The translations under genes were made by a program, and so were the position numbers. DNA of 41,504 bases. Origin: Empedobacter tilapiae. GTDB taxonomy: Bacteria; Bacteroidota; Bacteroidia; Flavobacteriales; Weeksellaceae. Below, piece after piece: positions 1 through 41,504 of the stretch. A model generated the notes under the pieces. That model saw nothing but the letters and a program-made list of their open reading frames with translations, did not search any database and was not told where the DNA came from. The stretch covers positions 1 through 41,504 of the forward strand of contig NZ_SRPE01000018.1 of assembly GCF_004785645.1 (NCBI RefSeq), read 5' to 3'. How positions within the stretch are numbered: the stretch's first letter is position 1; each line of letters starts with the position of its first letter.

Positions 1-42
1 GTTAGGACTATTTATTAAATAATCACTAAACAATTTAAAATT

Positions 43-897
43 ATGAAAAAACATTTAGTCATTTTGATGAGTTTGTTTTCATCAGTTACTCTATTTTCTC
101 AAGTAGGAATAAATACCGAAAATCCTCAACAGCTTTTTCATACAGACGGAAAATCATCTGCTGCAACTACAAATCCAACTACAGGAGTTCCTAGTGTTGC
201 ACAACAAGTAGATGATGTTGTAATAACTAATCAAGGAAGGGTTGGTATAGGTGTTACAACACCAACACAAAGTTTAGATGTAAATGGAAGAACAAGAATT
301 AGAAATACAGACATTTTAACAAGCACTACAGTTTCACCGATTTTTGTTGATGAAAATGGGTTAGTAGGAAAAGCAAACATTAGTCCTCAATCTCAAATAG
401 CGTTCTTTACATCTACATCAACTTTAACTTTTACGCCTAGTAATTATAATACAGGTAGCGATCAAATTGTTCCAATTACTTCTAGTAATCAATCTCTTAA
501 TACAATTAATGCTACTATTCCATCAACAGGTAATATAAGGATTAATCAATCAGGAAACTATTTGATAGGAGCATCATTAAACTTTGGTCTACGAAGTCCT
601 GCTACTGACGCAAAGATTTTTATGGCATTAAACATCGATGTAAGTCGTAACGGAGGAACAAGTTGGACTTCTATTTCAGGTGCAAGACCTATTTTTGTTC
701 TGTATTGGTCTGCTGGAATGAATCAATCTTATACTTTACCAACAGTAATTAATAATTTTAATGTTGGTGATTTAATAAGGATCAAATTTTATAGAACTTT
801 TGCTGGAACATCACCACAAGGTGATAATGTTGATCAAATTAGTTTACAAGCAGGATATGGTGCTCCATCATTCACGCTTTCTCTTACGAAACTCTAA
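43..897 (+). CDS. Secreted protein with VGINT-type N-terminus
   Basis: The 284-residue product starts with a clear signal peptide (Lys-Lys, hydrophobic core, cleavage near SQ at residues 19-20). The mature part opens with VGINTENP, followed near residues 65-85 by VGIGVTTPTQSLDVNG. These short segments are common in flavobacterial exported proteins and in tail-fibre/adhesin-like proteins. The C-terminal 150 residues look beta-rich and rich in Ser, Thr, Asn and Gly. I see no T9SS sorting domain, lipobox or catalytic motif. Only 42 bases precede the start, so the promoter is mostly outside the window. The next gene (908) follows after 10 bases and may be co-transcribed. The export call is sound; the function is unknown, with a role at the cell surface as an inference. 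Confidence 0.8.
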   Translation: MKKHLVILMSLFSSVTLFSQVGINTENPQQLFHTDGKSSAATTNPTTGVPSVAQQVDDVVITNQGRVGIGVTTPTQSLDVNGRTRIRNTDILTSTTVSPIFVDENGLVGKANISPQSQIAFFTSTSTLTFTPSNYNTGSDQIVPITSSNQSLNTINATIPSTGNIRINQSGNYLIGASLNFGLRSPATDAKIFMALNIDVSRNGGTSWTSISGARPIFVLYWSAGMNQSYTLPTVINNFNVGDLIRIKFYRTFAGTSPQGDNVDQISLQAGYGAPSFTLSLTKL

Positions 898-907
898 TGA
901 ATATGAG

Positions 908-1339
908 ATGAATTACAAGTCTATTCACATAGGAGCTTTAATTAAACAAACAGTTATAGAGAGAGGAATAGAAATATCACGCATCTGTAATTTCTTGAAA
1001 TTAACTAAAGAAGAAGTGGAGGATATGTATAATAAGGAAAGTATCGATTCAGAACTACTTTTAAAATGGAGTAAATTATTAGAGTATGATTTCTTTCGAT
1101 TGTATTCTCAACACTTGATTTTATATGCTCCTGTAAAAACTAATAATTTTTCTCTTAAAAGTCAAAAATCAACATTACCTAGATTTCGTAAAAATGTGTA
1201 CACGAAAGAAATGATTGATTACATATTGAGTAAAATAGAAACTGGAGATATGAAGATTATAGAAGTGATTGAACGTTATCATATTCCAAAAACAACTTTG
1301 TATAAATGGATAAGTAAGTATAAAAATATGGACAAATAA
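908..1339 (+). CDS. Transposase-type helix-turn-helix protein, no catalytic domain
   Basis: I start this protein at the ATG at 908 (143 residues). The frame is open back to 800, but that part overlaps the preceding gene and gives implausible sequence. The N-terminal half (IRICNFLKL-like helix, LLLKWSKLLEYDFFRLYSQH) resembles a small helical regulator. The C-terminal half, about residues 97-140, is an HTH of the transposase/IS3 OrfA kind: YTKEMIDYILSKI, then IPKTTLYKWISKYK. No DDE or other catalytic residues follow, so it is more likely a DNA-binding protein than an active transposase. It sits 10 bases after the secreted-protein gene, ends before a strong terminator, and is followed by another small HTH protein. 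I recall similar pairs in Chryseobacterium-type genomes, but could not check. Confidence 0.75.
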   Translation: MNYKSIHIGALIKQTVIERGIEISRICNFLKLTKEEVEDMYNKESIDSELLLKWSKLLEYDFFRLYSQHLILYAPVKTNNFSLKSQKSTLPRFRKNVYTKEMIDYILSKIETGDMKIIEVIERYHIPKTTLYKWISKYKNMDK

Positions 1340-1386
1340 AAACTATACTCTCTAATTATTAATTTAACCTATTCTAATTAACCATT

Positions 1387-1422
1387 AGCTGCTAATCATT
1401 TTTTAGTGATTAGTGGCTTTTT
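1387..1422 (+). terminator. Rho-independent terminator after the HTH gene
   Basis: A hairpin with arms AGCTGCTAATCA and TGATTAGTGGCT (near-perfect pairing, loop of T and A) is followed by a short T run. It lies 48 bases after the stop of the 908 gene. Confidence 0.75.
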
Positions 1423-1434
1423 AAACTCAGACCA

Positions 1435-1755
1435 ATGAAAACCAAGATAAATTATAAAACACTTTATTCAGATATTATAAATGACCTTTATCCTTCAAAA
1501 AAATCAGTTTGTCAAGAAATATTGAATAAAAACACTTTATCTATACTTGATATTTTAGAATTAAATAAATTGATTTTCGAAGATAAACACAAAAGAAATA
1601 TTGAAGTAAATCAAAAATTCAGATCTTATTCTAAAAAGGATATTTTATTAATATTAGATTATCAGAAAAAACATAATCTAAATAATTCTCAATTAGCAAA
1701 TCATTTTAAATTAAGTAGAAATACTGTTGCTAAGTGGAAAAAGATATTTATTTAA
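1435..1755 (+). CDS. Small helix-turn-helix protein
   Basis: This 106-residue basic protein has an HTH at its C-terminus (residues ~70-105): KKDILLILDYQKKHNLNNSQ, then LANHFKLSRNTVAKWKKIF. That is the homeodomain-like HTH seen in transposase OrfA proteins and in sporulation/phage regulators. The N-terminal half is helical and unrecognised, and no catalytic domain follows. The gene begins only 13 bases after the terminator of the preceding HTH gene, so it probably has little independent promoter room and may be read through that hairpin. The two HTH proteins look like a functional pair (inference from adjacency and matching HTH type). The target is unknown. Confidence 0.7.
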   Translation: MKTKINYKTLYSDIINDLYPSKKSVCQEILNKNTLSILDILELNKLIFEDKHKRNIEVNQKFRSYSKKDILLILDYQKKHNLNNSQLANHFKLSRNTVAKWKKIFI

Positions 1756-2896
1756 AAAATCGTCAATCGACGCTTTTCTTTATTTTCATTTTTTTGCTCA
1801 TCCAAAAAAACGAAACAAAAAAAGATGCCGACAATAGTCTCTCAATGATTCAACTAACTAAATTATTTTCATAAAGTTGGCAACTCGCTTTGCTCAAACA
1901 CTCCAACTTTTTTATTTCAATAATTTAGAGTTGAATTTCATTTCGATACTAAATCGTCGGATTTTTAATTCCTTTTTCAATATTCAAATTCATTTTAACA
2001 ATGAATTTCAAAAACTGTCATTGCTGAAGAGCCGAGATTGCTGTAAATAAGAGTTTTAAAGTTGACATACGATTTGCAGACGAGCTTCAATCCATTGAAA
2101 CGAGCGTAAAAAAGATTAGTGAGCGATAGCGAGTCATTTAAGATTTTTAGTGAGTAAAATAAGATTGAACGTCGAAAATCGCAGTCTTGACGTTTTTGGT
2201 TCGTTTTTGCGTCAAGGTAAAAATGAACATATAATTATTAATTAATTTGTAACAATTTTACCTAAGCTCCAGTGGAGCTTCTCCTCTTAATCTCAAATTT
2301 TTAATTTCAAATGTTTTTGCGTCAAGGTTTCCCGAAGGGTATATGTATTCCTTTTCTTTAATGTCACTTTTTTTAGTCAAAAAAACTAACGAAAAAAGAC
2401 TTGGCTGTAAACCTCACTACTAAAAATGTTCTCATTTCACTAAAGATTTTAAAAACCCTACGGGCTAAAACCTTTTTTACGTTTCATTCAATCATTTTCT
2501 TAACGTGTGAGTTTTAATGCCGTTTTCTTAATCTCAAATGTCTTTTTATCAAGAAAAAAAATGAACATAGTTAAGCAATTAGCGAGTAATCGTTATTTAT
2601 CGTCTAAGTCTTCGATACAACGTTTTACAAACTTCACTCTGACTGATGATAAAAAGAAGCTGAAATAAATTCAGTTTGACAAATACATGTAACCACTACT
2701 TTTTACCTAATACAATTCCCACATTTCATTAAGATAAAAATCTTCCCAACTAAAACTAAATGTATCAGCAGTGGGGGCGTCAAGCTATGGAAGTTGAAAG
2801 TTTAATAATTAGCCTTTTGTAATGAGAACAAATGTCAGGATTTCCCAAAAGTTGAGTTGGTATCAAAAACAGAAAAAGCAAAGACAAAAAAATATA
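1756..2896. repeat. Gene-free spacer with degenerate dispersed repeats
   Basis: About 1.1 kb without a credible gene. GTTTTTGCGTCAAGGT occurs exactly at 2203-2218 and 2313-2328. CTTAATCTCAAAT occurs at 2286-2298 and 2527-2539. AAAAATGAACATA occurs near 2219 and 2558. Two longer degenerate copies (1778-1832 and 2356-2405) share a CTTTA, T-run, CAAAAAAAC, GAAAAAA-GA pattern. A 17-base near-palindrome AAGCTCCAGTGGAGCTT lies at 2264-2280. This looks like reshuffled copies of an intergenic repeat rather than a decayed gene. The surroundings also contain stretches that resemble flavobacterial inter-gene filler, such as the CTCGCTTTGCTCAAACA segment near 1886. Confidence 0.6.
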
Positions 2897-2928
2897 AAAA
2901 GCTCTTATCAATACGAATAAGAGCTTTT
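2897..2928 (-). terminator. Terminator of ywbE
   Basis: Perfect 12-base arms AAAAGCTCTTAT and ATAAGAGCTTTT with an 8-base loop. On the minus strand the hairpin is followed by a T-rich tract. It lies 21 bases after the ywbE stop. Confidence 0.85.
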
Positions 2929-2948
2929 AATTTATAATTTGATGTGTT

Positions 2949-3152
2949 CTAAAAATCGTCTTCAATAATTTCCTGTACACGCCCAATTTGTCCATCCATC
3001 AAACGAACTTTTATACCATGATGATGATAAGGCGCAGAAGTCAATAAATCTTTCACGATACCCTCAGTCAATTCGCCAGTTCGTTGATCCTTTTTCAATA
3101 CAATATTAACCAGCATACCAGGTTTTATATTAGCTCTTGTTTTACCATCCAT
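2949..3152 (-). CDS. ywbE: YwbE family protein
   Basis: A 67-residue protein that matches the small YwbE family over its whole length, with the typical RANIKPGMLVNIVLKKDQRT opening, a GELTEGIVKDLLT segment, the HHHGIKVRL stretch and a GRVQEI ending. The fold is probably a small KOW/SH3-like beta barrel; the family's role is not established. The gene is single, with its own terminator at 2897-2928. A hairpin at 3239-3278 separates it from the iron-uptake genes further upstream on the same strand. I am confident of the family and not of the function. Confidence 0.85.
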   Translation of the reverse strand: MDGKTRANIKPGMLVNIVLKKDQRTGELTEGIVKDLLTSAPYHHHGIKVRLMDGQIGRVQEIIEDDF

Positions 3153-3238
3153 ATTACAAATATCTTAAAATAAATGGAAAAGATATTCATTCTGTCATAA
3201 AGGAAATTAAAAAACACATTCATCTGGAAGGTAAAAAC

Positions 3239-3278
3239 AAATGGTACCTTCATGAAATATAAAGAGTACCATTTTTAT
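3239..3278 (-). terminator. Probable terminator of the iron-uptake operon
   Basis: Arms AAATGGTAC and GTACCATTT enclose an 18-base loop, with T-rich sequence on both outer sides. The hairpin is about 90 bases after the stop of the PepSY gene and before ywbE. The long loop lowers confidence. Confidence 0.45.
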
Positions 3279-3370
3279 TTGCTTTCCCTAAAAGCTACTT
3301 AAAATATTTAAAATTGACTATTTGTTTAGTATATGGAGACCTCATCTTTTCATACCTGTATAAGTAATTT

Positions 3371-4516
3371 CTATCTTCTTTTAGGCTGTTTATTCCACCA
3401 TACAATTGCTCCAGTAATAGGAAGAGATGCACAAATGAGAGAGACAATAAAAGCTAATATTTTAGTAGGATATCCCCATATTCCTCCGGTATGTAAATCA
3501 TAATTCATTCCTATTAACTCATCGCCTAGTTTTTGATTCTCACTTGATTTTATATTAAGTAATTTTCCTGAATTTTGATCAAAATAATACCATCTGAAAA
3601 CACTTGTTTTATTCTTTTCTAATCTAACTTGTATATCTTGGTCTTCATCTTTATCTCTTAATCTAACGGACATCATATTAGCTTCAGGATTTTTCTCCAT
3701 TGCATAAAGTAAAGACTCGTTCAAAATATTATTAGGATTAAGAATTACATTTTTTTCTAAGGATAAATCTTTATCGTTTTCTGATATTGTTATCGAATTA
3801 AGAGTTTTTGTTGTAAACTTTTTAAAGCTAGGATAAGAAAATATTAAGCCTGTAAATGCAATAATTAGTACAAATACAAATGTCTGAAAACCTAGAACGT
3901 TGTGTAAATCGTAAACTAAACGTTTCCATTTTACACTAAAGTTAACCCAAACAGCTTTTTTTACTAATTTCTTTTTCCATTTTTTTGGCCACCAAAGCAC
4001 TAAGCCACTTATTGTAAGTATTATAAAAATAACTGTAGATAAAGCTACAATGGTATGACCAACATTTTTTCCTAACAATAATGTTTGGTGTAGTTGCAAA
4101 ACAACTTGAAAAAATTCATATTTTGTATTTTCTACAAATTGTACTTTTCCACTGTATGGATTTATGAAAACTCTTTTATAGTAAACCATGTAATTATGGT
4201 ATAACGTTTTTTCTTTATCAGTTTTGTTTGCTCTAAAAATCCAAGTTCTGTCTTTATCTAAATATAAATCAACACGTGTAACTTTTTCATTCGTAGGAAG
4301 ATTTTTATTTGCTATTTCTATAAGATCAGTTAAAGGTAATGCCTGCTTACTTACAGGCATTTTATTTTCTTGAATAGAATATCTTTCCGGATAAACTATT
4401 GTTTTTAAATCATCATAAAAAACATAAATACATCCAGTAATACTTACAACAAATATGATTAAGCCTACAATAAGACCAAGCCATTTATGTAACCAAAGTA
4501 TTGATTTCTTAATCAT
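3371..4516 (-). CDS. PepSY-associated TM helix protein (iron/siderophore-linked)
   Basis: The 381-residue inner-membrane protein has the PepSY_TM (PF03929-type) layout: a first helix at ~14-34 after the LHKWLGL motif, a long periplasmic part, paired helices at ~147-170 and ~208-230, and a last helix at ~352-372 ending in a basic tail. Conserved His residues sit at helix ends (LHKWLG, LHQTLLLG, YDLHNVLG, YDLHTGGIWG), consistent with haem or metal binding in this family. It is 6 bases downstream of the TonB-dependent receptor gene and is almost certainly co-transcribed with it. Such proteins next to siderophore receptors are often considered inner-membrane reductases that release iron (FoxB/PiuB-like). 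That role is inferred from family and context. Confidence 0.85.
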   Translation of the reverse strand: MIKKSILWLHKWLGLIVGLIIFVVSITGCIYVFYDDLKTIVYPERYSIQENKMPVSKQALPLTDLIEIANKNLPTNEKVTRVDLYLDKDRTWIFRANKTDKEKTLYHNYMVYYKRVFINPYSGKVQFVENTKYEFFQVVLQLHQTLLLGKNVGHTIVALSTVIFIILTISGLVLWWPKKWKKKLVKKAVWVNFSVKWKRLVYDLHNVLGFQTFVFVLIIAFTGLIFSYPSFKKFTTKTLNSITISENDKDLSLEKNVILNPNNILNESLLYAMEKNPEANMMSVRLRDKDEDQDIQVRLEKNKTSVFRWYYFDQNSGKLLNIKSSENQKLGDELIGMNYDLHTGGIWGYPTKILAFIVSLICASLPITGAIVWWNKQPKRR

Positions 4517-4522
4517 TTTAAG

Positions 4523-6658
4523 TTAAAATTTATAATTAATCATAAATGTTGCTGTTGTTCCAGTTCCTCTAACATAATTAGCTGCATTTGCGCTGTACTG
4601 GCTTGCGACGGTATAGTATGTGTAATTAAAAATATTATCGATTCCTAAGCTAGCTCCCCAATTTTTATTGAACTGATAATTACTAGATAAATTAAATAAG
4701 TTAACAGTTTTTACAGGAGCTTCATTTGCTAAGTAAACGCCTTTATTGTTTATATTAAAACGATCTCTATCACCTGTCATTACATAATTTAAAGCGATAT
4801 TAAGTTTTTGATTTGGAGAAAAACGTACATACGCTGTAGCTTTTGGAGGAGCAATTCTTGTTCCGTTCAAATACTTTTTACTACCATCATTATTTTCAGA
4901 TTTTCCTTCTACAAAAGAATAAGATACACCTGTTTTCCATACTCTAGAAATATTAGCGTCTAAGCTTAATTCGATTCCGTAGGTACGTTCAGGCGCTCTT
5001 AATGGTCTCAATATGCCATTTTCGTTTGCTACTAAATTAACCCCATCTTTTGATGTACTTATAAAATAAGCAGCTGTAAAATTCAACATCTTATATCGCG
5101 AAGAAAATCCGATTTCGTAATTATTTGTTAAAATAGGTTTTGTATTTACATTCGCTAATGTACTTTCTTCTGCAGCTCGTACAATTCTTCCTAATTCATT
5201 AATAGAAAAACCTTGTGTAAAGCTTATAAATGGATTAAAAATGTCAAATTTTGTATAACGTAAACCTGCATTAAAAGTGGTTCCTTTATAAGGGAATTTT
5301 CCGCCTTGAACATCTATAGATCCTTCTCCATTTGGCCCACTTGCTATAGTTCTAAAATCTTTTATCTTTACTTGAGCATTTTCGTAACGAATTCCCCCCT
5401 TAAAGACTAAGTTTTCCAATAAATCTAATTTTAATTGAGCATAAGGAGCAAAACTTGCCATTTTCATTTTCGGAATGTAAACTCTTCCGTCTGTTAAGTC
5501 TTGATATGTAACATCGTTTAGTAAGTCTAATCCGTAAGTAACCTCTCCTGGGATATTAGCAACAGAAAAAGGTGTATTAAAGTTTAAACGAATCCCTTTT
5601 TTATTCGAATTAATTTTTGTTTGACCAGGTCCATACCAGTTTACTGCAGATTCAACATATCTATTCATTGAACGAAATGAATTAAGATAAAATGAAGCAT
5701 CGAACTGAGTATTTCCAAATAATTTATTGTTATTATAACGAACAATTAAGTTGTGATTGAATGGAGTACCTGTTGGTTTTCCAGGATCTTCTCCTTTTAC
5801 TCCAATTGTTGGCGAAACACCAAAAACACCATTTTTACTTATGTACTTTGCATGTTGTGTACTGTTATAAAAATTATACATTAAACTAATTTCAGACTCA
5901 TCGTTAATTTGATAATTAAGTTTTGTATAAACATTATTTTGGTAAGAGTTTGAAGTGCCGTCTGTTTGTCCTAAAACTAGACCATCACCATCTCGTTGTA
6001 ATTCTGTGTAATCAATTGATCCACCTACCATATAAGAAATTTTATTAACGTTCCCAGAAAGGAATTGAGATACTCTGTAACCAAAAGTTTCTTTATTATT
6101 ATATGGATTAGCTGTAATTCCTACAGAAGTTTGTCCTGAAATAGGATTTTGATTAAAATTCTTTTTTGTGATATAATTTATAATTCCACCTCCAGATCCA
6201 TTTCCATAGATAGAAGTAGCACCTTTTATAACTTCAATTCGTTCAATAACACTTGGATCTATTGTGCGTATATCTCTAGCTCCATTCATTAAAGGAGTAG
6301 ATTGAGGAATACCATCAATTAATACCAAAACTGTACGTCCACGTAACGACTGTCCAGAATTGGTTGACTTGTTATTGCTCACATTTAGTCCAGGAACTAA
6401 ATTTCCAAGAATTTGTGAAATGTCAGTAGTAAATTCCATTTGTTCTTGTATCTGTTTTTGAGAAATAACAGTAACAGAAGATGGTATTTTATTTATATTT
6501 TCGGACTTTCTACCAGCTGTAACTATAACTTCATCTACAGATATAACTTCATTGGAGTTTACTATAGAATCGTTGACTTGTGCAAAAGTGGAAACGCTTA
6601 AAAGCAAACTAAGAAATAGGGAAGGTTTTTGAGGGATTTTAAATAAATATTTTCTCAT
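4523..6658 (-). CDS. TonB-dependent siderophore receptor
   Basis: An outer-membrane iron-complex receptor of 711 residues from the ATG at 6658. The open frame runs back to a TTG at 6685, but that stretch lies inside the promoter. After a signal peptide ending near TFAQ comes a TonB box (DEVIVTAGRK), then the plug domain (IPSSVTVISQKQI; LRGRTVLVLIDGIPQS; IERIEVIKGATSIYGNGSGG). A beta barrel follows, ending in Phe (ATFMINYKF), as expected for BAM-dependent assembly. No carboxypeptidase-like N-terminal extension of the SusC type is present, which fits siderophore rather than glycan import. The PepSY protein follows after 6 bases. The promoter start region is covered by a Fur-like palindrome, so iron repression is likely. 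The ligand cannot be told from sequence. Confidence 0.9.
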   Translation of the reverse strand: MRKYLFKIPQKPSLFLSLLLSVSTFAQVNDSIVNSNEVISVDEVIVTAGRKSENINKIPSSVTVISQKQIQEQMEFTTDISQILGNLVPGLNVSNNKSTNSGQSLRGRTVLVLIDGIPQSTPLMNGARDIRTIDPSVIERIEVIKGATSIYGNGSGGGIINYITKKNFNQNPISGQTSVGITANPYNNKETFGYRVSQFLSGNVNKISYMVGGSIDYTELQRDGDGLVLGQTDGTSNSYQNNVYTKLNYQINDESEISLMYNFYNSTQHAKYISKNGVFGVSPTIGVKGEDPGKPTGTPFNHNLIVRYNNNKLFGNTQFDASFYLNSFRSMNRYVESAVNWYGPGQTKINSNKKGIRLNFNTPFSVANIPGEVTYGLDLLNDVTYQDLTDGRVYIPKMKMASFAPYAQLKLDLLENLVFKGGIRYENAQVKIKDFRTIASGPNGEGSIDVQGGKFPYKGTTFNAGLRYTKFDIFNPFISFTQGFSINELGRIVRAAEESTLANVNTKPILTNNYEIGFSSRYKMLNFTAAYFISTSKDGVNLVANENGILRPLRAPERTYGIELSLDANISRVWKTGVSYSFVEGKSENNDGSKKYLNGTRIAPPKATAYVRFSPNQKLNIALNYVMTGDRDRFNINNKGVYLANEAPVKTVNLFNLSSNYQFNKNWGASLGIDNIFNYTYYTVASQYSANAANYVRGTGTTATFMINYKF

Positions 6659-6661
6659 CTT

Positions 6662-6680
6662 TTTATTTAGAATAAATAAA
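6662..6680. promoter_or_regulatory. Fur-like operator at the receptor promoter
   Basis: A perfect palindrome TTTATTTA-GAA-TAAATAAA (8-base arms, 3-base centre) lies 3 bases upstream of the receptor ATG, just downstream of the -7 box. Its size, AT-rich arms and place over the expected transcription start fit a Fur-type repressor site. The regulator is an inference from gene content. Confidence 0.6.
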
Positions 6681-6682
6681 CG

Positions 6683-6712
6683 CAAATATACAATTATAAC
6701 TTATTTCGTAAA
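6683..6712 (-). promoter_or_regulatory. Promoter of the TonB receptor/PepSY operon
   Basis: On the minus strand TATATTTG (6690-6683) matches the Bacteroidetes -7 consensus TAnnTTTG. TTT of a -33-like box lies 19 bases upstream (6712-6710). Transcription would start near 6677, inside the palindrome, giving a leader of about 20 bases. Confidence 0.6.
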
Positions 6713-7220
6713 TTTTTTTTATTTATAAAAAAATTATACATTTTCAGCAGAAAGCATTGAGAAAATATAGTATATAATAATGTATTCAAATATGTTATTA
6801 TATATTCTATTCATAATGAATTGATTTAGAGAGTCAAAAGGAAGTTGAAAGACTAGATGATTTTAGAAAAGTTTTAGAAATATAATTGGTTCTCTATCAA
6901 TGGCAGGATCCTTAATTGATGATAAATCACTATTAAACATTAAAACTATATCAGATAAAAACGATTTTATTCTTTCAAAACTAAATAGTGTATTTGGAGA
7001 TGAAATGTATTCTATTTCTATAATCTTTGAATTAAATAATATTAAATTTGAAGATAATAAAAAAAATAAATCATTGAAGTTCTTAGTGATAGAGGGTAAT
7101 TTAATATTAAAAGATCAATATATGGGAAGGATAAAGCTAAAATATCTGTAAATAGAGTATGATATATTGAGCGTAAATTAAAAGTAAATAGAGCGCAAAA
7201 TAATAGTAACTTGATAAAAA
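6713..7220. other. Gap without a credible gene
   Basis: About 500 bases of AT-rich sequence. An 83-codon frame at 6900-7151 is open, but it has no recognisable domain, no RBS or TAnnTTTG box in front, and a composition no better than the surrounding DNA. I do not call it a gene. AAAGTAAATAGAGCG and AAATAGAGTATGATATATTGAGCG near 7151-7195 look like a short imperfect repeat. Confidence 0.4.
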
Positions 7221-7438
7221 ATAGATACAATTTTAAAGCAATTAATAAAGTTAGGCTATGTGCAAGAAATTATTTTTAATGAAATTGATGAATTAAGAAG
7301 TTATGCAACATAAACTTTTGTTCTCAATTATTAAAAGAAAATCTAGTTGATTTAGCATTGAACAAATTAATAATTGCAGAAATTGTAAAAGCTGTTTATG
7401 AGTATTTAACAATAAATTATTACTTTTGCAGTAGATAA
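7221..7438 (+). pseudogene. Decayed small hypothetical gene
   Basis: Two consecutive reading frames carry protein-like sequence. 7221-7315 reads ILKQLIKLGYVQEIIFNEID followed by ELRSYAT and a stop. After a frame change, 7338-7438 reads SQLLKENLVDLALNKL and further helical sequence up to a stop. Together they resemble a small helical hypothetical protein I associate with Bacteroidetes, broken by a frameshift and missing its start. The tail overlaps the promoter of the fluoride operon, so any coding role there is lost. The family recognition is from memory and weak. Confidence 0.35.
7421..7428 (+). promoter_or_regulatory. -7 box of the fluoride operon
   Basis: TACTTTTG fits TAnnTTTG. Transcription from it would start near 7435, so the transcript would begin almost exactly at the riboswitch. 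No good -33 box is visible (TTTATG at 7395 is a weak candidate). Confidence 0.5.
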
Positions 7439-7498
7439 AAAGGAAATGGTGTTCTTCCTTACCCAACCGCTTTATAAAAAGCTGATGACGCCTGATTA
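7438..7498 (+). promoter_or_regulatory. Fluoride riboswitch (crcB motif)
   Basis: The conserved blocks of the crcB RNA appear in order: GGAAATGGTGTTCTTCC (7442-7458), AACCGC (7465-7470) and GCTGATGACGCCT (7481-7493). Flanking segments can form the expected stems (GGAA with TTCC; GCTTT with AAAGC). The aptamer lies 35 bases upstream of a CLC gene of the fluoride type, the classic target of this riboswitch. Family knowledge: it binds fluoride with Mg2+ and turns on exporters. The G of the usual GATGG is A here (AATGG), a small departure from the common consensus. Confidence 0.92.
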
Positions 7499-7527
7499 AG
7501 TAAAATGATCTAAGCATTTTAATCAGG
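7491..7527 (+). promoter_or_regulatory. Expression-platform hairpin of the fluoride riboswitch
   Basis: CCTGATT (7491-7497), which forms the 3' edge of the aptamer, can pair with AATCAGG (7521-7527). AAAATG (7502-7507) can pair with CATTTT (7515-7520) inside it. No T run follows and the ATG is 5 bases on, so the hairpin more likely hides the translation start than ends transcription. Fluoride binding would hold CCT in the aptamer and free the start (inference). Confidence 0.65.
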
Positions 7528-7532
7528 TAGTT

Positions 7533-8840
7533 ATGCAATTAAAACAAACAAAATCTTTCAGCAAAAAAATAAATCTACAGTTACATCTGTTATTTAGACA
7601 ATTTCCTGCAATTCTTTATATTTTAAAATGGGTATGTTTATGTTCTCTTATAGGACTGTGTGTAGGGAGTGCTTCGGCAGGTTTTCTTCAATCATTAAAT
7701 TGGGTTACAAATTATCGTGAAAATCATTTATGGTTAATTGCATTTTTACCGATTGGTGGTTTCTCTATTGGTTTACTCTATTACTATTTTGGTAAAAACA
7801 TTGAAGCTGGAAATAATTTACTTATTGACACAATACATAATCCAAAGGAAATAATTCCTTTTAGGATGGCTCCGTTTGTATTTATAGGAACACTTGTTAC
7901 CCATATGTTTGGAGGCTCAGCAGGTAGAGAAGGAACTGCATTACAAATGGCAGGAGCAATTGCAGATCAATTTAGTAAACCATTTCGATTGATAGAATAT
8001 GAGCGAAAAATTTTAATTATTTCAGCCATTTCAGCTGGTTTTGGTTCAGTGTTTGGCACACCATTAGCAGGAGCCATTTTTGGTTTAGAAGTTTTTTTAA
8101 TAGGACGATTAAAATACGATGCTATTTTTCCTGCATTTTTGTCCGCAATTATAGCTGATTTAGTTACCAAACTTTGGCAAACTGAGCATACACATTATCA
8201 TATCGATTTTGTTCCTGAAATTTCATTTCTCAACATTTTTTTTACCATTATAGCAGGTGTTATTTTTGGTATATGTGCAGCAACATTTAGTAAATCTATG
8301 CATAAGACAAGTGCTATTTTTAAATCAAAAATAAGTTTTCCACCTTTTCGTCCTTTAGTAGGAGGTACAATCGTAGCTCTTGCAGTTTGGATAATTGGTA
8401 CCACAAAATATATTGGTTTGGGCGTACCAACAATTGTTGAATCTTTTGAAGAGCAATTGCCAGCGTATGACTTTCTATTGAAAATGATTTTTACCATTTT
8501 AACACTCTCAGCAGGTTTTAAAGGAGGAGAGGTAACACCTTTGTTTTTTATTGGAGCTACTTTGGGGAGTGCAATAAGTATTTTTATCCCATTACCGATT
8601 GGACTTTTAGCAGGAATGGGGTTTGTTGCAGTTTTTGCAGGAGCAACAAATACGCCGTTAGCTTGTAGTATTATGGCACTTGAACTTTTTGGTGTTGATT
8701 GTGGAGTATATGCTGCTATTGCGTGTGTTGTTGCATATTTGATTTCTGGTAACAACAGTATTTATAATAAACAAATGATTGGTGAACCAAAGTATAAGAG
8801 ATTTTTAAATCAAAAAGGTAAACGATTAAATGAACTCTAA
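7533..8840 (+). CDS. CLC-type fluoride/proton antiporter
   Basis: The 435-residue membrane protein has the CLC fold: about ten hydrophobic segments, with GGSAGREGTALQM at 127-139. Glu133 is the gating glutamate, in the GREGT form rather than the GKEGP usual in chloride CLCs. EAGNNLLID (91-99) stands where chloride CLCs have GSGIP, so the chloride-coordinating Ser is missing; this change is typical of fluoride-exporting CLC-F proteins. A second conserved region reads SAGFKGGEVTPLFFIGA. It would export fluoride from the cytoplasm in exchange for protons. The fluoride riboswitch upstream supports this directly. The next gene starts inside its last codons. Often labelled eriC or voltage-gated chloride channel in annotations. 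Confidence 0.92.
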   Translation: MQLKQTKSFSKKINLQLHLLFRQFPAILYILKWVCLCSLIGLCVGSASAGFLQSLNWVTNYRENHLWLIAFLPIGGFSIGLLYYYFGKNIEAGNNLLIDTIHNPKEIIPFRMAPFVFIGTLVTHMFGGSAGREGTALQMAGAIADQFSKPFRLIEYERKILIISAISAGFGSVFGTPLAGAIFGLEVFLIGRLKYDAIFPAFLSAIIADLVTKLWQTEHTHYHIDFVPEISFLNIFFTIIAGVIFGICAATFSKSMHKTSAIFKSKISFPPFRPLVGGTIVALAVWIIGTTKYIGLGVPTIVESFEEQLPAYDFLLKMIFTILTLSAGFKGGEVTPLFFIGATLGSAISIFIPLPIGLLAGMGFVAVFAGATNTPLACSIMALELFGVDCGVYAAIACVVAYLISGNNSIYNKQMIGEPKYKRFLNQKGKRLNEL

Positions 8841-9123
8841 AAACAATTACATGAACTCAGAATTACATAATATAAATATAGTGAGAATATATTTTAGTTA
8901 TGGACAGCAAGCCAAAGGACAGTCTTTTTGGCAAAGACTTTGGAATAATAATTTAGGTCAATTACTTTTGAAAAGAGCAAAAGAAATGAACATTAACGAA
9001 GCAGCAATCTTTGTAGCTAAAGCAGGTTACTTGCACAATGATAACATTAGTTTTAATAGTTCAGAAATTCCATCAAACAAGAACCTTGTTTGCCTTGAAC
9101 TTATTGATACACCTAAAATTTGA
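8830..9123 (+). CDS. DUF190-like small protein of the fluoride operon
   Basis: This 97-residue protein starts at an ATG inside the last 11 bases of the antiporter gene (a second ATG lies at 8851), a layout that suggests translational coupling. From residue ~16 the sequence VRIYFSYGQ, then LLKRAKEMNINEAAIFVAKA and a CLELIDTPKI ending, follows the layout of DUF190 proteins (ferredoxin-like, PII/CutA-like fold), which commonly neighbour fluoride exporters of the CrcB/Fluc type. The similarity is recognised by eye and is moderate. DUF190 genes with a CLC exporter are less familiar to me. Its role in fluoride resistance is inferred only from the operon. No membrane segment or signal peptide is present, so it is cytoplasmic. 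Confidence 0.7.
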   Translation: MNSKNNYMNSELHNINIVRIYFSYGQQAKGQSFWQRLWNNNLGQLLLKRAKEMNINEAAIFVAKAGYLHNDNISFNSSEIPSNKNLVCLELIDTPKI

Positions 9124-9318
9124 AAAATTACTTAATACAAAACAAAGCATTACTTTCTGATACAAATATTATTTTGTTTAATGAGAGTAGTTTTAAATTA
9201 TCACAATAGAATAAGAAGAAAAGTGAAAATACAGATGTCAATCGTATTTTCAGAAACATTTATATTAAACTTAGTTAATTGATATATTAGCGAAATTATA
9301 TCGAATTATCGTCAAACT

Positions 9319-9858
9319 ATGAAATTTATAAAAGGTTGCCTTCTTACATTACTAATTTTTATTACTGCAATAACTTCTCTGATTTATTTTTACAATCTTA
9401 AATTATCAAAAGAACTGATTAAAGAAAACGAAAAAACTAAAAATTCTTTACTTGCTTACAAAGACAAAATGTCTGAAAGAAATAAATTAATCCTTAATTC
9501 TGATGTTTCTGATAGTCTAAAAGTTTTAGCAAAAAAATCGGATTCAATCATCAAAAATTCTAATAAAATAAATGATAATTTATGGACAGAATATAAGATT
9601 AATCAGAAACTTTATGATGATAAAAAGTTCAAAAAACTAAATGAAGAATTGAACGAAAAATATAGTCAATATAACTCAGATGCACAGCAATTTAATTTTC
9701 GCTGGCTTTCATTTCCTTTAAATATTGTTTTATCTAATAATAACCTTAGAAGTTATGATAATATGTATACAATTGATTATGGAATAGATAATTCCGAAAA
9801 TATGATAAAACGTAAAAAAGTTGATCATTGGATTGAAACTGGAGAAGTAACAAAATAG
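9319..9858 (+). CDS. LemA-like membrane-anchored protein
   Basis: The 179-residue protein has one N-terminal membrane helix (residues ~7-25) followed by a long, highly charged helical region (KENEKTKNSLLAYKDKMSER onward). Near 115-150 the stretch YNSDAQQFNFRWLSFPLNIV and a following Tyr-rich segment resemble the end of LemA family proteins, where a helical bundle ends in a FPxN motif. It is shorter at the N-terminal core than classic LemA (about 190 residues), and I count this only as LemA-like. It is monocistronic, with a terminator at 9922. The function of the family is poorly known (cell-envelope association). A coiled-coil anchored protein of other origin cannot be excluded. Confidence 0.55.
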   Translation: MKFIKGCLLTLLIFITAITSLIYFYNLKLSKELIKENEKTKNSLLAYKDKMSERNKLILNSDVSDSLKVLAKKSDSIIKNSNKINDNLWTEYKINQKLYDDKKFKKLNEELNEKYSQYNSDAQQFNFRWLSFPLNIVLSNNNLRSYDNMYTIDYGIDNSENMIKRKKVDHWIETGEVTK

Positions 9859-9921
9859 AAACTTTTACTGAAAAGTGGAACTACTGTACAAGTATAAAAA
9901 AAGTAAAAAATTAAAATATAG

Positions 9922-9958
9922 AACCTTATTTAAGTCTTTTTAAACGAGGTTTTTTTTT
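9922..9958 (+). terminator. Terminator after the LemA-like gene
   Basis: AACCT pairs with AGGTT around an inner TTTAA/TTTAAA pairing, followed by a run of nine T. Confidence 0.75.
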
Positions 9959-10067
9959 GTTCTCTATAATAGTTTATCATTAATGAATATAGATAAGAAA
10001 ATATAAACTAAATTGAATTGTTTATTTAATTGATTTGAAATAAATTTAGATAATAAAATAATTCATT

Positions 10068-10367
10068 ATGGATAAATCGTCTAGTTTAAATAACATTCAT
10101 GCAAATGACAAGAATGTTGGAGCGATAAGTATTTTCAAAGGAGAATCAAGTAACGTAACATCAATTCAATTATTGGAAAAAAGTGTTTTAAAAGAGCATA
10201 GTACAAAAATTCCTGCACTGCTTTTATGTGTTACTGGAAAAGTGTTGTATTTAGATGAAAATGAACAAAAAATAGAATTAAGCTCTAGTGAATATATAAC
10301 CATCGAACCAAATGTTATACATAAGTTAGAGGCGTTAGAAAATAGTCAGTTGATTTTAGTAAAATAG
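10068..10367 (+). CDS. Small cupin-domain protein
   Basis: A 99-residue single-domain cupin. The beta strands are visible as LLEKSVLKEHSTKIPALLLC, VTGKVLYLDENEQKIEL, then SSSEYITIEPNVIHKLEAL. The first motif retains His (KEHSTK) and the second the PNVIHKLEA His, but the usual HxH pair is reduced, so metal binding is uncertain. Next come a CopD-like membrane protein (104 bases on) and a Crp/Fnr regulator on the same strand. The three may form one stress-response group, though gaps of 100-200 bases leave room for separate promoters. Function unknown. Confidence 0.75.
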   Translation: MDKSSSLNNIHANDKNVGAISIFKGESSNVTSIQLLEKSVLKEHSTKIPALLLCVTGKVLYLDENEQKIELSSSEYITIEPNVIHKLEALENSQLILVK

Positions 10368-10471
10368 GATCTCAAAAATAACTTCATTAGAATGTAAAAA
10401 CATAACGATGATGTTGTAAATTATAAACTTGTACAAAATCTTGAATATAAATTATGTTAACTTAAACAAAT

Positions 10472-10924
10472 ATGCACGAATTACATTTATTATTAATTTT
10501 CCATTTAATAGGAGCTACGATATGGGTAGGAGGTCATATTATATTAAGTTTAGTTATTTTACCACAAGTATGGAAAGAAAAGTCGGTAGAAAAGTTATTT
10601 TCTTTTGAAAGTAAATACGAACGTATTGGACTTCCAGCCTTGTTAGTCATGGTAATTACAGGGATAAGAATGTCCTATATCTATATCATAAAAATTAGTA
10701 ATTGGTTTAATTTCGAAAATCCAATTGAACGTGTTGTTTCTTTAAAACTGATATGCCTAGCTACAATTGTATTATTCGCTTTGAGTGCACAATTTTATGT
10801 ACTTCCTCGTTTAAAAACAGATAATACAAAACTTCCTCTAATGACATTTCACATCATAGCCGTGACAACAATTAGTATACTAATGTTAATTCTTGGTAGC
10901 TTCGTACGATATGGTGGAATCTAG
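10472..10924 (+). CDS. CopD-like four-helix membrane protein
   Basis: The 150-residue protein has four membrane helices (about 5-28, 52-72, 88-110, 125-147). Helix 1 carries HLIGATIWVGGHI, the histidine/WxGGH signature of CopD and related haem- or copper-binding membrane proteins. FHIIAVTTISILMLILGSFV forms the last helix, with a conserved His. It is the size of stand-alone CopD-domain proteins rather than the longer CopD of copper operons. No copper gene lies nearby; the neighbours are a small cupin and a Crp/Fnr regulator. Copper or haem binding is a family-level inference. Confidence 0.75.
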   Translation: MHELHLLLIFHLIGATIWVGGHIILSLVILPQVWKEKSVEKLFSFESKYERIGLPALLVMVITGIRMSYIYIIKISNWFNFENPIERVVSLKLICLATIVLFALSAQFYVLPRLKTDNTKLPLMTFHIIAVTTISILMLILGSFVRYGGI

Positions 10925-11123
10925 TTAAACTTGCTTATTTTACTTCGAGAAAAAATGACGTCTAACATTAATATTTCACAAAAACGGACTGAAACTAAAT
11001 TTTTGACTTAGCATTTTCAAATCTTAAAATTGGTTTTCTAAAAACAATAAATTAATTTAGTTTTTGAAAATAAAATTAGCTCGAACACTATCTGCAATTT
11101 TCAAATAGAACTTAACCAGCAAA

Positions 11124-11687
11124 ATGGATATTGATCAAATTATAGATAAAATTTATCCTCTTTCAGCTAAATCCAAACTTATGCTAGAAGAGAATATTAT
11201 TGAAGTTAGTTTTCCTAAGCATCATATGATAATCCGTGCTGATAAAATTGAAAAAAACATTTATTTTATTAAAAAAGGGATAGCTCGAACTTTTTCTAAT
11301 ATAGGAGAGAACGAAATTACCTTTTCATTTGGAAAAGAAGGCGATACAATTGCTTCGTTGAGAAGTTATATTATCAATCAAAAAGGATATGAAAACATTG
11401 AACTACTAGAAGATTGCAATCTTTACGAATTGAATACTGCGAACCTTCAAAATCTTTTTAAAGAAAATATTGAGATAGCCAATTGGGGTAGAAAGTTAGC
11501 AGAAAATGAACTTTTAAAGGCGGAAGAAAGACTTATATCTAGACAATTTGGAACAGCAACAGATCGATATATCGAATTAATAAAAAACTATCCTGGCTTA
11601 ATTCAAAGGGTTCAACTTGGTCACATCGCCTCTTATTTAGGTATAACACAAGTAAGTCTAAGCCGTATTAGAACAAATGTAAGATAG
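11124..11687 (+). CDS. Crp/Fnr family transcriptional regulator
   Basis: A 187-residue regulator with a cyclic-nucleotide-binding-like beta roll at residues ~20-110 (IIRADKIEKNIYFIKKGIAR, then FSFGKEGDTIASL) and a winged HTH at the C-terminus (HIASYLGITQVSLSRIRTN, ~168-187). This is the common Bacteroidetes Crp/Fnr form, in which the cAMP-contact residues are not conserved and no Fe-S cysteines are present, so the effector is unknown. The protein ends right after the recognition helix. It follows the cupin and CopD-like genes, which are candidate targets, and precedes two acetyltransferase genes. Confidence 0.88.
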   Translation: MDIDQIIDKIYPLSAKSKLMLEENIIEVSFPKHHMIIRADKIEKNIYFIKKGIARTFSNIGENEITFSFGKEGDTIASLRSYIINQKGYENIELLEDCNLYELNTANLQNLFKENIEIANWGRKLAENELLKAEERLISRQFGTATDRYIELIKNYPGLIQRVQLGHIASYLGITQVSLSRIRTNVR

Positions 11688-11758
11688 GATCCATTTTTTA
11701 TCATTTGTATAATTTTTTTTCAGACCATATTCAGAATTTTGTTTAAAATTTAGAACTA

Positions 11759-12214
11759 ATGAATGTAACGATTAGAAAAGCTGAAGAAAAAGACAGTGAA
11801 AATATTTGGAACTTAATGAAAGAATTAGCTGTTTTTGAAAAATACAGTAAAAATTTTGCTATTACTCCTGAAATAGTGAAAGTAAGTGGTTTTCAAAAAA
11901 ATCCACCAGACTTCTATTGTTTTGTTGCTGAATGCAATGAACAGATTACAGGTATTCTCGTATACTATTTTCTTCCTTATACAATACAAAACCGACCAGC
12001 CATTTATATGAAAGAACTATATGTTGACGAGAATTATCGAGGACATAAAATTGGTGAACAACTGATGAATGCTTTAAAAATTGAAGCTGAACAAAACAAT
12101 TGTAATCAAATAAAATGGACAGTTGCGCCTTGGAACAAAGCAGGACAAAAATTCTACGAACGTTTGGGTGCGACAGAAAATAATGAGTGGCTTAACTATG
12201 AATGGAATGTTTGA
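11759..12214 (+). CDS. GNAT N-acetyltransferase, diamine acetyltransferase-like
   Basis: A 151-residue single-domain GNAT enzyme. IRKAEEKDSENIWNLMKELA opens the fold. AIYMKELYVDENYRGHKIGE includes the acetyl-CoA pyrophosphate loop (RGHKIG), and WNKAGQKFYERLGA is motif B. The order and the ELAVFEKY and ELYV segments resemble the spermidine/diamine N1-acetyltransferase (SAT) group. The substrate is therefore probably a polyamine, a thialysine-like amine or another primary amine, not established here. The next GNAT gene starts 3 bases after its stop, so the two are co-transcribed up to the strong terminator at 12772. Confidence 0.87.
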   Translation: MNVTIRKAEEKDSENIWNLMKELAVFEKYSKNFAITPEIVKVSGFQKNPPDFYCFVAECNEQITGILVYYFLPYTIQNRPAIYMKELYVDENYRGHKIGEQLMNALKIEAEQNNCNQIKWTVAPWNKAGQKFYERLGATENNEWLNYEWNV

Positions 12215-12217
12215 AAA

Positions 12218-12739
12218 ATGAAAACAGTAGAAATTTTAAAAATAAAAAAAGATGAAATTCTGCAATTACAAGAAATTGGCAGACGTACATTTTATGAAAC
12301 TTTTTCTGAAAGTAATACCGAAGAAAACATGAAAGATTATTTAGGTAAAGGTTTTTCCATTGATAAATTAACAACTGAATTAAATGACATAAACGCAGAG
12401 TTTTATTTTGCGAAAATTGACCAAGAAATAATTGGATATTTAAAGCTTAACTTCGGAGAATCGCAAACAGAAATCAAAGACGATAAAGCACTTGAAATTG
12501 AAAGAATTTATGTTTTAAAAGAATTTCATGGAAAAAAAGTTGGACAAATTCTATATAATAAAGCAATAGAAATTGCGAAACAAAAAAATGCAGATTATGT
12601 TTGGTTAGGCGTTTGGGAAGAGAACCAGAGAGCAATAAACTTTTATAAGAAAAACGGTTTTGTGGAGTTTGATAAACATATTTTTAAACTTGGAAATGAT
12701 GAGCAAACTGACATAATGATGAAACTTAAGCTAACTTAA
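12218..12739 (+). CDS. GNAT N-acetyltransferase, PaiA-like
   Basis: The 173-residue GNAT protein has the features of the PaiA-type polyamine acetyltransferases: RRTFYETFSESNTEENMKDY near the N-terminus, FYFAKIDQEIIGYLKLN, then LEIERIYVLKEFHGKKVGQI (acetyl-CoA loop FHGKKVG). Motif B reads NQRAINFYKKNGF. It lies 3 bases downstream of another amine-type acetyltransferase gene, so the pair probably works on related small amines. The terminator at 12772 ends the operon. Family assignment is good; the substrate is inferred. Confidence 0.87.
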   Translation: MKTVEILKIKKDEILQLQEIGRRTFYETFSESNTEENMKDYLGKGFSIDKLTTELNDINAEFYFAKIDQEIIGYLKLNFGESQTEIKDDKALEIERIYVLKEFHGKKVGQILYNKAIEIAKQKNADYVWLGVWEENQRAINFYKKNGFVEFDKHIFKLGNDEQTDIMMKLKLT

Positions 12740-12771
12740 ACTATTACAGCTAATAATACAATTTTAAAAAC

Positions 12772-12808
12772 AAAAAACCTCTTTAAAATCTTTTAAAGAG
12801 GTTTTTTT
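12772..12808 (+). terminator. Strong terminator after the GNAT pair
   Basis: Perfect stem AAAACCTCTTTAAAA / TTTTAAAGAGGTTTT with a 2-base centre, followed by a T run. Confidence 0.9.
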
Positions 12809-12912
12809 ATTTTACATGAACTATGATTTGTTTTTAAGTCTAAGATAGATAATATTTTATCCGATTATAACTCTAATTTACTTACTTTTATCTAATTGTA
12901 AACGTTTATTTT

Positions 12913-14529
12913 ATGGTGTTATTTAAAAAAATATTGGTTTTGAAATTTTTCTTACTGTTTATATTTTCTTATTCCCAAAGTTCTGTTTCTACACTTATGG
13001 ATAGTTTGGTAATTGCTAAAGACAAGAAACAAATAATTGATCTAAGTCTTAAAATTGCTGATGAACTAAAGACTGAGAACTTTACGAGATCTCAATATTA
13101 TATAAATTTAGCAAAAGAACATACCGAAAAACTAAATACCGATGCTTCTTGGAAAGATTTTTATGATAAAACAAAAAAAATTTATTTTGATATAGATGCA
13201 CTCGATTTGTTTCAGGAAGCACTTTTATCAGAGTATAATTTATACAAAAATACAAACGAAGAAAAACGTTATAAACTAGAAACACAGTTAGCTATTCTCT
13301 ATTCTCGACTAAACGACAAAAAGATAGCGCTTTATTATTTCAATAAACTTTGGAAGCATTATAGTGACAATAAAGAGTATTATTTTATGGCGCAAACCAA
13401 AACGAATATTGGAAATACTTATCTAAATTTTGACGATGCGAAAGAATCTTTAATTTATTTTTTTGATGCGTTAGAATTACTAAAATATTCTCCGAAAGAA
13501 GAGTTAGAAATTACAATCTATACCAATATAGGTAGAGCTTACAGTAAGCTGAATGAAAATACGAAGGCATTAGAATATCTGTTAAAATCAGAACAAAGAA
13601 TAAACAAAAATACAACTGCAGACACAAAATCTTGGATATACTTGTGCCTTGCTCAACTTTATATACAAACCAAGAATGCAGATCAAGCAATATATTTTGC
13701 GAAAAAATCAGAAAATTTTGAACTTACACATAATACTTTTAGTCAGAAAGATCTTTTGGAAACCCTTTATAAGGCTTATTTATTAAAAAAAGATTATAAA
13801 GAAGCTGCACATTATTTTAGTCAATATGATAAAGTTCGAGAAAATCTCAATATCGAATCTAAAGCAGTTAATGTTGAAAAGATAAAAATTGATTATAATA
13901 ACAAAATTAAAGCCCAACAACAAGAAATAATAAATAATAATAAAAATTCTTCTCTTATAATTACTATTTGTATCCTGATTATTTTGTTGTTAATTTTTTC
14001 AATTCTGATTATACGTTATAAAAATAGAATTTCAAAAATAAAATTAGAACACGAATTAAAACTATATAGAGAAACTGAATTAAAACATCAACTTGAAATT
14101 CGAAACAAAGAATTAGCAGTAAAAACAATAAAAGAAACGGAACAAAAAGAACTTTTCCAATATTTGATGACTGATCTAAAAAAAATACAATCTAATGTCG
14201 AAGAAAAAGATACCAAAAATTCCGTGAATTATGTTATCAATATGCTACATCATAACTCTCATATTAACAATTGGGAAGAATTTGAGTTAAGATTTTCTAA
14301 TGTTTATGAATCATTTTATCAAAATCTTAATCATTCTCATCCAAATCTCAGTAATATGGATAAAAGAATTTGTGCATTGATAAAACTCAACCTTTCTACT
14401 AAAGAAATTGCAAATATTACGAAATCTACTGTTCGATCTATAGAAAATTCTAGAACTAGACTTCGAAAAAAAATGGGTTTAACGAATAGTAAAACTGATC
14501 TTAATAAATATTTGACAGATTTAAATTGA
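12913..14529 (+). CDS. Membrane TPR regulator with C-terminal HTH (copy 1)
   Basis: The 538-residue protein starts with a signal peptide ending near SYSQ. A periplasmic set of TPR-like helix pairs follows (~60-320; for example AKESLIYFFDALELLKYSPK, then NIGRAYSKLNENTKALEYLL). A membrane helix (~348-368, IITICILIILLLIFSILII), a coiled coil and a cytoplasmic LuxR/GerE-like HTH complete it (MDKRICALIKLNLSTKEIAN, then RSIENSRTRLRKKMGL). It is therefore a one-piece sensor-regulator whose sensing part lies in the periplasm. The secreted-protein gene starting at 14685 is the likely target. Copies 2 and 3 in this window share the architecture; copy 2 is clearly closest (shared LNIE-KAVNVE motif before the helix). 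The signal sensed is unknown. Confidence 0.85.
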   Translation: MVLFKKILVLKFFLLFIFSYSQSSVSTLMDSLVIAKDKKQIIDLSLKIADELKTENFTRSQYYINLAKEHTEKLNTDASWKDFYDKTKKIYFDIDALDLFQEALLSEYNLYKNTNEEKRYKLETQLAILYSRLNDKKIALYYFNKLWKHYSDNKEYYFMAQTKTNIGNTYLNFDDAKESLIYFFDALELLKYSPKEELEITIYTNIGRAYSKLNENTKALEYLLKSEQRINKNTTADTKSWIYLCLAQLYIQTKNADQAIYFAKKSENFELTHNTFSQKDLLETLYKAYLLKKDYKEAAHYFSQYDKVRENLNIESKAVNVEKIKIDYNNKIKAQQQEIINNNKNSSLIITICILIILLLIFSILIIRYKNRISKIKLEHELKLYRETELKHQLEIRNKELAVKTIKETEQKELFQYLMTDLKKIQSNVEEKDTKNSVNYVINMLHHNSHINNWEEFELRFSNVYESFYQNLNHSHPNLSNMDKRICALIKLNLSTKEIANITKSTVRSIENSRTRLRKKMGLTNSKTDLNKYLTDLN

Positions 14530-14568
14530 TTTTATAACTATCAATATATGAGTTGATTGATGTTTTTT

Positions 14569-14628
14569 GAGTAGTAATTGAGCATTAAAAAAATAGGTCT
14601 GAGTAGTAATATAACATCACTTTTTTTG
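14569..14628 (+). promoter_or_regulatory. Repeat-bearing promoter region before secreted gene 1
   Basis: GAGTAG (14569) is followed 11 bases on by GAGCAT (14580), then TAGGT (14594-14598) and TTTG (14625-14628). TGAGTAGTAAT itself recurs exactly 32 bases later (14568 and 14600). Repeats one or three helical turns apart suggest an activator site. The layout matches 37669 and 39771, except that TTTG lies 4 bases further from AGG. Confidence 0.5.
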
Positions 14629-14684
14629 CAAACTAAAACTTCAATTACAAGATTTGTATCGAATCACAAAATTTGATATTAAAA

Positions 14685-15959
14685 ATGAAAAAAATTCTAT
14701 TATTAGGTTTTATCCTATTATTCCAGACTGTATTTTCTCAAACTATAAATAGATTTGAGAATAAAATTAAGGCTCAGAAAACAATTACAAAAGGATGTCT
14801 TACAAATTATTTTGACGGACCATTCCCTGAAGAAACATTCACACCTTCTTGCGATGGAAGAGAAGAGCAAATTTTTACTGCAGCAATGCATAGCACTTAC
14901 TCAAATGTTAAAGTAACGGCAAATGTAGAGTATACATTTATAGTTTATCCAAATGATCCTACCAATACGTTTATTACTATTTCAAATGAAGCTGGAACCG
15001 AAATCTATGCATCAGGTTATGATTTAATCAATTGGACTCCTTCCAAAGATGAAGTAGTTAGATATTATGTACATTTAGATGATACATGTACTAATTCTAA
15101 TTATTCAGTGAAAAAATATATCAGATGCGGTGCAATACCACCAGAACCCGAATATAATTGTGACCAATCGTATGACGGACCATTTTGGGCAGGTTGTTCA
15201 ATAAGTGGTGATGCAGGATACTTAATAGCAGATGATTTTTTTATACCAAAAGATTCGGAAATATTTAAATTAAAAACATTAAAATATTTAATAGTTCCAT
15301 TGATAGGAAAAGAGGATTTTAAAAACTTTACGATTGAAATTAGAGAAGATAAGAACAACTCTCCAGGAGAAATTATCAAGTCATACGAAAATATTACAGC
15401 AACTGAAGTTATACAACATACCGAAACATTTCTTGATTATCCTACTTTTTGGACTACACTTACAATTCCTAATGGTGGTATAGAATTACCTGTAAATAAA
15501 GAAGAGAATAGCCGATATTGGGTAACAATTCAGGTTTGGTCTAAGGTTAAAGAAAACATTGCTGTTGCTGGATTTCATAGAATCAATGGTTGGGCTACAG
15601 CACCAACTTTCCAAAGTTTAGATAATCGTGAAACTTGGATTACAACTACTTATGAAGAAGATCCTGGCTTGGAAAGTATTTGGTCCTTCGATGCAGATTG
15701 CTCTAAATTAACAACTCAAGAATCTGAGAAACAAAAGCTCTCAATTTATCCAAATCCAGTGAAAGATTATTTAAAATTTACTTCAAAAAAATCAATAAAA
15801 GAATTGTCTATTTTGACCTATACAGGAGAAAAATTGATGACTTTTAAAGAATTTAAAGATAACCAAATTAACCTTTCTAATTTAAAAAGTGGAAACTATC
15901 TTGTGAAATTTACTTTAGAAAATGGAGTAATTGAAGTTTCAAAAATTATCAAAAAATAA
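14685..15959 (+). CDS. T9SS-secreted protein with C-terminal sorting domain (1)
   Basis: I start at the ATG at 14685 (424 residues); the frame is open to a TTG 12 bases earlier, but MKKILLLGFILLF is a typical signal peptide ending near FSQ. The last ~75 residues form a type A T9SS sorting domain: SIYPNPVKDYLKF, then LTYTGEKLMTFKEF and LKSGNYLVKFTLENG, ending in KIIKK. The middle holds two cysteine-containing beta-rich parts (C...YDGPF repeated near 46-52 and 160-166), suggesting two related domains with disulphides. There is no catalytic motif I recognise. It lies downstream of TPR regulator copy 1 with a repeat-bearing promoter between. Surface or extracellular role; ligand unknown. Confidence 0.85.
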   Translation: MKKILLLGFILLFQTVFSQTINRFENKIKAQKTITKGCLTNYFDGPFPEETFTPSCDGREEQIFTAAMHSTYSNVKVTANVEYTFIVYPNDPTNTFITISNEAGTEIYASGYDLINWTPSKDEVVRYYVHLDDTCTNSNYSVKKYIRCGAIPPEPEYNCDQSYDGPFWAGCSISGDAGYLIADDFFIPKDSEIFKLKTLKYLIVPLIGKEDFKNFTIEIREDKNNSPGEIIKSYENITATEVIQHTETFLDYPTFWTTLTIPNGGIELPVNKEENSRYWVTIQVWSKVKENIAVAGFHRINGWATAPTFQSLDNRETWITTTYEEDPGLESIWSFDADCSKLTTQESEKQKLSIYPNPVKDYLKFTSKKSIKELSILTYTGEKLMTFKEFKDNQINLSNLKSGNYLVKFTLENGVIEVSKIIKK

Positions 15960-15995
15960 TTTTTATCAAGACATATTAATTATCTTGATTAATAC

Positions 15996-16034
15996 AAACA
16001 GAAAAGAAACTCAATTAGAGTTTCTTTTCTGTTT
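15996..16034 (+). terminator. Terminator of secreted gene 1
   Basis: A perfect 17-base stem (AAACAGAAAAGAAACTC with its complement) around AATTA, the distal arm being T-rich. It lies 36 bases after the stop. Confidence 0.9.
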
Positions 16035-16081
16035 CAATTGGAATTTTTATATAAAACTGACTTATTTTATCACCTTTGAGA

Positions 16082-16109
16082 ATAAAAAAAGCCTTACAAT
16101 TGTAAGGAG
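16082..16109 (-). terminator. Minus-strand terminator after the RidA pseudogene
   Basis: The palindrome CCTTACAATTGTAAGG is followed on the minus strand by CTTTTTTTATT. It sits just after the end of the broken ridA-like gene and supports its former orientation. Confidence 0.75.
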
Positions 16110-16126
16110 GTTGATTCTTTTATGCT

Positions 16127-16377
16127 TTATAAAAGAATAATTAGAATTGTTCGGTTATAATTAGCAGCCCAAATCTCAATTTCTATTTTTAACTTCGGAA
16201 GTCCTCAAGCTGTTATATAAGCAATAGTCATTGAAGGGTATTTTAGACCAAATAATTTGTCTTATTCTCGTCGAAAAAATCCCAATCAATTTCTTCGGTT
16301 GACCATATATTTACTTTAGTAAAATGTTCGGGTGTTAAGTTTTGACTAATTTCCTTAAAATCATCTTCTCTTTGCAT
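16127..16377 (-). pseudogene. RidA/YjgF-family pseudogene
   Basis: Reading the minus strand from 16377, one frame gives TKVNIWSTEEIDWDFFDENK and then stops. A one-frame shift continues with KLFGLKYPSMTIAYITA, an in-frame TGA, then GLPKLKIEIEIWAANYN. Together these follow the C-terminal half of RidA family enamine/imine deaminases (VVKVNIWL...F...YFG...P..TIAYI.ALGLP.LKIEIEIWAA). The N-terminal half is missing, and there is at least one frameshift and one stop. The gene is dead but fairly recent, since the coding signal is still easy to read and its terminator at 16082 is intact. It is no longer linked to any pathway here. Confidence 0.8.
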
Positions 16378-16651
16378 TCTTGATTATTATTTTTTAATTA
16401 TTGACACTAATAGTAGTGTGAAATTAGTAGTCTATAGCAATAAATGGTTGTGTTTAGCTGAATATTTTATTATATTTACAACTATAATAACAAGATATGA
16501 ACAGATTAAGTTGTCTTCCTCCTCCAAGAGCTTAATATTACTTCAAGATTTTAAAGAAGTGCAGCGCTGGCTAATTTAGTCGGTTATTTTGCTGTACCTC
16601 AAATTCTCAATCAAATTTTAATAATATAAATTCTCGTTTCTGTAAAAAGGA
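16378..16651 (+). other. Leader region before the DMT transporter, with a possible PPP leader peptide
   Basis: TATATTTA at 16471-16478 resembles a -7 box (last base A rather than G), which would place the transcript start near 16486. The first ATG (16497-16535) opens a 12-codon frame, MNRLSCLPPPRA. Three prolines in a row near the end are a ribosome-slowing signal in general. A further frame at 16555-16630 reads AALANLVGYFAVPQILNQI, which looks protein-like but lacks a start, so it may be a gene remnant. The transporter gene follows. A regulatory leader is a possibility, not a demonstrated fact. Confidence 0.35.
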
Positions 16652-16669
16652 ATGGAGAGACAATATTTT

Positions 16670-17536
16670 ATGAAAAAATCATATTTGTTATTACACTTTA
16701 GTGTGATATTACTTGGCTTTTCAGGTGTATTCGGAAAGCTTATTTCTTTGAACGAAGGTTTGTTAACATGGTACAGAGTATTTTTCTCTGCAATTATCTT
16801 ATTTATTATTATAAAACTGCTGAAAATTAATACAAATATCAGCTTAAAAGAAAAAATAAAAATAGCTAAGATTGGTGTATTTATAACATTTTCTTGGGTT
16901 TTATTTTATGGTAGTATCAAATATTCCAACATTTCTATTGGAGTTGTATGTTATTGTATGGCAAGTTTTTTTACTGCTATTCTTGAACCTATTATCAATA
17001 AAAAGAAATTCAAATTATCAGAGTTACTTTTAAGTTTATTGACTTTATTTGGAATCAGCTTGATTTTTAGTTTTGACGCCTCTTATCGGTTAGGAATTGT
17101 ATTGGGTATTATTTCGCCTTTATTCGCTTCTTTTTATACCATTTATAATGAGAAGTTGACAATTTGCTACGATACTAAGCTTATTAATTACTACCAGATG
17201 ATTGGAGGAACTATTGGTTTAGGAGTTTTATTGCCCGCATATTTGTATTTCTTTCCAGTGGAAAATATTTTTCCTAAAGGAAAAGATACATTCTATTTAA
17301 TTATACTAGCTCTTTTTTGTACAGTAGGAGTGTATGTTTCAATCACTGAAATATTAAAAAAGTTATCCGCTTTTACTATTAATCTAAGTCTTAATTTGGA
17401 ACCCATATATGCGATTATAATAGCATTTTGGTTCTTCGATGAGGGAAAACAAGTAAATATTTCGTTTTATGTTGGATTATTTTTTGTTATTCTCTCTGTA
17501 GTTCTACAAACATTTATTTCACTAAGAAACAAATAA
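16670..17536 (+). CDS. DMT-superfamily (EamA) transporter
   Basis: A membrane protein of 288 residues from the ATG at 16670; an ATG at 16652 would add six polar residues before the first helix and is less likely. It has ten predicted hydrophobic segments arranged as two repeats of five. Family signatures are ILLGFSGVFGKLISL with TWYRVFFSAI in the first repeat, and TINLSLNLEPIYAIIIAFWF followed by DEGKQVNISFYVG in the second (the NLEPI region typical of EamA). These carriers export small metabolites such as amino acids or related compounds; the substrate is unknown. It is monocistronic, with a terminator just after it and a possible leader peptide upstream. Confidence 0.88.
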   Translation: MKKSYLLLHFSVILLGFSGVFGKLISLNEGLLTWYRVFFSAIILFIIIKLLKINTNISLKEKIKIAKIGVFITFSWVLFYGSIKYSNISIGVVCYCMASFFTAILEPIINKKKFKLSELLLSLLTLFGISLIFSFDASYRLGIVLGIISPLFASFYTIYNEKLTICYDTKLINYYQMIGGTIGLGVLLPAYLYFFPVENIFPKGKDTFYLIILALFCTVGVYVSITEILKKLSAFTINLSLNLEPIYAIIIAFWFFDEGKQVNISFYVGLFFVILSVVLQTFISLRNK

Positions 17537-17541
17537 TTTAT

Positions 17542-17574
17542 AACCTCTTGCAGTTCAACTGTAGGAGGTTTTTA
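17542..17574 (+). terminator. Terminator after the DMT transporter
   Basis: AACCTC pairs with GAGGTT and the inner TGCAG with CTGTA, followed by TTTTTAA. Confidence 0.8.
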
Positions 17575-17576
17575 AT

Positions 17577-18040
17577 GGTATTATCTTCTATATTTCTTTT
17601 TTCTTTAAAGGTTTATGTAATTATCCCATCAGAATCAATTCCTATTTATCCTGAGAAGATAGTAAGATATGATTTTTTTGGAATTATAGTAACGTTAGAG
17701 TAGTTACCTACTAGTATTAAATCGAACTATTTTATTTGTTGTCGTGTTTTGCGATTTTTTAATGTATAACGTCTTATTTATATTTTCTGCATAATAATAG
17801 TCCTTAAAAAGGATTTAGGATAGCTACTCTAATTTAAAGTAAAAAAATATTTAAATCTATTTCGAGCGTTCTTATTTGAAAACAAAAATTTAGTATGAAT
17901 ATTATTTTAATATTTTTTAAGCTATTTTTGTTGTATAAACATAAAGTTTACGTTAAAAATATAATTTTATACTATTATTTATTTAGTTTTCCCGAGATTG
18001 TAAGCAATAATAGATTTTAGCTCTTCTATTTATAATATAT
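17577..18040. other. Gap with an inverted pair of GAGTAG-type sites
   Basis: No credible gene; a 42-codon frame at 17575 has no support. TTAGAGTAG (17695-17703) recurs in exact inverted form as CTACTCTAA (17824-17832). A small hairpin TCCTTAAAAAGGA lies just before the second copy. The minus-strand copy is followed by TTTTTAAGGACTATTATT, which resembles the promoter at 37669 but lacks its TTTG. The gap probably also holds the promoter of the KAS III gene, but I cannot point to a clear -7 box. Confidence 0.35.
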
Positions 18041-19099
18041 ATGACAAATCACTTTATAGGAATAGGAAAATATATTCCAACCGAAAAAATATCAAATCAA
18101 TTTTTCGAAGAACATCAATTTTTTAATGAACAAGGAGAAATCTTAGATCAAAATAATGCAATTATATCGCAGAAATTAAAACAAATAACGGGTATAGAAG
18201 AACGTAGATATGCAAGAAATGACCAAGTATCATCCGATTTAGGATATATGGCAGCAGCTTCTGCGATAACAAATGCAAAGATTGATGCTGAAACCATAGA
18301 CTATATTATATTCGCTCATAATTTTGGTGATGTAAAACATGATACAATACAGTCGGATATGGTTCCAAGTCTTGCTGCTAGAGTAAAAAATCTATTAAAA
18401 ATTCAAAATCCTTATTGCGTAGCATATGATGTTATTTTTGGTTGTCCAGGTTGGATAGAAGGAGTAATACAAGCTAATGCATTTATAAAAGCTGGATTAG
18501 CAAAAAGATGTTTAGTAATTGGAGCTGAAACCCTTTCAAGAGTTGTAGATCAACATGACAGAGATACAATGATTTATGCTGATGGAGCAGGAGCGGTAAT
18601 AATAGAACCTTCTACAAAGAATAAAGGTATACAAGCTCATTTATCTGCTTCTTATGCCAACGAGGAAAAAGATTATCTATTCTTCGGGAAATCATATAAT
18701 AATGAGAAATGCCCGAATACAAAATACATCAAAATGTTTGGGCGTAAAATATATGAATTCGCGTTATCAAAAGTACCCTTAGCAATGAAAAAGTGTGTTG
18801 ATGATAGTACATATAAAATAGATAATATCAGCAAAATAATTATTCATCAAGCCAATGAAAAAATGGATGAAGCGATTGTAAAACGCTTTTATAATTTATA
18901 TGATCAAGATGTACCAAAAGATATTATGCCAATGAATATCTATAAACTTGGCAATAGTAGTGTGGCAACAATTCCAATTCTCTTGAAAATGATTATGGAT
19001 AATGATTTAGATAATCATCAAATAAATGAAGGAGACGTTGTTTTATTTGCATCTGTAGGCGCAGGTATGAACATTAACACTTTTATTTATCAGTTTTAA
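18041..19099 (+). CDS. 3-oxoacyl-ACP synthase III family protein (FabH-like)
   Basis: A thiolase-fold condensing enzyme of 352 residues. The catalytic triad of KAS III is present: Cys135 in DVIFGCPGWIEG, His269 in IIHQANEKM and Asn305 in KLGNSSVATIP. DGAGAVIIEP at ~181-190 is the usual Gly-rich strand. It is about 25-35 residues longer than housekeeping FabH, with an insertion after the start (ISNQFFEEHQFFNEQGEILD) and TGIEERRYA following it. It has no fatty-acid genes beside it. It may therefore be a specialised enzyme loading an unusual starter acyl group, or a second FabH. It would join acyl-CoA and malonyl-ACP, or a related pair. The specific product is not visible from sequence. Confidence 0.87.
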   Translation: MTNHFIGIGKYIPTEKISNQFFEEHQFFNEQGEILDQNNAIISQKLKQITGIEERRYARNDQVSSDLGYMAAASAITNAKIDAETIDYIIFAHNFGDVKHDTIQSDMVPSLAARVKNLLKIQNPYCVAYDVIFGCPGWIEGVIQANAFIKAGLAKRCLVIGAETLSRVVDQHDRDTMIYADGAGAVIIEPSTKNKGIQAHLSASYANEEKDYLFFGKSYNNEKCPNTKYIKMFGRKIYEFALSKVPLAMKKCVDDSTYKIDNISKIIIHQANEKMDEAIVKRFYNLYDQDVPKDIMPMNIYKLGNSSVATIPILLKMIMDNDLDNHQINEGDVVLFASVGAGMNINTFIYQF

Positions 19100-19121
19100 T
19101 TATATAAATTGAATAAGATCT

Positions 19122-19159
19122 AAGTTCTAGCTCATACAATAAGGTTAGAACTTTTTTTC
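19122..19159 (+). terminator. Terminator after the KAS III gene
   Basis: AAGTTCTA pairs with TAGAACTT across a 16-base loop, followed by seven T. Confidence 0.7.
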
Positions 19160-19212
19160 TAATAATACTGAATTCTCTATGAATTAATAACACTCAATTC
19201 ACTAAAACTTAT

Positions 19213-19442
19213 TACCTTTGCCAAGTACTTAAGAAGATATTTTATCTTACATAGTTTACAATTGTATTCTTTATTTTACTTTTTTTAATTCACTAATTGA
19301 CCTAGTCAATATAATTTTAACTTCTGTTTTCTAAAATATATACTTGTAAGTTTTACGTCTGTAAAATGTAAAATATATTTGATAATCAATTCATTTATTC
19401 TTAGGTTTTTAATATTAATAATAAAAGAACTATAAAACATTT
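19213..19442 (+). promoter_or_regulatory. Promoter and long 5' leader of the cold-shock genes
   Basis: TACCTTTG (19213-19220) is an exact TAnnTTTG box, so transcription would begin near 19226 and leave about 215 bases untranslated. The leader contains a perfect hairpin AAGATA-TTT-TATCTT (19234-19248). Long leaders that refold with temperature are known for cspA-type genes in other bacteria; here that is an inference. Confidence 0.5.
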
Positions 19443-19874
19443 ATGGCAGATTCTACATCTAAAAAAGAAAATAGCAAAAAGAAAGCTTTAAAAAAATTAG
19501 AAAAATTAAACAAAAGAGAGAGCAGAAAAGACAATAACAATAAAGGAAAGTCGTTAGAAGAAATGATTGTTTATGTTGATGTATTAGGAAACTTTACAGA
19601 TGTACCGCCTCATTTGCAAGACAAAGAAGCTGATTTGCTGAATAATAGAAGATTAGAATCTGACAATAGAGATGTTTTTATAGAAGGTACAGTTGATGTC
19701 TATAACGATTCGAAAGGATTTGGTTTTATAAAAGTACCAACTTCTAATGATAAAGTATTCTTTCATTTCAAAGAATCAAAAGAACTGCTTAAGGTAGGAG
19801 ACAAGGTGCAGTTTAAAAAAGAAATGACTGAAAAAGGATTCAGAGCAATTCAAATTTCGAAAAAAATAAATTAA
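19443..19874 (+). CDS. Cold-shock-domain protein with basic N-terminal extension
   Basis: A 143-residue protein. The first ~40 residues are very Lys-rich and low-complexity (KKENSKKKALKKLEKLNKRE). A middle linker, SLEEMIVYVDVLGNFTDVPP, and a C-terminal cold-shock domain (~77-143) follow. RNP1 is intact as KGFGFIKV; RNP2 reads VFFHFKES instead of the usual VFVHFS/VFVH. It would bind single-stranded RNA or DNA, perhaps as an RNA chaperone tied to ribosomes through the basic tail (inference). A standard 63-residue Csp follows after 14 bases, and both are probably transcribed from the promoter at 19213. Confidence 0.88.
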   Translation: MADSTSKKENSKKKALKKLEKLNKRESRKDNNNKGKSLEEMIVYVDVLGNFTDVPPHLQDKEADLLNNRRLESDNRDVFIEGTVDVYNDSKGFGFIKVPTSNDKVFFHFKESKELLKVGDKVQFKKEMTEKGFRAIQISKKIN

Positions 19875-19888
19875 TTAAATAAATAAGT

Positions 19889-20080
19889 ATGCAAGAAGGA
19901 ACAGTAAAATTCTTCAACGAATCAAAAGGTTTTGGTTTTATCTCTAACGCAAATGGAGGTGAAGATGTTTTTGTACATGTTTCTGGATTAATTGATAAAG
20001 TAAATGAAAATGATCAAGTTACTTTTGATATTGAAAAAGGAAAAAAAGGCCTTATGGCTGTTAATGTAAAAAGAAAATAA
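19889..20080 (+). CDS. Cold shock protein, CspA family
   Basis: A 63-residue single cold-shock domain, full length for the family: MQEGTVKFFNESKGFGFISN contains RNP1 (KGFGFI), and DVFVHVSGL is RNP2. It is a cytoplasmic RNA chaperone that melts secondary structure in mRNA. It lies 14 bases after a longer cold-shock-domain gene and before a perfect terminator, so the two form a small operon with a long leader. The name cspA is commonly applied, but the paralogue cannot be told apart here. Confidence 0.95.
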   Translation: MQEGTVKFFNESKGFGFISNANGGEDVFVHVSGLIDKVNENDQVTFDIEKGKKGLMAVNVKRK

Positions 20081-20111
20081 TTTATAGTATAAATTAATTC
20101 TTATAGAACAA

Positions 20112-20147
20112 AGAAAGTCCTTATTTAGATAAGGACTTTTTCTTTTT
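20112..20147 (+). terminator. Terminator of the cold-shock operon
   Basis: Perfect arms AAAGTCCTTAT and ATAAGGACTTT around a 4-base loop, then TTCTTTTT. Confidence 0.9.
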
Positions 20148-20451
20148 AGTACGATATTTAAGTTTGTTTATTAATAAGGAATGTTAAGCGGTTATTGCTG
20201 AAAGGATTACTTCACGTTTACCACAATGGGTTAAAAAGAACAGAGAAACTTTATTAAAGTTGATTCGGTTTAAGAAATAAATGGTCTATAATTTATATAA
20301 AAAAAGTAAGAAAAACTAAAAGTCGCTAAAAGGTTTAAATTCTTATTTCTGCATTTCAGCTTTCATTTTCTTCACTTCGGTTATTATTCAAAAGTAAGGA
20401 GGTTATAGCCTCTTTATTTTTGTGGTAGAAATAGTTAAAATGTAAGAATTA
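20148..20451 (+). promoter_or_regulatory. Upstream region of the RND operon
   Basis: TATTTTTG (20415-20422) is an exact TAnnTTTG box 30 bases before the first gene. Just upstream, GAGG-N6-CCTC (20399-20412) is an inverted repeat between the -7 box and the expected -33 position, a plausible operator. Earlier, 20188-20280 encodes AVIAERITSRLPQWVKKNRE and ends LIRFKK before a stop. It has no start and looks like the tail of a lost gene. Confidence 0.45.
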
Positions 20452-21591
20452 ATGAAACGTTTCATCCACAACAAAATCTTAATAGCGAGTTTGCTATTAG
20501 TCTCTACATATATTTTACAAAGTTGTAAAAATTCTGAAAAAGAAGTTACAGAGCAAGCAGAAATAATACAGGCAGAAATACTGACTTTACACTCAACTGA
20601 AGCAGTAATAGATCAGACTTATCCAACCAATTTAGAAGGAAAAGACAACATTCAACTGCGCCCTCAAATAAGTGGTTACATAGACAAAATTTATGTCGAT
20701 GAAGGAGCTTATGTACAAGCAGGACAGCCTTTGTTTCGGATAAATGCCAGTGTATATCGTGAGCAAAAAAATACTGCTTTAGCTTCTTTGGCTATGGCTA
20801 AATCTCAATTAGAAACGACACAATTAGAATTAGACAAATACAAAGTATTGAGTAATTCTAAGGTAGTAGCAGACTTTCAATATCAAAAGGCTAAAGCGAA
20901 TTACGAGAATGCCAAAGCGATGGTAAAACAGCAACAAACATTAGTTGCTTCGGCTGATGTTAATTTAGGTTTTTCTTTGATAAAAGCAACTGTCAGTGGT
21001 TACATTGGGCGTATTCCGAATCGTTTAGGCGCTTTGGTTGGTCCTACGGATACACAACCATTAACAACTTTATCTCAAGTGAGCGAAATCTATGCATATT
21101 TTGCTCTTCCAGAAAAGGAAATACTTAAAATTAATGCTTCTCGACAGGGAGCAAATTTATTAGAAAAACTGAAAAGCTTTCAAGATATTACTTTATTACT
21201 TGCAGATGGAAATCCTTATAATCATGTTGGAAAAATAGACATGATGGACGGACAATTCGATGCTACAACAGGATCGGTGATGCTTCGAGCTTCTTTTCCT
21301 AATCCAGAACGTTTACTAAGAACAGGAAATACAGGAAGAATTGTTTTAAAATCAATAGAACAAAATGTGTTTAAAATTCCACTTTTGGCAACTTACGAAG
21401 TACAAGATAAACTTTTTGTAGGACGTATTGGAAAAGGAAACAAAATGGAACGTGTAGCATTACAAGATTACACAAAATCAGGTAATTTTTACATTGTTAC
21501 ATCAGGCTTTAAATCAGGAGATAAAATTATTGCAAACGAATTGGCTATGATTCCTGAAAATGCTGTGATTTCCCCAAAAGTGAATAAATAA
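20452..21591 (+). CDS. RND efflux periplasmic adaptor lipoprotein (AcrA/MexA-like)
   Basis: The 379-residue membrane-fusion protein has a lipobox near residues 22-25 (ILQSC), so it is anchored by lipid to the inner membrane. Domains follow in the family order: a lipoyl half-motif (IRPQISGYIDKIYVDEGAY-like, ~66-90), an alpha-helical hairpin (~105-170), the second lipoyl half (IKATVSGYIGRIPNRLGALV), a beta barrel and a membrane-proximal domain. It links the RND pump (1042 residues, 13 bases downstream) to the outer-membrane channel encoded next. It is the first gene of a five-gene operon that ends in a LytS-type kinase and LytTR regulator. Confidence 0.93.
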   Translation: MKRFIHNKILIASLLLVSTYILQSCKNSEKEVTEQAEIIQAEILTLHSTEAVIDQTYPTNLEGKDNIQLRPQISGYIDKIYVDEGAYVQAGQPLFRINASVYREQKNTALASLAMAKSQLETTQLELDKYKVLSNSKVVADFQYQKAKANYENAKAMVKQQQTLVASADVNLGFSLIKATVSGYIGRIPNRLGALVGPTDTQPLTTLSQVSEIYAYFALPEKEILKINASRQGANLLEKLKSFQDITLLLADGNPYNHVGKIDMMDGQFDATTGSVMLRASFPNPERLLRTGNTGRIVLKSIEQNVFKIPLLATYEVQDKLFVGRIGKGNKMERVALQDYTKSGNFYIVTSGFKSGDKIIANELAMIPENAVISPKVNK

Positions 21592-21604
21592 AATGCATTA
21601 AGAA

Positions 21605-24600
21605 ATGTTAAATAAAATTATTAAAAGACCTGTACTTGCTACAGTTATCTCAGTTATACTAGTACTTTTAGGGATTTTAGGACTGTTGCGTATTCCTATG
21701 ACACAGTTTCCTGAAATTGCACCTCCTACTGTTTTTGTGTATGGAACTTATCCAGGAGCTAATGCCGAAAGTGTTATTCGTTCGGTAGTCACGCCTTTGG
21801 AACAAGCTATTAATGGAGTTGAAAATATGGAATACATTAGTTCCAGTGCTGCTAATGACGGAAGTTTTTCCATCACGATTATTTTTAAACAAGGAGTAGA
21901 TCCAGATCAAGCTGCCGTAAATGTACAAAACCGTGTCGCTCAAGTCAATTCTCAATTACCACAAGAAGTAATTCGTTTGGGGTTGACAACGACTAAACAA
22001 CAGACGAGTTATTTGATGATTGTAAATATAAACAGTGAAAAGCCTGAAAAATATGACGAAGGTTTTTTACAAAATTATGCAAACATCAATCTTGTTCCTG
22101 AACTGAAACGTATTCCAGGAGTAGGAAATGTGACGATGTTTGGAGAAAAAGATTATTCAGTTCGTGTTTGGTTAGATCCAACTAAATTGTCTTCTTACGG
22201 TTTAGTACCTTCTGATGTAGAGACTGCTATACAACAATACAGTTTTGAAGCGTCTCCAGGAACATTGGGTGAAGAAAGTGATGTTACTTTACAATATACT
22301 TTGCGTTATAAAGGTAAGTTGAATAAGCCCGAAGAGTTCGAAAAAATCATTCTTCGTTCTAAAACAGATGGTTCCATATTACGTTTAGGAGATGTGGCAC
22401 GTATTGAATTTGGACAATCTACTTATTCTAGTGATACTTTTACAGACGGAAAGCCCTCGGTTGTATTTGCAGTTATTCAAGCAAGTGGATCTAATGCAAA
22501 TGACATTGCAATTGAAGTAAATAAATCATTAGATAATTTTCAGAAAAATGCTCCAGATGGAATCAAATATGAATTGATTCAAAATATGAAAGATCGATTG
22601 GATACTTCTGTTTCACAAATGAAAACTACATTGATTGAAGCCTTCTTTTTGGTATTTATTGTTGTACTCATTTTCCTTCAAGATCTTCGTTCAACGATTA
22701 TTCCAGCTATTGCGGCACCAGTGTCCATTATTGCTACCTTCTTTTTCATTTACATGATCGGTTTTTCAGTAAATGTTTTGACTTTATTTGCTTTAGTATT
22801 GGCAATTGGTATTGTGGTAGATGATGCCATTGTAGTTGTAGAGGCCGTACATGCCAAAATGCAGGCAACAGGCGAAACTGCTAAGAAAGCAACGGCATCT
22901 GCAATGAGTGAAATTAGTGGAGCCATTATTTCGATTACTTTGGTAATGTCTGCTGTATTTCTTCCAGTAGGATTTATGGAAGGTCCGGCAGGAATATTTT
23001 ACAAACAGTTTTCGTATACATTGGCAATCGCCATTTTGATTTCTGCAATTAATGCTCTAACATTGAGCCCAGCTTTGTGTGCTTTGTTATTAAAAAATCA
23101 TGAAATAAATGAAGAAGGAAAAAAGAAAAAGTTTACACAACGTTTTGCTGATGCGTTTAATGTTAGTTTTGAAAGATTAACATATAAATATATCGGAGTA
23201 GTGAAGTTTTTAGGAAGGAAAAAACTTCTTGCCATTGGGTTATTAGTTTTGATTTCTTTCAGTGCATTCTTTTTAATGAATAATGCTCCAAAAGGTTTTG
23301 TTCCAGAAGAAGATGATAACAACTTAAGTTTTGTAGTTAATTTACAGGCAGGGACGAATTTGCAATTTATTACAGAAGAAATGGAAAAGGCAACTAGGAT
23401 GGTTCTAGAATTGCCCGAAGTTAAAAGTATTAGTACAGTTTCTGGTTTTAATTTATTTACAAATGGTGCGGCACCCAATTCGGCAATGGGTTTTATTACA
23501 TTGAAAAAACCGAAAGAGCGTGGTGAAATATCAGATATCAATGAAGTAATGCACAAAATCGAAGGAGTTATGAAAGGAAAAATTAAAGGAGAGTTTTTGA
23601 TTTTTCGTAATCCTGCTGTAGAAGGTTTTGGTACTGCTGGAGGTGTCGAATTTGTTTTACAAGATAGAACTTCTGGTGATATTAAGGATTTTGAAGCAGT
23701 TAGTAAAAAAGTAATTGAAGCGATAGGAAAACGTCCTGAAATAGGAATGGCGTTTACAACTTTTCGAAGTGATTTTCCTCAATATGAAGTAGAATTAAAT
23801 GAGGATAAAGCACAACAATTAGGATTGACTCCGAAAGAAGTAATGGATGCTTTACAATTATATTTAACAGGTTCGCAAACAACAGATTTCATTCGTTTTG
23901 GAAGGCTGTATCGTGTAAATGTTCGTTCCGAAGCTGAATTTAGAAAAGATGAAGCATCATTAAATCAAATTATGGTTCGCAATAATCTAAATCAAATGGT
24001 ACCGATTTCTACCTTGGTAACGCTTAAAAAAGTTTTTGGTCCACAAGATATTAGCCGTTACAATTTATACAATAGTATTCGGGTAAATGTAAACGCTACA
24101 GGTGACGCTAGTACTGGAAAAGTAATGACGGCAATTGATGAGGTTCTTAAAGAAGAACTTCCAAAAGGATACAGTTATGAATATAGTGGATTGGCTTTAC
24201 AAGAACGAAATTCTGGTTCACAAATGATATTTATTTTTGGATTAAGTATTCTATTTATTTACTTCCTTTTAGCAGCGCAATATGAAAGTTATTTCTTGCC
24301 ATTAGCGGTAATACTTTCTTTACCTACAGGAATCTTAGGGGTATTTCTTGCCATTGGTTTTACTGGATTAGATAATAATATTTACGTACAAATTGCATTG
24401 ATTATGCTTGTTGGTTTATTGGCTAAAAATGCCATTCTAATTGTAGAATTTGCTATACAACAACGTAAAGCAGGATTATCAATTTTTGATGCAGCGATTA
24501 CAGGTGCTCGAATGCGTTTGCGTCCTATCATAATGACATCGTTAGCGTTTGTTGCCGGATTAGTTCCATTAATGTTTGCAACTGGAGGTACAGCAATTGG

Positions 24601-24733
24601 TAATAAATCCATCAGTATCAGTGCCGCTGGTGGAATGTTAAGCGGTGTTGTATTGGGGGTATTAATTATACCTGTTTTGTATATGATTTTTCAAAGTTTA
24701 CAAGAAAAAGTTTCTAGCAATAAAAATGCGTAA
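21605..24733 (+). CDS. RND multidrug efflux permease (AcrB/HAE1 family)
   Basis: The 1042-residue inner-membrane pump has the full length of the HAE1 subfamily. It starts with IIKRPVLATVISVILVLLG (first helix). The fourth helix carries the paired proton-relay aspartates in AIGIVVDDAIVVVEAVHAKM. The large porter loops are present (VEGFGTAGGVEFVLQDRTSG in the second), and FIYFLLAAQYESYFLP is conserved. Twelve membrane helices are expected. It exports hydrophobic or amphiphilic compounds from periplasm or membrane with proton import, working with the adaptor upstream and the outer-membrane factor 3 bases downstream. The substrate is unknown. Confidence 0.95.
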   Translation: MLNKIIKRPVLATVISVILVLLGILGLLRIPMTQFPEIAPPTVFVYGTYPGANAESVIRSVVTPLEQAINGVENMEYISSSAANDGSFSITIIFKQGVDPDQAAVNVQNRVAQVNSQLPQEVIRLGLTTTKQQTSYLMIVNINSEKPEKYDEGFLQNYANINLVPELKRIPGVGNVTMFGEKDYSVRVWLDPTKLSSYGLVPSDVETAIQQYSFEASPGTLGEESDVTLQYTLRYKGKLNKPEEFEKIILRSKTDGSILRLGDVARIEFGQSTYSSDTFTDGKPSVVFAVIQASGSNANDIAIEVNKSLDNFQKNAPDGIKYELIQNMKDRLDTSVSQMKTTLIEAFFLVFIVVLIFLQDLRSTIIPAIAAPVSIIATFFFIYMIGFSVNVLTLFALVLAIGIVVDDAIVVVEAVHAKMQATGETAKKATASAMSEISGAIISITLVMSAVFLPVGFMEGPAGIFYKQFSYTLAIAILISAINALTLSPALCALLLKNHEINEEGKKKKFTQRFADAFNVSFERLTYKYIGVVKFLGRKKLLAIGLLVLISFSAFFLMNNAPKGFVPEEDDNNLSFVVNLQAGTNLQFITEEMEKATRMVLELPEVKSISTVSGFNLFTNGAAPNSAMGFITLKKPKERGEISDINEVMHKIEGVMKGKIKGEFLIFRNPAVEGFGTAGGVEFVLQDRTSGDIKDFEAVSKKVIEAIGKRPEIGMAFTTFRSDFPQYEVELNEDKAQQLGLTPKEVMDALQLYLTGSQTTDFIRFGRLYRVNVRSEAEFRKDEASLNQIMVRNNLNQMVPISTLVTLKKVFGPQDISRYNLYNSIRVNVNATGDASTGKVMTAIDEVLKEELPKGYSYEYSGLALQERNSGSQMIFIFGLSILFIYFLLAAQYESYFLPLAVILSLPTGILGVFLAIGFTGLDNNIYVQIALIMLVGLLAKNAILIVEFAIQQRKAGLSIFDAAITGARMRLRPIIMTSLAFVAGLVPLMFATGGTAIGNKSISISAAGGMLSGVVLGVLIIPVLYMIFQSLQEKVSSNKNA

Positions 24734-24736
24734 CAA

Positions 24737-26140
24737 ATGAAAAAAATAACGATAAAAAATATAGGAATCGGATTAATTTTGGTTTTGTTAGTACAATCTT
24801 GTAAAGTAACGCAAGATTATGCACGTCCAGATCTTAATCTTCCAACAGAATATACAGATAATCCTATAACGAATAATGGTAATGTTGAGGAAATTGCGAC
24901 TTATCAAAATTTTTTTAAGGATGATAAATTGATAAGCTTGATCGATAAGGTCATTATAAATAATCTAGATTTAAAGATTGCTGCTGAACATATTTTAGCA
25001 ACTGAAGCTTTACTGAAAAGTGTGAAACTAAATTATCTACCTGATGTTAATCTACAAGTAAGTGCAGGCGTACAACAGCTTTCTAAAAATAGTATGATGG
25101 GTTCATTTTCGAGTACAAAACTGTCCGAAGAGTATAATTTTGCACCTTCTGTTTCTTGGGATATTGATTTTTGGGGAAAGTTGGAAAAACAACGTGAAGA
25201 AGCTTTAGCTAACTATCTTAGTCAGGCTGAAAACCGTCGGGCATTACGCGTACAGTTAATCGCTCAAACAGCACAAGCGTATTATAATTTACTGAGTTTA
25301 GATGAACAGTTACGTATTACACAAGAAGTATATAAGAGTATGAAAGAAACATTGGATATGCTTCATGTTCAATATTCTGTTGGCGATGTAAGTTCATTAG
25401 CAATTAAACAATCCGAAGCTCAGCTAGCCGAAACAGCTGCATTAATTCCTGAAATAAAAACTAGTATTAAAGCACAAGAAAATGCTTTACAGACCTTAGC
25501 AGGAAGTTATCCAGATGTGGTAGAGCGTGTGAATTCTTTTACTAATGCGTCTTTTTTAAGTTCACTAGAAGCTGGTGTTCCGACAGATATATTGCAAAAT
25601 CGTCCCGATGTAAAACAGCAAGAATTATTGCTACAAGCAGCTAATGCACGTGTTGGAATTACGAAAGCAGATTTTTATCCAAGTTTGAAAATTACAGGAC
25701 AAGGCGGATTAAATGCAATTAAAACAAGTAATTGGTTTTCTATTCCGGCTTCACTGTTTGGAACAGTTGCAGCAGGATTAACGCAACCTATTTTTAGCAA
25801 AAGAACGATTAAGTCAACTTATGAGCAAGCTCTGCATCAACGAGAAGCATCTGTACACGAGTTTAGAAAATCGGTATTGACTGCGGTAGAAGAAGTAAGC
25901 ACTTCATTAAATAACATTAACGGAATAAAAGAACAAATAATAGAAGTAAATAAAAGAAAATCAGCCATGAATAAAGCCATTGCTGATGCACAAATGTTGT
26001 ATAAGTATGGTGAAGCAAATTATTTGGAAGTACTAACGGTACAACAAGCTTATTTCCAGACAGAGTTGGCACATACATCAGCTATTCAGAAACAAATAAA
26101 TGCGTACATTGCTTTATACAAATCGTTAGGCGGAAATTAA
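24737..26140 (+). CDS. Outer-membrane efflux lipoprotein (NodT/OprM type)
   Basis: A TolC-like channel protein of 467 residues with a lipobox (VLLVQSC, Cys22) and the NodT-family layout: YARPDLNLPTEY after the lipidation site, two repeats of long helical pairs, and GVPTDILQNRPDVKQQELLL in the middle, a diagnostic stretch for the family. FYPSLKITGQGGL precedes the second beta segment. It forms the outer-membrane exit duct of the tripartite pump encoded just upstream. The next gene, the kinase, begins on the base after its stop. Confidence 0.94.
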   Translation: MKKITIKNIGIGLILVLLVQSCKVTQDYARPDLNLPTEYTDNPITNNGNVEEIATYQNFFKDDKLISLIDKVIINNLDLKIAAEHILATEALLKSVKLNYLPDVNLQVSAGVQQLSKNSMMGSFSSTKLSEEYNFAPSVSWDIDFWGKLEKQREEALANYLSQAENRRALRVQLIAQTAQAYYNLLSLDEQLRITQEVYKSMKETLDMLHVQYSVGDVSSLAIKQSEAQLAETAALIPEIKTSIKAQENALQTLAGSYPDVVERVNSFTNASFLSSLEAGVPTDILQNRPDVKQQELLLQAANARVGITKADFYPSLKITGQGGLNAIKTSNWFSIPASLFGTVAAGLTQPIFSKRTIKSTYEQALHQREASVHEFRKSVLTAVEEVSTSLNNINGIKEQIIEVNKRKSAMNKAIADAQMLYKYGEANYLEVLTVQQAYFQTELAHTSAIQKQINAYIALYKSLGGN

Positions 26141-27244
26141 ATGAAATTTAAAGATACTGTAATAGGTAAACAACAATGGAAACCATTTTTTTATTGGAGC
26201 GGTGTGTTAATTTCCTTGGGATTAGCACATTTGATTCAGTATTTATTGAATCCTGAAAGTAGTTGGTGGTTTTTCTATACAGAAGCAAAATGGACGGAAG
26301 TTTTAGCAAGTCTTATGGGCGGTGTAGTCATGTATACGGTTCTTTTCGGAATTATTGCCTTACTTTCTAATTGGGTGAATCAAAAACCTATTTTTAAAGA
26401 TAGTGTGTTAGCACATTTCCTCCTTACCACAGGTGTTGTAATTGGCTCTATGTTTATGTTGCTGTATCTTGAAAATGTAGTTTATGAATTGATTTGGCCA
26501 GAACCTTCTATTACGAATAAAGAAATAGAATTAGAAATTCGTCAATATCTAGTGGTAAATGTTGTAGTTGCGGCATTTGTTAATAGTTTTTATCATTCTT
26601 TTTTCTTTTTTGAAAAATGGAAAGCAAAAGTCATTGAAAGTAATAAACTTGAAATACATGCGCTTCAATTGAAAGAGAATGCATTACAATCAGAGTTAGA
26701 AGTTCTGAAATTACAATTAGATCCTCACTTTCTGTTTAATAATTTCAGTATTCTAACTCAATTGATCGAAACAAATCCAGTAGGAGCTCAAGAATTTTTA
26801 GCAAATCTTTCAAGAGTGTATCGTTATATTTTAACTAGTGGGAAAAAAGATGTAGTCGCATTGGAAGAAGAATTAAAGTTTGTTGAAACCTATTTTCATT
26901 TGATTAAAATTCGACATGGAGAAAGTATTTATCTCGAAGTAAATATTAGCGAAGCGGATAAAACAAAAGGAATTCCACCAGTAACCTTACAATTATTGAT
27001 GGAAAATGCCATTAAACATAATATTTCTACCATTAAAAAACCTCTAAGACTATCTATTGATAGTTCTGAAGATGGAACAATTGTAGTAAAAAACAATTTA
27101 CAACGCATTAATATCGATTACAAAAGTACAGGTATGGGGTTAAAAAATATTCAGGAACGCTATCAGTTATTACAAGGAGAAATGCCAGAAATTAAGATAT
27201 CAGTAACAAGTTTTGAAGTTAAGTTACCTTTGTTAAATTTATAA
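26141..27244 (+). CDS. Sensor histidine kinase of the LytS/YpdA type
   Basis: The 367-residue kinase has four membrane helices at ~18-36, ~56-76, ~88-110 and ~136-156. A coiled linker leads to a His_kinase domain (PF06580 type): LKLQLDPHFLFNNFSILTQL with phosphoacceptor His196, and an ATPase domain with N-box LQLLMENAIKHNI and a GMGLKNIQERY G-box. There is no periplasmic sensor domain, so it may sense membrane state or the pump itself. Its ATG follows the stop of the outer-membrane factor with no spacing, and the LytTR regulator follows after 8 bases. Encoding the pair in the pump operon implies autoregulation (inference). Confidence 0.93.
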   Translation: MKFKDTVIGKQQWKPFFYWSGVLISLGLAHLIQYLLNPESSWWFFYTEAKWTEVLASLMGGVVMYTVLFGIIALLSNWVNQKPIFKDSVLAHFLLTTGVVIGSMFMLLYLENVVYELIWPEPSITNKEIELEIRQYLVVNVVVAAFVNSFYHSFFFFEKWKAKVIESNKLEIHALQLKENALQSELEVLKLQLDPHFLFNNFSILTQLIETNPVGAQEFLANLSRVYRYILTSGKKDVVALEEELKFVETYFHLIKIRHGESIYLEVNISEADKTKGIPPVTLQLLMENAIKHNISTIKKPLRLSIDSSEDGTIVVKNNLQRINIDYKSTGMGLKNIQERYQLLQGEMPEIKISVTSFEVKLPLLNL

Positions 27245-27252
27245 ACAATGCC

Positions 27253-28008
27253 ATGAAGTACATTATAATAGAAGATGAACAGCACAATGCTGCATTGTTA
27301 AAAAGTATTATCGATAAATATGAAGATATAACCATTTTGTTGGCGATTCTGCCTACTATTCAGGAAAGTATTGCCTGGTTGAACGAAAATACGCATCCTG
27401 ATGTAATTTTTATGGATGTGCGTTTGGCTGATGGTTTGTCGTTTGAAATCTTCAAACATGTAACCATTCAATCACCTGTTATTTTTACAACGGCTTACGA
27501 CGAATATGCTTTACAAGCATTTAAAGTTTATGGTGCTGCTTATTTACTAAAACCTATTGTTAAAGAAGAATTAGCAGAGGCTTTAGAAAAAGTGAAAAGA
27601 ATTAAACCTAAATTTTCTGATGATGATTTAGGGTTGCTTGTGAATATGTTTCAAACCCAACAAAAAAAATACAAAAGTCGTTTTTTACTTCACTACCGCG
27701 AAATCTACAAAGTTATTCCTGTAGAAGATATCGATTATGTTTTTCTTGAACATAAAACCGTTTATTTCAGGTTACGAGATGATTCATCTATTACGGTACC
27801 ATACAATCTGGAAGAACTAGAAGAACAGCTCGATCCACAGTTTTTCTTTCGTGTAAATCGTCAGTATATTTTACACATCAACAGTATCGAGAGTATGCAC
27901 AAATATTTTAACGAAAAGACAAAAGTCATTTTGAAACGTGATCGAAATGCAGAAGTAATTGTAAGCCGAATAAGAATGCCGCAGTTTAAATTATGGTTGG
28001 ATAGATAA
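27253..28008 (+). CDS. LytTR-type response regulator
   Basis: The 251-residue regulator has a receiver domain (~1-120) with acidic pocket EDE at 7-9, phosphoacceptor Asp55 in IFMDVRLADG, the FTTAY switch residue and Lys in YLLKPI. It is followed by a LytTR DNA-binding domain (~145-250; FLLHYREIYKVIPVEDIDYV, then FFRVNRQYILHINSIE). It would bind direct repeats upstream of target promoters when phosphorylated by the kinase encoded 8 bases upstream. The likely target is the RND operon promoter region at 20148-20451, though I could not identify a convincing LytTR repeat there. It is the last gene of the operon. Confidence 0.94.
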   Translation: MKYIIIEDEQHNAALLKSIIDKYEDITILLAILPTIQESIAWLNENTHPDVIFMDVRLADGLSFEIFKHVTIQSPVIFTTAYDEYALQAFKVYGAAYLLKPIVKEELAEALEKVKRIKPKFSDDDLGLLVNMFQTQQKKYKSRFLLHYREIYKVIPVEDIDYVFLEHKTVYFRLRDDSSITVPYNLEELEEQLDPQFFFRVNRQYILHINSIESMHKYFNEKTKVILKRDRNAEVIVSRIRMPQFKLWLDR

Positions 28009-28076
28009 TCAGTTAATTTTTATATAATAAATTATGTATTAAATAGTTTAATAAGAATAAAGAAGTTTTTTAACCC

Positions 28077-28101
28077 CTCCCAAAAGTTAGTTTTTCGGGA
28101 G
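28077..28101. terminator. Hairpin between convergent operons
   Basis: CTCCC and GGGAG enclose a 15-base loop between the ends of the RND operon and the opposite-strand thioredoxin gene. T-rich sequence follows on the plus strand. It is a weak but suitably placed terminator. Confidence 0.45.
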
Positions 28102-28112
28102 AAGTTTATAAT

Positions 28113-28343
28113 TTATTTTACATCTTCGATAGAAGCTCCGAAATTGATATGCAAAACATTTCCGTTTACTAGAACAAGAGCAGGAACTGATAATACACCT
28201 GCATTTTCGGCTTCTTTAATTTTTGATTTATCCGTACCTAAATGGATAACTTCAACTAGATCTTTTGGAATTAAATTTAAAAGATCTTTTTCAGCACTAA
28301 CACAGACAGGACAACCTGCATGGTAAAAAATAGCTTTTTTCAT
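28113..28343 (-). CDS. Small thioredoxin-like protein
   Basis: A 76-residue thioredoxin-fold protein with an active site at residues 11-14 (HAGCPVC) and the cis-Pro region GVLSVPALVLVNGNV. It is smaller than classic thioredoxin and resembles glutaredoxin-like thiol reductases. It is cytoplasmic, without a signal peptide. It is the last gene of a three-gene minus-strand operon (cupin, aldolase, thioredoxin-like), lying 22 bases after the aldolase stop. A redox role linked to the aldolase pathway is possible, but only by context. Confidence 0.85.
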   Translation of the reverse strand: MKKAIFYHAGCPVCVSAEKDLLNLIPKDLVEVIHLGTDKSKIKEAENAGVLSVPALVLVNGNVLHINFGASIEDVK

Positions 28344-28365
28344 TTTATTTTTGATTTAAAAGTTA

Positions 28366-29262
28366 CTACTCTTCAATGTTGTAGTTTAATGTTTTTAAAA
28401 TGTTTTTAAGTTCTTCAACTTCGTTTTCGTTTAGAGCATTTAAAGGACTTTTAAAGTGCCCTCCGCCAATTCCCAATAAATCCAATCCAGCTTTTATAGA
28501 TCTTGGTAATCCTTTTGCAACAATAAACTTTAATAAATCCATTTGCTGGTAAAATAGTTCACGAGCTTTTTGCAAGTCATTTTCCTGAATAGCATTATAC
28601 AGGGCGATGTTTAATTCGGGAATCAAATTCGGAGCTGCCGTACACCAACCGTTTGCACCAGCTGAAAAAGCGGCTAATGCCAAAGGATTTGATCCGTTAT
28701 AAAAAGCAACATCTTCACCTAATTCTCTTCTTAAGTAATGCATGCGCTGAACATCGCCACTACTTTCTTTTACCATCGTAACATTAGGAATTTCCAATAA
28801 TCGTTTCAATAAATTGGACGACATATCTACTCCGCTTGTTGCAGGATTGTTATAAACCATAATAGGAATAGAAATTTTAGAAGCAACCGAATCATAATGT
28901 TTTATAATTTCCTGATCCGATAATTTCCAATAACTCATCGGAATAATCATAACAGCTGTTGCACCCGCTTTTTCGGCAAATTGAGCATGGTAAATCGTTC
29001 GTTCTGTTGTAAGATTCGATACACCTACTAATGTGGGAACTCGACCTGCGACTTGTTGCATCGTAGCTTCGGTAATAGCTTCTTTTTCTGTATCGTTTAG
29101 ATAAGGCATTACACCTGTACTTCCCAACGGAGCAATCGCATGCGAGCCGGAAGTAACCAAACGCTCGACTTGTTTTTTAAACAACGGAAGGTCTATATTC
29201 TCATTTTGATCAAATGGCGTTACCGGATAAGCAATCACGCCTTTAAAAGGTATATTGTTCAT
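28366..29262 (-). CDS. Dihydrodipicolinate synthase/N-acetylneuraminate lyase family aldolase
   Basis: A 298-residue TIM-barrel class I aldolase. Catalytic Tyr137 lies in PIMVYNNPATSG and the Schiff-base Lys165 in VTMVKESSGD. The GTTGE-like loop is GSTGVMPYL (47-54), which departs from the GTTGE of lysine-pathway DapA. It would cleave or join pyruvate-type substrates through a Schiff base. The altered loop, the cupin partner and the divergent MocR regulator point to a catabolic role rather than lysine synthesis (inference). It is the middle gene of the cupin-aldolase-thioredoxin operon, with gaps of 30 and 22 bases. Confidence 0.9.
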   Translation of the reverse strand: MNNIPFKGVIAYPVTPFDQNENIDLPLFKKQVERLVTSGSHAIAPLGSTGVMPYLNDTEKEAITEATMQQVAGRVPTLVGVSNLTTERTIYHAQFAEKAGATAVMIIPMSYWKLSDQEIIKHYDSVASKISIPIMVYNNPATSGVDMSSNLLKRLLEIPNVTMVKESSGDVQRMHYLRRELGEDVAFYNGSNPLALAAFSAGANGWCTAAPNLIPELNIALYNAIQENDLQKARELFYQQMDLLKFIVAKGLPRSIKAGLDLLGIGGGHFKSPLNALNENEVEELKNILKTLNYNIEE

Positions 29263-29292
29263 TTTTCTTTTTGTTTTAAAGTTCTTTTATCG

Positions 29293-29793
29293 TTAAAAAT
29301 CTCTTCCTTCTTCTTCTCGTAATGCCACGCCAAGGTTTTGAAGTTGAGGAGCATTTTCGCACGCAATATATTTCGCTGGTTCGGTATCGCTTAGGTTTTG
29401 ATGCTGATGCCAAGCCCAAGAAGGAATGTATAAAGCATCGCCCGCTTGCCATTCTACAATTTCGTCTTCAACACGAGTCCAACCTTTACCTTCAACCACA
29501 TATAAAACAGTTTCATAAGTGTGGCGGTGTAAATGTGTTTTCTGTCCTGGTAACAAACCTCCAATAGTCATACTTACATTTTTACTTGGCAGATCTACAA
29601 AAAATACAGGATGTTTTCTTTCTTCCGAAAATTGATTGTGAACTCCTGCATTTTCAACGTTTTTGTGAATAATGTGCGAAGGTTTTAAATAGGTAGGTCT
29701 TGCAAAGGTTTGATGAAAATCTTTAGAACTGAATTGTTTTTGTTCGGCATGAATCGATTTTTTTACTTCTGTTGCGTTTTCTAATTTTGACAT
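29293..29793 (-). CDS. Cupin-domain protein
   Basis: A 166-residue cupin with a complete metal site: motif 1 THLHRHTYETVLYVVEGKG (His87, His89, Glu94) and motif 2 IPSWAWHQHQN (His129). It could be a metal-dependent dioxygenase, isomerase or sugar/amine-binding protein. It heads a minus-strand operon with a DHDPS-like aldolase and a thioredoxin-like gene. Its promoter overlaps that of the divergent MocR regulator, which probably controls it. The exact reaction cannot be told from sequence. Confidence 0.88.
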   Translation of the reverse strand: MSKLENATEVKKSIHAEQKQFSSKDFHQTFARPTYLKPSHIIHKNVENAGVHNQFSEERKHPVFFVDLPSKNVSMTIGGLLPGQKTHLHRHTYETVLYVVEGKGWTRVEDEIVEWQAGDALYIPSWAWHQHQNLSDTEPAKYIACENAPQLQNLGVALREEEGRDF

Positions 29794-29831
29794 GATTAAA
29801 AATTTTTATTGTTTAATGCATTATTGCAATA

Positions 29832-29892
29832 CAAAAGTATTTTATCTTTGGACTGTCTTAATGATACAGTTTTTATAAAAATAGCTAGTCCA
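29832..29892. promoter_or_regulatory. Divergent promoters and MocR operator candidate
   Basis: CAAAAGTA (29832-29839) is a minus-strand TACTTTTG box, and TATCTTTG (29843-29850) is a plus-strand box; the two are back to back. Over the regulator's start region lie an inverted repeat ACTGT-N9-ACAGT (29852-29870) and an outer pair TGGACT (29849-29854) and AGTCCA (29887-29892). Such a nested site could let the MocR protein repress itself and control the cupin operon. Confidence 0.6.
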
Positions 29893-29893
29893 G

Positions 29894-31318
29894 ATGTTAC
29901 GAGAATGGAAATTTGAAATTCAATTAGATAGTCAATCAGATAAAGCAATTTATCTCCAGATTGCCGATGCTTTAATAAATGATATTCAATCAGGCAGATT
30001 AAAATCGGGTGAAGCTTTGCCCGGAAGTAGGAATTTAGCCACAATGTTGAACGTTAATCGGAATACGGTTGTCGAAGCTCTAAATGTTTTATTGATAGAA
30101 GGTTGGTTAATTTCTAAAGAACGAAGCGGTACTTTTGTATCCGATTCTTTACCCGATTTTGAAGAAGCTGTAAAAAACGAGAAGACAGAAATCTCTTTAG
30201 AAGATATTTCAAATCCTTTAATTCAAATTATGTTTGATGACGGATATCCCGACAGTAAAATTGCACCTATTAAAGAGCTGGCAAGAGCTTATCGTCAAAT
30301 CTTCCATCGAAAAGCAAGATGGCAAATGATGGGTTACAGTAATGTATTTGGAGATTTAGAATTTAGGAAAAACATTGTTCAAATGCTTAATCATCAAAGA
30401 GGAATGCAGGTTCAGGAACAAAATTTGTGTATAACTCGTGGAAGCCAGATGGCGATGTATCTTTCTGCTCATTGTATTTTAGAAAAGGGAGATTATGTAA
30501 TGGTAGAAAATCCGGGCTATAAACCTGCTTGGAAAGCTTTTGAAAGTGCAGGAGCGAAGTTGCTTCCGGTTTCGGTTGATCAAGATGGATTGTTGGTAGA
30601 TGAAGTTGTAAAATATTTAAAATCATCAAAAAAAATCAAGGCACTTTATACAACGCCGCATCATCAATATCCCACAACTGTTACATTGAGTTTGAAAAGG
30701 AGATTGGAATTAATAAAACTTTCAAACCAATACGGATTTACCATTATCGAAGATGATTACGACAATGAATTTCATTTTGGATATCGTCCGGTTTTACCTT
30801 TATCGAGTTTCAAAGAACTCCAAAATTACATTTACATTGGTACCATGAGCAAAGTCGTTGCTCCGGCATTGCGTATCGGATATTTAGCGAGTAATGATTC
30901 TTCTTTGATTAAAAAAGTAGGGGAATTACGTTCGATTATCGATGTACAAGGCGATAGTATAATGGAACAAGCCGTTTTACAACTTGTTAAAGACGGAACC
31001 ATTAAACGACATATTAAAAAAGCAACACATCTTTACCAACAAAAACGTGATTTTACAATAGAACTTTTAAACAAACATTTAAAAGGAAAAGCTTCTTTTA
31101 ACGTTCCTGAAGGTGGTTTAGCTATTTGGATAGTTCCGAATGAATACCAAAACTGGGAATCTATTGCTAAAAAAATGAACGAAAAAGGTATTAAAATCAT
31201 TACACCAGATTCTTATAGTTTTGACAAAGGAATAAACGGTTTGCGATTAGGTTATGGAACATTAACAGAAGAGGATTTGGAAAAAGCGATTAAAACCTTT
31301 GCTGATATGTTAGAATGA
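29894..31318 (+). CDS. MocR-family regulator (GntR HTH plus aminotransferase domain)
   Basis: The 474-residue fusion has a GntR-type winged HTH at ~15-85 (IYLQIADALINDIQSGRLKS, then RNLATMLNVNRNTVVEALN), a linker, and a fold type I aminotransferase-like domain (~110-474). PLP-site residues are visible: the Asp of EDDYDNEF (~286-293), TPHHQYPT (~254-261) and Lys320 in IGTMSKVVAPALRIGYL. MocR proteins sense PLP, an amino acid or an amine. It is divergent from the cupin-aldolase-thioredoxin operon, with nested inverted repeats between, so that operon is the most likely target. It is not obviously PdxR, as no pyridoxal synthase genes are near. Confidence 0.92.
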   Translation: MLREWKFEIQLDSQSDKAIYLQIADALINDIQSGRLKSGEALPGSRNLATMLNVNRNTVVEALNVLLIEGWLISKERSGTFVSDSLPDFEEAVKNEKTEISLEDISNPLIQIMFDDGYPDSKIAPIKELARAYRQIFHRKARWQMMGYSNVFGDLEFRKNIVQMLNHQRGMQVQEQNLCITRGSQMAMYLSAHCILEKGDYVMVENPGYKPAWKAFESAGAKLLPVSVDQDGLLVDEVVKYLKSSKKIKALYTTPHHQYPTTVTLSLKRRLELIKLSNQYGFTIIEDDYDNEFHFGYRPVLPLSSFKELQNYIYIGTMSKVVAPALRIGYLASNDSSLIKKVGELRSIIDVQGDSIMEQAVLQLVKDGTIKRHIKKATHLYQQKRDFTIELLNKHLKGKASFNVPEGGLAIWIVPNEYQNWESIAKKMNEKGIKIITPDSYSFDKGINGLRLGYGTLTEEDLEKAIKTFADMLE

Positions 31319-31518
31319 GTTGATTATATTTAAGATGCTATTCTTTTTCCTGAAACATTAATACCGAAAACAGTTATTATAATATCCATCTATGTGCAAC
31401 AATAGTATCGAAAGACAATTAATAGAAATCCATTGTGCATTATGATTTTTATAATTAAAAATAAGTTGTTCATTACGATGATAATTAGTAAATTATTTTA
31501 ATTACAAAACGATTTAAA
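31319..31518. repeat. Gap with 13-base inverted repeat before the IS remnant
   Basis: No gene is seen. TAAGTTGTTCATT (31462-31474) is repeated in exact inverted form as AATGAACAACTTA (31518-31530), which includes the start codon of the transposase remnant. The repeat may be part of the element's left region or its regulatory hairpin. Confidence 0.5.
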
Positions 31519-32068
31519 ATGAACAACTTACTTGTGAATTAAGAAAAAATATTGGAAGTTTTAAGAAAAATATCTACAGAAAACAATTGCCCATTCAGCA
31601 TAGAGTATTAATATTAAGCTATCTTGAGGTTATTAGTCTAAGTTTGACCGCTGAATACATGGGGCTGTACAGCGAAAGTGACTTTTTCCGTAAGCTTCTA
31701 TCGTGTTTAACTATAAAATAAATTGCACAGTATACAATAGAAGAAAAAAACTGATGTTTTACCAAAATGTCATCAGCCTGAAACTTGCTGAAATATTTAA
31801 TGAGTCGGAAGATATTTTTATAGTGGATAGTATGCTTTTGGAAATTTGTAAGATTGCTCGTAGTTCTCGTTAAAAAATATGTAAATAAATTGATACATTA
31901 TTTTCTCAAATGTGTGACCAATTTATGGTAAGAAGCAATTATGCCAAATCTTTTGATGGGTTTAAAACTAGGATATTAACAAAGATTACCGCAATGACAG
32001 TCATTCAATATATCAACGAAAAAATATTCAACAGAAATATAAATAATTTAAAAATTAGCATTATTTAA
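31519..32068 (+). mobile_element. Degraded IS982-family transposase, internally deleted
   Basis: Across several frames the segment reads as an IS982 transposase: EKILEVLRKISTENNCPF, after a frameshift RVLILSYLEVISLSLTAEYM, then KLAEIFNESEDIFIVDSM and LEICKIARSSR (around the first catalytic Asp), then directly IDTLFSQMCDQFMVRSNYAK and SFDGFKTRILTKITAMTVIQ. The middle third, with the second Asp and much of the DDE core, is absent, and there are several stops (for example after MNNLLVN). Intact IS982 genes are about 290 codons, so over 100 codons are missing. The element is dead. It separates the MocR region from the second TPR regulator module. Confidence 0.85.
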
Positions 32069-32120
32069 AATACACAAAAGGTTAATACAGTTAAAAAATA
32101 AAACGAAGGTCAAAATAAGA

Positions 32121-32142
32121 TTAAATCTTTTTGTAGATTTAA
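32121..32142. promoter_or_regulatory. Inverted repeat before TPR regulator copy 2
   Basis: A perfect repeat TTAAATCT-N6-AGATTTAA lies 24 bases before the start codon. It could be an operator or a leader hairpin; nothing like it precedes the other two copies. Confidence 0.4.
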
Positions 32143-32166
32143 AAAATTAACACAAAAATATTTTTA

Positions 32167-33747
32167 ATGACACAATCTCGATTCATTATCCTTCAAATTT
32201 TTCTTTTATTCAATTTCGTTAATGCTCAGGTTAAAAATACAAGTAGTGAATCATTTTTATTAAAAGCAAAACAATATAAAAACTTAGATTGGGTTAAAAC
32301 ACAAGACTTTTTAAATAAAGCATATATTGATGCAAAAACGAATGATGAATTAGGTGTTTTCTATATAGAAGCATCCAAAATATACTCAGAAACGAATCGT
32401 TTTGATGTAGCTTTAGATTATGCTAGAAAAGCATATAAAATTTACGATGGGAAATCTCCAAAAAAAATTGCAGAGATTAATGATATGTTTGCGTTTGTTT
32501 ATTCTCAATTAAATGATACACCAAAAGCAATACAATACTATGAAAAACTACTTCAACAACATATCCAAAATAATAATAATTATGAAGAGATAAAGACTCT
32601 TAATAATCTTGGTAATGCATTTTTTTCGATTGAGAAATTAGATTCTTCAAATTATTTTTTTTCCAAAGCTTTAACTAAACTTAAGAATTATAATAATCCT
32701 GAACTTAAAGTTTTTGTTCTTGCAAATTTAGGTAAGGTGTATTCGTTTCAAGGAAATAATATCAAGGCATATGATTATCTAAATGAAGCTGAAAAGATAT
32801 TAAATCATGAAAAAATAGAAAAAAGAAAAACTTTTTCTTTGGTTTATTTCTACTTAGCTAATTATTTTAATGGTATTAAAAATTATGATAAAGCTCTTTA
32901 TTATGTAAAAAAAATGGATTCATATACAAATAAATCTAATGCCAATTTTGAATATAGAGATTTGCTTTGGACTTCTTACACAACTTTTTTGAATATAAAA
33001 GATTATAAAAGTGCTGCGATTACATTTAAAAAATATGATTCTATTCGTGAGCATTTGAATATAGAAGAGAAAGCTGTAAATGTGGAACGGACAAAGTTAA
33101 AACACGATTATGAGTCTCAGAAAAAAATAGATGAATTGATACAAACAAAAAAACAAACATATTATTTAGCTGGAAGTATTTTCCTTATTTTATGTATTAT
33201 CATTTCAATTTTATTGGTGCTTAATTATAAAAGTAAAGTTTCCAAATTAGAGTTAGAAAAGCTTCTTCAAAAAGAAAAGAATAATAAACTTGAAATAGAG
33301 AATCATATGAAAGAAAAACAGCTTGTTTACAAATCTATGGAGCAATCTAAAGTAGAGGAGGTTTTTAAATCAATAATGGAACAAATTGATCATCTTAAAT
33401 TGAAAGTACAAAACCAAAAGATAGTAGATGATATTTCTAAAATTATCATGGAGATAAAAACAAATATGAAAACCAATTCTTGGGAAGAATTTGAACATCA
33501 TTTTGTAAATGTTCATGAATCATTTTTTAAAAATTTGGAAAATAAGCATTCTAATCTCACGACTTATGATAAAAGATTGGCAGCTATGATTGTGCTAAAA
33601 TTGAATACAAAAGAAATATCCAATTTACTGAATGTAACTCCTAAAACTATAGAGAATTCTAGAACTAGGCTTAGGAAAAAACTTAATCTTACAAACACAC
33701 AAGTTGATATTTACCATTATTTAAACTCTTTCGCAACATATGAATGA
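32167..33747 (+). CDS. Membrane TPR regulator with C-terminal HTH (copy 2)
   Basis: A 526-residue paralogue of the 12913 gene: signal peptide ending near NAQ, periplasmic TPR-like helices (FDVALDYARKAYKIYDGKSP; KAIQYYEKLLQQHIQNNNNY), the LNIEEKAVNVERTKL segment shared with copy 1, a membrane helix (~335-356, IFLILCIIISILLVLNY), a coiled coil, and a LuxR-like HTH (DKRLAAMIVLKLNTKEISNL, then KTIENSRTRLRKKLNL). The recognition helix, KTIENSRTRLRKK, is almost that of copy 1 (RSIENSRTRLRKK), so both may read very similar sites. The downstream T9SS-secreted gene, 130 bases on, is the likely target. No kinase or receiver domain is present. Confidence 0.85.
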   Translation: MTQSRFIILQIFLLFNFVNAQVKNTSSESFLLKAKQYKNLDWVKTQDFLNKAYIDAKTNDELGVFYIEASKIYSETNRFDVALDYARKAYKIYDGKSPKKIAEINDMFAFVYSQLNDTPKAIQYYEKLLQQHIQNNNNYEEIKTLNNLGNAFFSIEKLDSSNYFFSKALTKLKNYNNPELKVFVLANLGKVYSFQGNNIKAYDYLNEAEKILNHEKIEKRKTFSLVYFYLANYFNGIKNYDKALYYVKKMDSYTNKSNANFEYRDLLWTSYTTFLNIKDYKSAAITFKKYDSIREHLNIEEKAVNVERTKLKHDYESQKKIDELIQTKKQTYYLAGSIFLILCIIISILLVLNYKSKVSKLELEKLLQKEKNNKLEIENHMKEKQLVYKSMEQSKVEEVFKSIMEQIDHLKLKVQNQKIVDDISKIIMEIKTNMKTNSWEEFEHHFVNVHESFFKNLENKHSNLTTYDKRLAAMIVLKLNTKEISNLLNVTPKTIENSRTRLRKKLNLTNTQVDIYHYLNSFATYE

Positions 33748-33770
33748 TTTAAACTAATTCATTATTGTTT

Positions 33771-33857
33771 TGTAGTAAATAGGTGTGAAAAAAATGATAG
33801 TGTGTGCTAAGTAGGTGGTGTTATTTTAGGATTAAATTTTAAATACTAATTGTTTTG
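33771..33857 (+). promoter_or_regulatory. Repeat-bearing promoter region before secreted gene 2
   Basis: AATAGGTG (33778) and AGTAGGTG (33810) are direct repeats 32 bases apart, the same spacing as the TGAGTAGTAAT pair before secreted gene 1. TTTTAGG (A of AGG at 33828) lies 29 bases before the G of TTTTG (33857), the spacing seen at 37669 and 39771. The repeats themselves are more degenerate than in the other copies. Confidence 0.4.
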
Positions 33858-33877
33858 TAAGACTAAAAACAAATAAT

Positions 33878-35509
33878 ATGAAAAAATTAATTTTATCTTT
33901 TAGTATTTTATTCGCAACAATATCGCAAGCACAATGGACAACGGATACAAATACAAATTCAGTTATTTCCTTAAAAAATGGTGGAGCTTCTTTTTCAGTA
34001 GCTACAAGCGATGGGAAAACATACGTTGGGTTTTGGAAAAAAGTAGATTCACCTATACTTTATGAGTTAAGATTACAATTGTTGGATAAGAATGGACATA
34101 AACTTTTTGGAGAAGAAGGAAAGTTAATTAGCAATCAAATTCCAATGTCTAGTTATACTATGGTTGAAAATACTATTTTAGACAAAGAAAACAATTTATA
34201 CATAGGTATAACAGGAAGTGGAAATGGGACTTTAGCATTTGTTTATAAAGTAACGCCTAATGGTGATTTACCTTGGGGGCTAAATGGAATTGAATTAGGA
34301 GAAGGATATTTACCTACTATTTTACCTTTATCTAATGGTGAAATTATGATTAGTTATTGGCCTTCTAGTAAAGTAAATGCTCGTCTTCAGAAATTTACAA
34401 GCGAAGGAAAACCAATTTGGATAAATCCATCAATCATTTATTCCGATGAGATATCTAAAAGTACTGTACCATCTAAACTTTATGAACAAAGTAATGGAAA
34501 TGTAGTTGCTGTTTTTCACAAAATTACAACACGTAATTATACTAATTTATTTGCACAGAGTTTTGATAACAAAGGAAATACAGTATGGGAAAAGCCTGTA
34601 ATGTTATCGGATAAAACATCTACTTGGAGTTCAAAAAATAGTAGTTTTTTTGAAAACGATGTAATTTATTATGCTTTCACAAGTGGAATGGCAGGACGTT
34701 CAGATTCGTATTTAGTAAGAGTCAATTCTGACGGTTCTCTACCTTGGGGAATTGGAGGTGTTGATTTTAATACAAATAATGCTTATTTCGAAAAAGATAT
34801 ACAAGTAGCCTCGCAAAAAGGGACAGATCATATTTGGGCAATTTCGACTTATAATAGTGCAAGTTCACAAAATTATATAGGTGAATATGTTCAAAAATTT
34901 GATAAAAAAACAGGACAAAGATTATTTTCTGATAATGGAAAAGAAGTATTTCCTATTTCTTTAAATAATGCTAAAGCGCATATAGGAAATTTATTATTAG
35001 ATAATGATAAACCAGTTTTTGCATATGATAATCGAAAAGAATTTACGGTTCAAAAATTTACAACACACATTACGAGATTAAATAGTAATGGAGAATTTGA
35101 TTTAAAAGAAGAAACATTACCATTGCTAACAAGAGAATCATTTAAATCTCATCATAATTTAGTTAAGACATCAGAAGATGAATTTGTTTTAACCTTTAAT
35201 GAAAATGTAGATAATACAGAAACATCTGTATATGGTCAAAATATTATTTTACCTAAATCTGATTTAGCAATTAATGAAATTCTGGATTCTGAATTCAAGA
35301 TTTATCCTAATCCAACAACTTCATTCTTATATTTTTCTAAAGAAACAGAAAATGCTAGAGCAGAAATATATAATTATGTTGGTCAACTTCTAAAAACAGA
35401 GATAATTAAAGATAATAAGGTTTCTGTAGAAAAGCTTCCAATGGGAAATTATATTTTAAGGACAGACTACAAAGGTAAAATCGTAAATTTGAAATTTATA
35501 AAAAAATAA
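33878..35509 (+). CDS. T9SS-secreted protein with C-terminal sorting domain (2)
   Basis: The 543-residue exported protein begins with a signal peptide ending near SQAQ. The body, to ~460, is a run of repeats with strand-turn-strand character; the pattern L-P-W-G (DLPWGLNGIEL near ~130 and SLPWGIGGVDF near ~285) and YVQKFDKKTGQRLFSDNGKE suggest a beta-propeller-like repeat fold. The last ~75 residues are a type A T9SS sorting domain (FKIYPNPTTSFLYFSKE, then NYVGQLLKTEIIKDN and PMGNYILRTDYKG, ending KFIKK). It is the presumed cargo of the TPR regulator copy 2 module. No catalytic residues can be assigned. Confidence 0.85.
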   Translation: MKKLILSFSILFATISQAQWTTDTNTNSVISLKNGGASFSVATSDGKTYVGFWKKVDSPILYELRLQLLDKNGHKLFGEEGKLISNQIPMSSYTMVENTILDKENNLYIGITGSGNGTLAFVYKVTPNGDLPWGLNGIELGEGYLPTILPLSNGEIMISYWPSSKVNARLQKFTSEGKPIWINPSIIYSDEISKSTVPSKLYEQSNGNVVAVFHKITTRNYTNLFAQSFDNKGNTVWEKPVMLSDKTSTWSSKNSSFFENDVIYYAFTSGMAGRSDSYLVRVNSDGSLPWGIGGVDFNTNNAYFEKDIQVASQKGTDHIWAISTYNSASSQNYIGEYVQKFDKKTGQRLFSDNGKEVFPISLNNAKAHIGNLLLDNDKPVFAYDNRKEFTVQKFTTHITRLNSNGEFDLKEETLPLLTRESFKSHHNLVKTSEDEFVLTFNENVDNTETSVYGQNIILPKSDLAINEILDSEFKIYPNPTTSFLYFSKETENARAEIYNYVGQLLKTEIIKDNKVSVEKLPMGNYILRTDYKGKIVNLKFIKK

Positions 35510-35511
35510 TA

Positions 35512-35544
35512 AAAAAAAGTCCATATGAATATGGACTTTTTTTT
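35512..35544 (+). terminator. Terminator of secreted gene 2
   Basis: AAAAAGTCCATAT and ATATGGACTTTTT pair around a 2-base centre, with a long T run after. It starts right after the stop codon. Confidence 0.9.
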
Positions 35545-35661
35545 ATTACTAATGTAATATTCTAAACTTTTTCTGAATGCTTTTTAATTTATTATTTTAA
35601 TATCTTGTAAGTCTTTGTTATTTAATATTTTATTTAGACGTAAATAACTTGTTTTTATTCT

Positions 35662-36264
35662 TTAAATTGATTGGATAACTTCATCCAATTCAAAACGAGA
35701 TTTTGGTAAGATAGTTGGATGCGCTAAATCATCTTTATCGGCATAACCTACCGTAACAGCAAACAAAGGTTGGTATCCATCTTGAGATAGTATTTCTTTG
35801 TAGGATTTTTTATTAATTCCTTCCATTGGAGTAGCATCTAGTCCCATGCTAATGCAGGCGCTTAAAAAGTAGCCTAAAGAAAGATAAACCTGGTGTTTCA
35901 TCCAAGATTCTACAGCTGTATTACCATTCGATTTTATCATTGGTTCATAAAAACCTTTCACCCATGCATCAGGAAGAATAGAAAGATTTCGTTTCTCAAA
36001 ATGTTCTATATTTTCCATTACACTAAAGACAACTAAAAGCTCTACATCGTTAATTGAATTTTCATTTGTATAAGATTGAGAGGCCAATTGTTTTTTTACA
36101 TCTTTATTCGTGACAAATGTAAATTTCCAAGGTTGACTGTTAATAGATGAGGGACTTAATCGTATTATTTCCTTTAATTCTTCAATTTGTTCTGTCGAAA
36201 TATTTTTTGTAGGATCATACTTTTTGGTTGCATATCTACTTTTCGCAAGATCTAAAAAACTCAT
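35662..36264 (-). CDS. Nitroreductase-family NAD(P)H oxidoreductase
   Basis: A 200-residue FMN-dependent nitroreductase of the NfsB/DrgA type. AKSRYATKKYDPT near the N-terminus and LRLSPSSINSQPWKF-like sequence (~33-48) form the FMN phosphate site. GLDATPMEGINKKSYKEIL (~140-158) and a FAVTVGYADKDD region are the other family marks. It would reduce nitro compounds or quinones with NAD(P)H in the cytoplasm. It is divergent from an HxlR-type regulator gene with overlapping promoters, a common pairing in which the regulator responds to electrophile or quinone stress and controls the reductase. Confidence 0.92.
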   Translation of the reverse strand: MSFLDLAKSRYATKKYDPTKNISTEQIEELKEIIRLSPSSINSQPWKFTFVTNKDVKKQLASQSYTNENSINDVELLVVFSVMENIEHFEKRNLSILPDAWVKGFYEPMIKSNGNTAVESWMKHQVYLSLGYFLSACISMGLDATPMEGINKKSYKEILSQDGYQPLFAVTVGYADKDDLAHPTILPKSRFELDEVIQSI

Positions 36265-36284
36265 AAATTTTTAAATTTAAATTA

Positions 36285-36332
36285 TACTATACTTTTTATT
36301 GTTGCAAAACTAAATATAGTAATTTACCTTTG
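36285..36332. promoter_or_regulatory. Divergent nitroreductase/HxlR promoters with operator candidate
   Basis: TACCTTTG (36325-36332) is the plus-strand -7 box, with TTG at 36302 about 20 bases upstream. CAAAACTA (36305-36312) is a minus-strand TAGTTTTG box. TACTATA (36285-36291) and its exact inverse TATAGTA (36315-36321) lie 30 bases apart, three helical turns, flanking the minus promoter. Confidence 0.6.
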
Positions 36333-36360
36333 CAATAACGGTTAAAATTGATAGTAACAG

Positions 36361-36708
36361 ATGTACAGTATAGACAATAAACAATACCCATGTTCCACTA
36401 GTTTGACAATGAGATATATAGGAGGAAAGTGGAAAGCTGTAATTCTCATACATTTAATAGAAAAAAAACGCTATAGTGAATTGAGGAAAGAATGTAAAGT
36501 GATTACAGAAAGAACATTGAGCCTACATTTAAAAGAAATGGAAGCAGATGGTTTGATTACCAGAACAGTACATACTAGTAAACCTCCTCTTAAAGTAGAT
36601 TATGAATTGACACAGTTTGGAAAAACACTTATTCCTGTGCTTAAAGCTATTGCAGAATGGGGGAAAGATACAGCAGAGAATAATGATAGAATAAGTTTTG
36701 TGAAATAA
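36361..36708 (+). CDS. HxlR-family transcriptional regulator
   Basis: The 115-residue winged-helix regulator has the whole HxlR domain: PCSTSLTMRYIGGKWKAVIL with the conserved N-terminal Cys11 that acts as redox switch in YodB/HypR-like members, then RYSELRKECKVITERTLSLH (recognition region), and VHTSKPPLKVDYELTQFGKT forming the wing. It is divergent from the nitroreductase gene and is likely to control it through the inverted repeat in the shared promoter. Electrophile or quinone sensing is inferred from the Cys and the neighbour. Confidence 0.92.
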   Translation: MYSIDNKQYPCSTSLTMRYIGGKWKAVILIHLIEKKRYSELRKECKVITERTLSLHLKEMEADGLITRTVHTSKPPLKVDYELTQFGKTLIPVLKAIAEWGKDTAENNDRISFVK

Positions 36709-36833
36709 AGGGATTACTAAAAAATGATAGAATAAGACTAAATCTCAAATTGAGAGTATTCTTTTCTAATTCTTTTTTTATCAGGTTTCTAATTTCTATA
36801 ATTAAAAATAGTATCCAACAATAGAAAATTATA

Positions 36834-37289
36834 TTACCTTTTTCTTTTATCACTTTTTAAATTGTGTTTTACGATTTCTAAATGTGTGTAAATTTGTGAT
36901 AGTTCATTTTTCTGTTTATTTATACTTTTGATCATTGATTCAACTACATGGAATGGAATAGTAGCTTCTTGATTTAAAGCATTTTCAATAGTGTCTTCTT
37001 TTAAATTTTTTTCTTGAGAGTGGATAAGGTTTCTTAAATAATCGTTATAGGTAAATGAATCGATAAATAATGATTCCCCTAAGTTGTATTCTTCGATTAA
37101 TTCTTTGATTAATTGAGAGCATTCTAAAGAAGTATTTCTTGTTACGAAAAAATCAAACCTTAACTTTTCAATTAGTTCATTTTCTCTATCTACTCCATAA
37201 TCTTTACTAAAACTTTTCTTTGCATATATAAGGCTGATTAATGCAATAATTACTCCTATAATGGATAATAATATTCTAAGATTGTCCAT
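36834..37289 (-). CDS. Unknown protein with N-terminal membrane anchor
   Basis: A 151-residue protein with one N-terminal helix (~4-22, ILLSIIGVIIALISLIYA) and a charged, helical remainder ending in KSDKRKR. I recognise no family. It is on the minus strand, convergent with the HxlR gene and with no clear partner. The orientation after the helix is probably cytoplasmic, given the positive charge beside it (KKSFSK). Real coding is likely from its length and codon use; function is unknown. Confidence 0.65.
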   Translation of the reverse strand: MDNLRILLSIIGVIIALISLIYAKKSFSKDYGVDRENELIEKLRFDFFVTRNTSLECSQLIKELIEEYNLGESLFIDSFTYNDYLRNLIHSQEKNLKEDTIENALNQEATIPFHVVESMIKSINKQKNELSQIYTHLEIVKHNLKSDKRKR

Positions 37290-37668
37290 AATCTATATTT
37301 GTATGTTTCCATGTAAAAATATTAACTATATAATGTTTGTTTTTACGGTTTTACGTAATTAGATTCAAATACCTACTTATTCTCGAAATAATGAAATAAT
37401 CTCATTGTTCGCCCATTATTTATTTTCACAACTTGTAACATCATTATAAAACTAAAACAGTAGAAGTAGAAAGGAATAATTATAAATAATCAAGAAATTG
37501 CTTGTCATTTAGACGAATAAATAAATAGTGAAATACACTTTAAAATTAATTAGCATGATGGAAAAAAAGTTTAAACACAGATGAAGGCTTTACATTATCG
37601 TTAAAAAAAGTATTGATTTTAGTTTGATAAAAAACGCTTTTCATTGATTTTCAGTTTGTAAAAAAATA
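37290..37668. other. Gap with nothing recognised
   Basis: AT-rich sequence without a credible gene, hairpin terminator or long repeat. Short helical-looking frames near 37440-37530 have no start and are broken by stops. Confidence 0.4.
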
Positions 37669-37724
37669 GAGTAGTGAATGAGTATTCTATTTTAAGGTTA
37701 TTATTTTATTGATACTTTTCTTTG
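37669..37724 (+). promoter_or_regulatory. GAGTAG-repeat promoter, copy A
   Basis: GAGTAG (37669) and GAGTAT (37680) are 11 bases apart, then TTTAAGGTTA (37691-37700) and TTTTCTTTG ending at 37724. Over 56 positions it matches the element at 39771 without gaps, with 40 identities by my count. It would drive the short frame at 37747, or a longer transcript into the third TPR regulator gene. Confidence 0.55.
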
Positions 37725-37746
37725 CGCATCTTTAGCCAACCTAAAA

Positions 37747-38010
37747 ATGTGTAAGAAAAAAAATAAGTATATTATTTCTATTTCAATATGTCCTTCGAGG
37801 AAAGTTAGGGTATGCTTTTTTTTTATGTTTTTTGCATTTATTTGTTATCAGGTTTATACTTTTAAAAAGATAATTTTTTTGCATCAGAAAGACGATTATT
37901 CAAACGCATCTATACATGATTACACCTATAACTGTTGGGAAAGTAATTTTTATTTAATACAAAAAATTACAAGACCACCTCCTTCTTTAATTAATGTTTT
38001 ATTTTTCTAA
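37747..38010 (+). CDS. Possible small membrane protein behind promoter copy A
   Basis: The 87-codon frame starts 23 bases after the TTTG of a promoter-like element that otherwise precedes a secreted-protein gene. It opens with lysines (MCKKKNKYIISISI) and has one hydrophobic segment at ~27-38 (VCFFFMFFAFICY), followed by a polar tail with Pro-Pro-Pro. No family is recognised and the composition is borderline, so it may be a remnant of a former exported protein. Without the promoter resemblance I would not list it. Confidence 0.3.
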   Translation: MCKKKNKYIISISICPSRKVRVCFFFMFFAFICYQVYTFKKIIFLHQKDDYSNASIHDYTYNCWESNFYLIQKITRPPPSLINVLFF

Positions 38011-38196
38011 ACTTTCTTTAATTAAAAGTAACTTATGTATCATCATCAGATACTAATTTAATATTAATTAAATACTACTGCTTAGGTAGGGTTTGGGATT
38101 TTTATATTAAAATCATTGGATGTGGTAATGATACATTCAAAGATATTAGATTCAATATACGGTTATTGATTTACAATTTTAATCAATTTGATTTTT

Positions 38197-39708
38197 ATGA
38201 AGAAAATACACTCATTTATATTACTATTAATATCAATGGTAGTATTAAATGCGCAATCAAATACTTTCAAAGATATAGACAAGTTGTTAGAGTTTTCTCA
38301 GCAAGAATATGCAAAGATGGAACTAATATCTTCTTTGAAAAATGCAAAAAAAGCATTAACTCTATCAATAAATAATAAATATGACAAAGGGATATGTAAG
38401 GCTAATCTTAATATATCTAACGTACTATTAACAATAGGAATGTATAAAGACGGACTTTTTTATCTTGAAAATGCAGTATTAACCTCCTTTTATAAATCTA
38501 CGCCTTCGATGCAAGCTGAAGTTTGCAGATTGAGAGGGCGAGCATATACAAGTCTTAAATTATACGAAATATCTATTAAAGAGTATAGAAAGCAATTGAA
38601 AATATCAAAAAATATAGAAGATAAAGATTTAAAAGATTTATCTATTTTGTTTACTCATCAGAATTTATCAAACACTTTTCAGATTCAAAACAATAAAGAT
38701 TCAGTATTCAAACATCTAAAGATACAGGAAGAGCTGTTAAAAAAACATTTCAACGAAAAAGATGACTATTATTATTACTCTACTTTATATAATCAATATG
38801 GGGATTATTATTTGAGTCTTCAACAGCATGAAATTGCCAATGAGTATTTTAATAAATCTATCAAATTACTTCAGAAGAACGATGCACAGTTTCTCTACAC
38901 TACTTTCATTGGACTTGCTAAATTAGAAGAAAGAAGAAATATAGAAAAGACAATCATTTATTATAAAAAGGCACTTGAAAATGCAAAAAAAATAGGATCG
39001 AAAGAAACCGAGATGTATATATATAAAGACTTGTCAAATTATTATATAACAAATAATATAAATAGTAAAGAGGCTACCATTTATTTATACAAATATCAAG
39101 CTTTGAATGATTCTCTTGATGTAAAGAATAAAGAGCTTGTTCAATTAGCCTTCGATCAACTTATTGACCAAAGAGACCAAAATCATAAAGAAAATAGTAA
39201 ACAAATAGTTGTTTTTTTCTTCATAGTAGTATGTATTTCATTTGTAGGAATGATTTTTTGGTATGTACGTTTTCTTAAAACAAAGAAAGAGATTTTGAAT
39301 ATCATGGAAATTAAAACAATACTTCGGAGTAATATAAAAGAAGTTGGAGTTGAAATAGATAAGAAGCAAAAGAAAATTGAAGAATTAGAATTGAAAGCGA
39401 ATAATTATTTTTTTGAATTAAGTAATTTGGTTGAACAAAATTCTCCTCATTTTTGGGGTCGTTTTCAAGAGATTTATCCAAGCTTTTCAAGCAAAATATT
39501 AGAAATAAATTCAACTTTAAAAGTTTCAGAACTCACTTTTTGTTCATATATCTATTTAGGTTTTTCAAATAAAGAGATTGCAAAATATACATATAAATCT
39601 ATAAGAACAGTAGAGAATAATCGCTATAATCTTCGAAAAAAATTGAAGTTAAATACTGAAGAAGATTTTACTATATGGCTTAGAAAGTTTGTAGATAAAT
39701 TACAATAA
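38197..39708 (+). CDS. Membrane TPR regulator with C-terminal HTH (copy 3)
   Basis: Start chosen at the ATG at 38197 (503 residues); the open frame extends to a TTG three codons earlier. The protein has a signal peptide ending near LNAQ, TPR-like helices (LKNAKKALTLSINNKYDKGI; HEIANEYFNKSIKLLQKN), a membrane helix (~342-362, VVFFFIVVCISFVGMIFWYV), a coiled coil and a LuxR-like HTH (FCSYIYLGFSNKEIAKYTYK, then RTVENNRYNLRKKLKL). It is more distant from copies 1 and 2 than these are from each other, and its recognition helix differs. It precedes the secreted gene at 39865 by 156 bases, with GAGTAG repeats between. Confidence 0.83.
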   Translation: MKKIHSFILLLISMVVLNAQSNTFKDIDKLLEFSQQEYAKMELISSLKNAKKALTLSINNKYDKGICKANLNISNVLLTIGMYKDGLFYLENAVLTSFYKSTPSMQAEVCRLRGRAYTSLKLYEISIKEYRKQLKISKNIEDKDLKDLSILFTHQNLSNTFQIQNNKDSVFKHLKIQEELLKKHFNEKDDYYYYSTLYNQYGDYYLSLQQHEIANEYFNKSIKLLQKNDAQFLYTTFIGLAKLEERRNIEKTIIYYKKALENAKKIGSKETEMYIYKDLSNYYITNNINSKEATIYLYKYQALNDSLDVKNKELVQLAFDQLIDQRDQNHKENSKQIVVFFFIVVCISFVGMIFWYVRFLKTKKEILNIMEIKTILRSNIKEVGVEIDKKQKKIEELELKANNYFFELSNLVEQNSPHFWGRFQEIYPSFSSKILEINSTLKVSELTFCSYIYLGFSNKEIAKYTYKSIRTVENNRYNLRKKLKLNTEEDFTIWLRKFVDKLQ

Positions 39709-39770
39709 ATCTATTGTTATAAAGTTTTTTTGTTTGTTAAGTTATTGGGATATAGTATTGTATTTAAATA

Positions 39771-39826
39771 GAGTAGTTGTTGAGTAGAAGGTTTTTAGGT
39801 TAATAATTGAATCATTATTTTCTTTG
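39771..39826 (+). promoter_or_regulatory. GAGTAG-repeat promoter, copy B
   Basis: GAGTAG at 39771 and 39782 (11 bases apart), TTTTTAGGTTAA (39792-39803), and TTTTCTTTG ending at 39826, 38 bases before the ATG of the secreted gene. With TTTG as the -7 part, AGG sits near -33 and the repeats just upstream, an activator-type position. Confidence 0.55.
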
Positions 39827-39864
39827 GACACCTAAAAAATATAACAACCAAATAAATATAATCA

Positions 39865-41433
39865 ATGAAAAAGATAATTAATCTTATACTTTTATTACTA
39901 TTCTGTAATATAATAAAATTAGGTGCACAAACATATGCTATACCTCCTAATGGTCAAACGACAATTAATGGCGTTAATATTAGTAGTTCTTCAGTAGGTT
40001 TTGTTGATCAATGGCCAGTAGCTTATGCTTCATTACCTTGTTATCAATTAGGAGCAAAGTCTATACGAGTAGGATATAATGCTTCTAATGCCAATGGAGT
40101 GGCAGATGCACCTTGGGTTGTAACTTTAAAATTTGATAGGCCTGTCAATAATTTAGTATTTGTAATTGGAGCTACAGGGAGTTCTCCAGTTCCTTCAGGA
40201 AGAGAAGATTTTAACTTTACAGCTAATCAAGGAGCTGTCACAATTTCTGCAATAACAAGTTGTAATACTACTATTACAGGAAACAAGATAACAGGTGGAC
40301 TATATGGTGATTATGGTGGTGGTGGTGCCTTTAAAATAACAAGTACAACTTGGTTTACACAATTAACAATATCTGGACAAGGAGGTTTAGCAGGATCTCT
40401 TATTGCATTAAAAGATTTCATATCTAAACCATTATGCTACAATTCTGGTTTAGGTGGAACACCTGACGGTTATACGAATGTAGGAATTACAACTCAAACT
40501 AAACAACAAGTTTGGCCAGATAATGTTCCAAATGGATTTTTAGCACTAGAATCTAGTACAAAAGGAATGGTAATTACTAGAGTTCCTCATGTTAGTGCAA
40601 CACCAAACCTAGTTACAGATGCAATAAAAGATCCAAAAGAAGGAATGTTGGTGTACGATATCCAAGATAAATGTACCAAGTTATACAATGGGACTATTTG
40701 GAATTGTATAAAAAATACGTGTGATTCTAGTGGAGAAACACCAAGAAAAATAAGATTAGGCTCTTATGGTTCTTGGGTAATTGGAGGAAATGCTTTTCCT
40801 GCCTATAATAGCCAATTAACTAATCCTGTAAATTATGGTCCAACAGGAACCTTCAAAGGGATTACTGGTTTTGAGTTTTCAAATATTACATCGCTTCTAG
40901 AAACGACTACAGCAGCTCAATTAAAAGTTAATTATGATATTATTAATGGCTTTTTTGAAAAAGTTTCGAGTACAAATGCACAGAAAATTGCTGATTATGT
41001 AAAATTAGGAGGTGTAGCTATTATTAACATAGATAATCCGCAGTACGATTTTAGTGCAATTTTAAATTCGTTTGGGATTACAGGTCCTTATAGTAGTTAT
41101 GGAGAAATAAATGCGCGAAGTTCAATAACCAATCAGTTAAGTAATGTTTTTGGAGATACAAAAGATATTGCGTTGTTAGGCTCTGATACACAAGGAAGAG
41201 TTTTGGCAAATCAATTACCATCAACAAGTACTATTTATGCTAATGAAACAGCTGTAGGAGGAGGTGTTGCAGTTTGGACGATAGGAGGAGATTTTAAAGG
41301 AAAAGTTATTTTCGTTTGGGATGAAGGTATATTTAGAACGCCAATATCAGGAACAGTAATCGATACATCTCAAGAAAAATTTGTTCATAATTTAATGGCT
41401 TACGCTTTAGTGCAATTAGGATTTCAACCATAA
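39865..41433 (+). CDS. Secreted multidomain protein, module 3 cargo
   Basis: The 522-residue exported protein has a signal peptide ending near KLGAQ. An N-terminal beta-rich domain (~20-190; VTLKFDRPVNNLVFVIGATG, Gly-rich loops) is followed by a flavobacterial linker segment with NGFLALESSTKGMVITRVPH and EGMLVYDIQDKCTKLYNGTI (~215-285). The C-terminal domain (~290-520) has alternating strands and helices (KIADYVKLGGVAIINIDNPQ; GKVIFVWDEGIF), resembling a class I glutamine amidotransferase-like Rossmann fold, as in DUF4350-type proteins. No T9SS tail is present. It follows TPR regulator copy 3 and precedes another exported gene 21 bases on, so a cargo operon is likely. The enzyme-like domain lacks an obvious catalytic Cys. 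Confidence 0.78.
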   Translation: MKKIINLILLLLFCNIIKLGAQTYAIPPNGQTTINGVNISSSSVGFVDQWPVAYASLPCYQLGAKSIRVGYNASNANGVADAPWVVTLKFDRPVNNLVFVIGATGSSPVPSGREDFNFTANQGAVTISAITSCNTTITGNKITGGLYGDYGGGGAFKITSTTWFTQLTISGQGGLAGSLIALKDFISKPLCYNSGLGGTPDGYTNVGITTQTKQQVWPDNVPNGFLALESSTKGMVITRVPHVSATPNLVTDAIKDPKEGMLVYDIQDKCTKLYNGTIWNCIKNTCDSSGETPRKIRLGSYGSWVIGGNAFPAYNSQLTNPVNYGPTGTFKGITGFEFSNITSLLETTTAAQLKVNYDIINGFFEKVSSTNAQKIADYVKLGGVAIINIDNPQYDFSAILNSFGITGPYSSYGEINARSSITNQLSNVFGDTKDIALLGSDTQGRVLANQLPSTSTIYANETAVGGGVAVWTIGGDFKGKVIFVWDEGIFRTPISGTVIDTSQEKFVHNLMAYALVQLGFQP

Positions 41434-41454
41434 TAATCAATAAAAGATAATACA

Positions 41455-41504
41455 ATGAAAAATATACAAATAGTAGTAGCCATGTTTCTTTCAATCTTTT
41501 CATT
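41455..41504 (+). CDS. Start of another exported protein (cut by the window end)
   Basis: Only the first 16 codons are inside the window: MKNIQIVVAMFLSIFS, a signal peptide start. It begins 21 bases after the previous stop with no terminator between, so it is probably co-transcribed with the 39865 gene. Confidence 0.7.
   Translation, partial: MKNIQIVVAMFLSIFS

Follow-up and report, generated by a model that had tools for sequence, protein, structure and literature searches.

Membrane-tethered TPR–HTH regulators beside exported proteins in Empedobacter tilapiae, with phased repeats in the promoters between them

The window, that is, the whole stretch of 41,504 nucleotides of Empedobacter tilapiae DNA analysed here (contig NZ_SRPE01000018.1), contains three regulator genes, each followed on the same strand by a gene for an exported protein (Table 1). 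A home-made heuristic called a signal peptide and a single internal membrane helix in 3/3 regulators. TPR_12 scored above its Pfam cut-off in P0001, P0002 and P0003, and GerE (PF00196, gathering cut-off 23.5 bits) was above threshold in P0002 (27.9) and P0003 (25.9). GerE was not found in P0001 at E≤0.1 in Pfam; copy 1 can be aligned through the HTH with copies 2 and 3, at 33% and 24% identity, respectively. An AlphaFold model of copy 2 (mean pLDDT 75.8, pTM 0.50) displays a TPR solenoid (42–276), a single long helix (280–389) and a helical HTH bundle (439–520). Together, the open reading frames, Pfam matches and heuristic calls confirm the layout proposed in an earlier sequence-only reading (signal peptide, TPR, membrane helix, coiled coil, HTH), with the HTH of copy 1 assigned by alignment, and would place the TPR part in the periplasm and the HTH in the cytoplasm. 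The same reading took these proteins to be one-piece transmembrane regulators free of phosphorelay domains, which is supported: a domain search found no kinase, ATPase, receiver or other phosphorelay domain in P0001–P0003 at E≤0.1.

Table 1. Regulators, exported partners and promoter repeats in the window
Feature	Coordinates	Strand	Description
Regulator copy 1 (P0001, 538 aa)	12913..14529	+	Signal peptide, TPR, membrane helix 349-367, coiled coil, C-terminal HTH
Direct repeats, cargo 1 promoter	14568..14609	+	TGAGTAGTAA 14568-14577, TGAGCATTAA 14579-14588, TGAGTAGTAA 14600-14609; offsets 0, 11, 32; putative regulator sites
Cargo 1 (P0004, 424 aa)	14685..15959	+	Exported, T9SS type A sorting tail
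Regulator copy 2 (P0002, 526 aa)	32167..33747	+	Signal peptide, TPR, membrane helix 334-352, coiled coil, GerE-like HTH 467-512
Direct repeats, cargo 2 promoter	33777..33819	+	AATAGGTGTG at 33778, AGTAGGTGGT at 33810; offset 32, 7/8 match
Cargo 2 (P0005, 543 aa)	33878..35509	+	Exported, T9SS type A sorting tail
Small ORF ending ..ITRPPPSLINVLFF	37747..38010	+	Lies ahead of regulator copy 3; without a signal peptide call
Regulator copy 3 (P0003, 503 aa)	38197..39708	+	Signal peptide, TPR, membrane helix 337-355, coiled coil, GerE-like HTH 450-490
Direct repeat, cargo 3 promoter	39770..39790	+	AGAGTAGTTG 39770-39779, TGAGTAGAAG 39781-39790; offset 11, 7/8 match
Cargo 3 (P0006, 522 aa)	39865..41433	+	Exported; T9SS tail absent, no known family

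The gaps between regulator and cargo are 155 bp (copy 1), 130 bp (copy 2) and 156 bp (copy 3), in agreement with the earlier observation of an exported neighbour 130–160 bases past each regulator, two of them with T9SS tails. Those two, P0004 and P0005, carry Por_Secre_tail (PF18962)/TIGR04183, with TIGR04183 scores of 40.1 and 40.8 bits (cut-off 23). P0006 had no family match in Pfam or NCBIfam at E≤0.1, T9SS sorting domain included. Similar partners occur in related loci: those of cargos 1 and 2 are 64% identical (L054) and 65% identical (L051), and for cargo 3, L039 and L042 each have a homologue downstream of a related regulator (66% over 334 and 43% over 333 columns, respectively).

The closest known relative is SusR of Bacteroides (NF058541), likewise a single chain with a TPR-like periplasmic sensor, one membrane helix and a C-terminal HTH, encoded beside its exported targets. 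The signal peptide, TPR-like part, single membrane helix and C-terminal HTH of the SusR family are all present in copies 1–3, with sidedness deduced from the calls. Among ten SusR-family proteins (L190–L199), a signal peptide was called in 7/10 and a membrane helix near residues 322–368 in 10/10. Profiles built here match 10/10 of them, the HTH-end profile with E values of 1e-8 to 1e-5 in a search of these ten sequences; with the full profile, the top match spans positions 8–471 of 486. By these profile matches, SusR is a distant homologue of the window regulators. Its DNA-binding part has been reported to resemble no other known factor (PMC3878776); the matches tie it to a branch with a LuxR/GerE-like HTH. 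Since SusR shares the architecture, tethered one-component control is already known, and how a tethered HTH reaches its promoter, raised earlier as an open question, is not new: periplasmic sensing and cytoplasmic DNA binding have been described for SusR (PMC3878776).

The window regulators nevertheless differ from SusR. The NF058541 cut-off is 480 bits, whereas P0003 scores 17.6 and P0001 and P0002 are not listed at E≤0.1, and the E. tilapiae genome gave no NF058541 match at E≤1e-30. SusR targets are SusC/SusD and glycan enzymes, while the partners here are T9SS cargo or other surface proteins; Pfam and NCBIfam searches found no SusC/SusD-type uptake domain in P0004–P0006. The direct repeats predicted as SusR sites have a spacing of 67 or 77 bp (PMC3878776), in contrast to 11, 21–22 and 32–33 bp here, within the lags of 9–45 scanned. 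The BT3442 family (NF053779) is matched by 10/16 profile members (best 3e-20; the copy 1 match covers residues 84–535), yet P0001 reaches 44.6 bits against a cut-off of 940 and is a non-member. BT_3442 itself is described as a multi-domain TPR protein encoded at the end of a putative operon, many of whose products have lipoprotein signal peptides (PMC2954219). No BT3442 family match occurred in 198 genomes at E≤1e-60, a very strict threshold that gives this result little weight. FimS-type sensors (NF053520) are matched by 6/16 members (best 2e-28), the copy 2 match being the TPR region 60–211, but FimS is named a histidine kinase and the window regulators have no kinase domain. ToxR/CadC-type one-component regulators also combine a membrane-tethered DNA-binding domain with a periplasmic sensor, as proposed here, in the opposite domain order, with the DNA-binding part N-terminal and a winged HTH.

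Related loci were gathered by profile searches of genomes, an earlier weak-pattern scan of genome contigs having given 3 loci. The 80 family regions and 40 other-family regions were hand-chosen among the matches listed, mostly near full-length coverage, and are therefore non-random. The sample comprises 117 related regulators, those with identical last 250 residues having been merged beforehand; a signal peptide call was not required, and the stricter definition that includes one applied to 107/140 candidates before merging. With regulator neighbours excluded, a T9SS tail is present in the next same-strand gene in 32/65 and in the divergent −1 gene in 9/42, compared with 2/35 at convergent +1, 4/60 at same-strand −1, 0–8% at every other offset and 7/425 genes in random regions. 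After omission of 4 incomplete genes from the 65, TIGR04183 was found in 32/61 complete downstream genes versus at most 2/64 control genes. In other families, just 2/37 regulators were followed by a same-strand T9SS gene. A lack of enrichment of exported genes downstream had been set beforehand as the refuting outcome, and the enrichment is present: 48/65 same-strand non-regulator downstream genes are exported, versus 31/136 random-region pairs and 112/289 pairs at other positions of the regulator loci (gap at least 60 bp for the pairs). The remaining 17/65 carry no export call, 36/117 regulators have a convergent gene opposite them, and for 46/117 the three nearest genes on either side include no T9SS or GINT-type gene. 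From this neighbour enrichment, the earlier suggestion that each regulator controls its neighbour is probably correct.

On the regulator tree, copies 1 and 2 fall in a clade with T9SS cargo, and copy 3 is on a separate branch with another type of cargo. The "threefold module" of the sequence-only reading thus stands as three pairs of regulator and exported protein, but these belong to two lineages with different cargo types, copy 3 standing apart. The label "T9SS downstream" changes 7 times on the tree, versus a shuffled mean of 28.2, with 0/500 shuffles as low. Mirror-tree comparison gave rho 0.88 for 14 BNR-propeller pairs (0/2000 permutations) and rho 0.41 for all 41 T9SS pairs (0/1000 permutations). 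The copy 1 pair has 0 of up to six flanking genes in common with five homologous pairs, and the copy 2 pair has none in common with L051. Many regulator–cargo pairs are inherited together, and they are kept where the flanks differ. Congruent trees are expected from physical linkage even without functional coupling.

Each promoter between regulator and cargo contains direct repeats (Table 1), probable regulator binding sites, clear for cargo 1 and weaker for cargos 2 and 3. The middle unit of cargo 2, AGTGTGTGCT at 33799, was assigned by place alone (offset 21), as in L051; an element resembling the cargo 3 repeat also occurs in L039. The recognition helix IENSRTRLRKK is identical in copies 1 and 2, whose cross-talk had been considered possible, but an exact GAGTAG element links the promoters of cargos 1 and 3, and the cargo 2 unit is AGTAGGTG/AGTGTGTG. 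The pattern GAGTAG-N4-28-GAGTAG is found at two places in the E. tilapiae genome, before cargos 1 and 3. Reversed, the pattern has 4 and 6 occurrences in the genome, so the two forward matches are notable by place and not by number.

Phased repeats extend across the family. Lags of 9–45 were scanned, with 11, 21–22 and 32–33 bp taken as helical; this rule was derived from the same sequences used for its test, with the whole lag spectrum and shifted lags as the sole guards. Removal of 9/41 T9SS pairs, near-copies listed by hand, left 32 non-redundant pairs. Repeats matching at least 7/8 occur in 24/32 (shuffle mean 6.5, maximum 12; 300 shuffles) and 8/8 repeats in 11/32 (shuffle mean 0.34, maximum 3), leaving 8/32 and 21/32 without repeats at the two levels. 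Lag 11 appears in 15/32 T9SS pairs and in 7/141 intergenic regions used as controls (Fisher 3e-8). The controls show separate peaks at lags 14 and 21 (17/141 and 14/141), so lag 21 by itself is not specific; 8/8 pairs at helical lags occur in 7/141 control regions. Before redundancy removal, 13/32 same-strand pairs had 8/8 repeats at helical lags, and none had them with any of six sets of shifted lags. The non-T9SS class has weak repeats (19/40 at helical lags versus 7–12 at shifted lags). The repeat scan found no convincing array in one BNR subgroup of seven, and no consistent repeat picture near GINT-type regulators except WIN_37 and L039. Repeat units differ by regulator clade and appear to track the recognition helix weakly: helix and unit similarity correlate at rho 0.24 (27 distinct helices, 0/2000) and at 0.13 for distant pairs, among rows with a repeat, four of them hand-chosen non-T9SS rows.

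Together, these observations make it likely that the regulators are SusR-like one-component transmembrane factors, each activating the neighbouring exported protein through a phased repeat array. The signal peptide and single membrane helix would put the TPR solenoid in the periplasm and the coiled coil and LuxR/GerE-type HTH in the cytoplasm. An event in the periplasm would alter protomer pairing through the continuous helix and coiled coil, and the HTHs could then bind the direct-repeat array, whose offsets of 11, 21–22 and 32–33 bp put its units on the same side of the DNA. With the array typically starting 80–150 bp before the neighbour's start codon, the bound HTHs would activate that exported-protein gene. 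We infer that the repeats are the regulators' sites, that binding activates rather than represses, and that the signal is periplasmic. The combination of an own repeat unit and an own cargo family in each regulator lineage points to a self-contained module of two genes that are moved and duplicated together.

The regulators might instead act on distant genes, the exported neighbours being a by-product of surface-protein islands whose members are gained, lost and duplicated together. Such islands would account for the excess of exported genes elsewhere in these loci over random regions, for the 46 regulators with no T9SS or GINT gene nearby and for the congruent trees, which linkage alone predicts; in random regions, too, an exported gene is followed by another in 34/82 same-strand pairs (8/36 with a gap of at least 60 bp). 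We regard this as improbable, given that T9SS enrichment is limited to the two positions where the partner promoter abuts the regulator, that pairs are kept without common flanks and that phased repeats are located in the partner promoters. Another doubt concerns the repeats themselves, which could belong to a different factor, such as a general surface-gene activator, or to promoter architecture, leaving the TPR–HTH protein another role. Unpaired T9SS genes often have similar lags (12/20 at 7/8 or better and 2/20 at 8/8, so that they are not clean as a negative control); the 6 of them from random regions account for 2 at 7/8 or better and 0 at 8/8. Yet 9 of those 12 repeat-bearing genes are within two genes of a regulator of this class or share a locus with a regulator that had been merged, although a unit shared with the regulator was seen just in three orthologous BNR loci, as a (G/T)TCACA pair. 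The differences in unit between regulator clades, their weak tracking of the recognition helix and the absence of the lag-11 peak from random intergenic regions also make this second explanation quite improbable.

To our knowledge, how a cell chooses which T9SS cargo to make has been little studied. Seven genomes contain 52 to 136 T9SS tails each. One published cascade, PorY–PorX–SigP, governs components of the secretion machinery itself (PMC4800418). The pairing with T9SS cargo and the phased arrays look new; a search of open-licence papers brought up none that describes such regulators paired with T9SS cargo, which does not prove absence. Recurrent paired regulators with their own predicted sites are directly testable as cargo-specific switches, and the helix–repeat pairs could help to work out how membrane-tethered factors recognise DNA.

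Two further readings concern the input to the TPR part. It may read a secreted peptide, for example from the RPP[PT]-ending proteins encoded near copy-3 type regulators, with the cargo as output. The modelled TPR solenoid is similar to peptide-binding TPRs, including Rap and NprR, but TPR solenoids are all alike and the fold reveals no ligand; these structural matches are generic, and the fold was rejected as a pointer to ligand. RPP[PT]-ending ORFs near related regulators gave 17 matches in 1867 kb, 11 of them real-looking by eye, versus 2 short chance-like matches in a 400 kb control, the motif having been picked after examples had been seen. A signal peptide was called in those of L039, L088 and L121, and such recurrent proteins are possibly part of the copy-3 type cassette. 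Outside the window, which has the ORF before copy 3, 0 of the 11 is in a T9SS-labelled regulator locus, and we consider the peptide reading very doubtful. Alternatively, each regulator could be an export gauge dedicated to one surface protein, an unlikely proposal in which the TPR part binds all or a segment of its own T9SS cargo before export, while this is en route to the translocon, and the resulting complex tunes expression of the cargo gene via a private phased array. Weak support comes from the 14 BNR-propeller pairs, in which the cargo is tracked better by the TPR part than by the HTH (partial rho 0.81 versus 0.14). When well-conserved N-terminal repeats are compared with the HTH at about equal identity level, cargo tracking is rho 0.60–0.81 versus 0.43–0.60. 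If the gauge exists, the family would form parallel one-cargo feedback loops, several per genome.

The regulators in the window, an entire contig (C10) of a 3.71 Mb draft genome, all have the layout that the sequence-only reading gave them: signal peptide, TPR repeats, one membrane helix and C-terminal HTH. Domain searches of all three (P0001, P0002 and P0003; copies 1, 2 and 3) found no phosphorelay domains, as had also been proposed. Pfam GerE did not recognize the P0001 HTH, although P0001 aligns with the other copies through this region. A structure model of copy 2 from a nine-row alignment (mean pLDDT 75.8, pTM 0.50) shows a TPR solenoid (residues 42–276), a single long helix that passes through the membrane segment and on into a coiled coil (280–389) and a helical HTH bundle (439–520). 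The next gene follows after 155, 130 and 156 bp for copies 1, 2 and 3. Cargos 1 and 2 (P0004 and P0005) carry T9SS type A tails, and domain and family searches matched cargo 3 (P0006) to no known family. Our joint reading, which we consider fairly probable, is that these are SusR-like one-component regulators, each activating the adjoining exported gene through putative phased repeat sites.

Regulators, direct repeats and clade-specific repeat units
Feature	Position	Description
Regulator copy 1 (P0001)	12913-14529	signal peptide, TPR repeats, one membrane helix, C-terminal HTH
Regulator copy 2 (P0002)	32167-33747	signal peptide, TPR repeats, one membrane helix, C-terminal HTH
Regulator copy 3 (P0003)	38197-39708	signal peptide, TPR repeats, one membrane helix, C-terminal HTH
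Repeats before cargo 1	14568-14609	direct repeats, perfect pair
Repeats before cargo 2	33777-33819	direct repeats without perfect pair
Repeats before cargo 3	39770-39790	direct repeats without perfect pair
Copy 1 clade		repeat unit TGAGTGG, TGAGTAG or TGAGTAT
L051, partly copy 2		repeat unit AGTGTGTG
Part of BNR group		repeat unit GTCAC
L032 group		repeat unit ATGTA
L096/L103		repeat unit TGCACACC

Ten SusR-family proteins (L190–L199) have a similar layout. In a search of these ten sequences, the HTH-end profile matched 10/10 (E 1e-8 to 1e-5) and the best full-profile match covered positions 8–471 of 486 (E 5e-15); by score, the window regulators did not classify as SusR members. According to one source, SusR sits in the membrane with its sensor in the periplasm and its DNA-binding part in the cytoplasm, and this DNA-binding part is reported to show no significant resemblance to other known factors (PMC3878776). 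Given the layout, the profile matches and this topology, the mode of action of the window regulators is, by analogy with SusR, known in kind. Neither the T9SS pairing nor the short phased arrays were found described in the literature searched. The modelled TPR fold matched solenoids as varied as LGN, Rap, NprR and KLC, and was therefore rejected as a pointer to function or ligand. In the group with BNR-propeller cargos, cargo was tracked better by the TPR part than by the HTH, which may hint at cargo sensing, confounded by domain length and conservation. Tandem runs of two or three TPR-TM-HTH genes occur at L088, L127, L129, L029 and L070. At L036, L108 and L109 this HTH has a polytopic membrane part (314 aa, at least 4 helices) as its fusion partner in place of the TPR part; the L036 fusion adjoins a GINT-type exported protein.

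Profile A2, built from 16 members and searched at E≤1e-25, matched in 34 of 60 family genomes, with up to 22 per genome among the matches listed. We collected 117 distinct regulators from 104 sources (80 family regions, 20 own-genome or genus regions, three further loci and the window), each no shorter than 400 aa, with a membrane helix and a profile match that extends into the HTH; a signal peptide was not required. One home-made script called genes, signal peptides and membrane helices in these loci and in the random controls, 20 other 20-kb regions placed blindly in the same genomes. A same-strand downstream gene was present for 81 of the 117 regulators; 48 were exported, 16 were further HTH regulators and 17 were not exported. 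With regulator neighbours excluded, 48/65 were exported versus 31/136 random same-strand pairs with a gap of at least 60 bp, and the downstream enrichment anticipated from sequence was thus borne out. Exported second genes made up 91/305 of all random same-strand pairs, 34/82 when the first gene was itself exported and 8/36 when the gap was also at least 60 bp. Elsewhere in regulator loci the count was 208/552 (112/289 with a gap of at least 60 bp).

The T9SS tail is a sharper measure of neighbour enrichment than general export. A profile was made from 31 tails whose genes do not stand downstream of any regulator; in random regions it matched 7/425 genes. Around regulators it matched 32/65 genes at the same-strand +1 position, 9/42 at divergent −1, 2/35 at convergent +1, 4/60 at same-strand −1 and 0 to 8% at all further positions. 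At both enriched positions, the regulator gene borders directly on the promoter of the cargo. NCBIfam TIGR04183 agrees with the profile, occurring in 32/61 complete downstream genes and in at most 2/64 sampled control genes (an upper bound, among the matches listed); 14 of the 61 are BNR/Sortilin-type propellers. GINT-type proteins lie within three genes of 22/117 regulators versus 0/305 control genes, and never together with a T9SS gene within three genes of one of the 117 regulators. Regulator-paired cargos are a minority of all T9SS cargos; the own genome has 58 tails, and four were found adjoining a regulator of this class (two in the window, and at loci L031 and L032). The TPR-TM-HTH layout recurs in other families of the phylum, where, in counts confined to the regulator loci, a T9SS gene is same-strand downstream of 2/37 regulators and divergent in two, and 10/19 same-strand non-regulator neighbours are exported. 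Several of these exported neighbours are large, and TonB-receptor-like by eye only.

In the intergenic DNA before cargos, direct repeats often recur at the period of a helical turn. This periodicity was noticed and tested in the same sequences, with the spectrum of lags (bp between unit starts) as a guard. The T9SS set peaks at 11, 21–22 and 32–33 bp; random intergenic DNA lacks the peak at 11 and has its own at 14 and 21, and because of these control peaks and the post hoc choice of lags the joint reading is put no higher. Among 32 non-redundant pairs, 24 had 8-mer pairs agreeing at 7 or more bases (mean 6.5 and maximum 12 in 300 local shuffles), 11 had perfect pairs (mean 0.34, maximum 3) and 8 had no repeats at 7/8 or better. 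Lag 11 occurred in 15/32 versus 7/141 random intergenic sequences (Fisher 3e-8). In the 32 same-strand pairs, perfect 8-mer pairs were found in 13 at peak lags versus 0 at six shifted lag sets, compared with 7/141 versus 1–6 in random intergenic DNA. Regulators not paired with T9SS genes showed weak repeats. Units vary with regulator clade, and their similarity tracks that of the recognition helices (rho 0.24, 0/2000 permutations, 27 distinct helices; 0.13 for distant pairs alone). The repeats are probable regulator binding sites, judged from sequence. Regulator upstream regions have perfect helical-lag pairs in 8/89 versus 0–2 at shifted lags.

Unpaired T9SS genes (n = 20) were the intended negative control, and 12 had repeats of at least 7/8, two of them at 8/8. 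For nine of the 12, a regulator stands no more than two genes away or the locus is that of a merged regulator, a reading made after seeing the data, with unit compared to regulator for the (G/T)TCACA loci L075, L084 and L076; L076 gene 7 stands behind a merged copy of a BNR regulator. Unpaired T9SS genes of random regions (n = 6) gave 2 at 7/8 or better and 0 perfect. At the orthologous L075 gene 3, L084 gene 5 and L076 gene 5, each a second T9SS gene adjoining a BNR-type regulator, a (G/T)TCACA pair at lag 22 resembles the GTCAC unit. These genes may be second targets, which would give a single regulator more than one gene to control.

Mapping "T9SS downstream" as a label onto the regulator tree takes 7 changes versus a shuffled mean of 28.2 (0/500 shuffles as low). 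Copies 1 and 2 fall in an eight-member clade (SH-aLRT 100) whose regulators are all followed by a T9SS gene, and copy 3 in a separate set of 12 with GINT-type neighbours in 6. Regulator and cargo similarity matrices match across 14 BNR pairs (rho 0.88, 0/2000 permutations), and in 28/41 pairs the closest relative by regulator is also the closest by cargo. This agreement is evidence of inheritance as a unit only and does not prove functional coupling, because linked genes give the same pattern. When up to six flanking genes were compared, the copy 1 pair had none in common with any of five homologous pairs, and the copy 2 pair none with the L051 pair; regulator, cargo and a similar gap are retained despite the differing flanks. 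Close relatives (e.g., L059/L060 or L066/L114) have flanks in common. Homologues of cargo 3 also stand behind related regulators.

Cross-talk between copies 1 and 2 had been suggested from their recognition helices. These helices are indeed the closer ones, but GAGTAG is common to the promoters of cargos 1 and 3: in the own genome it occurs twice within 4–28 bp at two places, before these cargos. The argument rests on place, since the reversed pattern turns up 4 times on one strand and 6 times on the other. At the DNA level, copies 1 and 3 would therefore be more plausible partners in cross-talk than copies 1 and 2. A lag-11 repeat resembling the copy 1/copy 3 unit (GAGTAGTGAATGAGTAT, 37669–37685) lies upstream of an RPPP ORF and regulator 3, and is a possible autoregulatory site.

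Regulators of the copy-3 type repeatedly have, encoded nearby, proteins of 87–245 aa that end in RPP[PT] followed by a few residues (window 37747–38010; L039, L056, L057, L067, L088, L091, L095, L099 and L121); these are candidate processed peptides or surface proteins. At the left edge of the window (43–1755), an exported QVGINT-type protein precedes two small HTH proteins; small HTH genes also occur near regulators in L027, L039, L043 and L048. Cassettes of this kind stand at both contig ends and may have broken the assembly. A fluoride riboswitch (RF01734, 50.5 bits, 7433–7501) directly precedes a gene (7533–8840) for a multi-helix membrane protein that by eye resembles a ClC-type channel or antiporter.
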